A program made the translations under genes and the position numbers. The notes under the pieces are model-generated. The model had not been told where the DNA came from and searched no databases. It worked only from the letters and a program-made list of their open reading frames with translations. From the NCBI GenBank assembly GCA_963969365.1, contig OZ017750.1, forward strand, positions 682,001 to 746,000: a stretch of 64,000 nt of DNA, given 5' to 3'. The stretch is from Asterochloris sp. CNOR1. Taxonomy: Eukaryota; Chlorophyta; Trebouxiophyceae; Trebouxiales; Trebouxiaceae. Positions 1 to 64,000 of this stretch are shown here, in pieces (position 1 is the first letter of the stretch; each line of letters opens with the position of its first letter).

Positions 1-925
1 TGAGAGCCGCCCCAGCTACCACCTGCTGGGCCTGCTGCTCTTTGTGCAGCTGGGCATCACCAGCGGGACATGGGCCGTGCAGCAGCTGGCATCCTCCCTG
101 ACCCCGCAGGCCAAGCCTCAAGGGCACGCCCAGCCCCTGCATGGGGGCAGGCAGACAGCCAGCACTTCCAAGGGCCTGCCAGTCATCCTGGAGGTGGGTC
201 GCCTGGCCTCACTTTCCTTAGATGGAACGCCAGTCTGCTCTGCTGCCTTGCCAGTGTGCTGTGCTCTGTTCCGCATGTACTGTGCTTCATTGCCGTTTGC
301 TATGCTGCATTGCCCATCTGCTGCGCATTATATGTATATATATGTGCTGTGCTGTGACATGAGGAGTTCCCCGGGTGCTTCACGTCTGCCGTGGCACTTT
401 GTTATTGTCTACACGTTGTGCACTTGGCATCGATAGCTGCCATGTGCTAACAGGCTTGACAGGTGCCAGCTGTGTGACCTTGGTTGTGTAGAGCTATCTG
501 CCTGTTACAAGCATCTGCTTCCTTGAAATGCCGGCAGGCGCTCTGTTTCCTGCCACATCTGCTGACAGGCTAGGCACAGTTCAGACCTGAGCCCATACAG
601 ACATGGTGCATGCCTGAATTCTTGATGGGCATGCTTGCAGGAGGATGGCGAGGGGATTGCCACCCCCCCTGACAGCCAGGCACAGCAGCCTCCTCGGAGC
701 CATGCTGCAGCCACGCAGGATCATACTGGGGACACGCCACATGAGGCCACCAGCAAGTGTCCATTGTGCCTGTCCGCCCGAGAACTTCCCACAGCCACCC
801 CATGTGGGCACGTCTTCTGCTGGCAGTGCATAGCAGAATGGGGGAACCAGCGCAAGGAGTGCCCCCTGTGCAGGGCGCCTTTCAAAATAGATCTGCTAAT
901 GTGTGTGGAGCATGCTGACTTCTGA
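1..925 (+). CDS. PEX10: PEX10 peroxisome biogenesis E3 ligase, 3' end (partial)
   Basis: This is the 3' end of a RING-type ubiquitin ligase of the peroxisomal membrane. In the known family PEX10 works with PEX2 and PEX12 to ubiquitinate the import receptor PEX5. Two exons are visible: up to 193 (5' end outside the window; reading frame starts at base 2) and 641-925. They join in phase 0 across a GTGGGT...GCAG intron. The first exon encodes a hydrophobic segment starting [17 protein letters not shown], matching the last membrane segment of plant PEX10. The second encodes a complete C3HC4 RING with CPLC, the hallmark [10 protein letters not shown] and CPLC again, and ends close to the RING with a short tail finishing HADF. 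That tail matches the HSDF ending of plant PEX10, which separates it from other RING proteins. The stop is TGA at 923-925. The gene is convergent with the kinase that follows. Confidence 0.9.
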
Positions 926-1200
926 CTTCGAACGTGAGCGAGAGAGCTGATTGTTTAACTTGCATCTGGTGTACACCTGTGCTGCTTTGCGAGTGTTGAG
1001 CGTGCGGTCCCACGAGCTGTCCCTCATTGAGTCTAGTCAGCGTCAGTTTGTCCATACCCAGCAGTACCTTAGAGACTGTCCCTGACCCCTGAAAGCATGT
1101 TGCCCCTCTCAACATTGTTTGTAGAGACATTATCAGATCCAGCACAGCACAACTGGAGGTATTCAGAGTGGGACAGGGCAAACAGGGGCCAGGCGAGAAT
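926..1200. other. Convergent intergenic spacer PEX10 / MUT9-like kinase
   Basis: This 275-bp gap lies between the PEX10 stop (925) and the kinase stop (1201). It should hold both 3' UTRs. I see no ORF of interest, RNA gene or repeat in it. Confidence 0.6.
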
Positions 1201-4200
1201 TCAGGACACTGTACGGCCATAGGAAACACCTGCGGAGGCAGCATCACTGTCAAAGGCAGCGCTTACACTGTGGGCCAAACCCCATGCTGGTCAAGCAGGC
1301 ATCCGCATCGAGCCACATCACAACAAAGTGCAGGGACTGGACAACTATGTGGCGCAGTCCACGTTGCGGCACAAGGAAGCAGAGGCACTGAGTACTGACT
1401 GCAGGGAGGACCTCAGGGACTTGCCTGCAATGTACAGGTTTTTGGCCCACTTGTCCTTCACATGAGTGCTTGGGAAAGCAGAGGTACGCAGCGTCTCCTG
1501 GGTCTCATCCATGGGGCGGCGTCGGGGAACACTCAGCACGAAGGCGGCCTGGTCAGGGGTGGCGGCACAGGCAGTGATGCGGAAGCCTGCATGCAGGCGA
1601 GTGCGTGGTCAGGCAGGGCCAGGAGATGAGTGAGGCTGCAGCAGAGACTGCTCAGAGGTGGCAGGGCTGGCACAAGATCCAGCAGCCCAGGCATTATGAC
1701 CCGTTTTTGTTTGCAATTGCCAGACAGCAGGCCAGAAGAGCTGCTGCACATCAATCAGACCATGCAGCGGCCGCCACTGACCAGACTGCAGCGCCTGTTT
1801 GCAGCAAAAGGGGCCCGGCATTTGCAGCAGCCTGGTCTGGCACGACTGGGATAGCAACCCGCAGCATAGGCATTCTGACCCAGCTCTGTTGAGACCTGCC
1901 AGACAACAGGGCTGAGCAGCTGCTGCACAACTTCCAGCCAGAGCACAGGGCTTGCCACCCGCCAGACCTTTGCTGCATGTAGCAAAGGCGTCTGGCCTTC
2001 ATAGCCAGGCCTTGCCTGGCGACCCTTGAAAGGTCGCGACTGCACCGGCACGGCTGCAAGCCTGCCACCAGTCAACCCTGAGAGGAGCATGACGGGACAG
2101 GCACAACTGCAAGCCTACCACCGGGTCTGATATTCACAGCTTCCCTCCATCAGATCTGCTGCCAGCCGGCAAGAAGCGCCTTAAATCGCAGCTCACCTCC
2201 GCCAGCGTCCCATCTGCGGTGGATGCCCTCGCTTGGGTACTGGAAGTCCAGCTCCACGCACTGGTCGATGAAACCGGCGTTGCGTGACATGACCACGGCC
2301 CAGCGGGTGTGGCTGGTGGCCATGCAGGTCACGTAGAAGCCCTCCTTCCATTTTTTATTTATCCACTTGAAGGGGAAGCTGTCAGACACCTGCAGCGAGG
2401 GGAGAGCAGGGCTCAGCAGGCCGCACCTCTTCACTGCTCTGTGGCAGCTGCCAGTGCTGTAGCAGATTAGCTAGACGAAGCAGCATTGCCTCTGGCTGGA
2501 CAAGGAGCTGCACAGCTGGCAGGGCCCGCTCATGCTGTGCTGCGTGTCCACGGCGGCTCAGAATGATGACAACAGGGGGGTCGTACTGCTGTAGCTGCGC
2601 TCCTGCATGATCATCCCACAAACGCGGAGGCATGGGTCCCGCGCCCGGCAACACAAGTACTTGGCACTGATGCTAACTGCCACTGCCTGCCCTGCATGTC
2701 ATTCAGCAGGCATCAAGGAGGCCACCTTGTAGGACTGCTGGGTGTAGGGGGTGCCCTTGCTCATGACCACGAGGCTGCTGCCTGAGGTGCTACCGGCCAT
2801 GGCGGTGATGTAGAACCCGTCCTCCCACTTCTCCATGATCCACTCCTTGGGCAGGAACTGGGTGCTCAGCTCATAGACCTGCAGGCACAGGCAGAAGGGC
2901 TTGAGTTAAGGTGTGGAGGTGAGAAGCAATGACGTGACACCTGCGGGCGCCCCCAGCAGGGCTTCAGGCTGACAATACATGTGCAGTAGCTGTGAGCTCG
3001 GCTTGTACACCTGCAGGGTACTTGTGTGGGCAGGAGTCCACATGGAGTTGGCAGACTCTGGCTCAACGACTTGCAAACAAGGGAGTCGTGTTGTGAGGAT
3101 CTGCATCAGAGGAGCGGCTGCAGAGTGGAGGTGAAACCAGGGCACCCATGCTGCAAGAAAAAGCATCAGAAAGGCAGCCGGCCGCTCTTGTGCCCCACCT
3201 GGGAGCTGAAGCCAGTGCCGGCGTCCATGATGAGCGCCCACAGCTCCTGGCAGCAGGCCACGCTGCTGATGTACAAGCCATCGTCATTGCCCTTCTCCAC
3301 GTGCTGGTCCACACGTGTGTTGGCCACATTGTAGTGGTACCGCTGCTTCATGGGCCTGCATGTTGCAGAAATGCAGCAACCTGATGAGGGCCTGTAGGCG
3401 CAGCATGCAGCAGAATGCCAGAGATCTTGGAAACAGGAAAGGCTCGTCAGACACGGCATGCACCGCTTACAGGAGCACTCCACGGGAGGTTGGCCATCTG
3501 CAGCTGCTCATAGCGCCACAGCGGCTTTGTTGAAGAGCACGCAGCGAGCCCTTTGCATTGGCCTGAGACTCCAGCAAGGCCTTGTCCATGGCACGAGGGC
3601 TGTGGTGCATGCACAAGCGCTGGCCATGCACCAACCCCTGCAAATGGACGCACAGGTGGGCGTGCAGTGCAGGAACCTAGACTTGGAGCAGCCCACCTGT
3701 GTGCATTGTAGACGGTAATCCACTGCGTGGCAGGCAGACCCAGCCGGATCTTCTTCTTAGGCGCCTGCAGCTCCGCCGCCTCATCCTCCATCTGATCGCG
3801 CGTGCGCTTCTGGCCAACCTGCACGCACACCAGGACATCGTCGGACACAGCTCTTCCAGAACAGGCGATCCCCCAGCAGCTGCGTCACGCTTGGCAGAGC
3901 ACTGTTGAGGCACATGCCCTGTACAACAGAGCCCAGCCATGCTTCAGTGCTGTCCTGCAGTTCTGATTTCGTGTGCGCCTCTGGCCAACCTGCACACATA
4001 AACAAACAACAGCAGCATCAAGACACACATGCACCTTGACTTCACATGTTGTGCATGCAACCAGCATGCCTGCACAGGGAAGGCCCTGCATACACCCGGC
4101 CCTGGAGGCGTCATAGGCTTGCCACAGCAGGCACACACGACAGCGATATCATAGCCTGCACAGGGGCCCTGCTGAAGCACTCTGCAAGGCCATGCACACA

Positions 4201-7200
4201 AGCGGCCCTGGCACCACACCAGACTTGGCTAGAGTAGTCCTGCATGGTTCTTGCACATGCCACCTGACCCGGTGCAGTCTGCAACACTGTCTTCCACCAC
4301 CTTGCATTGCAGACAATTGCAGGCCTTGGCACAACACCCAGAGCCAAGCATGGCTGGTGCGCTCACCTTCAGACTGTCTGTCAGTATAGGCCGCTGCGGC
4401 TGGGGCCCGCACAGCGGCTCAAAGAGCCCCAGGTAGGCTGAGTACTTGGGGTCCTCATCAAAACGCAGGTTGACAACGGCCTCAGCAAACTGCAGAGCAG
4501 CATTGGGTCTGGCTGGACACGCATGTGAGCTCTTTAAGTCAGCACCACGCAGAGCACCACCAGGCTAAGCTCAGCAGTTTCGGGTCAGGCTCAGCAAAAC
4601 TGTTGGCCACCACCTAAATAGATTGCAGGGCAGCTTGGGCAAGGCTCAGCAGCTTAGGGCCAGAGTCAGGTTGCTTGGGAACTTTGGCTTTTGCAGAAAG
4701 TGCAGGGCATCATCAAGCTCAGCTTGATAGCATCAGGCCAGGCTCAGCACATGTTTTTCAGCAATTGACCACTGCCTGAGATACCTGCAGAGCAGCATCA
4801 GAGAACGCTCAGCAGCAGCAGGCCCAGATCAGCACGGCATCTAAACAGGTCATCACCGCCTGAGCAAACTGCAGGGCAGCATTGAGCGAAGCTCAGCAGC
4901 TTCAAGCCAGGCTCAGCAAGACCACCGCCTGAACAAACTGCAGGGCAGCGTCAGGCCAGGCTTGGCAGACGCTGGGGACATGAGCCCCTGCTGCAGGGCT
5001 GTTGAGCACTCCAGCCTCTGCCAGCGTGGCAGCAGAGCAGTCTATATGCTGCAATGTAAGCTCAGCCAGGCAGCACTGGGTCCAGACACCTCACCTGCCG
5101 GAAGGCTGCTGGCGTGTAGCGGCACAGCAGCTCTGCAGAGGTGGCCATCTTCTTCTTGCACACAAGGAAGCCCTTGTTGTCTCCCTGCAGGACAGATATT
5201 CCCAGTTGCCTGGGTGCAGGTTGTGCACCGCTGCATATCACTGCCACCTGCTGCTGCCAGGCAAGTACGTCTTGAGATGGAGCACTGCAGGACTGGCCAT
5301 CTGTGTTGCTCAAGGTGCAGCCAAAACATCACAGCAAGCTGTTTGCACGAACCAGATGGAGACTGCATGGGGAGCAGCAGCCACACCACAGCATCCAATG
5401 GAGGCTCCTACCTGGTAACCCTGCCAGGGCAGCCTCCCCTTGAGCAGGAACAACAATGTGTAGGCCAGAGACTCTAGGTCATCTCGCCTGCTGGCAGTTC
5501 GCCCCAGGTGGGCGTGCACACTGGCATACCGCACTGTGCCCCTACAGACACAGCCAGCTGAGGATAAATAGCTGATGAGTGCAGCAGCAGTCAGAGAGGA
5601 GACCAAGACAAGCTGGCTTCCTTGGCTCACAAAGAGAACAGTCCACTCACCCATATGTAGCAGTCCTGCCAGTGATGAGTAGGGACCAGGAGAGGGCACA
5701 GGGGAGGATCACGTATTGCAGCAGCACTAAAACAGGCATCAAGCACCGTAAATTGCCTCTCAGAACGCCCAGGCAAAGTAGCTACTCGCCTGAACACATC
5801 AGGCCGCTGGTCATACTCCACATGTGTGCTGCATACAGCGTCCTTCCAGCGTGTGGCTGCAGGGCAACGATTGAGCCCTCAAAGTATGTTTGAAGAGGCA
5901 GAAGATTGCCAGGCACTTGTGACATCAAACACCCCCCGGCAAAGTTTGCATGGAGCTGGAAGTGAGACATCAAGCCCCTTCCCTTGACATGCTGAGTGGC
6001 TGCAGGGGCACAGGCTGTATCTGCAAGAAATTGAAAAGGAGTGCAGGGAGGCAGGAAGGTACATGAAGAACGCTCGAACGCTCCCCAACATGAGCAGATG
6101 GGGTCATTTGGGGCTTTTGATGGCAACCTTCAAACAGAGGGAGGCAGCACAGAGTTGGGACGAGACTGACACCTTGAGAAGACAGCCATTCAATGACCCA
6201 CCAAGACCGAGGTCGACCAGATACAACTTTTTGGTGTTGGGCGTCTCAGGCTGGCCCATGAGGAAGTTTTCAGGCTTCACATCACCATGCACATAGCTGC
6301 AGGCACAGGGCAGCGGCAGCTTGAGAGATGAATGTCGCTCTGCAATGCAGCGTGCAGAGCAGCAGATAGCTGCAGGCAAGGCGAGTGCAGAGTCACTTCT
6401 AAGTGCGTCTCAGCAGCGTGCGAGCGGCAGTGGCGTGCCAGACCCAGCATGGCAGCAGACCCTGGCTCAAGACCTGCAAGAAGCACCCAGTGGGAGGCTC
6501 TATCCAGGCAGGAGCCTTGCACCGGGACATTATGTCCAGTGCACGCAGAGAGGGCTGCAGACTGTGGATCTGCCAGGAGGCTCACCCCTTCTCATGGAGC
6601 TTGTGAAGAATGGAGAGCGCCTCCACTGCAATGCAGGCCACCATCTCCTGCGACATGACCTGCCCCTGGGAGTTCCACACATCCCATAGGCTGGGGCCCA
6701 ACATGTCCATAACCTGCAAGACAGCAACTGCTGCGCGTTCCCGTGGGGCGTCTGGATCACTCTCGCTGCGGCTTGCAGCAGGGCGGCATGCACATTGCGG
6801 CGGCCCACACACGGCCAAATCTGTTGCTGGCTGTGATGGACAGCACCCTATTGGCTTGCAGCCTGCTGAAGGTGACACTGACAGTTCTGAACTCAAGCTG
6901 CATGCCCTTCCAGCAGCTCAGCGGGACAAGCCTGCGCAGATGCACAGCTAGCTCCGCATAGTCAGGTCAGTCCCAAAAGCATGCAGCAGCTTGACAGAGC
7001 AGCAGCTCACCATGACGTAGTAGTCCCCTTGCCTGCCTTTGTAGTGGACTTTGGGGATGCCATGCACGCCGCCCATGCCAGCCGAGGTGAGCGAGCTGCA
7101 GAAACACAGCGAATGTCACTGTGGCGCAACCGCTCAACTTGGCCACACAAGAACCGCAGGATCTCAGTGAGATGGTGGAAAGGCCTGCTGCAGCTTGTCA

Positions 7201-7909
7201 CTTGCTCGCATAAGAATTAGCTTGCAGCACAACAATGCAGGCAAGCAGCCGCACCTGTACACAGACCACTCATAAGGTGGCCCATAGTTGCAGCCCTTGC
7301 TGCTCCTGTGCTCAAACTTGAGCGCAACCTGCAGGACAGGGAGCTTTGCTCAGTCATTCACTAACTGCGGCAAAGGGCACAGGCTCAAAGTGTGGTGCAG
7401 ACGTATACATATGTAGGTGTGCCATACTTTTCTCAGGCGCCTGCAGCTGCTGCACAAGTCACCAACCAGCTTGCCCTGCCGGGGCAAGCCTGGTCTGCCA
7501 TCCAAACTGGCTGTAGACTGGCCCAGTGCGACACCTCATACCCTCATACCCGTGAGGTGATCAGGTCATCCTCACCTCATTGGCAGAGGCTCCGTCCTTG
7601 ACTGTGTTGGGTGTGGCACGCTTGCCCACATACACCTGGCCAAACCCACCCTTGCCTAGCTTGCGGTCCACGATGTACACAGGGGAGCCCCCAACTTGGC
7701 ACTGCAGGTCAGTGGACACGGCTCAGGACAGCACTTGACGCAAATGCTAGTGGCCTTGGTTTCCCATGCCAGGACATCAAGCAACAACAATCAAGGCAGG
7801 TACACTGCAGGAGGTAGCCAGCAGGACGTACCTTCTCGGGCAGAGGGGCCGTGCTCGCCTCATCCTCCTTGCCCTTCTCGCCACTGTTATGCTTCTCATT
7901 CTTTGCCAT
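1201..7909 (-). CDS. MUT9-like serine/threonine kinase (CK1-related histone kinase)
   Basis: Sixteen exons encode 603 aa: 7832-7909, 7576-7701, 7255-7328, 7011-7095, 6586-6713, 6202-6296, 5790-5856, 5412-5541, 5095-5184, 4367-4489, 3697-3818, 3199-3355, 2726-2878, 2197-2389, 1425-1586, 1201-1229. The kinase domain is about residues 30-330: glycine loop GKGGFG (42-47), VALK lysine 72, CK1-type HGDVKPEN (167-174), and VDLG at 191-194 instead of DFG. The long C-terminal region ([44 protein letters not shown], ending GRTVS) is diagnostic for the MUT9-like kinases. The Chlamydomonas founder Mut9p phosphorylates H3T3 and acts in transgene silencing, so a nuclear role is inferred. Introns 7 and 15 need GC-AG splicing (GCGAGT and GCAAGT donors) to keep the conserved frame. 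Start: ATG at 7909-7907; an in-frame ATG 24 nt upstream is possible. Confidence 0.93.
1640..2100. repeat. Degenerate tandem repeat (about 179 bp) in kinase intron 14
   Basis: Intron 14 of the MUT9-like gene holds two clear copies of a segment running from GCATTNTGACCC to CTGCTGCACA, at about 1690-1750 and 1869-1930. Weaker flanking similarity extends the copies. Unlike other introns in the window, I cannot show that the unit contains the neighbouring splice junction. Confidence 0.6.
3958..4003 (-). repeat. Duplicated 5' end of kinase exon 11 with its acceptor (decoy)
   Basis: Reading the minus strand, exon 11 begins at 3818 after GTGCAG with codons for [10 protein letters not shown] copy beginning at 3989, also after GTGCAG, encodes VGQRRTRNQ. 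The copy lies 171 bp upstream inside intron 10. It then diverges and meets an in-frame stop, so it looks like a dead acceptor-side duplication. Confidence 0.8.
4490..5094 (-). repeat. Array of copies of the exon-10 acceptor region in intron 9
   Basis: This 605-bp intron is largely built of GCTCAGC-rich degenerate units of about 65-160 bp. The real exon 10 acceptor (CTGCAG|TTTGCTGAGG on the minus strand) sits at 4489/4490. Related copies keeping CTGCAG plus GCAAA/CAAA context occur near 4625, 4787, 4871 and 4936. Copies get less similar with distance. Confidence 0.65.
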
Positions 7910-8365
7910 GTGCTTGGGAGCACCAGGCTGCAACTCAGGGTGGTCTCAGGGAGGCCACAGCATAAGTTCTGCCTGCTGATCTTATTGCCAACTCCTCCCC
8001 GTAGCTGAGAAACGCCAGAAGCTGGCAGACCACAAGCGCTGGATGCTTGTCAACTGCAAGGTCCAAGTGCAAAACCGTATTCAGCCTCCAAGCAGCGTGC
8101 TGATATCAGGCACGAGCGGTGAGGCCTCGCACAGGTTGATCTTGGCGAGGAGACTTGGCGAGGTCCAAAACCCTGTTGGAAAGTGCAGAACCTTTCTCAA
8201 CTGCAGAGCTGTCATGCTGAGCTGCAGGCCTTCGGTCCAGCCGACGCACTGACAGATCTGTACAGTTGTGCTAGAAGATCCTGAGCAGGTGCTAGGTCCT
8301 CCAGGATCTCCTCCCCTGCATCCCAAGCAGTTGTGCTGGATGGTCGATCTGTGAGCCCTGGAGGC
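7910..8365. promoter_or_regulatory. Divergent promoter region, MUT9-like kinase / RCC1 gene
   Basis: About 456 bp separates the two proposed start codons of oppositely oriented genes, so both promoters and 5' UTRs must lie here unless the RCC1 gene has an unseen upstream exon. No clear TATA element is visible. Open frames on both strands inside it look like composition shadows. Confidence 0.5.
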
Positions 8366-11300
8366 ATGGTGCAGGCCCCTGCACTGCCACCAATCCCAGC
8401 AGAAGGCAGCAGTGCGCCAGAGAGAGTTCCTGTCAGCAAGCCATCCCGCATGCGCAGGTGGAGTTCACAGTTGCCAAGCCTCTGCATCAGACGCTTGTTG
8501 TGCAAGCTCTGCACAATCGTGACCTGTGCAACCTCTCCCTGCGCAATCTTACTTCTGCTGCCCCATCTGCAGCAGCGGCAGCGTCAGGCGTTTGTCCAGT
8601 GTGGGCTGCCTCTGTGACAACCTGCCAGACTTTGTGAAAGAGCCTCCCGTGGAGGCTGTTGTCTTTGGATGGGGGGTGGCAGAAGATGGGCAGCTGGTGC
8701 GTGTTGCTGCTGCCCCAAGAAGCAATCACTGCGGTCTCAAAGCGGCATTCAGCAACCCAGAACATGTGCGTGGCGCTATCTCTGCATGTGCAACTGGGCG
8801 CTGTGCTGCTCAGGCAAGAGAACAAGTAAAACAAACCTCCCTTCTGCAGGGAGTCGACACCGAAGCGCCTGTTCTGTCTCCCAAAGTAGTGGAGGCACTG
8901 CTGGGCACCAGACTTAGGGGACGGGAGTTTGGCAAAGGGCCTCTGGTGAGCTGGCAGTGCGTGTGCTGAGGCTCTATCAGCAGTCGGCGCTTTTGATGTC
9001 AACTCGCACCATGTGGGGGCCATGCACCAAGCCTGGCCTGTAGCCCTGCAGATTGGAGGCAGCAGGTGTTCCCTGGCCATTGACGCCGATGGCCAGGTGC
9101 TCTCGTGGGGCTGGAATGCCCGCTGCACCCTGGGCCATGGCCACAGGTGGGCTGATCCTTGCTTTCCTGCCGTTGCTGTGCAGTGTTTGCTTGAGTGTTG
9201 TGTGCTTGGCACTGCGGCTTTGCAACTAGGCAGCAGCAGGATTGTCTGTGGATTTGCTCCGGCCTGGCACAATGTGCAGTGCCAGAGCCTGCACCGCACA
9301 GTAGGCTGGCGTGTATAGGCCCCGTCAGCAAGTGTTGAACTTCAGTGGCCTCAGATGGCTGCATCCTGGCTAGCACTGCATGCATTTCGCCCCTGTGCCC
9401 TGCCTGCAGAGGCAACGAGCGCAGGCCGCGGCGCATTGCTTCCCTGAAGGGCACCTGCGTCATTCAGGCAGCCATCGGGGGCTGGCACTGCCTGGCAGTC
9501 ACAGACAACTACCAGGCCTATGCCTGGGGTGGCAATGAGTATGGCCAGTGCGGCGTGGACCAGCACAAGCGAGACCTGCAGCGACCCACCCCCTGCCTGC
9601 AGGGCAAGCGGGTGCTGCAGGTGGCTGCCGGCGGCATGCACTCTGTGGCCATCACAGAGGACGGGCAGGTAGGTGCATCATCTTCTCTTGCTGGGCACAG
9701 ACTTTGCTGATGAGCGCTGCTGCGGACCAGCCGTACTGTTGTCCCAAGTCAGTGCTCTCATGTCATGGCCATTACCCTCACAGCTTAGTTGATTCAGGCT
9801 GAAGAGTTGCTTACTGCACTCGCTTCTACACAAGCCCTGAGAGCCCCTGAGATGCTCTTACTGACACTGTCTGCATGCCCTCTGCAGTGCTTCACGCCTG
9901 CCACCAAGCTGTACTGACAGCGCTTCACGTCGCCTGTTGTGCAGACCTGGACCTGGGGTGAGCCCTGGGGCGAGTTCTCCATGAAGGTGGACCGCAGCCC
10001 CAGGCTGGTGGAGGGTGCTCGTGACATTGCAAAGATCGCCTGTGGCGCCTTTCACAACCTGCTGCTCAGCAGGTCAGCTGCAGACGCTCAGCAGAAGGCT
10101 GAGTCCCTGCACAACCCTCACTTTGAAGGCTGTCACTGCTGCCTGAGCTCTGCTGGCCTGGCCTGGCCTGCGCCTGTCTTGAACCTTCAGGCTGCAGGTG
10201 GCCTGCAGCTGCTCACTGCAGCTGACACTGCAGGTCCGTCGATGCCTGTGTGTGGACAGCACTTCACCTGGTTGGTGTTGCAGGGAGTTGGTTCATCATG
10301 TGGTGCTGCAGGTCGGGCGAGGTCTACTCATGGGGCATCAATGACTATGGCCAGCTGGGGGATGGCACCACGGACTATGCCACAGTGCCAGTCAGAGCTG
10401 TTGGCCTGGATGAGGTGAAGGTTGCAGACATCTCTGCAGCAGGCTGGCACTCGCTTGCCATCACAGATGATGGAGGTGAGCACCCATAGTCACCCTGGCA
10501 GGCTGCAGATCAAGCTTCGCAGCATCAGTTTAGCTGCTGTCCCTGCATGTAACCTGTGTCAGCGCTGGAGGGCGCCGTGCCTGTCCCCTGTGCAAGACGA
10601 TGTGCTCTGCCTCCTCCTGTTGCAGGGATGTCGCTTCACAAGTCCGCCTGAGCCTGTTTTGGTGTGTGGCTTGGTCAGCATGGCAGCCTTTTGAGCTCCT
10701 TGCTGCTCTGCAGAGGTGTATGCCTGGGGCCGGGGGGAATATGGCCGGCTGGGCCTTGGCGACAAGTCCGGCAGCAGCAAGCTGCGCCCGGCCAAGGTGC
10801 GCGGTCTGGAGGGCCACAAGGTCACCCAGGCCAGCTGCGGAGGCACGCATTCCATGGTGCTCACCAGCGGGGGCCGCATCTTTACCTGGGGCCGGGGCAG
10901 CTTTGGGCGCCTGGGCACCGGCATTGAGAAGGACTGCTTCTCCCCTGTGGAAGTGTTCCTGCCAGGTGGGTGTCTGATGTAGGCAGCTGGCATGCCTGAC
11001 CAGCCATGTCATGAGGCAGAAGGCTGCACTCCCCTGTTGAGCCATATGAGTGGCCAGCACAGGCGCTGGCATGCCTGCCTCAAGTCTGCAAGCTGCCCGA
11101 GAGCTGTACCAGGCAAGTTGTGCAAAGGCAGATGCTCAGCACAGCAGAGGACAGCAGGCTGATGATGTTGTTCCCGCTGCCAGAAAGGCGCATCGTTCCC
11201 CTTCTGGCCTGGACATGGGTGGCCACGAAAGGAATTTAGCAGCGCCAAGAGGAATGTTGACACATGCTGGCAGCCAAGGGCTGCACAGCGTGCCCTGCTG

Positions 11301-12736
11301 CGGCACCGTTGACTGCAGGTGCAGGGCAGGCTCTGAAGCAGTGTTGCACATGTTTTTGAGCTCATCATTCATTGTGCAATGATGCCTGCAAACTCAGCTA
11401 TTACACATGTGGCTAGGCGGTGCAGCGCCAAAGTACCTTTCTGAACCAGTGCCTGATCCACCTTCAAGCTCATGAAGGCAGCTGCAGTGCTGCTCTGTGA
11501 GCCCCACACCCCAAGGCTCGCCCACCCTCGAGCATCGCACTGCCTTGGCTGCAGGGGGCCCCGACCGGTGGCGGGTCATCAGCATCTCCTGTGGGGGGCG
11601 CCACTCCCTTGCGCTGGCCCTGCCTGACAACGGGCCCCGCGACGGCGTGCCACGCCCTCACTCCTTCCGCCAGTCGCTGACTAGCGATGGGCAGGATGCA
11701 GACGGGGAGCTGGAGGACACTGAGGAGCTGGAGTGCTATGATGACGGTGGGTCCCCCGGGGTGTGCTGAAAATGCCCCAGGGTACATCATGCCTCAACCT
11801 GGACCTCTATCAGGGAATATGCCTGCCCCTTGACCTGAAGACCGTACTGAAGGGTTTACATAGGCTGCACTTTCTGATCTGCTGGACCAGGGAATATGCC
11901 TGCCCTTTGATCAGAGATCATTCTGGGGGGTTGTTATGACAGGCTGCCCCAGCTCTGATTTGCTGCAATACGAACGTGCACAATAGCATCAATAGGTCTT
12001 AATAGGCCTTGAGAGCGCCGCAATCAGACCGTTTGCCGCTTGCTAACACCATCTGCAGCCAGACACATATGATGGGATTAGGATGAACGGGCAAGTGGCT
12101 TTCTCCTGCACTTTGAGCTGGATGAAGGCAGGCGGTTGTCACGGGCGGCAACTCTTGCCAGCTGTTGTAATGAGATAATGCTGGGCTCATGTGACTGCCC
12201 TTTGGCGCACGTGATGAGTAAGCCAAAAGTTGGTGCCCTGGCGGCAGCCAGACATTCAACTTTGCTGGCCAGATTGGTGCTGTTGCTCAGTCATTTGAGT
12301 TGCACTTTTATGTCATATTCCCCTGCAACTGCCGCGATGTGATCGTACTGCCAGATCAGGCGGGCTGCTGTGGGGATTGACGCCAACTCATGTTAAGCAT
12401 GCTGCCCTGTCGAGGCAAGTCCCTTCAAACAGTTTGTTCATGGTCGCAGAGGAGGATGACGCAGAGGATGGTGGGGCAGAGGCCCAGCTCAACCCTGAGT
12501 CCCTTGTGGCAGAGCTGGACAGAATCGAGTCGGCAGATGCACTGGCACAGCGGGAGCTCCAAGGCAGCCAGCATGAGACGCAGCCGCCGGGCAGCTCAGA
12601 CGTCAGCCCCCATGACCAGGATGCGGCCCTCCAGGGCACCAGCAGCCCAGAGTCCAGCATTCACATGGACATCAGCAGTGCCATAGAAAGCACACTGACT
12701 GCAAACAACCTGAGAGAGCCTGATTCTGACAACTGA
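8366..12736 (+). CDS. RCC1-repeat (beta-propeller) family protein
   Basis: Ten exons encode 562 aa: 8366-8457, 8573-8696, 8850-8945, 9052-9146, 9410-9668, 9945-10072, 10312-10475, 10714-10965, 11555-11746, 12450-12736. RCC1 blades repeat the pattern WG..YGQLG followed by AAGGxHS: GWGVAEDGQL, AWGGNEYGQCG with AAGGMHSVAI, TWGEPWGEF, SWGINDYGQLG with AAGWHSLAI, AWGRGEYGRLG with SCGGTHSMVL, TWGRGSFGRLG with SCGGRHSLAL. Blades fill about residues 50-440, enough for one seven-bladed propeller. The last 95 residues are acidic and polar. It resembles a plant RCC1-family clade rather than UVR8, because no UVR8 C-terminal motif is seen. Family members include Ran-GEFs and unrelated scaffolds, so a precise role is not assigned. 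The N-terminal exon and start (ATG 8366) are tentative; all later joins are phase-consistent. The stop is only 123 nt before the next start codon. Confidence 0.85.
11811..11966 (+). repeat. 77-bp tandem duplication in RCC1 gene intron 9
   Basis: Two diverged copies start with CAGGGAATATGCCTGCCC at 11811 and 11888 and end before CTGATNTGCTG. They lie within the 703-bp intron before the last exon. No splice junction is obviously included. Confidence 0.7.
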
Positions 12737-12859
12737 AGGCTGCTTAAATGGAATTTATATATCTGTCCTGCGACTTACCTTCTTTCCAGACAAATGTCTG
12801 GTCTGATTCTGTGCGCATGCCACAGCGGTCCTCTGCCAGACTGAGAGGCCCCGGCTGCA
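12737..12859 (+). other. 123-nt spacer between tandem RCC1 and STY kinase genes
   Basis: The gap between the RCC1 stop codon and the proposed ATG of the next gene on the same strand is very short for two independent eukaryotic transcription units. It contains one AT-rich stretch near 12757-12765. No strong terminator or promoter element is recognisable. Confidence 0.5.
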
Positions 12860-15800
12860 ATGTCTGTAGGCATCGCCATACCAACGGCAGCCCCTGAGTT
12901 CAGCTCCCCTCACGTCTGTGGCTCGGCCGGCAGCTACAGCTTCATGAGTCTGCGCAGTAAGAAGCCCAGCAAGACCGACGTGTGCCAGGACTTCATACAG
13001 AAGCTCCGTGACCGGCGTGGCATCGAGTTGGAGGCTCCTGGCGTGATAGAGGGGATTCAGCAGCACTTTCAGCAGCTGCCCACCCGCTATGCCCTGGACG
13101 TTAACATCGGCAGTTTGGACGTGCTTAATCACAAAAGGCTGCTGGACAGTGCTAGGCAGGACCCCTCTGCCGTCTCTTTCCAAGTGCGGCCAGTAGATGT
13201 AGCGCCAGGCCTCCATGGCTCAGCCAACATGGACAAGCGCCCATCATTTGGGAATCTTGATTCGCTCACAGAGGTGAGCTTCAGGCCCTGCCTGTCTTCA
13301 AGTGCTGCACTCATGTTCATGCTGTGCTTGTCTGGGCTCAGATCAAAGGCTGATGGCTCCATTGCAGGCTGCCAGTCACCATGCGCAGAGGATTCCCAAG
13401 CCAGGCGCCTTGCCGCGGCCAGCCTTTGGTTCATCCCCCAACCTCCAGGTCCGTGCATTTCATTCATGCACTTTGCTTGCCTGAGGGCATCTGGACACTT
13501 TGTGCGGGAGTACACTCCATGTCTGGGCTGCATCTCAAGAGCGTCGGAATGCCTCTTGTGCCTTGAAGGGCGCCCTGATCCAGCCCCTTTTCAGAGACCT
13601 TGACATTCAGGTCGGCTTGGTCAGCAGCGCGAGCTTGCACAGGCTCGCAACCACATGCTTGGCATGTTGCTCTGCCTGAGCTGCCTGAGCTTTCCCCCTG
13701 ATGACTTCTTTGCCGTCTACTGAGATTTCAGCACAGATTCTGCAGCTGCACAGCATGTCATCATGGAAGCCCGCAGCAAGGTGATGCTGCTGAGGTTGCA
13801 CCTGCTTGCTCTGGTGCACAGAGTGCCAATGGCCAGCTGGCCTTTGCACAAGGCAGGCTGCTGGTGCATGGTGTCCAAATAGCTTTGCAAAGCAGTGCAT
13901 CCTAAGACCATGCAGCTTCGTAGGGTTCAGTCGCAAGCTGAGATGCCCTACTGGCAGCTGCAAGGTGACAGGCAGGGCCATGTATGGCCCTGCATGCAGT
14001 GCAGAGGCGAATGGCTGACTGGGACGGCACCTTTGTCTGACAGCTGCAGCCGCGCCGTTTGAGGCAGGCTGATTGGCCTCGGCTCACTTTTTGCATGTGC
14101 TGCAAGCAGCTGCGAGCAGTGGCACTGTTCTGCGTCAGAGGCTGGTGTTGTCTTCGAGCAGATTCAAGGGAGGCCTGTGTGCAGCTGCAGGCTCATCAAG
14201 CCGTACTTTGCGGTCGTCTAGGCGTGAGTTGGTGCAGCCAGTGTTGAGGGGAGCATGCTGCCGCTGCAGGCGCTTGTGCTGGAAGCAGAGGAGCGTATGG
14301 AGGGGCATGGGGAGACCCTTGGCAGGGAGGCTGCCTTTTTTGAGGTCACCATCGCATCTGTGGACCAGCCCAAGCTGCTCAGCAGGCTGTCAGAGGCTCT
14401 GGTGCGTGCTGGAGTCAAAAGTCTGGATGGCCATGCTGCGCAGGACCAGACGCGCTGCTGGGTGGATGCGGCATTGCTCAGCTGCTGGTCACATACGGCG
14501 TTGCTCAGCTGCTGGGCAAAGCTCAGCTGGCTGCGCCGCTGGGCTGTGTAGCACTGCTCATGCTGATGCAGCAAGTGCAGCGTCCACTCTCCACATCTTG
14601 GACATTTACTGTCACTATGGCTGCTGAAACCTTCTGTCATGCTTGAGCACTGCTTGTATGCTGGAGGCTCTGCCACAGACACAGGCTGCCAGGGAGTGCT
14701 GCGTCTGCACACACAGGCACAGGCACAGGTTGCTGCTGTCTCGGCTGCAGGGCGACCTGAACCTCAACATCTGCGAGGCGCACGCCTTCAACACGAAGGA
14801 CAAGTTCTCGCTGGACGTCTTTGTGGTCAATGGCTGGAGGGGCGAGGTGCGCAGCTGCATCCCAATCGGCTGGGAGCAACCGTCAGGACTGCCTCGTCAC
14901 AGATGCAGGGGTTGCTGCACAAGCAGCTGCACCAGTTGCTGCGCTGGCATCTGCACCACAGCCAGCCGCAACAGCTGGCTCAGCTTAAGCCGAGAGGGGC
15001 ATAGCTGATATGTGCTGTCAGGCTGAAGCAACCAGTCCCATGAGTTGATCGCTAAGGAGTGCAGTCGCAGTGCAGCCAGCCTGTTCACCTCTTCCCCTGC
15101 TGTTACATGGCCACCCCAGCACTGTCCAGAGGCTGCTGTGCCCATGGGCCAATCGCCATGCGGCACTGCTTGTGCAGGGAGCTTCAATGGTTGCTTTGGC
15201 CCTGTGCAGGGCACAGACGACTTGGAGGAGGTGCTCAGCGAGCGGCTGCAAGAGCTGCCGCCTCCATTGTCGCGGGGCCCCTCAGGGTCGGGGCATGCCG
15301 CCCGGCAGCAGTCAGCAGAGGATTTCAGCTTCCCAGAGGACATGGACACCAGCGCTGAACAGGCAAAGGTGAGGCGGCAACTGCAGCAACCAGCCAGCTG
15401 CAGAGGGTGCGGGAGGCAGCAGTTCGCCGTGTGTGAAGGGACACAGCAGACAAGCTGGCCTGGTTGGCGCACCTACGCTCAAGGCTACTTTTGCGGCAGG
15501 CACCCCGCAGGCTGTCGAGAGGCGCATCATAGTCACACTCTGGGGCTGCCATGAGTTGTTCCCTCTGTGCTGGCTCATCATGGTCACCGCTGCGAGTTAG
15601 GCAGGTTTCTCGACGCAACTCAGTCCTTGCCTGCCTGTACTGGTCTCCTTGCACACCGGAATACTGCCTGCAAGACATGCGTGTCAGGCCCTACCATATA
15701 GCTAACACCCTGCTGGTGCCCCACCTGCCTTTTTCTGCAGCCAGACCTGCAGGGCAGCAGCGCTCGATGGACTGCAATTTGCCAGTGTGGCACATGCCGG

Positions 15801-18617
15801 CCAGCGTCCTGGCATAGGCTGACGCTTGGCTTGCCTGTGTGTGCACCTCGTTCTGCTGCACAACAGTGCCCCTGGATGGCGCAGAAGCTGATTGTGCGCA
15901 TGCTTGCTTTCTTCCTGCTATCGCCTGGGCGCCCGCTGATGCCCCTGCTTGCTTCGCCCCGCAGCCAGACCTGCAGCACAACAGCGCCCCGGGCCTCCTG
16001 GACTGCTACTTTGGCACATGTATGCCCTTGCTCTGCATTGCCTGTGCGCTTGCTGACGCCCCTGCTTGCCATTCCTTCCAGCCGGACCTGCAGCGCGACA
16101 GTGCCCCCGGCCCCCTGGACGACTGGGAGGTGGACCCGGCAGAGATCCAGTTCCATGAGAAGATCGCCAGCGGCGCATTCGGGGATCTCTACAGGGGCAC
16201 CTACTGCGGGCAGGACGTGGCCATCAAGATTGTGCGCAACGTCCAGAATGACACTGCACAATTCCAGGAGTTCTTGCAGGTGTGCTGGGGCTGCATGGCC
16301 TGGCCCAGCCTTGCTCACATCAGTGCATTGCAGCTGTATGCACCACACTGTGCAGTGCCAAGAGTTTGGAGCAGGAAGGGCCTGCAGAATGCAAGGCTGA
16401 GTGCAGTCCCCAGGCTTGTGGCCGGCATTCAAGCTGCGCTGACTGATGCTGCAGCCAGGAGTCCTGGACTTGGTCTGCTGAGCGAAGTTTTCCTTGCTGC
16501 CCTCTCTGCCTGCTCTGACCGCTGTCCAGCCTGCCTGTAAGTGGCCTGCTCACCCCCAGCTGCTGGCTCGCAGGAAGTGGCCATCATGCGGAAGGTTCGG
16601 CACCGCAATGTGGTACAGTTCATTGGAGCCTGCACGCAGAAGCCCAACCTCTGCATCGTCTTCGAGTTCATGGCTGGTGGCAGCATCTTTGACCACATGC
16701 GCAAGGTGGGCTCGTTGTGCAGTGCAGTGCCTTGTGGCGCGCTGCCAGTGGCAAGCTATTGTTGTCTAGCAGCGGCCCATGGCACTGGCTGCTGCACCGC
16801 CTGTGATGTCAGCAGGGGAGCCTGTGGTGGGGGGAGGGGCCCCAGGCAGCTGTTCTATCCCCACCAGCAGCTGTCTGATGTTTCTTGACATTCTCTTCTG
16901 CTCTGCCGATTGGGGGGCCAGCTTGCTGCCAGGACTCCCAGCATGCTGGTGCTGAAGTGATGGCTCAGCGCTGCTTCTGGGCCTTGGCAGTGTTTCTCAT
17001 GGGCTGCTCAAGACACAATGCTGCCGTGGATCGCTGCAGGGCAACCAGCTCAAGCTCATTGCCGTCCTCAAGGTCGGCACAGAGGTGTGCCGAGGAATGG
17101 ACTACCTGCACAAGCGCAAAATTGTGCACAGGTGGGTAATCATGCGTGGCTCAATCTCATCGCCAGCACAGTGCAATTGCACAGTAGTAATGCGCCTGTG
17201 CCGCTGCATGCCTCCTGCTGTACAGCAAGCTACGGGTCTGCTGTTTTGATGTTGAGAATTCTGAGAGCCCCAGCCCCGTCCGTTTGAGGGCTTCGTGCGC
17301 TGCAGCTCCGCTTTGGAGTCTGCAGCACAGATCAGCCTGTGCACCATCACGACTTGCAGGCTGCCATGACCATGTGCCTCAGCATGAGCCATCCGGCCAT
17401 CGCAGCTTGTATGTGCCCATCAGGCCCTGAAGAGGCCTCCAGGCAGCAAACTCTGAGCAGCAAGCCAAGTGACCTCATGGCAACAGGCACTGGGCAGCAG
17501 CTTCTGGTCTGCTCCTGACAGTTTGCCCACCACGTTCTGCAGGGATCTGAAGGCAGCAAACTTGCTGATGGACGACAGCGGCATCGTCAAGATTGCAGAC
17601 TTTGGCGTGGCCAGAGTGATGGACACCCTGGGGGTCATGACTGCAGAGACTGGCACCTACAGGTGGGTGCTGGTGCTGGCCACCTGCTTGGGTCCAGGAA
17701 GTGGATTTGCACTTCTTGGTGGGTGCATGTGCAGCAGGAGCTGCTGCAGAGGTGACGGGCTGCAGAGCTGCTCGGGTGCAGCAGGCGGGGTCTGGGCAGA
17801 CAATGGCTTCATCTCTGTGTCCTCAGCAGCTTCCAGCAGGTCCGCCTGGACTCTGTGCCCCTTCAAGTTTGCGGCGTTGAAGACTGCAATGTCCACCTCC
17901 ACCTGCCAAGGCAGCTACTGCCCGACACAGCTGCCAAAAGAGGGAATGCTGATCGTCTCCTGACTGGCTGCAGGTGGATGGCCCCTGAGGTCATCGAGCA
18001 CGCACCCTACAAGGAGAAGGCAGATGTCTTCTCCTTTGGCATCGTGCTGTGGGAGCTGCTGACGGGGCGGGTGCCCTACAGCGAGATGACCCCCCTGCAG
18101 GCAGCCGTGGGGGTGGTGCAGAAGGGCCTGCGCCCCCAAATACCTCCCAACACGCCCCCCGCGTTGGCAGAGCTCATGCAGGTGGGGGTGGGTGTGCAGG
18201 ATGCAAAGCGCTTGTGGCAGGAGGCCAAATGTGCCCCCCCTCCTGGAAGGCGGGGCATGAGATGCCTGGAGGCACAGTCTTTGGGGACTGCAGACTTCTG
18301 GCCTGCGGCTGCAACCCTCGTGCACAGCAGTGGCGGGTCATGACATGGGAACACTGCCAGTGGCCAGAACGTGTGTGCACAGGCTGAGCAGGAGCTGCCC
18401 TCATCCAGGTTGTGGCTTGCCGCACAGAGACACAAGTGCTCTCAAGCACCTGCGCCTGGCTGTGCAGGAGTGCTGGCGACGAAACCCCCAGGAGCGGCCC
18501 AGTTTCGAGCAGCTGAAGGCACGCATGGAGACCATCTGGCAGGCCGCCCAGCAGGATGAGTCTCTGCGGCGGGGGCAGACAGGACTGCTGTCCAAGTTCC
18601 GCAAGAGCAAGGGCTGA
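12860..18617 (+). CDS. ACT-domain Raf-like kinase (plant STY8/STY17/STY46 type)
   Basis: Eleven exons encode 593 aa: 12860-13273, 13368-13448, 14270-14401, 14751-14846, 15210-15368, 16082-16279, 16574-16705, 17040-17131, 17543-17662, 17974-18181, 18468-18617. The N-terminal block ([33 protein letters not shown]) is the family signature. An ACT domain follows at about 185-241 ([30 protein letters not shown]). The kinase domain is about 316-565: [14 protein letters not shown] (K343), HRDLKAAN (434-441), DFG (454-456), APE (478-480), all key residues present. Plant STY8/17/46 kinases phosphorylate chloroplast transit peptides in the cytosol and contribute to chloroplast differentiation; the same role is inferred here. 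The basic Ser/Lys tail ends SKFRKSKG. Intron 5 carries an array of copies of the exon 6 acceptor. The gene follows the RCC1 gene after 123 nt. Confidence 0.93.
15741..16081 (+). repeat. Four-copy (about 117 bp) acceptor-side array upstream of STY exon 6
   Basis: The real exon 6 starts at 16082 with CCGGACCTGCAGCGCGACAG. Near copies follow an AG at 15741 (CCAGACCTGCAGGGCAGCAG) and 15965 (CCAGACCTGCAGCACAACAG). A further copy aligns near 15847, having lost its acceptor. Spacing is about 106, 118 and 117 bp. Between 15965 and 16082 the frame stays open and the distance is 117 bp (39 codons), so the 15965 site could act as an in-frame alternative acceptor. Confidence 0.9.
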
Positions 18618-20194
18618 AGCGGATCAGCGCTGCCGTGGCAGCCAAGCCTCGCTCAGACCCCGCAGCTGCCTCAGACTCGGATGGCGTACCCCACCTCAGA
18701 TGTCAGATGTGCAGAGTCTTGCCAGGCTCCACTCTCACCGCCCAGGACAGCCTGGCTGGCTTGCCCCAGCCGCCCAGATCAGCACTGGCCTGCGCCACTC
18801 CCCAGGCTGCCCAAATCGTGCAAATGTCCAAACTCCAGAGGCAGCCTGCCCTCTCTCTGTGCAAACTTCGCCCCGTTATAGTTGCTGTGTGTAGCCTGCC
18901 ATGCCCTGCCTTTCAAGGGAGAGCGCCAGAGTGCTGCACTCGGCGCCGACCCGCAATTTTCTAGGACCTAGTCCCCCTACCAATGGCATGGCCTTACCGC
19001 TGCAGCTTCCCCTCTGCTAGCCCCCTTTTCTCCTGCAGCACTGGGCACAGTGCTAGGCCGGCATGTGTCCTGCATGTCTGCTGTTGCCCCCTGCATAGTC
19101 CGCAACGAATCTGGTGAAGCAGCTCATGCTGTCAGCAACCCGTGTGATAAATCTGGCCCCAGTTCACCCAATCGTACCCTTGAACAACTGCATTGTAACT
19201 ACCCACATGTTCAGCCACCAGCACTGCACTGAGAGATGTGAGCAAGCACCTGTGCAGGCAATGTTGTGTCCACATGTTTTATGCAGAAGTCAAGGTGTTC
19301 AGGTATATAATCCCAACACAACGTGGCCCTGAAGCAGGTTACTTGCTGTTCAGGGTCATTGCTGTACATGTAAGACAAGTCTGCACTGGAGCAGCTGTCG
19401 TCGCCTGGACAATGTCATTGGGCAACATGCAGATGGAAAGTTTGCAAACCCTGTGTGACCGCCTCTTGATGCTGGCTGAGGGTGGCACCCTTCATCTTTC
19501 CCTGCAGGTCTGGCTGGCTGCAACCTTGAAGACGACAGCACTGTTGTTATTACAGCTTCAAACTGAATCGTGCACTGTGCTGCTGTCACCTACAGACTGA
19601 GGTACCGGAGCCTCTGGACACTTGAACTTTTCCAAGGTGAGATGTGCAGAAGCAATTCAGGCTGAAAGATGAATGATTCATTTCAGCAGTCACGCAGTCA
19701 AGCGCTAGGCACATCAGCGGTGCCTCGCTTTCCCAGCTTGCACATCTTTGAAACCCTTGAGAGGAACTGCATCTTCAGCCAGATGGTGGCGCCATAGCCT
19801 GGCGTGATGAGGCTGAAGACTCAGGACTGTGTACACAGTGCTTTCCTGGTATGAAGGGTGGTCACATGCAACATGTGCTAGAGGTGTGTGCAGCAGCTAT
19901 GAATGAATGCACAGCTCAGCAATGAGATGTCAGGAAAACCCTGTTGAGGGGCTGCAGGGTCGCGATGCATCATGGATGCGAAACTCATCTGGTCGTGTCT
20001 CAGACCAGAGCGTCCTGGCTAATGGCATGGTACAAGTGGCCGGCACGGGCCCCAGTGGCCAGGTGAGGTGCACAGCAGAAAGACAAACAACTACTGACTT
20101 CTAGGGGACAGGTGTGGCCCAGGCTTGTAAAGCCTCAGGGGGCGCCACAGGGCTCGGGACTGCACTGGCTCAGGTGCAGCCACAGTGCTGAGGC
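18618..20194. other. Convergent intergenic region STY kinase / thioredoxin reductase
   Basis: These 1.58 kb lie between two convergent stop codons. The region is less GC-rich than the genes and should hold both 3' UTRs. A TATATAA string at 19304-19310 and small ORFs are present, but none has codon structure, splice-compatible exons or recognised similarity. I cannot support a gene here. Confidence 0.5.
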
Positions 20195-24733
<4,539 letters not shown>

Positions 24734-24897
24734 TTTCGAACTTGCTCAATCTGTTGCTTTGCAACGTGACAATCTTGTTGCCTGGCCGCAACATCCTTGT
24801 GTGCCCTGACCAGCTGACAGGGCCCAGATCACGGAGCCAAGGTCCAGCAGCAGGGAGGACCTTCACAGTAGGATCTTCTGACAAGGGGAAGGAAGGC
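24734..24897. promoter_or_regulatory. Bidirectional promoter, NTR / prefoldin subunit 3
   Basis: Only 164 bp separate the two start codons of head-to-head genes (NTR ATG complement at 24731-24733, PFD3 ATG at 24898), so both transcription starts must fall here or inside the neighbouring UTRs. No TATA box is evident. A long minus-strand ORF spans the region but is not supported as coding. Confidence 0.65.
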
Positions 24898-26616
24898 ATG
24901 CCAGAAGGGCCTGGCGCAAATCCTGATGCGGGCGCAATAGCAGAGCCTCGCCAGTCTGTTCCCATCGCAAAGTTCATTGGCAATGTTGACAAGTACTTGG
25001 AAGGTGCGATCAGCTGTTTGATGGCAGGGTGCATGCCGCCAGGAAACAAGGTGATCATTGCAGCCAGCAAGCTTGCCTGCTGTCTGGAAAATCTGCAACA
25101 TCTGGCCCGGATCAGCATGTGCCTGCCATCTTAGGCAGCTCGCTAAGGTTGGGCACCAGGGCTGGTCCTGTGCCTTTGGCGTCCAGCAACATCTTCAGCG
25201 TTCGCGGTGTCGTCAGTTGCTGCTTCACCCCGCAGGGCGGACACCGGAGAGCGCCATCAAGGCGCTAGATGCAGACTATCGGCAGTATCGCCTGCTGGAG
25301 AACCAGCTGCTGCAGAAACGTGCGCGGCTGGTGGGCAAGCTCCCTGAAATCCAGAAAGCCAAAAATGCGGTGGAAATGCTGACAAAGAAGGCCGCAGATC
25401 AGGAAGAGGTGAGGCGATTGAGGCTCGAGCCCTGGCAGGCAGATGTCAGGGCTCTTGTGCCAGGCTGGGGTTGGGGCCCTGTCTAAACGCGCTGCTGTAT
25501 GCTCTGCAGCAAGAAGCAGCAAACTGGGGAATCTGGCTTTCTGCTTGAGCTGGTGGTGCAGGTTGTGCTTGTATCTTGCTGGTCAGCAGCAGCATGGCTG
25601 CTGAGGAAGGCATTGGCTGGGCTCAGAGCATGATGTGGCCTGCACCATGCTGAGCAGCGGCAAGATTAGGGCAGCTGCAGCAGCAGCAAGCCTGCCCAAG
25701 TTGGGGCCTTGCTCACATGTGCATACCCTGAGCTTGCTGGCCAGCAGCTGCCTGGCTCCAGCATCCTGCATTGCACATGATTGTGAGCTGAGGGTGCCCT
25801 CATGTGCTGCAGCCCGGATCCACCTGGCCTGCTCACTATTGAGCCTGTGCACATGGGCAAATGCTCGTGCCTTGGCAGTCAAGCAGGCTAGGACTCCATC
25901 AGACTTTCGCCATTGCTCACCCCTCCGTTTATGCCAGTCTTTGTGTAGTCACCTGCTGAGCAACATGTCTGGACGCTGTGCAGGCAGTGGTGGACTTCCC
26001 GCTGTCCAACACCGTGTTTGCGAAGGCCAAGGTGCCACCAGCAAAACATGTCAACCTGTGGCTGGGAGCCAATGTCATGCTGGAGTATGACTTGGAGGAA
26101 GCAGACTCCCTGCTCGTGAGCCAAAGTCGGGTGCTGCAGCAAGAAACAGGGTGCACACACTGAAGTCTGTGCTTTTGGTGCTGCTCATCCAGTATGACTT
26201 GGGGTGGCCAGGGCTGTATGGGCCAGCTTGCCATGTGCAAGAGTCCTGCCTGCCTGTGGGATGCTGCTTACTTTTGGCTTCTGGTTGATCAGCTATCTCG
26301 TCTGCTGGGCAAGTCTCATGGACATGGTGTTGCACGCGAGGGGCGCTGCAGCATGCAATCCAGCATCTCATGATGTGAGCATCTGTTCTGGGTGCAGCGT
26401 CCCAGTGTTCTCTTCGTTTGTGGCTGTTTTGAGAAGTGTGCCTGCTGCATGCAGAAAGACAATGTTGCCTCCTGCAAGGAAGCGCTTGACACAAATAAGC
26501 GGGACTTGGCCCTCATCAAGGATTGCATCACCACCACCGAAGTCAGCCTTGCACGAGTGTATAACTATGACGTGGCACAAAAACGCAAAACAAAGCCCAA
26601 GCAGGGGGACTCCTGA
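24898..26616 (+). CDS. PFD3: Prefoldin subunit 3 (VBP1-like)
   Basis: Four exons encode 190 aa: 24898-25003, 25236-25408, 25984-26115, 26455-26616. Prefoldin is the hexameric cytosolic co-chaperone that passes nascent actin and tubulin to the CCT chaperonin; subunit 3 is one of the two alpha-type subunits. Seen: the N-terminal PIAKFIGNVDKYLE block, a first coiled-coil helix (ALDADYRQYRLLENQLLQKR), the beta-hairpin region VPPAKHVNLWLGANVMLEYD, which is the subunit 3 signature, and a second coiled coil ending TTTEVSLARVYNYDV. The length matches animal VBP1 (just under 200 aa). The start is the first ATG in frame with the conserved block. All introns are phase-consistent. Confidence 0.94.
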
Positions 26617-27148
26617 CAGCAGTCCACACGCAGCATGATTGTGGCTGTAGACTGCTGCCACTGACTGATCGGCAACACATCATGCTCAAGCCATCATGCT
26701 CTATCAGATGTCAAGCAGGTGACGCTGCAATGAAGTGCTGAATGCATGCTGTGATGACTTTGTTATATGTGTGCTGCATTGATCCATGTCAGACAGCCCA
26801 CCACAGTGCCTGCCACGACCAGCGGGGCTACACAAATAAATAAGTGCTAGCCGCAAGCCAAGTCCTAACGCTTGGTTTACCCCGGGCCAAGAGCCGTCGG
26901 GGCAAAACCCAAGTCGTCTAACCAGGTGATGCACGAATGTGGCGCTCTGGGCATGCGCATGGCTGCACTGCACGTCGCTTGACCGGTCCTCCCGGCTTAC
27001 GACCTCCCTGTTTCAAGCACTCCTAGGCAGTTCCATGGCTCCCCAAGGGCATCGTCTGACTCGCTACATCGACCCTGAACACTCAGTAATGAATGATGCC
27101 TCATGACTGAGCTCACTCTGCTGCTGCAGCAGGCCAGAGTGGACGATC
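26617..27148. promoter_or_regulatory. Spacer and probable promoter upstream of the DUF5722-like gene
   Basis: This 532-bp gap between PFD3 stop and the next ATG on the same strand should contain the PFD3 3' UTR and the promoter of the secreted glycosidase. It has an AT-rich CACAAATAAATAAG patch at about 26831-26844. Two neighbouring potential hairpins follow: CCAAG...CTTGG near 26868-26884 and CCCCG...CGGGG near 26880-26901. I do not recognise an RNA gene. Confidence 0.4.
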
Positions 27149-30100
27149 ATGATGCCCAAGCAATGCCAGCAGGGACAAAAGGACCCACGGTGCACAGCAT
27201 GGGCTGCACTGGCCATTGCGCTGACTATGGCGCACCCTGCACAGGCGTTCACGTCCACGGGCTATGTTCCACCTCCAGCCAATCAGCAGATGGGTGTAGA
27301 TGACCAGGTGACCATTGTCATGTGGAGCATGTGCTGCCTGGTGGCAGTCAACAGCACACAGCACACACTGCCATGCAGTCTGCACACTACAGAGCTGTTT
27401 GTGTGGGGCCTCCTCCCCAACCGTTGCTCCCACCCCAATGGCCATAAGGAGGAGCACCTGAGCAGCATGCCCAATCATGCTAGTGGATCTTGCGATTCTA
27501 TATTGTGGATCAAGACTATCATGACAAACCGAAGTCGCCAAGGCCACTGTGCAGGAACCAGGCCTAGATGCCCCTGTAGAGTAGGGTTCTGCTGGCTCAG
27601 GCCTGAGGCTGTGCTGTTACCTGTGCTGGGTGTGGTAAACACTCTCGTGGCTGAGGTCAGCTGCATTCAACATGCCCATGTGCACATTTCATCTGACTGT
27701 GCCTTAGACCTGAGCTTGAGGCTGTGGGGTCCACTTGGACCAGTCCGTTCTTGCACAACCCAAGGCTGAGGCTCTGCCACATCTGTTCAGACCTGTGTGA
27801 CAATCCTGATTCTGGACTTTGGCACCCCACGGGAGATGGCGCCATGCACCAATCCAAGGGCTGAGGTTCCACCCCGCCTGTGCAGGGCTATGTGACACCC
27901 TGGCTGTGGACTTTGGTATGTGCATTCAATGGCGCATGAACAAAGCCGAGGGCTGAGGCTCTGACCCCCACCTGTGTACAGGGCTATATCAACAACCTGG
28001 CCCTGGACCTAGGCACCCTGCAGTCGCGCTATAGTGCGCTCCAGCAGCAGCTGGCGCCCTCTGTGCACCGATACAACACCTACTGGAACTCCTTTGAGGC
28101 CTCAGGGCAGCCAGCCAGCGACCAACCCCTGGATTGCCCTTCTGACTACACTCTGGTGCCTGCTGATCCCTCTGGCCTGGTTGCCAATGGTGGGGCGTAC
28201 AACCAGTTCAGGTGGGCTGCTGCAGCTGCAGCCGACCCTTGATGGCTCTGGACACAGACTCGCACAGGGCTGCCAGCTTGAGCCGCAGGGCACAGCACAA
28301 TGCAGTGCTCTTTGAAGCAACTCACTCAGCTGGCGCCTGGAGATGCCGTCCAACGTGTGGCTCCCGGCACTTCATGCCAACTCTGAGGCATGCGCAGGGC
28401 TGGTGGTCTGGGGTGCGACAGGAGCACACCCCTCGAAGCCACTGTGGGGACGGCTTTAGGCACCTCGGCAGCTGAAAGTAGACGCAGCTTGACAGGTCCC
28501 AGCTGTGCACACTGCTCAGATGGTCGGTGGCCAAGCCATGCGGCACATGCCTGTGCGGCTATTCTGTCAGCTGTTGCAGCCCTATGCCACACACAGCAGC
28601 CCTCAGCAATTGAGATTGGAGGTGCTGCAGAGTATTTGCAGCCAGGCGGCTATTTCCTGTCAGCACCACATGCAGACCGCGTCCTGCCTGCAGCAAAGTG
28701 CCAAGGCTGCAATCTGCCACCATATATGCATGCACCTCAAGATTGTGCTGAGTACCCTGCAGGTGCATGAACACAGCCCTGGCCCTCCAGTTCCAGGCCC
28801 AGCTGGCCGTTGACCAGCAACAGGGAATGCAGTCAGCTGCCATCATCTGGTGTGCACCCCCCATCTACCGCGACCCTGCCTGCCTGGGCATGCCGCAGGG
28901 GGCCATCGAGTCTGTGCCAGAAAATTACAGTACATCTTATCAACTCTACCAGGACGTCTTGTCAGGCAAAAAAATCCAGACTCAGGTCAGCCAGTCAGGT
29001 TACTGGAAGGCAGTGACCAGGGTTGGCTGCCTGCTGGATCTGGTGCATGTGCAGAAGCCTGCGGCCAATGCTTTCAGATAGGATTCTGAAAGAGTAAAAA
29101 GCTACAGGTTCCTGGACAAGTCCTTTTGGAGCCGTTAGCCACACTGTAGGGACAGGGTGACCAGCTGTGATGCGTTCGTCTGCTGCATGCAAGATAACCT
29201 GTGAGCAGGTTGATTCCTCTTCCCATTGCTGATGTGCCATGTGAGCCCCTCCCCTACCCTCTCCTTTCCACCTGCTGCCTGCAGCTTCAGATTGAGCCCA
29301 TGGCCCCTCAGTGCTAGAGCTCTGTGTGGACACACGCCCTGCCTGGGGGTGTTACTGCTGCAGGCCCAAACTGGGGCTGTCCTGGAGCACAGCCCCCTCA
29401 GCACTAAGATGCTCAGCAGACCCAGCACAATGCTGTCACCAGATTGCAAACTGAGTCTGTCTTGCATCCCTCCTCCTCCTCAGCACCGACGTGCTGTGTG
29501 GCACCTGCCCTGCCCTGGTTTGAAAGCACTACTCAGCACAAATTCCCGCCCCTTGCTGCCTGCAGGCCCAGGTGGAGTCCGTTCTGGAGCCCAGCCCCCT
29601 GAGCGGGAATGTGACTCTGGGCAGCATCACAGAGTCTGCCCTGGACGCCTCCGGCTGCAGCTGCGTGCCCACCGATGCAGCCATGCCTGGCCTGGCTGAC
29701 TTTGTGCGATACCTGGGAGACTACATCAACACCCCCAACGGGCGCTTCAGCTCATATATTGTGTGGAATGAAGTGGTGAGCTGGTGCCCCTGCAAAGAAG
29801 CTGTTGATGGTCTTCTCCTGGCTCATGCATTGTGGGGAGGTACAGGTGTGGCCGGTGCCGTTCTTCTGCATGCTGTGACTGGCAAGGCTTGGGAGCAGCT
29901 TCTTGCAGCAGGCATCATACCTCTGTTTGCTGCTGTTGTCAAGCCGAGCGCCTTTTGCCCAGGAAGTGTCGTTGCTGTGTTGCATGCCTTGCAGGCTGCC
30001 AGCAGCCTGCTGCTGATTACCCTGTGATGAGCTGTGCAGGCCAACTCGGTGTGGACTGACATGAGCCCCCGTATCGACACCACAGTAGCGGTCACACCCC

Positions 30101-32036
30101 AGGCCGCTGCCATCTGGGTGTCTGTCTACTCCAACATGGTCACACTGGTGCACAACGCTGCCCAGGCGCCAGCCCTCATCTATGTCAGCACAGACAGGTG
30201 AGCAGGTGGTGAGCAGCTGGCTGTTGTCCAGAGCTTCAGCATAGTGAGTGACGGCAGGCGGCTACCCTGATACCTGTCAGCACAGACAGGTCAACAATGG
30301 TAGATGTGGTTGTGACATGGACACCTTGATGACCGTGGGTCCCTGAGTGGTCTTAGGGCTAAGTGATGGCAGGCGGCTGCCAACATCAAGTGAGGGGGCA
30401 GGAGCTTGAGTTGCAGCAGAAGGGAGTGCTATGAATGTCAGCACATGGCAGCAGGCGCAGGCTGCGCAGGCGGGCTGTTGTCTCAGGCACTTAGTCCTTA
30501 GAGCATGGGGCCTCTGCAACACAAGTGGCATAGGGAATGTCAATTGTAGCCTGCCATCTGTGGCAAAGGCTTGCATTGCAGGGCTGCATGCCCTGCAGTG
30601 CAGTGCTGCACCCCAGGCTGCAGCACTCAGCAGGCTTGGGAGTGCCTTGCATGCGCTCTGTGCGCTGCACACCTCTCCCCACTCACACTTGCTGCGTGGC
30701 GAGCTTGCACACTTTCGCTCAGCTGGCCACCGTCCACCTGACATGCTGTTGTGGTGCAGGTGGTGGGGGGTGCCCCCTGTGCTGACTGAATGGAACATTG
30801 GCCGCTGCCACATGGGCACAGAGAACCTGCTGCTGGGGGTGTGGCAGACGCTGGGGGTCAGCATCGACTGGTCCTTGGTGTTGCACGTGTATGGAGGCGT
30901 GAACGATCAGGAGTTCAATGGCGAGAACGGCATCGTTGATGCCTACGGCTTTGCCACCCTCACTGACGTCGCTGCCTGGCAGAAGCAGCAGCTGGCTGCT
31001 GCCATTGCAGCCACCCCCAGCACCACATACACTGTAGACACAGCACCGCACCGGTTCCTGGCAGCCAGCGAGCAGGTGTGCTGGTGGCTGCTGGTTTGAC
31101 CGGGAAGCTTGTGGTGGGTTTGTGGCCTGAGTTGCCTGCCAGGCAGCGGCTTGCTTGCAGTGCATTTGGAGATGGAAGCACAGGGCAGCCACCAGGCAGG
31201 TGCGCTGGCGGCTGCTGCTTTGACTGGGTGTGCCGGCACACTGCTGGCCAGGTAGCGGCTGGCCTGCCAAGCAGCAGTCTGTGCGCTGGGCCGCCATCAG
31301 TGCTGGAAGCACAGGGCGGCCGCTGAGCAGGTGAGGTGGTGGCTGCTGACTGACTGGGAGACTTCTAAGCTGCTTGGGCCTGTGGTGCCTGCCTGGCAGG
31401 GGCTGGTGGCTGCTGCCCTGTGCTTCAGCAGGATGTGTCAGCCGTAGTGGCCTGCCAGGCGCAAGAGCGCGCCCAGCAAACTGGGCCCCCTGCCCAGGTC
31501 TGCAGCACTGCCTGCTGTGTTGGCCTGGCAGCAGCGCCAAAGGGACAGTGCTCAGACCTCAATTGCCGGAATGTATGTCATGATCCAAAATCAAGTGCGT
31601 CATGTGCTCCTGCTGCCATGTGTGGGGCTGCCTGCAGAGCCAGGTGGACACCTTCCGTCTCGCATTCCTGCTCCTGAAAGCTGGGTTGTTCGACTCCCCA
31701 CCAGCCATCCTCGTCTGAGAGCGGCTCCGTGACTAGCCATCCCTTGGTCTGCAGGGCTGGCAGCAGAGCCTGGTGGACACCCCCACGCGGGCCCAATACA
31801 TCTGCCAGTCCTACAATTACGTCAAGGGGGTGCCCACGCTGCTGTGGGTGTCCTACAACGACTTCCAGGACTGGGGAGGTGATGACTGGGGCCTCATCCC
31901 GTCCAGCGTGAATGCTGAATTTGATGGGGGCCCAGGCTCTCCAACCTATCAGGCCATCGTGGCTGCCAACCCCAACACATGGGGGGTGGACCCCACCAAC
32001 TATTGCTGCGTCACATGGCAGGTGGGCTGCCCTTGA
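27149..32036 (+). CDS. Secreted DUF5722-like glycoside hydrolase (clan GH-A type barrel)
   Basis: Seven exons encode 525 aa: 27149-27307, 27982-28211, 28763-28985, 29566-29775, 30040-30197, 30760-31075, 31755-32036. Residues about 15-35 form a hydrophobic signal peptide ending AHPAQA, so export to cell wall or vacuole is inferred. The body fits a TIM-barrel glycosidase: YIVWNEV places a GH-A style Asn-Glu (N272-E273) as candidate acid/base, and FLAASEQGW (E431) gives a candidate nucleophile at the expected later strand. The surrounding pattern (SIDWSLVLHVYGG, SEQGW, then a long helical stretch) recalls DUF5722 proteins, which I know mainly from bacteria. The substrate is unknown. Several introns hold splice-site-anchored repeats. 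The donor of exon 1 was chosen because it alone keeps frame with exon 2. The final exon could be longer if the CAG|GTGGGC near 32021 is used as a donor. Confidence 0.75.
27787..27981 (+). repeat. Acceptor-side array before exon 2 of the DUF5722-like gene
   Basis: The real exon 2 begins at 27982 with GGCTATATCAACAACCTGGC after TGTACAG. A copy at 27886 reads GGCTATGTGACACCCTGGCT after TGTGCAG. A weaker one near 27790 keeps TGTGACAATCC and CTGGACTTTGGCACC. Spacing is about 96 bp. All copies continue with a CTGGNCNTNGGNA(C/T) match to the exon. Confidence 0.85.
29281..29565 (+). repeat. Acceptor-side array before exon 4 of the DUF5722-like gene
   Basis: Exon 4 starts at 29566 with GCCCAGGTGGAGTCCGTTCT. 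Copies start at 29364 (GCCCAAACTGGGGCTGTCCT, followed by the exon-like CACAGCCCCCTCAGC), at 29285 (CTTCAGATTGAGCCCATGGC) and, more faded, near 29446. Spacing is about 80-120 bp. Confidence 0.85.
30178..30400 (+). repeat. Donor-side duplication after exon 5 of the DUF5722-like gene
   Basis: The real exon end GTCAGCACAGACAG|GTGAGC has its GT at 30198. An exact copy of the exon end, GTCAGCACAGACAG|GTCAAC, has its GT at 30290, 92 bp away. Downstream, GTGACGGCAGGCGGCT (about 30248) and GTGATGGCAGGCGGCT (about 30364) show that the intron part was copied as well. Confidence 0.85.
31063..31754 (+). repeat. Both-ended splice-junction array in intron 6 of the DUF5722-like gene
   Basis: Donor-side copies follow the real exon end. 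GT sites at 31076 (real), 31200 and 31331 are each preceded by GCAG or AGCAG and followed by GTGNGNTGGNGGCTGCTG; spacing is 124 and 131 bp. At the other end, the real exon 7 start at 31755 (GGCTGGCAGCAGAGCCTGGT then GGACACC) has a copy near 31625 (GGCTGCCTGCAGAGCCAGGT then GGACACC). Confidence 0.85.
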
Positions 32037-32443
32037 GGGGGAGTGCAGCCTGGCAGCTGGCAAGCGGATTTCATTTGCACATCTCTGCTCAATTACAGCT
32101 TTGCTTTTGGAACCCACATCCTATGCTGATATGCTGTATATACTGTTGCACCATGTTTGCCGCTCTAAATCCCACCCTTGAACTAATTGTGCCGCTGGAC
32201 AGGCGGCCTGATCAAATGCCCCCTGCCTGCCTGCTGATATATTGTTCAGGTGACACCAGCTCGGGCCTTTGTGCCCATGCCGGTCATCTTTTGAAAACAA
32301 GACTGGTCACTGCTTAGGGTGTCAATCAGATGTGCGTCAGCACACTGGCGGCTGTTCATGTCAAAGGGCTGTCATGTCAGATGATATCAAAGCTTTGACA
32401 TGTCAGGGTCGAGGGCACAGGGAGTGAGGCAGCATGGGCCATC
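32037..32443. other. Convergent spacer with inverted repeat
   Basis: This 407-bp gap lies between the stops of the DUF5722-like gene and the DENN gene. It contains a perfect 10-bp inverted repeat, CATGTCAAAG at 32357-32366 and CTTTGACATG at 32393-32402. The right arm overlaps a 12-bp palindrome, TCAAAGCTTTGA (32387-32398). It may shape the 3' end of one or both transcripts. Nothing else is recognisable. Confidence 0.55.
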
Positions 32444-35400
32444 TCATGTGATGACAGAGTCACAATACACTGAGAACATCTGGGTCTCAGCAAACTGCTT
32501 GATGAACGGGCGATTGCGGGGGCCAAATGACTCGATGTATGAATCTTTGAGCAGGATGCTGACGTGGTCCTGGGACTGCACATCAGTGATGCTGTGGGCG
32601 TGCAGGTCCCGGCAGAGGCTTGACAGGTAGTCGAAAAGCACCTACAGCCATGGCAGGACACAGGGCTCAGTACTGCCTCACAGCCACAACCTCCAGCACT
32701 GGAGGCTGCATGAAGTCTCCCACAGCCAACTCCGAACTGCCTGCTGCCATCATTGCTGGCTTGGGGTACTTGGAGGGTGATACCCCGAGCTCATGCGAAC
32801 CAATGCCCAACCTGGAAGATCTCAAACCCAACATGTCAGCTCTGGAGCCAGGCACTGGACCACCGTCCACGTGTGGACAGCACCGCCACCACAGCTGAGG
32901 GCTGTGCTGTATCAATTGTAGTCCTGGCCCACCTTGCCGTCTGCGATGTGCTAGCGGGCTGTGCCTGCTGTCTTAGCAAAAGAGCCTGCTGCTGCAGCTT
33001 CAGACACCCCCACCCACCCCACACGTGTCTGCGGCCTGCGCCTGGGCATCGGTGACAGCGCAGACAGGCCGCCCTGTCCTACCCTGCGCCTGCCAGCACA
33101 TCATGCGGCTCCAACACAGCACAGACAACACCTGGGCAACCCTGCCCACCTTCTGCAGGGTGTCTGCGGCCTGCGCCTGCTCGTCACTGACAGCATAGAT
33201 GGGCCGGCCCTTGGCCCTGTCCTGCCCCGCAGCTGCCAGCACAGCGTGCGGTGCCGCCAGGCTGGCATGCAGGGCTGCATAGTCAGGCAGCTGGGGCAGG
33301 TGACCTGCATTCTTTATTTTGTTCTTGTAGATGTTGACGCGCATCAGGCCGCTGCAGCGGTGCCGGATGTCCGTCGTCTTGTACTGTGGAACAAGGCACA
33401 CAATCACTCAGCCTTACAGCTGGAGAATGTCCGCTGCTGCCTGCAAAAATGTGCCAGTGCACGAATATGCAGGCAGCATGCAGGTGTTGTGTGGGGCAGG
33501 ATGAAGGCAATGTGCTACAACCAAAGTGACAGGAACTTGCCAGCATGTCTCAGCCAAAACGATGTGGACTGGTGCCTCTGATGTCCCCACCCACAGGCAA
33601 ACCAGTTCTCAGGCCGAGGCATGAAGCGCGCACCTGAGGTGACAGACAACCAAAACAGGCAAAGACAGTTGCAGCAACAGCAACCTTGCAAGACATGAGC
33701 CCCACCCCAACCCTGAAGCACAAGGAGACCCCCCATGTACTGCAAGTGTGCAGGGGAGTCTGCTTGCAGAAGGACAGCATGGCAGCATGAACTCCCTGCA
33801 TCACGCCCCACAACACCAGAGAAGGATGCCACACCCTCGAAGCCTGCCTGCACTCAATAGTAAACAGGCAAGGGACTCTCTGGGAGAGTAGGAGGCAGCA
33901 GCACCTCCCTGCACTATAATCCCACACAAGCAGCAACAGGCACCCCACCCTCGAAACCAACCTGCACTCCAATGATGAAGGGGAAGGGGGCCTCTAGCAC
34001 AGACAGGAAGTTGTCACTGGAGGCTGGTAGCACTGGCATGATGAGGTGCTGCCAGGCAAAGGGCCGAATAAGGGTGGTCAGCGCCAGGACGGCCGTTGTC
34101 AGCAGCCCGATGTTGGGGCAGAACACCACCGTGCGCTCCTCCAAGAGGACACCTGCAAGCACGCTTGCCTTGAGGTGCAAGACATGATCTGTCAGCAGCC
34201 TGATGGTGGGGCAGTTCGCCACTGCCTGCTGAGGTCAGGAGGAGACCTGATAGGCCACAAATAAGCTTTTGATCAGTGGCAGGGCTCAGGGCCTGAGGGT
34301 GTATCAGGAGGGGTCGACAGGAGAGAACAGCCGCAAGTCATCTGAAGGCAGCTTGCAGGCTTTGGACCGCAAGCCTGGCCCACAGAGCAGCAAGCTGCGA
34401 CAGCCTGCAGCACTGCTGCAATGATGTGATCGTCTGCACAGGGCCTTTTATGCTGGGGGTTCTGCCTCAGGACAGCTTCATCTTGTGACTGCCAACAGGC
34501 CTGTGCAGCTGCAAGCCCACCCACCTGACAGCACGAGCAGGGTGCTCTCCACATCTGTAAAGCGGGCGAGGCTCAGATTCCTGGAGGCTCATGCATGACT
34601 AACAGCCCTACCTGACAGCATGAGCAGCATGTTTTCCAGGCTCATGGAGCGGCACAGCGCCGCGACAGTCCACCCCTTGAGCCCTGCAGCTGCCTCAGCC
34701 TCAGCTGCCGCAATGGCCGCACGATAGATGTACTCAGCCCCGCCGGTCTCTGCCAGCTTGGGGCGCAGGTAGTGCACCGGCTGCAGGCTGGTGTCGGGGC
34801 AGAACTCCAGCTCGCAGCCGGGCTGGGGCACAGGACAGTCCAGGTAGGACTGCATCACCTGCACCCCAGGAGACAATGCATCAGGTGGGGGCTGTCAGTC
34901 AGGTCTGTGCTGCTAGCACTGACTGGTGAGAGGGCCAGGTCTGCCAGCGCCACCTGTGTCATGAAAGGGGCAGCTTCAGTGGCAGTGCGGGAGAGGCCTG
35001 TGGCCACTGGTGAGGCGAAAGCTCTATGTGCTGGACTCTCAGATGAGCACTCCCAAGGACCTTTGGGGACAGCGCTGCTCTGTCAGGGCAGTCAGTTCCA
35101 GCAGAGGGTTGCTGCAACCCGCAGATATCCAGATGAGGGTCTTTTCAGCAGCTTTTTGCAGTTGCCTGCGGGTACAGCGCCTCCTCCTTGATACAATCAT
35201 CACAGCAGTTGGACCCTCTAGTAGGCCACGCAGGCCCGCTGGCATCGCATCAGCCCCTCAGGCCAGCCCACCACCCACATCAGTGAGAGCCCCCACCACT
35301 GCAGATGTGCACCGCACACCTGGCCCTGAAGCTGCCTTGCTCCTGAGATCGGGAGAAATGGTCACATGTCAGTCATATGCCCCAGTCAGACCCTCACATG

Positions 35401-38400
35401 CCGTGCTCTGCCTGCAGGATCCACACATTCACAAGCAGCCCAACATAGCACTGCCACAGCACTTCTAGAGAACATTCTTGTAGCCCTGATGCAGCAGCTG
35501 CAGCCACCTGCACCGCGCTTGCAGGGACCATGGTCAGGGTGTCCAATTGACCCCACTTCGTCATTCCAGCCAACCCCCAAATAACACTTGCAAACACCCA
35601 GCAGCGCAAATGCGCAGCCCACCCTGGGCACTTGCGTCAAACACCCACAACAGCCCACCAATGTTGTGGGCCTCGTCTGTGTCAGGTCATGCCCCCACCT
35701 GCAGCGCATTGGCAGGGTCGGACGGCAGTTCGTCCACGTCCGTTTCGCTGTAGCTGCGCCCTGTCGGTCTGAATGACATGCTGCGCAGGGAGCGCGGCGG
35801 CTGCCCCACCACAGCCTGGCCCTGAGCCATACCGCCCTCTGGCAGGGCGCCAAAGGGCACAGCAGCTGAGTTGCCTCCGGCGCCAGAGGACGAAGCAGCT
35901 GGGTTGGCCCCAGCAGGGTCGCCTGTGGGCCCTGGCCTGCTGCTGCTGGTGGAGGCCAGGTAGGCATCCACAGCTGTGGTGCTCACGTTGACCAGGCGGG
36001 AGGGGTCCCTGCAGGGCCGTCAGAGTGGTGTGAGGAAAGATGACGTGGGCTTCCTGCTGATGCAGCCGGAGCAGTTGTCGTGAGATTGCCTCCAGCTCTG
36101 AGGTATCCCAGCAGGACTGTGGGGTCGCTGTGCCTGGAAACCTCAGCAGAGAGCCTGCAGCGCCCTGCAAAACTCCGGATGTGATTCAAGGGACGATCAG
36201 AGGACAGGTGCTGCAGGCAAAAAGTGCTGTAGGCAAAGCCCTGTGCCTGGCGGACCTCCTGCTGGGCCAGCATCTGTTCAAGCAGCGCGAACTGTGTTGC
36301 TGGCCTGAGCGCGCCACGAGGTGCCCTGAGGAGCGCTCGTCAGTAGAGATGCTCAACTGATGATGGCAGGTTTGCTGACAATGCAGTCTTGAGGGATACC
36401 ATGGCTTCGCAAAGGCCCGGCCGATGGGCCCCAAGCCCAGCAAGCAATGCCATGCAGGAGAAGGCCTGTCAAACGATGCTGTGTGGCACATGGGTCCCAG
36501 ACAAGTGAGACAGCAGACTGGCTCCGCGTAGGTGTAGCAGCATATTGCAGCAGCGCCTCTGCTTGATAACACCCAGCGACATGCTCACTTGCTGGGGGAC
36601 TCGTAGGGCGACAGCGCCTCCCCAAAGCCCGACAGGGACTGCTCGCTTGGGTTGCGAGCATGGCCCCGCCAGGGGGCAGCTGACTGGCCGGTGCCGCCTG
36701 CGGCTCCCTCACCATCATAGTCTGCCGTGGAACGAGCAGTCACGAAACTGCTGCAGGAGTCCTTGCGCAGGTCAGGTAGGGTGCCGGACTCTGTCAAGCC
36801 TGAGCGCCCAGCTTGCATCTCCGTTACTGAGGCAAAGGGATTGGAGCCATCCTGCCCTGCAGTGGGCACTCCAGGTAAGCTTCAATGACTGTACATGCCT
36901 GGGGTGTGCAGCAGGTGGCCACCCACGCGATGATTGCTCTGACCTCCCCCAGGCCAGAATGCAGGTGTGAGTGGGGCACATGAACGAGGTCTATTCCAGA
37001 AGCAGGCTGTCACCACAACACTGCCTGCCCTTCTTGACAGAGCCCTGAAGCTTCCTGGACAAGCGGGGAGCCACAGTGGTGTTAGAGATAATGTAACACC
37101 TTACTGCCTGCCCATATACTACAACATTGAGGGAGTCTGCATCATCAAAACTCCCTGCCCCAGTCCGACCTGTCTAAAGCATTTTAGTGGCAGCACTGCA
37201 GCAGACGCTTTGATGCTGCTGCTCACCTGTCTTGCCACTCTCCTGGTTCTCCAGGGCCACCTTGATGCGGTTAGAGGCACGCTTGAGGATGCTGCCAGGA
37301 GACTCAATGGCAGAGGCGCTGCCGGCCCCTCGCATGCCTGCAGTGTGCTGGACAGGCATCTTACAGGCATCTGGGGCAGCCCCCACATGTGCGCTGCACT
37401 TGTGTGAGATCGGACTGCCTCTGAGCTGCCCTGGTGATGTAACAGGGGAGTGCTAACCCCCCTGACTGCCCAGTGCATATCAAATGGATGATGACCAGTG
37501 CCTAGACTGGGCACAGGCAGCTACAGGGCCATTGCAGCAGTGTCATGGATGCACGCTGATGCGGCCAGCTATCGCTTGCAAAGATGCAATCCACGGCCTG
37601 CAAGCCAGCATCCGCTCTGGGCCTGCAGTGTTGCACAGCTGCAATGGTGCACTCTGGAGGGACGTAGCGCACCTGATGCAGGCGTGGAGGTGGGCTGCGC
37701 CGGCGGCTGCTGCGCAAAGTCTGGTGCAGGGCCATGCAGGAATGGGGATGATAGCACAGGATGGGACGCTCCCAACAGCTCCTGACTGCCTGCTGAGCCC
37801 CGTGAGCGAGGCGGCGTGTGCTGCTGCTGCTGGCTCTCCTCAGCATGCAGCCCCCTGCCTTGCACGGGCTGCTGCAGCTGCGGGCTGCTCTCTGCCTGCA
37901 CCTGCCCTGCGCCTTGCAGCAGCCCATCCTGCTGCTGCTGATCCTGCACAGGTGGGCAAATGGTGCTGTTACCACAATGCATGCACTCCATCTGCTGGGT
38001 GCTGCAGGGACAGCTAGGTCAGGGGCTAGCAGGACTCCATCAAGAACCTGCCAGATGCTGGGAGTCGAGAGCAATGCCTCAGGCATTTGTTAGCTGAGCC
38101 GCCCGCGACGGTGCCCTGAGTGGTACAGAGGAGGTGCTGCCAGCCGAGCATCAGACCCAGCACGTCTGCACCTGGCCATCCTGCTCCTGCCTCAGCTGCT
38201 GCTGGCGCTGGTCCTGCAGCTTCTGCTGGAAGCGGGCCAGGCTGCCAGGTTGGTTCAGGGCCAGCCCCTGTTGCACTGTTTCAAACAGGGCGCGGTGACG
38301 AGCAGCCATGTCCTCTGGAGGCCTCCCAGCTGCTGCCTCCAGGCTTCTCTGGCTGGCAGAGGGTGTGACGCGCCCCTTGGGGTGCGCTGGGGGCCGTGCT

Positions 38401-41400
38401 GCAAACCCTGCAAGGGTGGGTGCTGGGTTTGCAGGGCTCTGCCCTGCGTTGCCAGGGCCCCGCTGCTCCCCCTGAGGCCTGCAAACACCACTCACTGTGA
38501 GGAAGATGTTAACCAGGCTGAACTCCACCGGCAAGATGCTCTGACACTCAGCCTGACGTCAAAGATGTGACTGTAAATCAGGTCAGGCAGGGGCAGTGTG
38601 AGCTGCTTCTTGAAAACAACACAGGGGTACAGCAAGGCCCCTCATGAAGGGAGTCAAGAGGCAACCTGAGGGTGGTCTGCAGTTGCGGACCTCGCGTGTC
38701 CAGCCGAGCCAGCAACAGCCTGGCACAGCCACAACAGGCAGGGGCAGCAAGGCGCACCCACAGCAGGCAGCCCTGCATGAGCTTGCCTGTCAGGTGCGGG
38801 CTGCAGGTTGCTGAGGGGGCCTGCGCTGCCGCCATCCTGGCTCCCAGGCACTCTAGGAGGGCTCTTAGTGCCCCACTCCTCATCATAGGCAGGTCGTGCC
38901 TGGCCAGGTAGCGCCTGGCCTGGAAGCGCCTGGCCTTGTAGCGCCTGGCCTGGTAGCGCCTGGCCAGCTAGCGCCTGGCCAGGTCGTGCCTGGCCAGGCT
39001 GATCTGCCTTTCCCATTGCTGCAAGGGACAGACAAGCAGGGCTGACGACACAAACGATGACAAGCTGCACTCTATGAGCACGGCAGGCATGACATGCCTG
39101 CTTCTGCCCACCCAGGCCTCACACAGTGCCAGCTGCACAAGGCTGGGAGCACCACGCAGCTTGATCGCCTGCAAAACCGGTGATGGGGCCAATGGCTGCT
39201 GCAATGTGATGCGCCGGGACCCTCCACGGGCACTCTGTCCTTTGCAAACCCTCTGCTGCAACCAGTCTGGGACACTCACCCTGGCAGGATAGACTAGCCA
39301 GGCTGAAGATGTACAAGAAACTGCTGAGCGCATGACAGATTGCATCAAGGGCACGTGTGCAGGCCTCCCTGTTATGGTTGGGGGCGCTTGCTTCCCTGAC
39401 AGGCACTTGGGTGCGTGCAGCACTGCAGGCGGTGCAACTGACAGAGCCAGGGACGGCGGCATGCCAGGTGCATTCATGGGCAGTCATTCTGTGCTTGTGC
39501 CTGGGGCGCTGTCCTGGCTTAAGCCCGGCAGTGAGAGCCATACCATATCCGATGTCACCCTGACATTTAGTCCATCTGCTGCGCCTGATCGTGAGTATCA
39601 GGATCTGCAGCAGGCAGACGGCAGGTTGTGCAGCAGCAGCGCTTACCAGCCTGCAGGCGGGAGTCGGCGTGAGGCCGCTGGTTGCCGGGCTTCTGCTGGC
39701 GCCCCTGCCCCTGCTGGTGCCCACCACCTGTCCCCTCAGGGAGCTCATCAGACTCCGTGCGCGACGACAGAGACCCTACAGCCCCGACAGTCTCAAGGTC
39801 AGAGGCTGTTACCGCTGTGATGGGATCTGCAGAGCCTCACAGAATGCAGTTGGGGGCGCTCCTCAAGGCCCATGAGCGACAACAGAGACCCTGCAGCCCC
39901 CCTAAGATTGGGCTATCACATCTGTGGTAGGATGTGCACGGCACCAAAGCAGGATGCAGTGGGACCGCAAGCAACTGAAGCAGCCCCAGAGTCGTAGCAG
40001 AAACGGACTTGAGCAACATACTGAGGCAGGTACACCCTTCAGGTACAACCCAAACGCATTGCTGGGCTAACAACAAAGCATTGCAAACACAGCCTTGGTC
40101 CAACCTGTGGAATGTCCCTGAGGGAGCAACTGGTGCGGCCCAGAGGCAAAAGCCCCCACAGCTCTGTGGTATGGGAAAGTATCCACGGCAAGGGGCGCAT
40201 ACAACATAGACACAGCGCATGACGCTGATAGCGTAGGATCCAGGTTGCTACTCTGTAGCCTGGCAGGCAGAGAGGCTGTGCACAGGACTGTGAGCAGACT
40301 CAGTGCAACACGACACACTGAGCTCACTCAATCGTGCTGTCGGCATGGTGGCAATCTCCTCCATGAAGAGCATGATCCTGTCCAGGCGTTCCAGCCCCAG
40401 GATCATGTGCAGAACCTGCAGACACATACAGACTTGCTCAATGTGGGCCACAGCGGAGCAGCACTTTGCCGCCATGGCAGCCGACGCAATGTTGGTGGAG
40501 GCCCAGGCAGCTGCCTGAAGTCTTTGCGTCTCAGGAAATGCAGTCATTGCTGTCTCCAGAGGCAAGGCCCACAGAATTGGCCAGCCCTGACGGCATGCAA
40601 ACAATAGCCAGTAGAAGTTGTCAGTGGCCTGACAGCACTCTACGGTCAGCACTGCAGCGTGAAGTGTCAATGAGAGGGCCAGTAAAAGCCTGCACTGAGT
40701 GCTGACAAGAGGGCCACATTCAGATTGCTCTTACCATGTGCCACTCCGAAGAATGAAAGGTAATCAGCAGGATGACCTAACCTCACATGCGGGACAATGA
40801 AAGGCCAGACTGAGTGCCACAGCCTGACCTTCCTGCAAAACGACAGACAGTGCCAACAAGACGGTTGGCCCACCTTCATGTGCAGGACAAAGAATGGATA
40901 GTGTGTGAGGAAGCAGTAGCACCGCGGCGCAGACACAGTGTACTTGCTGAGGGGCTGGTTGCACTCGGGGTACTTCCCTTTCAGCACGGATGGAGGGCGG
41001 TGGAGTACCTCGTCCATGTAGCAGCACACACCGTACAGGGGCAGGTTGTCGGCCACCTGCAGCATGGGATTGTCAGGCCAAACAGGAGCAGGATGTCAGC
41101 CTTCTCTGCAGGGAGGGCACCTGCAGCAGGGCCATGCGGATCGGGGCAGGTTGTCACTTGTCAGACACCTGCAGCAAGTTCAAACACCTGCAGCAGGGTG
41201 GTGGCAGTGTCAGTCAGTCAGCCACAGGAACTTGCCAGTCTGGTGATGGCTGCAAAGATGTTCAGCAGTCGACCTTGTACAGGGGTAGGCTGTGGGCTGC
41301 CTGCAGCAGCGTGGGGCAGTGACAGCTCTGAGGGGTTTGCGGCCTTTGCTAAGCTGGTGTGCAGCCTGCAGAACAGTGTAGGCTCGTCAGCTTTAGTCCT

Positions 41401-44243
41401 GCTTGCATGTGGACATGCTTGCATGAGTTGCAACTGAAGGATCTAGCAAGCACTCCTGTGCAGGGGCAAGTCATCAGCCACCTGCAGTCGGTTCGTGTCC
41501 GTGTCAGGGTTGCAGGCCTTACTATGCTGCTGTGCTGCTTAGGCAGATGTGTAAGTAAAAGGGACAGCTGCCACACCCCTGCACTAAGGCGCATGAAATG
41601 CAGGAGTTCGCTACCTGCAAGCCCATGCTTCTGGTCTAGGTCAGATGGAAGGCTGTGTGTCCTCTTCAGCCTGCTCAGTTGCCAGTCTCAATGCCCATGC
41701 ACTCATAGCATGCCCTTGACAGCCTGCCTCTCCCACCAGCTGCCTACCCTTGTGAAGGAGACGGAGCAGCAGTTTGAGATCCGGTTCTGCTGGCTGCAAA
41801 AGACCAGAGGGCCTGAAGCAAGTCCACCTCCCCGGCCAGCTCCTGATCTTTGCGAGTGATAGCAGCACCAGTGCACTCAAAACATTTGGAAAGGCATCAG
41901 GAGGGATTCCTGAACAGCTCTGACAGCTCCACACCTTCATGAGGAAGATGAATGAGCACCCATCTGAGTTCTGGTACTGCTGGCTGTAGATGACCTCGTT
42001 CAGGGCGCTCATGCTGGGAGTGCGCTCCAGCAGCAGGGGCTGCACACCGTGGGGGAAGCAGAAGTGGGGGACCTGCTCCATCATCTGAGTGACGAGCGAG
42101 GTGCCCCCAGGGTAGCTGTACAGGATCTGCAGGCAGCAAGGGCATCTGGCAGGCATGGCCCAGCTGCGCAGGAGCCTCCGCTTCTGTTCCCAGAAGCTTG
42201 CAGGGGGAAATGGATGGTTGTGCAGGGCTGTGCGGGAGCCTTAGTCAGGGGTGGCTGCAGGCAATGCCTTTGGGTGACTGTGCATCAATGTAAGGTCTTG
42301 GGAGGGGAGCTGCGCGGGAGATGGAGGCACGGCTTAGGTGCAGCCAGGCAGGGAGCCTGCACAGGCGCTGCAGGCGTGCCAGCGAGCAGCAACTCCTGTA
42401 AGGGAGGCAGCCAGAGCCCAGCAGGGACAGCAAGCAGGGTAGCGACACTGGGCCCAAGCAGGCAGCCCTCACGGCTGACAATGCAGGGCTGCCAGGGATT
42501 TTGCAGAGGCGCTTGCCCCGTACAGCAGTCAGCAGCCAGTGTCCTCCGCCCGCACCTCTGGCGGCATGGGGGCTCCCCTGAAGCCTCTGTGCCGCAGGTC
42601 CTCAGCAGGCTCTGGCAGCATCTCCACCCCCGTATCTACTCCATCGGCCTTTGCTGCAGCCAGGCAAACGCACTAGCATGAGCTGGCAGGACCCCAGAAC
42701 AGACTACTTGTGTTCACTGATGCAGTGTTGTATGTGGAGGCTGACACACCGAGGTCTCCGTACAGCTGTACAGGTGCAGCTCGTCCAGCAAGCAGACAGG
42801 AGCACAGCTCCTCGTGGCCTCAAGCAGGGTTGATGGGCCCTGACTGACTCCCTTGTGGGATCAACCAGGAATCGTCAGGCTGCGGGCTGGTTGTTGCCAG
42901 CTGCAGCCTGTTGGCTGATTACCTCTGTGCATCGTCTCCACATCTGCAACGACGCCCCGCACGTCAGTGGTTGGCGGCAGCCCCTGCATGCCGACATATC
43001 TGCTTACGGCAAACGAGAGCACCTCGTGTGGGGTCTCGAGGAGCCACAACCCTTGCAAACAGTACTCTGTTGCCTGAGCCCACATGCAAGTCAGAGTGCT
43101 GCCTGGCCTCAGTGGCAGCAAAAGACAATACTCTGCTCCTGCCGCACCAGCAGTTGGTTCTGGTGTGTGCATGGCTGTGACAGCCCCTGCCTGGCACTGC
43201 AGATGAGTCTTGGGCTAAGTGCAAGGGCAGGCTACCAGCTGCAATGATGTCCAGGGGCGTACCCTAGTACCGCCGCCAGTGACAACAGTCTGCTCTTGCC
43301 AAAAGATGCCAAGGGCCCACAGAAGCACACTGCCCTCTCAGTGATTGGCTCCCTCAGTGAGTGGCCCTCAGTCAGGAGTAGGCAGCTCACCACGATCAGG
43401 AAGCTCTCAAACAGCCGAGAGGGCCACCCCACAACTTTGTCCTTGTCCCCAAACTGGCGGGCCCACTCCCTCTGCAGGTGACACATGGCAGACCAGTTAG
43501 GGGTACATGGCACCTAGAGCTGGTCAGGCAGTCAAGATGGCTGATGCACCCCCCTCGGAGGCCTGTGTGGATGAGCCAGCCACCATGGGGTGGCTGCGGA
43601 AGCCTGCATGGCCTCATGCAGCTGCTGCCAGCCAATGGGCTGCCTGAGCCTGCTGGCCCAAGTCAACTCCCTGAGGTACCCCCGGGAAGAATGCATTTCA
43701 TGCTGAAGCTTGGCATGCGCAACTTGAGGGCAAAATGCTGCCAGCGAGGCGCCAAATGAGTTGCAAAGAGGGCACAGCTGCTTGGCTCTCGAGGCTTGCC
43801 TTCTGCTGAGTGGACTCCTCAGGATTGAACCAGGACCGGCTGGCGCCTGGACCCCGCTCCCTCTGCAACGCAGACACCAATCCTGTATGGCTGGTCGCTG
43901 CTGAGCAATGGGTACAGGAGGAAGAAAATGAGGCCTCTGGCGCAGCAGCTTGAGACACGGGCATTAAATGCATAGATTCACGGGGCATGCACTAGCACAT
44001 AAACATCCCATCAAAGCCAGATCTTGCATGCCTCAATGCAAGACAGATTGCAATCTGCGCGGCTGCACAGCTCACCCGCAGCATTCCTCCCAGATTCCGC
44101 AGTGCTGAGCGCACACTCCCTGAGCGCCTGGCTGAGCTACTTTGAAATGGGAACATGTGGTTGTCCCCATTTTGCTGCTTGCTTCTGCTGGTAGTGCTGG
44201 CAGAGGCAGTACTGCGCTCCACAGAGTGCCTGGAGGAGTCCAT
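32444..44243 (-). CDS. DENN-domain (AEX-3 type) Rab guanine-exchange factor
   Basis: Eighteen exons encode about 1139 aa: 44076-44243, 43391-43471, 42923-42983, 42556-42653, 41935-42126, 40874-41056, 40328-40415, 39647-39826, 38787-39018, 38172-38478, 37673-37943, 37227-37337, 36589-36856, 35699-36008, 34612-34858, 33962-34152, 33150-33383, 32444-32641. DENN proteins activate Rab GTPases on membranes. The uDENN part is about residues 70-290 (LFESFLIV, HFCFPHGV, LLLERTPSMSALNEV, APRCYCFLTHYPFFVLH). A long low-complexity linker follows (about 290-850; Gln, Pro, Ser). The cDENN is about 880-1000 (EERTVVFCPNIGLLT, RPFAWQHLIMPVLP, FLEAP-like VLEAPFPFIIGVQ). The dDENN is about 1000-1139 (LPQLPDYAALH, DHVSILLKDSYIESF, NRPFIKQFAETQMFSVY). 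The arrangement matches plant DENN (AEX-3) proteins. The exon 9/10 junction is ambiguous and the first exon is tentative. Confidence 0.88.
33012..33290 (-). repeat. 135-bp donor-side duplication of DENN exon 17
   Basis: The end of exon 17 (encoding GRPIYAVSDEQAQAADT then LQK before the donor at 33149) is repeated 135 bp further into the intron as a stretch encoding GRPVCAVTDAQAQAADT. The unit length is divisible by three and the frame is open through both copies, but the second copy lacks the LQK|GT context. Confidence 0.9.
33550..33990 (-). repeat. About 113-bp degenerate tandem array in the DENN intron after exon 16
   Basis: Three units are seen on the minus strand. Each begins with a version of the exon 16 end and donor: GGAGTGCAG|GTTGGTTTCGAGGG at the real site (33962), a GAGTGCAGGCAGGCTTCGAGGG-like copy near 33850, and a weaker one near 33720. 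The units are visible in translation as ECRLVSRVG, ECRQASRVW and CFRVGVG. Confidence 0.8.
34521..34560 (-). repeat. Copy of DENN exon 15 end and donor
   Basis: The real exon end reads ATGCTGCTCATGCTGTCAG|GTAGGG (exon end at 34612). About 85 bp further on, ACCCTGCTCGTGCTGTCAG|GTGGGT repeats it with an equally good donor. Confidence 0.85.
38891..38995 (-). repeat. Coding minisatellite: seven 15-bp units (GQALP repeat) in DENN exon 9
   Basis: There are seven contiguous 15-bp units of the type TAGCGCCTGGCCAGG (plus strand), 38891-38995, without indels. On the minus strand they encode a pentapeptide repeat of the form GQALP with variants (GQARP, GQALA, GQALQ). They lie in the disordered linker between uDENN and cDENN, so length changes would be in frame and probably tolerated. 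Confidence 0.9.
39868..39945 (-). repeat. Decayed copy of DENN exon 8 start in intron 7
   Basis: Exon 8 (starting 39826) contains GGGGCTGTAGGGTCTCTGTC on the minus strand. The upstream intron repeats GGGGCTGCAGGGTCTCTGTT near 39880-39900, preceded by a degraded version of the exon head (AGATGTGATAGCCCAATCTT). The acceptor itself is weakened. Confidence 0.7.
41057..41490 (-). repeat. Acceptor-side array before DENN exon 6
   Basis: The real exon 6 begins at 41056 with GTGGCCGACAACCTGCCCCT after GCTGCAG. Copies with their own GCAG acceptors occur near 41168 (GTGTCTGACAAGTGACAACC), 41304 (GCAGCCCACAGCCTACCCCT) and 41480 (GTGGCTGATGACTTGCCCCT). The most distant copy is among the best preserved, so decay is not simply ordered. 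Confidence 0.85.
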
Positions 44244-45963
44244 CAGGCAGCCCTACGCCCTCACTTACAGCCTTGCCCTAACAGCCTTCGAGCTGTCCAT
44301 CTGATGCATCTGAGCAGGCGCTTGCGCGGACCATGTGTGACTTGGCTTGCCGAGCCTATGAGACAGAGATCTTCATATTACTGATGGCCCCCATGAGACA
44401 TAACAAGGCAGATCGAATGGGCTGATGAGGCAGCCTACAGTAGAGGCATCTGAGGACGGCTTTGTCCCTTCTGGGGTCACAGCAAACTTCTATGCATGGC
44501 TGCTTGCGACAGCCTGTCTGAGCCCGAGGTGAGCCTGATGTGGAGCAAGGGCCTTGTTCCACGGGCAGACTGGACCGATCAGCAGGTCTGAGCCCTCCCT
44601 GGATGCCTGCTGTTGGACAATGTATCAAGGCCCTGTAATCCCAGGCACTCTGTCACCTGCCTCAGGATCATTGGGCTGCACAGCATGCCTCTGGCACTCT
44701 CACCTACTGCCATGCCCTGACTCAAGCTCTAAAGAGACCAGTGTTGCATGCCCTGCAGGTACTTGCCATGCTGCAGTGCATGCCCACCCCAGCATCGTGC
44801 CTGAGTGTATCATGCTCCTCAAAAGGCTGATCACCTCATGCAGATGACAATGGTGGCAAGCCGGAGTTTGATTGGGGCTGTTGGCCCAGCTGTCTTAAAA
44901 GCCGTCAAGCTCAACACACTCACCCTCTCAGTCTGCACATCTTCTTTGCTGCCCAAGTGTTACAATGTCAGCTTTTGCCTTACAGCTCTTCTGTTGGGCA
45001 TACCTTCCTGGTGCTGAAGTTGGGTCAGCACACCTGCAATCTGCCACATCATTGACCTCCTGTTGAGGGCTTGCCTGTATGCTGGGCCTGGCTCAGATAC
45101 TGTGGCTCTGAGGTGTGACTCTGCTGACACCCTGCAAATGCCTGCACTCTAGGTCATCAGCCTCTTTCTGCCAGCTATTCTCCTGCACTCGGACCCTCAG
45201 CATCGACACATAGGGGTCACTCAAAATTGACATGTGCTTCTGGAGGCAGAGTCAGTTCTAAATTTGGGTTGCACCACCTCAGTCTTGTTTATAATGTGCT
45301 GTGACCGGCTGTTCCCCCGGATTTGCTGCCTTGGGCAAGGGTTGCACCTGTGCGATTGCGGAGGCACACTTGAGGTGGGCCCCTTGCACAGCACCTGCTG
45401 CGTCTCAACCTGTGGAACATATGTTCTGTTGTCTGCCATCCTTCCTGCGCTCCTGTTCCAGCTTCTGTGCTCCAGTTGCACAGGTTGAGACAGATCACCA
45501 CATCACAATCAGGACAAGCATGCCTGGCTGCTGCGTGCTGCTTATACATCAGGGTGCATGTGGGGCGGAGGGGATTGTTGTTTGCAAACATGAGAGGCGC
45601 AATGCTACATTCAGTGATGCAATACACCTGAGAGCATCTGGGCAACAGCCTTTGAGCTGTCTGTTTGCGACCCTGCCAAGGGTCTCCTACTTTCTTGGCT
45701 GAGGTGCAGACTCTCCTGATCTCGGCTGTCTGTGCTTCTGCATGAGGCCCTGAACGAGTGCTGCTCATGCGGTAGCTGTAAAGACGAAGTTTGGAACACC
45801 TGCTGCGCTGCAGCCCGGACAGAATGCAAGGCCACAAGGGGAGCCAAGACAGTGGGCCAGCCCCGGGCAGCTATGGGTGAGCAGCAAAGGAGTGCATGAG
45901 GGACTACCTTGTGCAGACCTCTGGAGCTCCCCTGGCCGCACTGATGTATGCCCGTGATGGCCC
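44244..45963. promoter_or_regulatory. Divergent intergenic region, DENN gene / bromodomain gene
   Basis: These 1.7 kb lie between two proposed starts on opposite strands and are visibly less GC-rich than the genes. The region must hold both promoters and 5' UTRs and may hide 5' non-coding exons or an earlier coding exon of either gene. No ORF here has recognisable similarity and no TATA motif could be tied to a start. Confidence 0.45.
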
Positions 45964-48900
45964 ATGTCCATAAAGCATCAGATATCTTTTCAGCGCACAG
46001 CGACTTGCTCTTCTGCATGCAGATCACTGTACAGGGCTGGTACAGGCGGTGATGGGGGACCCAGGCCTGACAGGTCTGGCAGGGAGCCTTTCCAAGGCAA
46101 CGGGGGCAGTAGCTGGGGTGGCAGACGGGATCAGCAAGGTGCGGGGTGGTGTGTGGGTCGCTTGTGCTGCACACTACCTGAGCAGCTGTGTCTCACATGC
46201 TGCCTGACACTGGCACGGACACACTTCAAGCTGCCGAGCCAGGCTAATGATGGCTAAATGAGTGTGCTCTCATAGCATCTACAACATGCCTAAGGCATGT
46301 GGCTGACCAGCCGAGCATTACACTGCCTACAGGAGGTCCCAGGCAGGGACCGTACGAGCCCTGGCACAGTCCCATGCCAGAACCTCCCCATCAGGGGCTG
46401 CCGATGCACATGCAGCACCGCAGGCCGCCCTTCGATCCAGGCATGGGTCCACCTGGCCTGCACCCAAGGCAGCAGCAGCCCTGGCTGCCTCACCCAGGGA
46501 TGCCACCAGCAGGCTTTCATGGCACTCCCCCTGGGGTGCCACGGCCACCCTTTCCGCTGTGAGCCAGGACTAAAGGAGTTTTGCAAATTCCGTATGGCAG
46601 CATGCTCCTCCTGCTATGCTGGCAGCCTGCCGCGTCTGCCTGTTCTCGCTTTTGTCAAGCCTGGAGCAGCCTGCACCGCTGCCCTGGTGTCAGTGGTCGC
46701 CACATCAACTCCAAGCATGTACAAGTCCAGCATTCATGGGGCTTGATTCCTGCATGACTTGGTTTGGTGCAGGGGAGCGGAGCATGCGATGTCACCACCT
46801 CCATGGTCCAGTGTACCCAGGCCGCCGCCTGCATGTAATGTGCCAATTGAGCTTCGTGCTGACCCCGGTGAGCTCGGTGTTGTGGAGGCTTCAGCACAAG
46901 CATAAGGCCCTGTTAGGTCACTGCTTCAGACATGAGCACATGCACTGCACATCTGCATGTGTGTGGCCCATCAGACAAGTTGCTGAGGCTATGGCCCAGG
47001 CATCTTTCCATGCCAGCCTTCCACTTGGCAGTGAAACTGCTGCTGCAGGGACCCACCCTCAGACTCAGCAGCACATCCAGCCGCCTCGGACTTCACTCCT
47101 CCCATGGCAGCTGAAGCAGGCGCAGCAGCCAACGCCTGAATTGAAGGCTGAGGCCCCAGCCGCAGCCTCACAGGCCGCTGAGGTGGCCACTGCTGCTGAC
47201 AGCCAGCCAGTTGCGGTCAAGGCAGAGTTGGTCAGGTCAGAAGAGGCACAGGAGGAGCCCACTGCATCTGATCCTCACAAGCAGGAGCTTATGCCTGAGC
47301 CTGAGAAGCTGGAGCCATCAGGACCTGTCAGCTTTGGGTTCAGCAAGAAGTGAGCCATGCTGAGCACATGTCTGCTCTGACAGCTGTACAAGGCAGTGAA
47401 TAAAATCTGAGGCTATGAGGCACTTAAGAGGCCTCACCTGTACAAGCCAGTGAACAGACATGAGGCAAGGCTGTCCAACGGCACCCTGAGCAGCCTCATG
47501 CAGCCTCACTCCTGTTCAAAGGTTGCCAAGCATGCAGCTGGGCCTTGTCTAAGCATTGTGGGCTCATGCTTCCACCATCATCATTGTCCAAGCTCTGCTG
47601 CTGTGCAGGACTATTTCGCGGCCCAAGGTGCTGAAGGCGAACCCAGCTCTGGCGGCCAGGCCGCGGGCTGCTGTGGCTCCGGCGGCAGCATCCAGCGGGG
47701 GTGCGTCTCAGCCGGCAGCTGCAAGTGGTCCAGAGGCTAGCAGAGAGGTAAGGCATTCTGGATTGTCCTGCCCTGCATCGTTGAGAGGCATCTCTTGCTG
47801 GCAGGCCGTGCAGGCTGCAGGGAAGTTCTCTGCTGATGTCGCACACTGCTGAGGGTAGAACTTGAAGCTGAGAGCGTGGTCTGCTTGTCTCACCAGCACG
47901 AGGTGCTTGAAGCTTCCACCATTGTGTGTGCCTGCCTGCAGGGGCGCCCTAAAAGTCGTTGGGGAGTTGATCTGGGAGTCAAGGCTGAGCCTGCAATCAC
48001 ACCAACCAGCAAGACTGCGGATGCAAAGGGGTCTGGTGCTCAGGAGGCTGCAGCAGGCCCTGGGGCCTTGGCTGCTGATGTCGAGCCTTCTGCAGCCGCC
48101 AAGGGCAAGCCAGAGGCTGCCTCAGGCGCTGCAAACAGCTCCGCTGCCGCAGGGCCTGCTGCTGCTGCTGCCGAGGGAGTCAAGGCAGCCAAAGACTTTG
48201 CAGCTGAGCTGTCTGAGCAGCTGCGGGCCAAGATGGCTGCCTCGGCGCAGGCATCCCCTGCAGGGGCAGCAGCTCAGAACGGCATGGACGTGAAGCACAG
48301 CGGCAGTCCACATGTTGGCAGCTCCAGGGGTGCTCGGGGCAGCCCATCTGCAGGCCGCAGTCCAGTCAGGCCGATTGGCAGCAGGGCTGCTGCAAGGGAA
48401 GGTTCAGGCCGCAGTCCAGCCAGGCAGGCTGGCAGCGGGGCTGCTGCTGCGAGAGAAGATGGGCCGCGCTCCAGGCGCAGTCCAGCCAAGGACGCCAAGC
48501 GTAGCCCAGCCAGGGATCTCCACAGGAAGCGGGGGCGCAGCCGCACTGCAAGCCGCAGCCCTGCTGGGCGCCCCAGCAGCAAGGGGGTTGCAGCGGCTGG
48601 GGCCAAGGCTGCCAAGCCGAAAGCAGCCGAGGGGCCTAGCAGCAAGAGCCCTGCGAAGGGTTCAGATGGCAAGCGCACTCCAGTGGCCAAGCGCCGCAGT
48701 CTGAGCCCTGTCAGGGGTTCTGATGCGAGGCGCCAGCGCCGCTCTGCGCCGAAACGCAGCAGCCCCAGCCCGGCCAGGGGTGGTGCTGGTGGTGCTAGCA
48801 GGCGGCGCCAGTCTGAGAGGGAGGAGGGGGAGATGTCTGCTGGGCCCTCCAGCCAGAGCCCACCCCGGGCAGACAAGCGGCGCAGGTGGGCGTCAGCCTT

Positions 48901-51900
48901 TCATGGAAGCTGGGCAATCTTAGGGCGCTGCTCTGGTGCAAGAAGTAGCCAGGAGGAGCCGCGGCTTCAGGCATGCTTGCTGGCTGCAGGCCAGCATTGA
49001 CTGTGATTGGGGCTTTGTGCAAGCTGCTCTTTTCGTGTCCAGGCATCAAGCTCATAGCCCTTGTGTCTCGACTGCCGCTCAGCATCATGCGTGACTGTTG
49101 ACTTGAGCGCATGCTACCTCTGTACAGGGTCAGCAGATCTCCAACTCACAGATTCTCGGCTCATGATCGACATCGGAACGACAGTCCTGGCCGCAACCAG
49201 CGCAGCAGGGACTATCCCAGGCGTGAGGATCGAGACAGGTGCCTGCTGACTTCTTACTGCTCCAGCTGGCTGCGTCTGCATTTCCTCAGGTCCTCAGTGG
49301 GATGTGCTGCATGCGTGATAACCTGCCATGTTCGAGACCTCCCTGCACATCAGTCTTTTTCTGTTCGCGCACTTGTTTTGGCCAGCCGCCAACTGATCAG
49401 CATTGCTGGCCAGGTTGCTTGCTTGGAGAGCAGCCTGCACAACCTGGCATTGCGGAAAGACCTGCAAGCATCTGGCCCCATTACCATTGCAAGAAGGTGT
49501 CTGCTTTTGCAGGGACAGGCGGCGTGAGGATGTCAGGGACAGGAACCGAGAGCCAGACAAGGACAGGGCGCCAGACAGGCGCCGCAGCCCGGAAAGGCGC
49601 CAAAGAGCAGAGCCAGGCAGGGCTGCCAGGCACTCCCGGGACGGTACTGATGGTGGCAAGGGCCGGGATGCTGACACGCCTGCTGCCAAGGGGGCACCTC
49701 AGCGACGCCGCAGCCAGAGCCCCTCTGGTGACAGGCACCCTGTTGAGGTGAGCGCCTGCCATGGCCCCCTTGCACTGCACCTGGTGCTGCTGGCAGGGGT
49801 GCTGTGTGCAAGGCGGGCTGCCATGCAGGGTGCAGCAAGCTGCGACTTGCTTCTGCCACCATGTACGCCATGCTCTGAGGTGGGGGCCTCTGCGGCCACA
49901 AGCAAAGCTGCCTGTGCTGGTCCATTTCTCCTTGCCTCAGCTTCAATACCCCTGCAGGGTGCAAGGGCTCAGCGATGTGCCCAAGCTGACTTTAAAGAAC
50001 CTAGCTGGTGCTCTACAGGGGTTGGGTGACGTGTCCAGGACAGCGGATCGCAGGGCCAGCGATGCTGAGGCCAAGGCGCTACGCCTGCAGCGCTGGAAGG
50101 AACGCAACGCAGGCAGCTCCCTGGTGGGAACAGGCAGCGGCAGCGCCGATGGCAAGTCCCAGCCAGCTGCAGTTCTTGGCACTCATCATGGGCATGGCGG
50201 CCACCGCTCTCGCTCCCAGTCCAAGTCCCCTCCTGCCAGGCGGCGCCACAGCTCACAGGAGGATGGCGAGCTGGCAGGTACGCTGCCATGTGGTGTATGG
50301 GCATGTTGCATGGCACATGCATAAAGCAGGCACGATACATGGGTAGTGCACAACACCTGCAGGTGGCATGCCTGCAAAACAGCACTGCTGTGCCCTGATG
50401 GCAGCCTGCCTGGCATTAACAGGGAGGGAAGCAGCTGGGATGTTGCCTCACGACCCCTGTTCTGTGCCTGCAGCCCAAGTTGCTGAAGACCAGAAATGAG
50501 CTCAAGGAGAGGTTTTTGAACCTTTGTGTTTGCTGCCTCAACACCCATTCACCTGACAATCACTGTGTAATGTCATAGCCTAGCTGGCCCTCTACACACA
50601 TGCCTCTCAAACAAGCTGCCTCTCCTTTGTGCTGGGGGCCTGAGAACTTGTGGTAAGCTGCCATACTCGGTGTCCCCTTGCTGTCCCTGTACTTGAAATC
50701 CTGGCACTGCATTGATTTGCTTCCTGGTATTGCCAGCTGCCTTGCCTCCACATGCCTGTCTTCCATCAGCCTGTCTCTTCCTTATGCAGGAGGCCCTGAG
50801 GATCTGTGGTCCGCAAAGGCGACAGCTGACGGGCCCCAGCGACCCTCCTGGGTGGATCCCAGCCCTGAGCAGAGGGCTGCTTTTGAGCAGCTCAGCCAGC
50901 AGGTCAGCACACAGATGGGGCCCTGGCTGGCAGCCCTGGGCTTGGAGCCAGACGAGGTTCTTGGCAATGCAGAAGCCATTGGAGGTGAGCAGGGCCGCCT
51001 CATGTGCACGAGCTGGTGGCTGCACCGTCAGGCGTGCCTGCTGCGTCATGCCAACTTCTCAAGTTGTACAAACGCAGCAACGTGCCCGGGTGCCGCACCG
51101 CACCCCTCAGCACTGCTTGCCACATGTGCACAGGCTCCCAGATGCTCAGCTGCCAAATGTTCCCCTCCATGATATTCCAAGATGTCTTTTTACAAAGTCT
51201 CGCTTGCCCTGTTCTCCGACTTGCTGTAAGAGTCCTCTGTGGGTGCACAATCACACCAGCGCTTACCCGGCTGCTGCAGGGCACGCTGACGAGGTCTGCA
51301 CCTCAGAGACAGGGATCTTTGGCTTCCTGCACACCTCCTACTTCAAGCCGACTTACCTGAGCTTCTGGGACAGCATGCATGATGGCCCCCAGATGCAGCC
51401 AGAGATGTTTTTCTTGGACATCGACAGGTTCCCAGACGGGCAGGCCAAGCTGCTGGAGGATGGCTCTCCAGTCATGGTGAGAGCAGTGTTTGAGATTGTG
51501 GTGGGCTGTTGCTGGGTATGCTCTGGCTGGGTGAGTGGAGCTGGCTGAGAGGGTCATGCGGGGCCCGGGCAGATATCCAGCCAATGCTGCTGCAGGAGGG
51601 CTCAGCAGTCAGTCTGGTAACATTGGCGGATGCATGCCTGTGGCAGGGCATGCGGTCTGCTGGATGCCTGGTGCAATGCAGACCTTCACACATGGGCAGC
51701 ACAAGCTGCTGGTGAGTGGCTCTGCAGCGAGGTTAGACTGGTGGCAGCTGCCTGGTGGGGCTGTGTCAGGGATGGCCACTGGTAGGGCCAATCCCCGGAG
51801 GGTGTGCCCTGCCAGGCTGAGACTGCTCAGGGTGTGCTGCTGCTGAGGAGGCAGGTCAGGCCACACAGATGACTTGAGCTTGAGGCAGTGTGCTCCCTCT

Positions 51901-54900
51901 GGAGCCGTCACCATGTTTTGTGACCTGTATCTGGGACTTCAGCGACCCTTTGGCCAATGCTGAGCTAAAAGTGAGGGTTCATATACGGCAAACGCAGCCA
52001 GGTTCCTTCCCTGCCTGCAGATCTGCCCCAGGCATGATGTTAACACCTCAGAATACCTTCAGCTCCAGCGTCTGCTCATGCCTGGCATGGAGTCAGATTT
52101 TCAGTGTAAGAGAGAGGCACCGCAGTGGATGCCACGCTGGTGGCGATGTCCTGTCATAGCCTCTGACGACCTGCGGCCGCGTGTCGTGGAGCGTGAGAGC
52201 CCTGACAACCCTCGGGTAAAGGTTCTGATCTGTTCAAGTGTCAAACGTAGTTGCCAAAACAGTCTCACGCTGCCGCAGTGTGCCCTGGGGTAAGCTTGGG
52301 GCATTAGCAGGTGCCCTGCCATAGCCTTCAACGACCTGCATCTGAGCATTCTGGACAGCATTTTCGGGGTACCCTTTAATGGTGCAATGGAGAGCCCTGA
52401 CACCAACAGCAGATGACACCTGCTGCTGTTGCACCCAGTCTCACAGGGCACTGTCGTTCTGATGAGCTCATTCTGTGCAGAAAAAGCTCCTCTGCACCAG
52501 TTACACTCCTCGATCCTCGCTCAAAGTCGCTTCCTTCTGACTGCAGGAGTTTCACCTGCAAGCGCCTTGGGAGAAACCCGGCCCTGCCGTGACTCAGCCG
52601 CGGGATCCCAGGCCCATGGACCTCAGAGGCAGCCCACAGTCAACCTTCATTGATCCACATGTGCTGCCAGTGCCCATGTTTGCATTCTGGGAGCAGATGG
52701 CCTTGCCACCCCCGGTAATGCCAGGTGAGGGGGCAGCAATGGATGGCAGGCCTGACTGCTCCTGTTTGTGTAGGGCTGTGGAGCTGGAGGCACAGCCTGT
52801 GCTGGTCTTGTGCCCCCATGTGCTGCCAGTGCCCATGTTTGCATTCTGGGAGCAGATGGCCTTGCCACCCCCGGTAATGCCAGGTGAGGGGGCAGCAATG
52901 CATGGCAGGCCTGACTGCTCCTGTTTGTGTAGGGCTGTGGAGCTAGAGGCACAGCCTGTGCTGGTCTTGTGCCCCCAAAATGCTGCTCTGCAGTCCAGCT
53001 GGCAGCCATGCCTGCCATTCCCCCGGCATGAGTGGCAGTACTGCCCAACGCTGTACTGCAGCACAGCAATGGCTGAGCTGTCTTTTGGCTACAGCAGTCT
53101 TCGTTGGCTGCGCTTGTTGGCAGTGTCATGCTGTCTGGTGAACAAGGGTCTTGTGATGGTGTTTTGGCCGGCACGTGAGGGTTGGTGGTGCAGGTGCTGA
53201 GGACTGCAAGGTGGACCAGCTGCAGCCAGGGAGCTACCGCTACTGGCTGCTCAATCTGGGTGCACGGCAGGCAGAGAGTGATGGCAGCTGGGCCAATGGC
53301 GGCGAGAACAGGGTTGAGGGCGAGGGGGAGGTGCTCAGTCGCCCAGGTGGGTTGAGCATCACCTTTTGCACACATGCACGCCCTGTCCATGAGTCAAGGG
53401 CAAAGGGAGGCGCAGAGCCGCCCAATGTGGGTCAGTGCTGCAACTAGCAGTGTCTCGATCTTTCCTAAAGCAGCAGCTTCTATTGTGAGTGGCGCATGGC
53501 CTGCGGTTGGCAGCAACAACCGCATGCTGTGATTGTGTGTCTCCTCCTGCCTGTTGGTCTGTGTCAAGACCCACTGTACTGCAAGCTTTGCTCCGCGCGC
53601 TGTGTGGCAAAGGACGTGTGCGTGGGCGCGGTGCATGCTTAGTCCTCTGCCCTTGCGTCAAGCATCAGCACAAACAATGGGAGTCAGTACCATGGGAGTA
53701 TCGCAGGACTGAGGAGGCTCACAGCTCTGGTGTATGTGCCTTACAGAGCATGGATGCTGCCAGAGCCTTCCAGTCCCAACAGCCCCCTCACAGCCCCCAA
53801 GCTGATTTGCGGGACCTCACTGGCTCCAGACTTCAGCACATGGTCTGCTTTGCTTGGTGCAGGTTCTGGCGAGCATCTGGAGCACCTGGACCCCCCGCCT
53901 GCCCCGCTGCGCAACACAGATGAGCCACCGCCACCGCCTCCCGGCGCGATGCAGGATGTTCGGTGGCAGCACCACATGGCAGGCATGCAGCAGGGCCAGC
54001 AGCCGCTGCCGTGGCAGGAACCCCCAGGACAGCAGCAGGAGCCTGCAGCACTGGCCGACCCCGAATCTGGTGAGCTCTCTTGCCAGGGGTTGCTTATGTC
54101 ACAGGCGGCATGCGAGACCTGTGCAAGAGGGGCAAGGCAGGGCAGGGCATGGCATGGCATGGCAGGGAAGCATAGGGTGGAGCACTGAACCACCGCAGTG
54201 CAACCCAGGCAGGCAGCGCTGCATCCTTGTGCATCACCTGCCTCTGCTGAGTGGGGTTGTTCTGATGGGCTCTCCCCTGATTTGGCTTTGCTTTCAATCT
54301 CATGACTATGATCATGATCGTGATCATAATCATTATCATGCTCAGACCCATTGCAGGCCTGGCTGGAAGTGCTGATGGTGCAATGCCCTGCTGCCGTGGA
54401 CAGGGTCTCTCTCAAGTGATTTTGGCCTGCTCCCCTCCAACTCTCAGCTCAGCTATCCAGCATGTGTTGCATTGCTGCTGCAGGGCTGTGGCGCTTTCTT
54501 CGAGACGGGAAGCTGACTGACAAGACGTACACCATGGCAGAGCTGCGCGACCGCATTGACTATGGTGACCGGGACCCTGTCTGGGGCGGGCTGGTTTGCA
54601 GGGAGTCGGACAGCCTCTGGCTGCATCTGCGCGAGGTGAGCCTGAGGCAGTGGGATTGGTTAGGCCTGACGGTATGCATGCATGATGTTGTGGCCCTTGG
54701 CTTCAATGCTGGCAGGCGGCCAGTAAGTTGTTGCATGCTACCAGCTTTTCTGGACACAGAAGGGCGCTGAGGAGTACTGGCAGCTTGAGGATGCCAAGCC
54801 TCAACTTATCTTTGATCTGTTGGCTTCATGATGTGCAATGGTGAAACTGCAGGCTCGCTGGACGCCAGAGGACCTGGCAGTGCAGTCAGCCGCAATGCAG

Positions 54901-57900
54901 GGGCAGCAAAGGGCGGCAGCCCCTCAGACTGCAGCCGCCCGGGGGCATGGTCTCGCTGCTGCTGACCCTGCAGATGATCCCAACCTGTCGCCTGAGCAGC
55001 AGAGCTCCCCCTACCTGCGCCACTGGTTTGAGGACCAGCGTGTCCACGCTCGCAAGCTGGCGCAGCAGCTGGCGGCCTCTGAGGCTGCAGGCTCCGCTCC
55101 CGCAGCCAGCTGGGCTAGTGAGGTGGTCTTGAGCCCAGCTTCGTTGCAAGCAGAGGATGCTGGGCTGCTGAATGGCCTGACTGACGCGACCTGGTTTGCA
55201 AGCTTTGACCAGGCTGCAGCCCAGCAGCGCCAGGTCAAGCAGCTGGCCGCTGCCCAGGCAGCAGAGGCCGCTGCTGCTGACTCTGCAGCAGTGGCTGCCC
55301 AGCAGCCTGCGCCAGCAGCAGGCCCAGCTGCAGAGCAGGCTGGTGTCGGGGATGCAGCTGCTGTGCAGGTGCCGCCCCACGTGCTGGCCGCGGTGCAGGG
55401 GCGCCTGCTGCTGGAGACCTTTGGCAGCAAACAGGGCGCGCAGCAGGGCGGCATGATGCTGATCTCCAATGTGAGCCCTGCTCATTGGACCATGTCTGCC
55501 TCACTTAAGAAAGAGCGCCCTCTGTACAGGCTGGGGCTGTGCAGCAGCCTCTGGCCCATGCGCAAGCCATGCATCATGTGTAGTATGAAGCACTATATGC
55601 ATCATCTCTTTGCCACTGCCTGTCACATGGCAATTCGTCAGCCTGCAGGTGCTGGCACAGGTGGTGAAGCAGCAGTAGGTCTTTGTGTGCGTGGGCACTG
55701 TCGGCTGCCACCCTACCAACGAGCACACTGGCTGAACAGTGCACGTGCCTCTGCAGCTGCTGGTGGAGGTGGTGGAGCAGCAGCAGGCACGCGCCAGGCG
55801 TGAGCGCCAGCAGCAGCAGCGGGAACGCCAGCAGCAGCGCGAGGCAGACCGGAGGCGCCAAGAAGCTGAGGCTGCGCGGTCTGCCCTGGAGCGCAAGGCT
55901 GCCAGCGAGGAGGCCGCTGCCAGGAGGCAGCAGGGAGCCCAAGCCGACGACGCGGCTGCTGCCAAGAAGCGGCGGGCTGCTGAGGGGGGGTCTGTCCAGG
56001 AGCAGGCGCGCAGCAGGCGCAGCCGCTTTGACCAGCTGGGGCCTGCTGAGGCGCCGGCCGGGCGTTCTGAGGAGCCTGGCGGCAGCAAGCAGGCGGTGCG
56101 CACCCTAGCCAGGCAGGAGCCCAACCCTCAGGAGCTTGAACAAAAGGGCTCTCAGCGGAGGGGCCAGGGGACGCAGCAGGGTAAGGCCAGGGAGCAGGCC
56201 CCTGCTGAGCAGCAGTTGCCGACGGCTCCTGCCAGGGGTGCACCCTCGCCTGCTGCAGCGTCGGCAGGCGGCAGCCAGGGCCTGTTGCCGGCCGGTGCTG
56301 GTGCTACATCTGGCGGGTCTGCTGTGCCACTGGCACCCGTGCCTGCTCAGCCTGGAGCGGAAGGACCCGCCCCGCTGCCTGCTGCCGTGCCACTCAGCAC
56401 AGCTGCTGGGGACCAGACGCAGCAGGCGGTTGCTGCCCCCCCAGCCGCGTTGCCGGACGCCGGGCTGCCGCACGCAGCCCTGCAGGGCGCTGCTACAGCT
56501 GCAGGGGAGCAGGCTCAGCTGCTGGGCGCTGACCACGTGATGCCAGCTGGTGCTGACCTGGACCTGCTGCAGCGGCAGCTGGCGCAGTACGCCCAGCAGG
56601 CACAGCCGCTGCCCTTTGCGTCCCCCGATGCCTCGCTGTCATCCACGGACGCTGGTCTACTACCAGACTGGGCGCAGCCCGCTGGCGCAGCAGCAGGGCA
56701 GGCTGCTGGGCCTCTGCCCAGCCCTAGGTCCCACAAGGGAGGCAGGCCTCAGGCAGAGGGTGGCCAGGCCGAGACGCAGCCCTCTGGCAAGCGCACCAGG
56801 CGGCAGTCGGGGGCTGCAGAGGCACCCCAGGGAGCGCAGTCCAGCGGGGATGACGCCGGTGGGGCAGCTTGTGACCCGTGACTGGTGCCTGCCGTCGCTG
56901 CTTTGCAGGGCAGATGCACCAAAGTGGCACCCCTGCTGCCCGTGGCTTCGCTGCTGGGGCTGGGCAGGCTCTCAGGGCCTGCACCTCTGCTCTGGGAGGG
57001 CAGTGCAGCAGCAGGTCTTTGGCTGCGCCGCTGAACTCCTGTCGCAAATTTCGTGTCGTGCTGCAGGTGCCAGCACGCCAGAGTCCCCGCAGCCAGACTG
57101 GGCCAGGGGCACCTCCAGCGCAGCAGCAGCAGCTGCTGACGCTGCCTCCAGTGACATTCCTGAAGAGGCCCGGATCGAGTTGGCAGAGTATGAGGCTTTG
57201 AAGGAGAGCCTCAGGGTGAGTACTACAGAAAGGCAGACAGCCCCAACTAGGGAGGGCTCTGAGTCTTGCCGGCTGACCAGTTTGCACAGCATGTTGAAGA
57301 GCTTAGCGAAAACCATCTGCCCAAGTCCTGCCACCTAGGACATTACTGGCCTGCAAGACAGAGCTCGTGTTGAGTGAGTTCCAGGCAAGTTCATCGCACC
57401 ATCATGGAGGCATGTGCAGCTCGGCCGCCTTGCAGCTGGCTCACTCTGGAGATCCCCTGACGGCAGTGTGGTCTTTGTGTCTCCGAGAACTTTGGCTCGT
57501 GCACTTGATGTGTGAGCCCAGAGCACTTGCTTTTGTGCAGCCCACAGGAGGCTTGCCTGGCTCCTGGACCAGTCAGTCCATGTCAGGGCAGACCTGGCAT
57601 CACTTTTAGGTCATGGCTGGCCCCACCCCACCAAGGTCTTAGCTTTTCCACTGAGAACCCCTGTGGCCCCGCCTTCCAGGAGGTCACAGACTGAGCAACT
57701 GCTGAAGGTCCTCTAATCTGATGCAGATCAAAATGGAGCCAGAGGCTGTGCGCGATCAGCAGGGCAAGCTTTGGAACAGCCTCGTCAAGTTTGATCGTGC
57801 GTCCTGTGAGGTGTGCCACCTGTTTTGTCTCCCTGCCATATGTCTCTCTGCCCGCGCCTGCTGCTGATGCTCCCCTTGGTAACTGGCAGCAGTGTCCAGC

Positions 57901-58838
57901 AGGAATGGGCATGGACTGCAGCCTCTGAGAAGGCTGTAGAGCTGAAGCTCCACCTGGAGACCAGCCAGGATGCTGAGCGTCTGCTCCAGTCTCGAGCCTG
58001 CTCTTGCACTGCATGCAGACCTGCATGCTGTGTTGCTGGATGCTTTGTTGCCTGCTTGCTTTGTTGCTGCATGCTTGTAGCGCAGCAGATGAGCCTGCCA
58101 GCTTGCTGCAGCCAGGAGTCAGCAGGCAGGTGTGCAAGAGCTGGTGTCTGCTGGACTGTACAGGAGATGTTCAGATCAAGGATTGACGACAGCGTTGTGG
58201 CAGGCTACACTTCCGTCATCGCAGTTCCAATGTCGCTGGACACCATCAAGTGAGCACATGTGTTTGAAAGCGTGCCTGTCATGTGACTGCCAGCCCTGTG
58301 CCTGCACCAGCACCGCCGTAAGGCATCTGGTAAAGAGCAAGCCAAAGTTTGCCCTGCCGCATGCTCTGTGAGCAGCCGACCAGGCATAAGCTTTGCCAGG
58401 GTAACATATGAGCCTGCTCAAAGCCGTTAGTGGCCACGCACAATGTTCCTGAATCCTGGACTGTATGACAATGTTGTTTGATGACGGCCTGCCTAGCAGA
58501 CTGTGCTGTTGATCATGCCCTGTCTTTTGCTCTGTGCTGTCAAAGGATTCTGTGGTGCCTTTTGCAGGGAGAAGCGTGTCAAAGGCCAGTACCCACTGAC
58601 CAAGCAAGGCCTTGAGGCTGTGAAGCACGACCTGAATCTGATCTCCTCAAACTGCAAGCAGTACTGGACGCCCAAACTCCAGGATCCAAAAAACGCCAGT
58701 ATGGCCAAGGACCTGTGTGAAATGGCGGACCGCTTTGCAGCACATGCAGAGCAGGAGTACGATGCTGCCAAGAAGGCAGTTGTTGAGGCCGTGTATCTTG
58801 CCCCGCCCACCTCGATTTTGAAGTTTGTGTCCACCTGA
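45964..58838 (+). CDS. Very large RS-rich nuclear protein with C-terminal BRD7/9-like bromodomain
   Basis: Twenty exons encode about 1951 aa: 45964-46138, 46333-46558, 46975-47349, 47609-47747, 47942-48885, 49128-49238, 49513-49747, 50019-50277, 50790-50984, 51280-51476, 52547-52724, 53194-53346, 53863-54069, 54484-54635, 54853-55470, 55757-56858, 57067-57215, 57727-57810, 58164-58249, 58568-58838. Order: Pro/Gly/Gln-rich N-terminus; VSFGFSKK motif (about 250-259); long Arg-Ser/Ser-Pro domain (about 400-735) like splicing factors; unrecognised conserved-looking block (about 822-1060); small WRFLRDGKL domain (about 1132-1182); Ala/Gln-rich region; charged coiled coil (about 1389-1500); bromodomain (about 1812-1890: GYTSVIAVPMSLDTIKEK, LISSNCKQYW with the acetyl-lysine-binding Asn). 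Binding of acetylated histones in the nucleus, coupled to RNA processing, is inferred. The start is tentative. Confidence 0.75.
52145..52405 (+). repeat. Degenerate tandem copies in the intron before exon 11 of the bromodomain gene
   Basis: CCTGTCATAGCCTCTGACGACCTGCG at about 52149 and CCTGCCATAGCCTTCAACGACCTGCA at about 52315 begin two related segments. Both continue to GAGAGCCCTGACA. Spacing is about 166 bp. The relation to a splice site is unclear. Confidence 0.65.
52658..52975 (+). repeat. Near-perfect 159-bp tandem duplication spanning exon 11 end and donor
   Basis: Copy 1 is 52658-52816 and copy 2 is 52817-52975; I see only about two or three mismatches. Each contains the last 67 bases of exon 11 (encoding HVLPVPMFAFWEQM), the donor CCAG|GTGAGG (real at 52724/52725, copied 159 bp later) and the first part of the intron with a TGTTTGTGTAG acceptor-like end. 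The duplication is clearly recent. Confidence 0.95.
54131..54342 (+). repeat. Two simple repeats in intron 13 of the bromodomain gene
   Basis: A GGCAN pentanucleotide run (GGCAG/GGCAT) spans 54131-54167, and an ATCATG/ATCATA-type hexanucleotide-like run spans 54301-54342. Both are imperfect. They are the only simple-sequence runs that stand out in the window. Confidence 0.8.
54760..54831 (+). other. Possible alternative terminal exon of the bromodomain gene
   Basis: After a pyrimidine-rich tract and ACAG, an open phase-0 segment begins AAGGGCGCTGAGGAGTACTG. It encodes KGAEEYWQLEDAKPQ and a few more residues, then TGA at 54829-54831. It is compatible in phase with the preceding exon (ends 54635) but has no usable donor before the stop. 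Used as a last exon it would truncate the protein near residue 1205, removing the bromodomain. Confidence 0.4.
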
Positions 58839-58915
58839 CCCTCTGAGCTATAAATCTGTTTAGGCACGATGCCGCCGAATACAATATGAGGCTGTTCATT
58901 AAGGCATGCATGTCT
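58839..58915. other. 77-bp convergent spacer, bromodomain gene / GLTSCR1 gene
   Basis: The two stop codons are only 77 bp apart, so the 3' UTRs of the two transcripts almost certainly overlap. This could allow antisense pairing. No other element is visible. Confidence 0.7.
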
Positions 58916-61311
58916 TCATTTCATGTTGCGATACAATTGAGTCGACAGTGACATCACAGGACCTTGCTGAGGTGCTGATGCATGAGGGGCTGCTGCTGCC
59001 GCCATGAACTGCTGGTATCTCAAGAGCATTGCCTGCGCCTGCTGAGCTTGAGCAATCATCTGAATCTGCTGTTCTCTTGATGCCTGCTGCGCTTGCTGGT
59101 GCACCACAGCCAGGCTTGACGGCACTGCCTGCTCCTTTTTGGCATTCAAGTCTGCATGCTGCTTGTAGTCTTCCAGCAGCCGCTTTGCAACACCATAGCT
59201 TACTTCTGATTCCACTGCAGCAGTGTGGCCAGGTTCTGGCTGCTGTTAAGGTTTGCATCACGGCCCAGTAAGCAGGAACCAAAAGATGTCTTAAACTGCG
59301 AGCACGGAGCAGCTGACATCTACACCCTGTGACTAAACGGCTGCATGGGCGGTCACATGCCACTTCTGCAGGCATGGCCACCACCACCACAACTTTGCAG
59401 GCATGGGCCCCTGAGGAGGACTGACTTATGCTAGGCATGGACATGCCAATGTTTCTAGACAAAGCACGAAGTGGCCAGAAGCTGACAGTCTGGTTGAAGC
59501 TCCCAACAATCTGCGGCCCTGAACTTGCATGGTACAGATCTGGGGCAGGGCACTCAGCAACAAGCAAGCAGGGCCTGAGATTCTGATGTACATTGCTGTC
59601 CTGCCTGTCCTGCAGACCCTTAAGCACTGCATGCACGCTGAGTAGTGTACCTCTCAGCTGTGCATGTGGCCCACCAATTCAGCACCCGCAACAAGGATGT
59701 GTTCACGTTCCCCCCTGCCAGGCAGCTTGACAGCTTTGCACCCGGCCATGCCCACAGACCACCCTGCATACCTCAAAGAAAGGTGACACCCAAACTCACA
59801 GTCTGCATCTCTCTCCCGCATGCTCTGCATCTTTTCGTCCAGGGCATTCAGGCGGCTGGCGATGTGCACTGCACGCTCCACATGCTCAGCTGCCCACAAG
59901 CTGCGCCGGCCGCACACCATGAGGCTGTGCCCCTCCTCGTCCACTGACTGCTCCCAATCCAGGGCCAGGTCATCCTCTGTCGCCAACACCTGCATTGCAG
60001 CAGGCAGGGGCCACCCTTGCTGAAGGCTTCTGGCTGGAAGCAGGCAGCAGACAGGGGCAGAGCTGGTGGAGCTGGTGTGGTACTGTGATGGCAGCCTGCA
60101 GGGCAAAACGGCCATAACTTTCAGATGGGTTGACCAACTGCTCCCACTCAGGGGCCAGGGCGCCCATTGTGGCGAGTATCTGCCCAGGTCAGATGCATAC
60201 ACATGATGGCCAGCCGGGTCATCCTCTGTCGCCAGCGCCTGCACAGCCAGGTGCACAAGAATTTCTCCCTGCAATATGCGGCTGCTGCTGCGGCGCTTTC
60301 TGCTCTTATTCCAGTGCCAGGTTGACCCCTGGTTCTGCAGCATTGATGAAAGGGGCGCCTTGAACCCTGGTGCATGCATGCCCGTTTCCTGTAATCCATC
60401 GTTGCGTATCTGGTAGCTGAGCAGCAAGCGGCACAGCAGTGCCAATGGGACCTGCAGAGAACGTGGACAGAGTCGCCTGCTCCCGTTTGTCAGCAGGCAG
60501 CACAATGGTGGCAAGTGCTGCCAGGATGTGCACAGACGCAGGCAGAGCTATGCAGGTGCTCTCACGCCCTGCTCCCAGCCAAGACAGTATTAGCCTGAGA
60601 GCCTGCAGGGGGCTGGAAGGAGCCAGTATGGTCTTTTCAGCATAAGCACCTGTAACAGACAGCACCTGCTGCCATGAGAAAAGCATGCTGGTGCTGTGTG
60701 CCGCCCGCACCTGCAGTGAGGGTGGCAGAGCCATGCTGGTTGCTAGCAGCCATCAGAGCCTGCACAGGGGGCAGGTGGTGTTCTGGTGGTGATGGGCGAA
60801 ATCACTGCTGTGGCCTGAGGGCAGGCGGCCCTTCATTGAGGTCGTCCAGGCTGACAGAATGTCTGCTGAAGCTGCTACTGTAATGGTGGTTTGCAAAGTC
60901 TGGGAGCATCTGATGCAGAGCACCTGAAACCTTGAATAACACAGATCGACATCTCAACCAGGGGGCTGAGCGCGGCAAGTGAGCAAGACGCAGCATGCGC
61001 GGAGTTTCTGTAGCATGCCGCACAGGGCCTCACGTGGTAGGGCAGCAGTCGTTCCAGTGCGTCCTCTACATTTCTGAAGGGCGTCTGGACATCAGGGCAG
61101 CAGACTTTGTGCATGTCCTCGGTAATGTAATCTGATTGGCGGCTTTTGCAGTCTGTCTCTGCCAGAGTCCCCTCATCTGCCTCCTGGTAGTCGTTAGCTA
61201 GTCCTTGCGTGTTTGTCTGCTCACTGCAACATGGCAGCACAAACATGATTGTCAGCCTGGCACAGCCTTCTGGCTGAGCACAACTGTCATGCTGGCTCAC
61301 CTGGGCTGCAT
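58916..61311 (-). CDS. GLTSCR1-domain SWI/SNF subunit (plant BRIP1/2, animal BICRA type)
   Basis: Four exons encode 229 aa: 61301-61311, 61034-61223, 59800-59989, 58916-59214. The core reads CCPDVQTPFRNVEDALERLLPYH, the hallmark of the GLTSCR1 domain (PD..TPF.SLEDA..RLLPYH). It is followed by the helical WEQ...ALDEKMQSMRERDADLESEV segment that completes the domain (about residues 35-135), then a Gln/Ala-rich tail (REQQIQMIAQAQQAQAMLL). In animals such proteins define ncBAF complexes with BRD9; in plants BRIP1/2 belong to BRM-containing complexes. A nuclear chromatin-remodelling role is inferred. The first coding exon is only 11 nt (ATG plus eight bases). Exon 2 joins directly to exon 3 in phase 0 across a 1,044-bp intron filled with copies of the exon 3 head. 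The gene is convergent with the bromodomain gene. Confidence 0.85.
59990..60560 (-). repeat. Acceptor-side array before exon 3 of the GLTSCR1 gene
   Basis: The real exon 3 starts at 59989 and encodes VLATEDDLALDWEQSV. Related heads on the minus strand start near 60178 (ILATMGALAPEWEQLV), at 60238 (ALATEDDPAG, with a nearly exact DNA match TGGCGACAGAGGATGACC) and near 60537 (ILAALATIVLP, acceptor lost). The resemblance is visible in both DNA and translation. Confidence 0.85.
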
Positions 61312-61955
61312 GGTCGCCCGATGTGCCACAGCTGCAGAACTTGGTAAAAAAGCTGGTCAAATGCCCTTTCGTATTTGCTCAGCATGGCAAAGCACAACGG
61401 CCATCCTGGATGCGAGGCCTTGCAGCCCAAACGTTACCAGCACACCATCCTTCAGCAAGTGCCTTCCCCAAACGTGTCTTGCAGAGTGCCTGTCAGGTGA
61501 CAGGCCTGAGACCAGCAGATTGCAGAAAGATCTGAGCATGGAGGCTGGCCCTGCTGCTGCATGGATATTCACAAAGTAGGACAGGATCTTGATGCCTCAG
61601 GGGTCGTGAGCTGCTTGTGCTAGCAGCGGCCATATGGCCACCTTGCCACCAGCAATGCTAGAGCAGCGGGGAGTGTGACGGCCACCTTTAGCAACATAAC
61701 ATGCTATCAGCCCTCAGTATGTGATGCTGCAGTCTCAGCATTGGCCCCAGGCCAAGGATTGGCTGAGCTTGCACATGATGAAGGCATTATGCATGCATAT
61801 TTGTGTTCACTTGCTGCTGATGTGCACTCCACAAACACTCCGTCACACTTAACTTCAACGAGGAATGAATGTGCTGCATCACAGGCCAGGGCCAGCTGCC
61901 TCTCAAGCATGAGGGGAGGTCAGGGGAGTTGAACAAGAGGACAGCTGCAGCACTC
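61312..61955. other. Spacer between HGH1 stop and GLTSCR1 gene start
   Basis: This 644-bp gap lies between two minus-strand genes and should contain the HGH1 3' UTR and the GLTSCR1-gene promoter and 5' UTR. An open frame with an ATG at 61385 (encoding KYERAFDQLFYQVLQLWHI) looks protein-like, but its phase does not fit exon 2. It could be a missed upstream exon. Confidence 0.45.
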
Positions 61956-63965
61956 TCAGTCTGTGAGTTCCTCTACATTGCCGCTGTCGCCAAGGAACAA
62001 CTCAGCTATCCGCTCAAAAGCCTGGCAGGTCTCAGGGTGTTCCTCATCTTCATAACTGCAGGCAGGGGGCGCAGCAGTCAAGCACTTGCAGGAGCAGCAG
62101 CATCTCAGGTGTCCTAGAAGCATGTGCGAGAATACAGCATTGGCCTTGGCATTTGCATGTGAGTGATGAACAACATTTGAGACAGCAGGCTCACCCTGTC
62201 TTGAGCAGCTCAGGTGCCTTCAGGTCCCACAACACCTTCTTGCCAGCTGCTGACTCTGCCTGCAGCAGCAACACAGCCCAGATGGTGAGTACCAAAGTGC
62301 CATAGGCCACTGCTGCCTGGCAGCGCACAGCATGTAGCAGGGCACGCCACTTTCAGCAGCAGCCCAGCTTGAGATGCTGGCAGGAAATGCCTCTGCAAGG
62401 CCCAGGCATAGCAGTGGCTCCCCGTCTGCCAGGCCCCTCGCTTGTGCACAATTGCAGCCGCTCACCAGCATGAGCACAGCCTCTGCCAGCGCCTGCCTCA
62501 CAGACTCATCAGCATCCTTTGGTCCCCTGGTGCCGCAGAGAGCATCCAGGACCTTCGTGATCAGCTCCCTGTGCTGCAGGATGCCTTCCAGGGTGCCATC
62601 CTCCTGCAAAGCGCTGGAGTGCACCTCATCTGTACACATTTGGTGGCACACGTTTGCTGCTGCACCATGTTCGTGCTGTCTAGCTGCACCATCAATGCAA
62701 CCCCTGCTCCAGTGACGATACATGTCTCTGCTGTCAGGCAGAATCCAAGCCTGTGCCAGCAACATGCAATCCACAGCAAAGCAGCGCAGGCAACGGGACT
62801 CACCTCTGCGCTGAAGCAGCAGTTTCTAAAGGCACTGGCACAACCTTGCCGCCGCGGTACGCTTGCGCTGCCCAGCTGTGCAATGAGAGCCTGCATGAAC
62901 CCCCTGCCCGGCTCCAGCAGCATCTCTCGCCCCTTGCGCTGGCGGGTCACATTATTGAGAATGGCTGCAATGTGCTCAAACTGGTCGTCTGAAGCAGGGC
63001 TGCCGGCGCTGTCCATGAACAGCTTCAAAAGGACTGCACTGCACCAGGGAGCCTATGATTACGGCTTACATGGAAGCGTCAAGAAGGGCATTGGGGGTCT
63101 TGCGCAGCAGTTCAGACCGCCACTCATGCAGAAGCTGCTGTACAGCGCCTGGACAGCTTACTCCAGTGAGGCGCCGTGTCCAGCATTATTCTCAGAAAGT
63201 GAAGCTCAGCAGCGCTGCCAGAGTCATGGGTTTGTACCATGAAGCAGAATACCAGCATCATGTCACAGGCCTTCCATGCTGCACACAAGCGCATTTGACA
63301 GTGCATGCTCGCACTGGCCGACAAAGCGTGCTTATGCTCCAAGCACGGCAGCCAGGCCAGGTTGCATGCTCACACATTGAAGCCCTCCAGGTTGCCCTGC
63401 CCCAGCTGCAGCAGCTGCTCGGCGCCTGCCTCCAGTATAGTCAGGTTGGCCAACAGCATGGTCAGCAGGGGCTGCCGGGGGGCCTGCTCAGTCTCGCGCA
63501 CCAGGTCCATGCTGAGAGGCACCATGCGGGCCTCCACCAGCTGCTGGGCTGTGTCTGGGTCCTAGCAGCAGGAGGGATCTAAATCTGGCATTTTGAGACA
63601 ATTAGTATACAGGATGGCAAAGCGCATCATGCTTCAGTACAAGGCGTTGCTCACCTCGCGTTCCCCAGTCAAGGTGAGGCTGAAAAGTCAAGCATTCTCT
63701 TTCAGCAAGCATGGGCTCTTCTCCATGGCTATCTGATAGACATGGCAGATCAAGTCCACCTGCTAGCATGTAGCCCCAATCCAGCCCTGTTGCTCACCTG
63801 CGACAGGTTGACCAGGGCTGTGAGGGCAGCTTTTCCGCTGCCATCCCGCTCAGCCACCAGGCGCTGCAGGGCGGGCAAGAGGACGCCGCGGTGCTGCTGC
63901 AGCTTCTGAGAGCCCTCCACTGAGCCTGTCAAGCCAGAGATGAGCTCAGCTGCAGGGGTTCTCAC
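61956..63965 (-). CDS. HGH1: HGH1 homolog (eEF2 folding co-chaperone), 3' part
   Basis: Six exons encode the last 297 aa: 63798-63965, 63374-63561, 62804-63038, 62466-62603, 62195-62259, 61956-62055. The 5' end lies beyond the window. HGH1 (FAM203) is an armadillo-like protein that in yeast helps fold translation factor eEF2 together with TRiC and prefoldin. Family landmarks seen: ALTALVNLSQ, LLTMLLANLT, IAAILNNVTRQRKGREMLL, SVPRRQGCASAFRNCCF (human-like RRRGVxGALRNCCFE), and the DUF384-like end VRQALAEAVLML, then HPETCQAFERIAELFLGD with the short acidic tail EELTD. The exon 2/3 junction needs donor GTGAGC after AATGT to keep frame. The upstream acceptor at 63966 is likely but could instead be slightly downstream. 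Confidence 0.9.
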
Positions 63966-64000
63966 CTGTAGGCAGGCAGGAATCTCTGTCATCAAGCCTG

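Follow-up and report, generated by a model that had tools for sequence, protein, structure and literature searches.

Long introns are usually attributed to transposons. The stretch of DNA analysed here (the window; 64,000 nt from Asterochloris sp. CNOR1, assembly GCA_963969365.1, contig OZ017750.1, positions 682,001-746,000 of the forward strand) raises the question whether introns can grow by local tandem duplication across their own borders, because a sequence-only reading had noticed introns that seem to be built from copies of their own splice junctions.

Occurrence of tandem copies in introns

The gene models come from an unsupervised, self-trained gene finder and some of their boundaries are doubtful (4490-5094, 51501, 52725); genes were identified by Pfam profiles (DUF7477, kinase for the Raf-like kinase gene, DENN). 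The window set comprises 66 introns in 12 multi-exon gene models, the wider set 423 introns in 344 kb on five contigs. Earlier subsets, taken before two of these contigs were added, hold 342 introns for the exon-end test and 374 for matches at E<=1e-3.

Local repeats of at least 32 bits with a spacing of up to 300 bp are direct in 30 cases and inverted in none in the window, in agreement with the direct orientation described before, and in 304 kb there are 121 direct and 7 inverted repeats (at least 30 bits, spacing up to 800 bp). The pattern noted before is thus confirmed, and the repeats are specific to one orientation. Direct tandem copies were found in 19 of the 66 introns and in 8 of the 12 gene models of the window (Table 1), or in 7 of 9 genes after merging by eye three apparently split models (DUF7477 kinase, g11/g12, HGH1-like); the earlier count was at least seven out of eleven genes. 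The suggestion that the pattern is peculiar to one genome segment has to be given up: copies are present in 21 of 49 introns of the held-out contigs, which comprise 40 kb in all, and in 86 of the 423 introns on five contigs, though at uneven frequency (C5 60/315, C14 10/27, C18 11/22, C9 3/26 and C1 2/33). Copies crossing the intron's own border occur in 65 of the 423 introns, 38 at the donor and 33 at the acceptor, including 6 at both.

Table 1. Tandem copies in the introns of the window. Positions refer to the window.
Feature	Position	Strand	Remarks
DUF7477 kinase gene intron	1587..2196	-	internal tandem copies 1659-1750 and 1838-1929, 73%
Intron with single acceptor and exon-head copy	2879..3198	-	spacing 132
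Acceptor and exon-head pair	3791..3998	-	true border 3791-3827, copy 3962-3998; 37 bp, 86%; intron 3819-4366
Multi-copy array, intron 4490-5094	4470..4968	-	three copies match acceptor border; 5' boundary of intron uncertain
Raf-like kinase gene, intron 15369-16093, acceptor and exon head	15737..16120	+	copies 15737-15763 and 15915-16003; true border 16033-16120
Raf-like kinase gene, further intron with acceptor copy	17132..17542	+	
Thioredoxin reductase gene, intron 21359-22261	21339..21651	-	three units of about 98-101 bp, first at true acceptor; junction checked against 1vdc
Prefoldin gene, intron 25409-25983	25575..25757	+	internal copies, 25 bp, 88%, spacing 158
Intron 28986-29565	29358..29604	+	acceptor and exon head: copy and true border
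Intron 30198-30759	30163..30291	+	exon tail and donor: true border and copy
Intron 31076-31754, 5' side	31060..31404	+	exon tail and donor: true border and two copies; single genome location
Intron 31076-31754, 3' side	31625..31781	+	acceptor and exon head: copy and true border
DENN gene, intron with donor copy	33384..33961	-	
DENN gene, intron 34153-34611	34097..34222	-	acceptor and exon head: true border and copy
DENN gene, intron 34153-34611, other end	34520..34638	-	exon tail and donor: copy and true border
Intron with donor copy	34859..35698	-	
Intron 39827-40327	39739..39900	-	exon head: true copy and intronic copy
Intron 41057-41934	41016..41995	-	acceptor copies and a donor-side copy at opposite ends; internal copies too
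Exon-tail copies 3' of their exon	51429..51727	+	exact donor and next acceptor uncertain
Youngest event	52655..52977	+	159-bp exon-tail and donor unit, two copies, 98%; frame open through both
Intron 55471-55756	55643..55787	+	acceptor and exon head: copy and true border

The comparison of introns with their own flanking exon ends, which had been proposed as a check, was performed with 45 bp from the head of the downstream exon and 45 bp from the tail of the upstream exon (p<=0.01) and with reverse-complement controls. The downstream exon head matches its own intron in 23 of 342 cases (3.4 expected, reverse-complement control 1). For the upstream exon tail the number is the same (23/342), but its reverse-complement control, with 8 matches, exceeds expectation as well. 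Exon middles match their own intron without clear excess (2/271 and 5/261). These exon-end matches represent 45 different introns; eight of them contain on inspection no repeat at E<=0.05, which is about the number that chance would add. At E<=1e-3 the 374 introns yield 26 donor, 25 acceptor and 31 internal matches, as compared to 1, 1 and 9 in 1116 trials with introns of other genes, a control for which the overlap rule differed slightly. Mispaired long introns give no donor, no acceptor and 9 internal matches in 320 trials against 10, 13 and 16 in 40 own introns, and with other, non-adjacent introns of their gene exon ends yield 1 and 0 matches in 714 trials, against 23 and 20 in 423 own introns. 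An artefact of composition due to CAG-rich introns and CTGCAG acceptors is ruled out by the counts of inverted repeats, by the introns of other genes and by those of the same gene.

The spacing of border pairs has a median of 139 bp and quartiles of 109-240 bp (n=100 pairs, non-adjacent copies included) and is wider than the range of about 80-180 bp given before. Only one event with more than 95% identity was observed. The near-identical repeat at 52658-52975 indeed consists of 2 x 159 bp at 98%; as an intron it is nevertheless the weakest case, because the unit equals 53 codons and an open frame runs through both copies.

Origin of the copied units

Introners are found mainly in fast-evolving lineages, e.g. 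green algae, and affect introns genome-wide, as described in the excerpt of PMC9860276, which speaks for an introner-like transposable element or another dispersed repeat also in Asterochloris. However, introners are mobile and alike between genes, whereas the Asterochloris units are local and gene-specific. All four array units searched against the 56.4-Mb genome were found at a single location by a fast search that scores the best candidates only, mispaired introns match in 9 of 1116 trials, and exon sequence belongs to the duplicated unit. A transposon or introner origin, to which we give hardly any credence, was rejected in view of the single location of each of the four searched units. 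Together with the near absence of matches in non-adjacent introns of the same gene, this bears out the earlier view that each array is locally derived.

Splicing and coding status of the copies

Gene models spliced at the outermost sites can be aligned without gaps to solved homologues at all eight border-array junctions examined, which belong to four proteins (best match each: ribonucleotide reductase R2, glycine decarboxylase with four junctions, thioredoxin reductase, and MPP-beta with two). The spacing of border pairs has no frame preference (mod 3 = 36:37:27, p=0.40). Protein homology and the absent frame preference suggest that splicing takes place at the outermost junctions, as had been supposed from the letters alone, although it follows in part from the definition of the copies that they lie within these junctions.

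Another explanation for the intronic copies would be genuine alternative or duplicated exons skipped by the gene finder. Many of the decoy sites are strong, as 41% of 27 GT-bearing donors and 36% of 33 AG-bearing acceptors score above the 25th percentile of true sites, compared with 1.1% and 2.3% of random intronic sites. Most decoy copies with at least 30 exon bases are also open, as a stop is present in 10 of 61 and a net frameshift in 12. The exon-part mismatches at codon positions 1, 2 and 3 (0.253, 0.202 and 0.274) are uneven (p=0.003) with the fewest at second positions, a pattern that would also result if only the true exon were constrained. However, the third-position value is little higher than the other two, a weak codon bias which is not exon-like, and the copies hold one exon end only (exon part of median 28 and 39 bp), unlike duplicated or mutually exclusive exons, which are complete, have a splice site at either end and are under coding constraint. 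Furthermore, the spacing without frame preference argues against real exons, and the homologues leave no space for added sequence at any of the eight junctions. Extra exons are therefore disfavoured overall and in our opinion very improbable, but single copies may nevertheless be coding.

A first count suggested that selection retains decoy sites (AG in 33 of 40, GT in 27 of 35). If the match is not required to reach the site the numbers are 33/44 and 28/43, and the claim that selection keeps or destroys decoy sites was dropped because these looser counts stand beside an exon-part identity of 0.75-0.76 per base.

Placement of the duplications

The donor, acceptor and internal copies are distributed 36:29:29, against 27:27:41 under random placement (p=0.03), and the border share is 0.69 instead of the predicted 0.57. 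This favours duplications that are targeted to splice junctions or transcribed introns, e.g. by R-loops, splicing-coupled breaks or the CTGCAG acceptor motif, as does the higher number of internal repeats in introns (37/374) than in intergenic chunks (8/323; p=5e-5), a difference of 3.6-fold per kb. After removal of the border-copy introns the difference is no longer significant, neither on the same three contigs (18/327 vs 8/323, p=0.07) nor on five (21/358 vs 13/384, 1.6-fold, p=0.12). Intron-specific duplication was therefore rejected, and a residual gap between introns and intergenic chunks of up to twofold remains. In addition, donor and acceptor ends are about equally affected (38 and 33) though TGCAG occurs only at the acceptor. 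The border excess we ascribe to easier detection, as border copies are presumably recognised more readily because one of the two copies is constrained. Targeting is thus unlikely, but we have raised its weight and trimmed our confidence in random duplication and in the length ratchet proposed below, since the test of placement and that of codon positions both reach nominal significance.

Intron length and proposed mechanism

Introns with arrays have a median length of 475 bp, compared with 250 bp. Among the 40 introns with a length of 600 bp or more, 28 contain a copy of any kind and 20 a border copy; among the 174 introns below 250 bp, 8 contain a copy. In a paralogous gene pair with five common intron positions, one position has an array in one gene only, and this intron is 230 bp longer (613 vs 383 bp); three other common introns also differ in length between the two genes, and no array was detected in these. 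These data agree with the earlier proposal that each event lengthens the intron. In the paralogues of thioredoxin reductase and DUF7477, which were compared by eye and are outside all counts, no clearly common array position was seen.

We consider it probable that the introns grow by local tandem duplications which occur at random and are then filtered by splicing. Short segments, in most cases some 80-250 bp long, would be duplicated in tandem at random sites of the genome, with replication slippage or end joining as our guess for the mutational source. Duplications inside exons would mostly be eliminated by selection and those inside introns would be without consequence, while a duplication across one exon-intron border would provide the splice site in two copies. 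The spliceosome would stay with the copy adjoining the intact exon body, i.e. the first donor or the last acceptor, and the mRNA would be unaltered; that exon definition is the reason for this choice is a guess. With each event the intron would gain one unit, the inner copy becoming a decoy that decays approximately like neutral sequence, and repeated events at both ends would leave donor copies on the 5' side and acceptor copies on the 3' side. Border copies should be recognisable longest because the copy made up of exon and splice site is under constraint.

If the inner copies are truly ignored by splicing, introns could grow in this simple and nearly neutral way, and the graded duplicated junctions could be used to study the choice between near-identical sites (exon versus intron definition) and the decay rate of decoys. 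A more far-reaching possibility, about which we are rather more doubtful than confident, is that intron length in this lineage is set chiefly by such a ratchet, in which border duplications accumulate, the outermost-site rule acts independently of frame, and long introns are full of strong silent decoys. In that case thousands of duplicated splice junctions in the genome would form a natural library, from which the choice of the spliceosome between near-identical sites could be read.

Comparison with known routes of intron gain

Intron gain by tandem duplication was reportedly described by Gao and Lynch in 2009 and by Hellsten et al. in 2011. Tandem duplication as a source of new introns is known, whereas intron growth by it at this scale seems to be a new variation. 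Among the matches listed from the open-licence literature, none describes introns lengthened by tandem duplication across their borders, as judged by titles and the starts of abstracts, which is weak evidence of absence, and the excerpt of PMC3488318 contains nothing on it.

The available parts of PMC3443670 and PMC2891723 present tandem duplication as an established route of intron gain, so the arrays might record intron birth according to the Rogers model, in which a duplicated exonic AGGT segment is turned into an intron. As reviewed in the excerpt of PMC3443670, this model shares with our case the local intragenic tandem duplication and a splicing that keeps the coding sequence. It creates a new intron from exonic AGGT sequence, however, whereas in Asterochloris an existing intron is lengthened: in the stronger cases the copied unit contains exon sequence together with sequence of the existing intron and its splice site, and one gene of a paralogue pair possesses the intron but no array. 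Intron birth is therefore highly improbable as an explanation of the arrays.

In the RNA-dependent RNA polymerase gene of potato, as far as the excerpt of PMC4974935 goes, the duplicated unit crosses the intron-exon boundary and consists of the 3' part of the intron and the 5' part of the exon; units crossing the border are what we found in the 65 Asterochloris introns, and here too the coding product would be kept or nearly kept, judging from the alignments at all eight junctions examined. The potato event produced a new intron whose donor was cryptic and also added exon sequence, whereas in Asterochloris the inner copy is apparently absorbed in the intron, and many genes are affected. Novel intron positions in Drosophila, for which the excerpt of PMC2891723 discusses sliding or tandem exon duplication, also involve tandem duplication near splice sites. 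They are new positions, unlike the lengthened introns of Asterochloris, but a free decay of the intronised copy is proposed there as well, similar to the decay that we assume for the decoys.

Sample and gene models

The genome comprises 56.4 Mb in 21 contigs with a GC content of 0.59, and 344 kb of it were sampled, mostly from contig C5, on which the window occupies positions 682001-746000. An unsupervised hidden Markov gene finder was self-trained on 304 kb, consisting of the window, 200 kb of C5 downstream of it and 20 kb each of contigs C1 and C9. It predicted 81 genes with 455 exons and 375 introns (median intron length 276 bp), the modelled splice sites being AG/GTGAG for the donor and (C)TGCAG/G for the acceptor. 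Their character is eukaryotic and plant-like, possibly that of a green alga; among solved structures the thioredoxin reductase is best matched by 1vdc, the Arabidopsis enzyme. Eight of ten window proteins submitted are supported by Pfam (DUF7477, RCC1, protein kinase, pyridine nucleotide-disulphide oxidoreductase, prefoldin, DENN, bromodomain and DUF383) and two have no match. Judged by eye, the window models g11 and g12 may together form a single gene.

Tandem copies of intron borders

Tandem copies of intron borders are present in this genome. Direct local repeats outnumber inverted ones by 30 to 0 in the window (spacing limit 300 bp, threshold 32 bits) and by 121 to 7 in the 304 kb sample (spacing limit 800 bp, threshold 30 bits). 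The sequence-only reading had claimed that introns hold copies of their own splice junctions, and this held in the test that it proposed, with 45-bp exon heads and tails aligned to their own introns (342 introns, p<=0.01): 23/342 heads and 23/342 tails match, with 3.4 expected. Exon middles gave 2/271 and 5/261 matches, and the reverse complement 1 for heads and 8 for tails, the latter itself above expectation. Inspection of the 45 different introns found in this way revealed no repeat at E<=0.05 in eight of them.

With a fixed threshold, copies were found in 65 of 374 introns (26 of exon tail plus donor, 25 of acceptor plus exon head and 31 internal), while mispairing with introns of other genes, under a slightly different overlap rule, gave one donor, one acceptor and nine internal copies in 1116 trials. 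Non-adjacent introns of the same gene matched the exon ends once and never in 714 trials, as against 23 and 20 of 423 own introns. In the window itself 19/66 introns and 8/12 multi-exon models contain copies. A further 40 kb from contigs C14 and C18, analysed with model and threshold already fixed, had copies in 21/49 introns. In the five pooled stretches 86/423 introns and 38/79 intron-bearing genes are affected, border copies being present in 65/423 introns, six of them with copies at both ends. The distribution is uneven (C5 60/315, C14 10/27, C18 11/22, C9 3/26, C1 2/33).

The duplicated unit spans the exon-intron border. Where the copies are stronger, the match extends over roughly the full unit (151 bp at a spacing of 118, 129 bp at 130 and 164 bp at 159), which agrees with tandem duplication. 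In many others similarity persists only in the exonic portion and the core of the splice site, the adjoining intron having 0.2-0.5 identity in an ungapped reading; this is expected if one copy is a constrained exon and its partner decays freely. All four units searched have a single genomic place, which argues for local units and not for a dispersed element.

Splice site usage

Site usage was judged from homologues of known structure, taking the best match for each of four proteins picked among array-bearing genes. Models using the outermost sites are gapless at all eight border-array junctions examined: one in ribonucleotide reductase R2 (with several donor copies), four in glycine decarboxylase, one in thioredoxin reductase and two in MPP-beta. 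This points to splicing at the outermost junction, as had been proposed. The spacing of border pairs shows no bias toward multiples of three (36:37:27, p=0.40), as if the inner site were hardly used. Inner copies are strong sites (above the 25th percentile of true sites) in 41% of 27 GT-bearing donors and 36% of 33 AG-bearing acceptors; for GT and AG taken at random from introns the shares are 1.1% and 2.3%. Exon-part mismatches are uneven over codon positions (0.253, 0.202, 0.274; p=0.003), far from the third-position excess expected between two functional exons, and the lower value at the second position can be accounted for if just the true exon is constrained.

Placement of the duplications

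Under a model in which units of the observed spacing (60-260 bp) fall randomly over introns of the observed length, donor, acceptor and internal copies are expected at 0.28:0.28:0.43; observed were 0.38:0.31:0.31 (36, 29, 29; p=0.03). This lean toward borders is one that easier detection of border copies would favour. Duplication that is targeted rather than randomly placed is a live alternative. Internal repeats occur at 0.195 per kb in introns free of border copies (21/358) and at 0.123 per kb in intergenic chunks (13/384; Fisher p=0.12); in the first three contigs the numbers were 18/327 and 8/323 (p=0.07). We favour random duplication with splicing acting as a filter.

Intron length

Copies were found in 1/41 introns below 150 bp, 7/133 of 150-250 bp, 21/134 of 250-400 bp, 29/75 of 400-600 bp and 28/40 of at least 600 bp, the last class having border copies in 20/40. 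Mispaired among themselves, these long introns gave no donor, no acceptor and nine internal copies in 320 trials, versus 10, 13 and 16 of 40 in the real pairs.

Creation of introns by tandem duplication is established (PMC3443670, PMC2891723), and in one potato gene duplication over an intron-exon border gave a new intron (PMC4974935). Here, in contrast, existing introns are probably lengthened by absorbed border copies, for which no case of comparable scale was found in the open-licence papers searched.

That each event lengthens the intron was borne out in part by the adjacent paralogues C5_g16 and C5_g17 (36% identical, five intron positions in common). At one position a 613-bp intron with acceptor and internal copies (units of about 104-111 bp) faces a copy-free partner of 383 bp, and at a second 702 bp with internal copies face 586 bp without. 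However, the other three shared introns are unequal with no detectable copies (703/403, 524/292 and 198/135 bp), so arrays do not account for every length difference.

Array introns also occur in a second DUF7477 gene on a further contig, C12.

Coordinates of features in the window and on contig C5
Position	Feature	Remark
window 1345-7909	kinase-start and DUF7477 models	by eye, probably a single gene split by the finder
window 4490-5094, 51501, 52725	introns	ends doubtful, models unsupervised
window 11811-11965	tandem repeat, spacing 77 bp, called intergenic	may lie in an intron of missed exons or untranslated regions
window 15369-16093	intron with border copies, spacing 118 bp	151-bp match
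window 27752-28008	tandem repeat, spacing 93 bp, called intergenic	may lie in an intron of missed exons or untranslated regions
window 31076-31754	intron with copies at both ends	
window 34746-34831, + strand	ARAGORN tRNA-Cys within predicted - strand DENN exon	likely a false positive
window 38890-38998	seven 15-bp head-to-tail units in predicted DENN exon	encode a pentapeptide repeat
window 52658-52975	159-bp unit (53 codons), 98% identity	frame open through both copies, which might thus be coding; given the identity, assembly error possible
C5:817984-839060	C5_g33, downstream of window; predicted 3023 residues, 41 exons, many short W-rich repeats	may resemble Sfi1-type repeat proteins; adjoining C5_g32 is a related model
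C5:1284001-1288000	second, divergent thioredoxin reductase	thioredoxin-like C-terminal part by eye; acceptor copy in one intron
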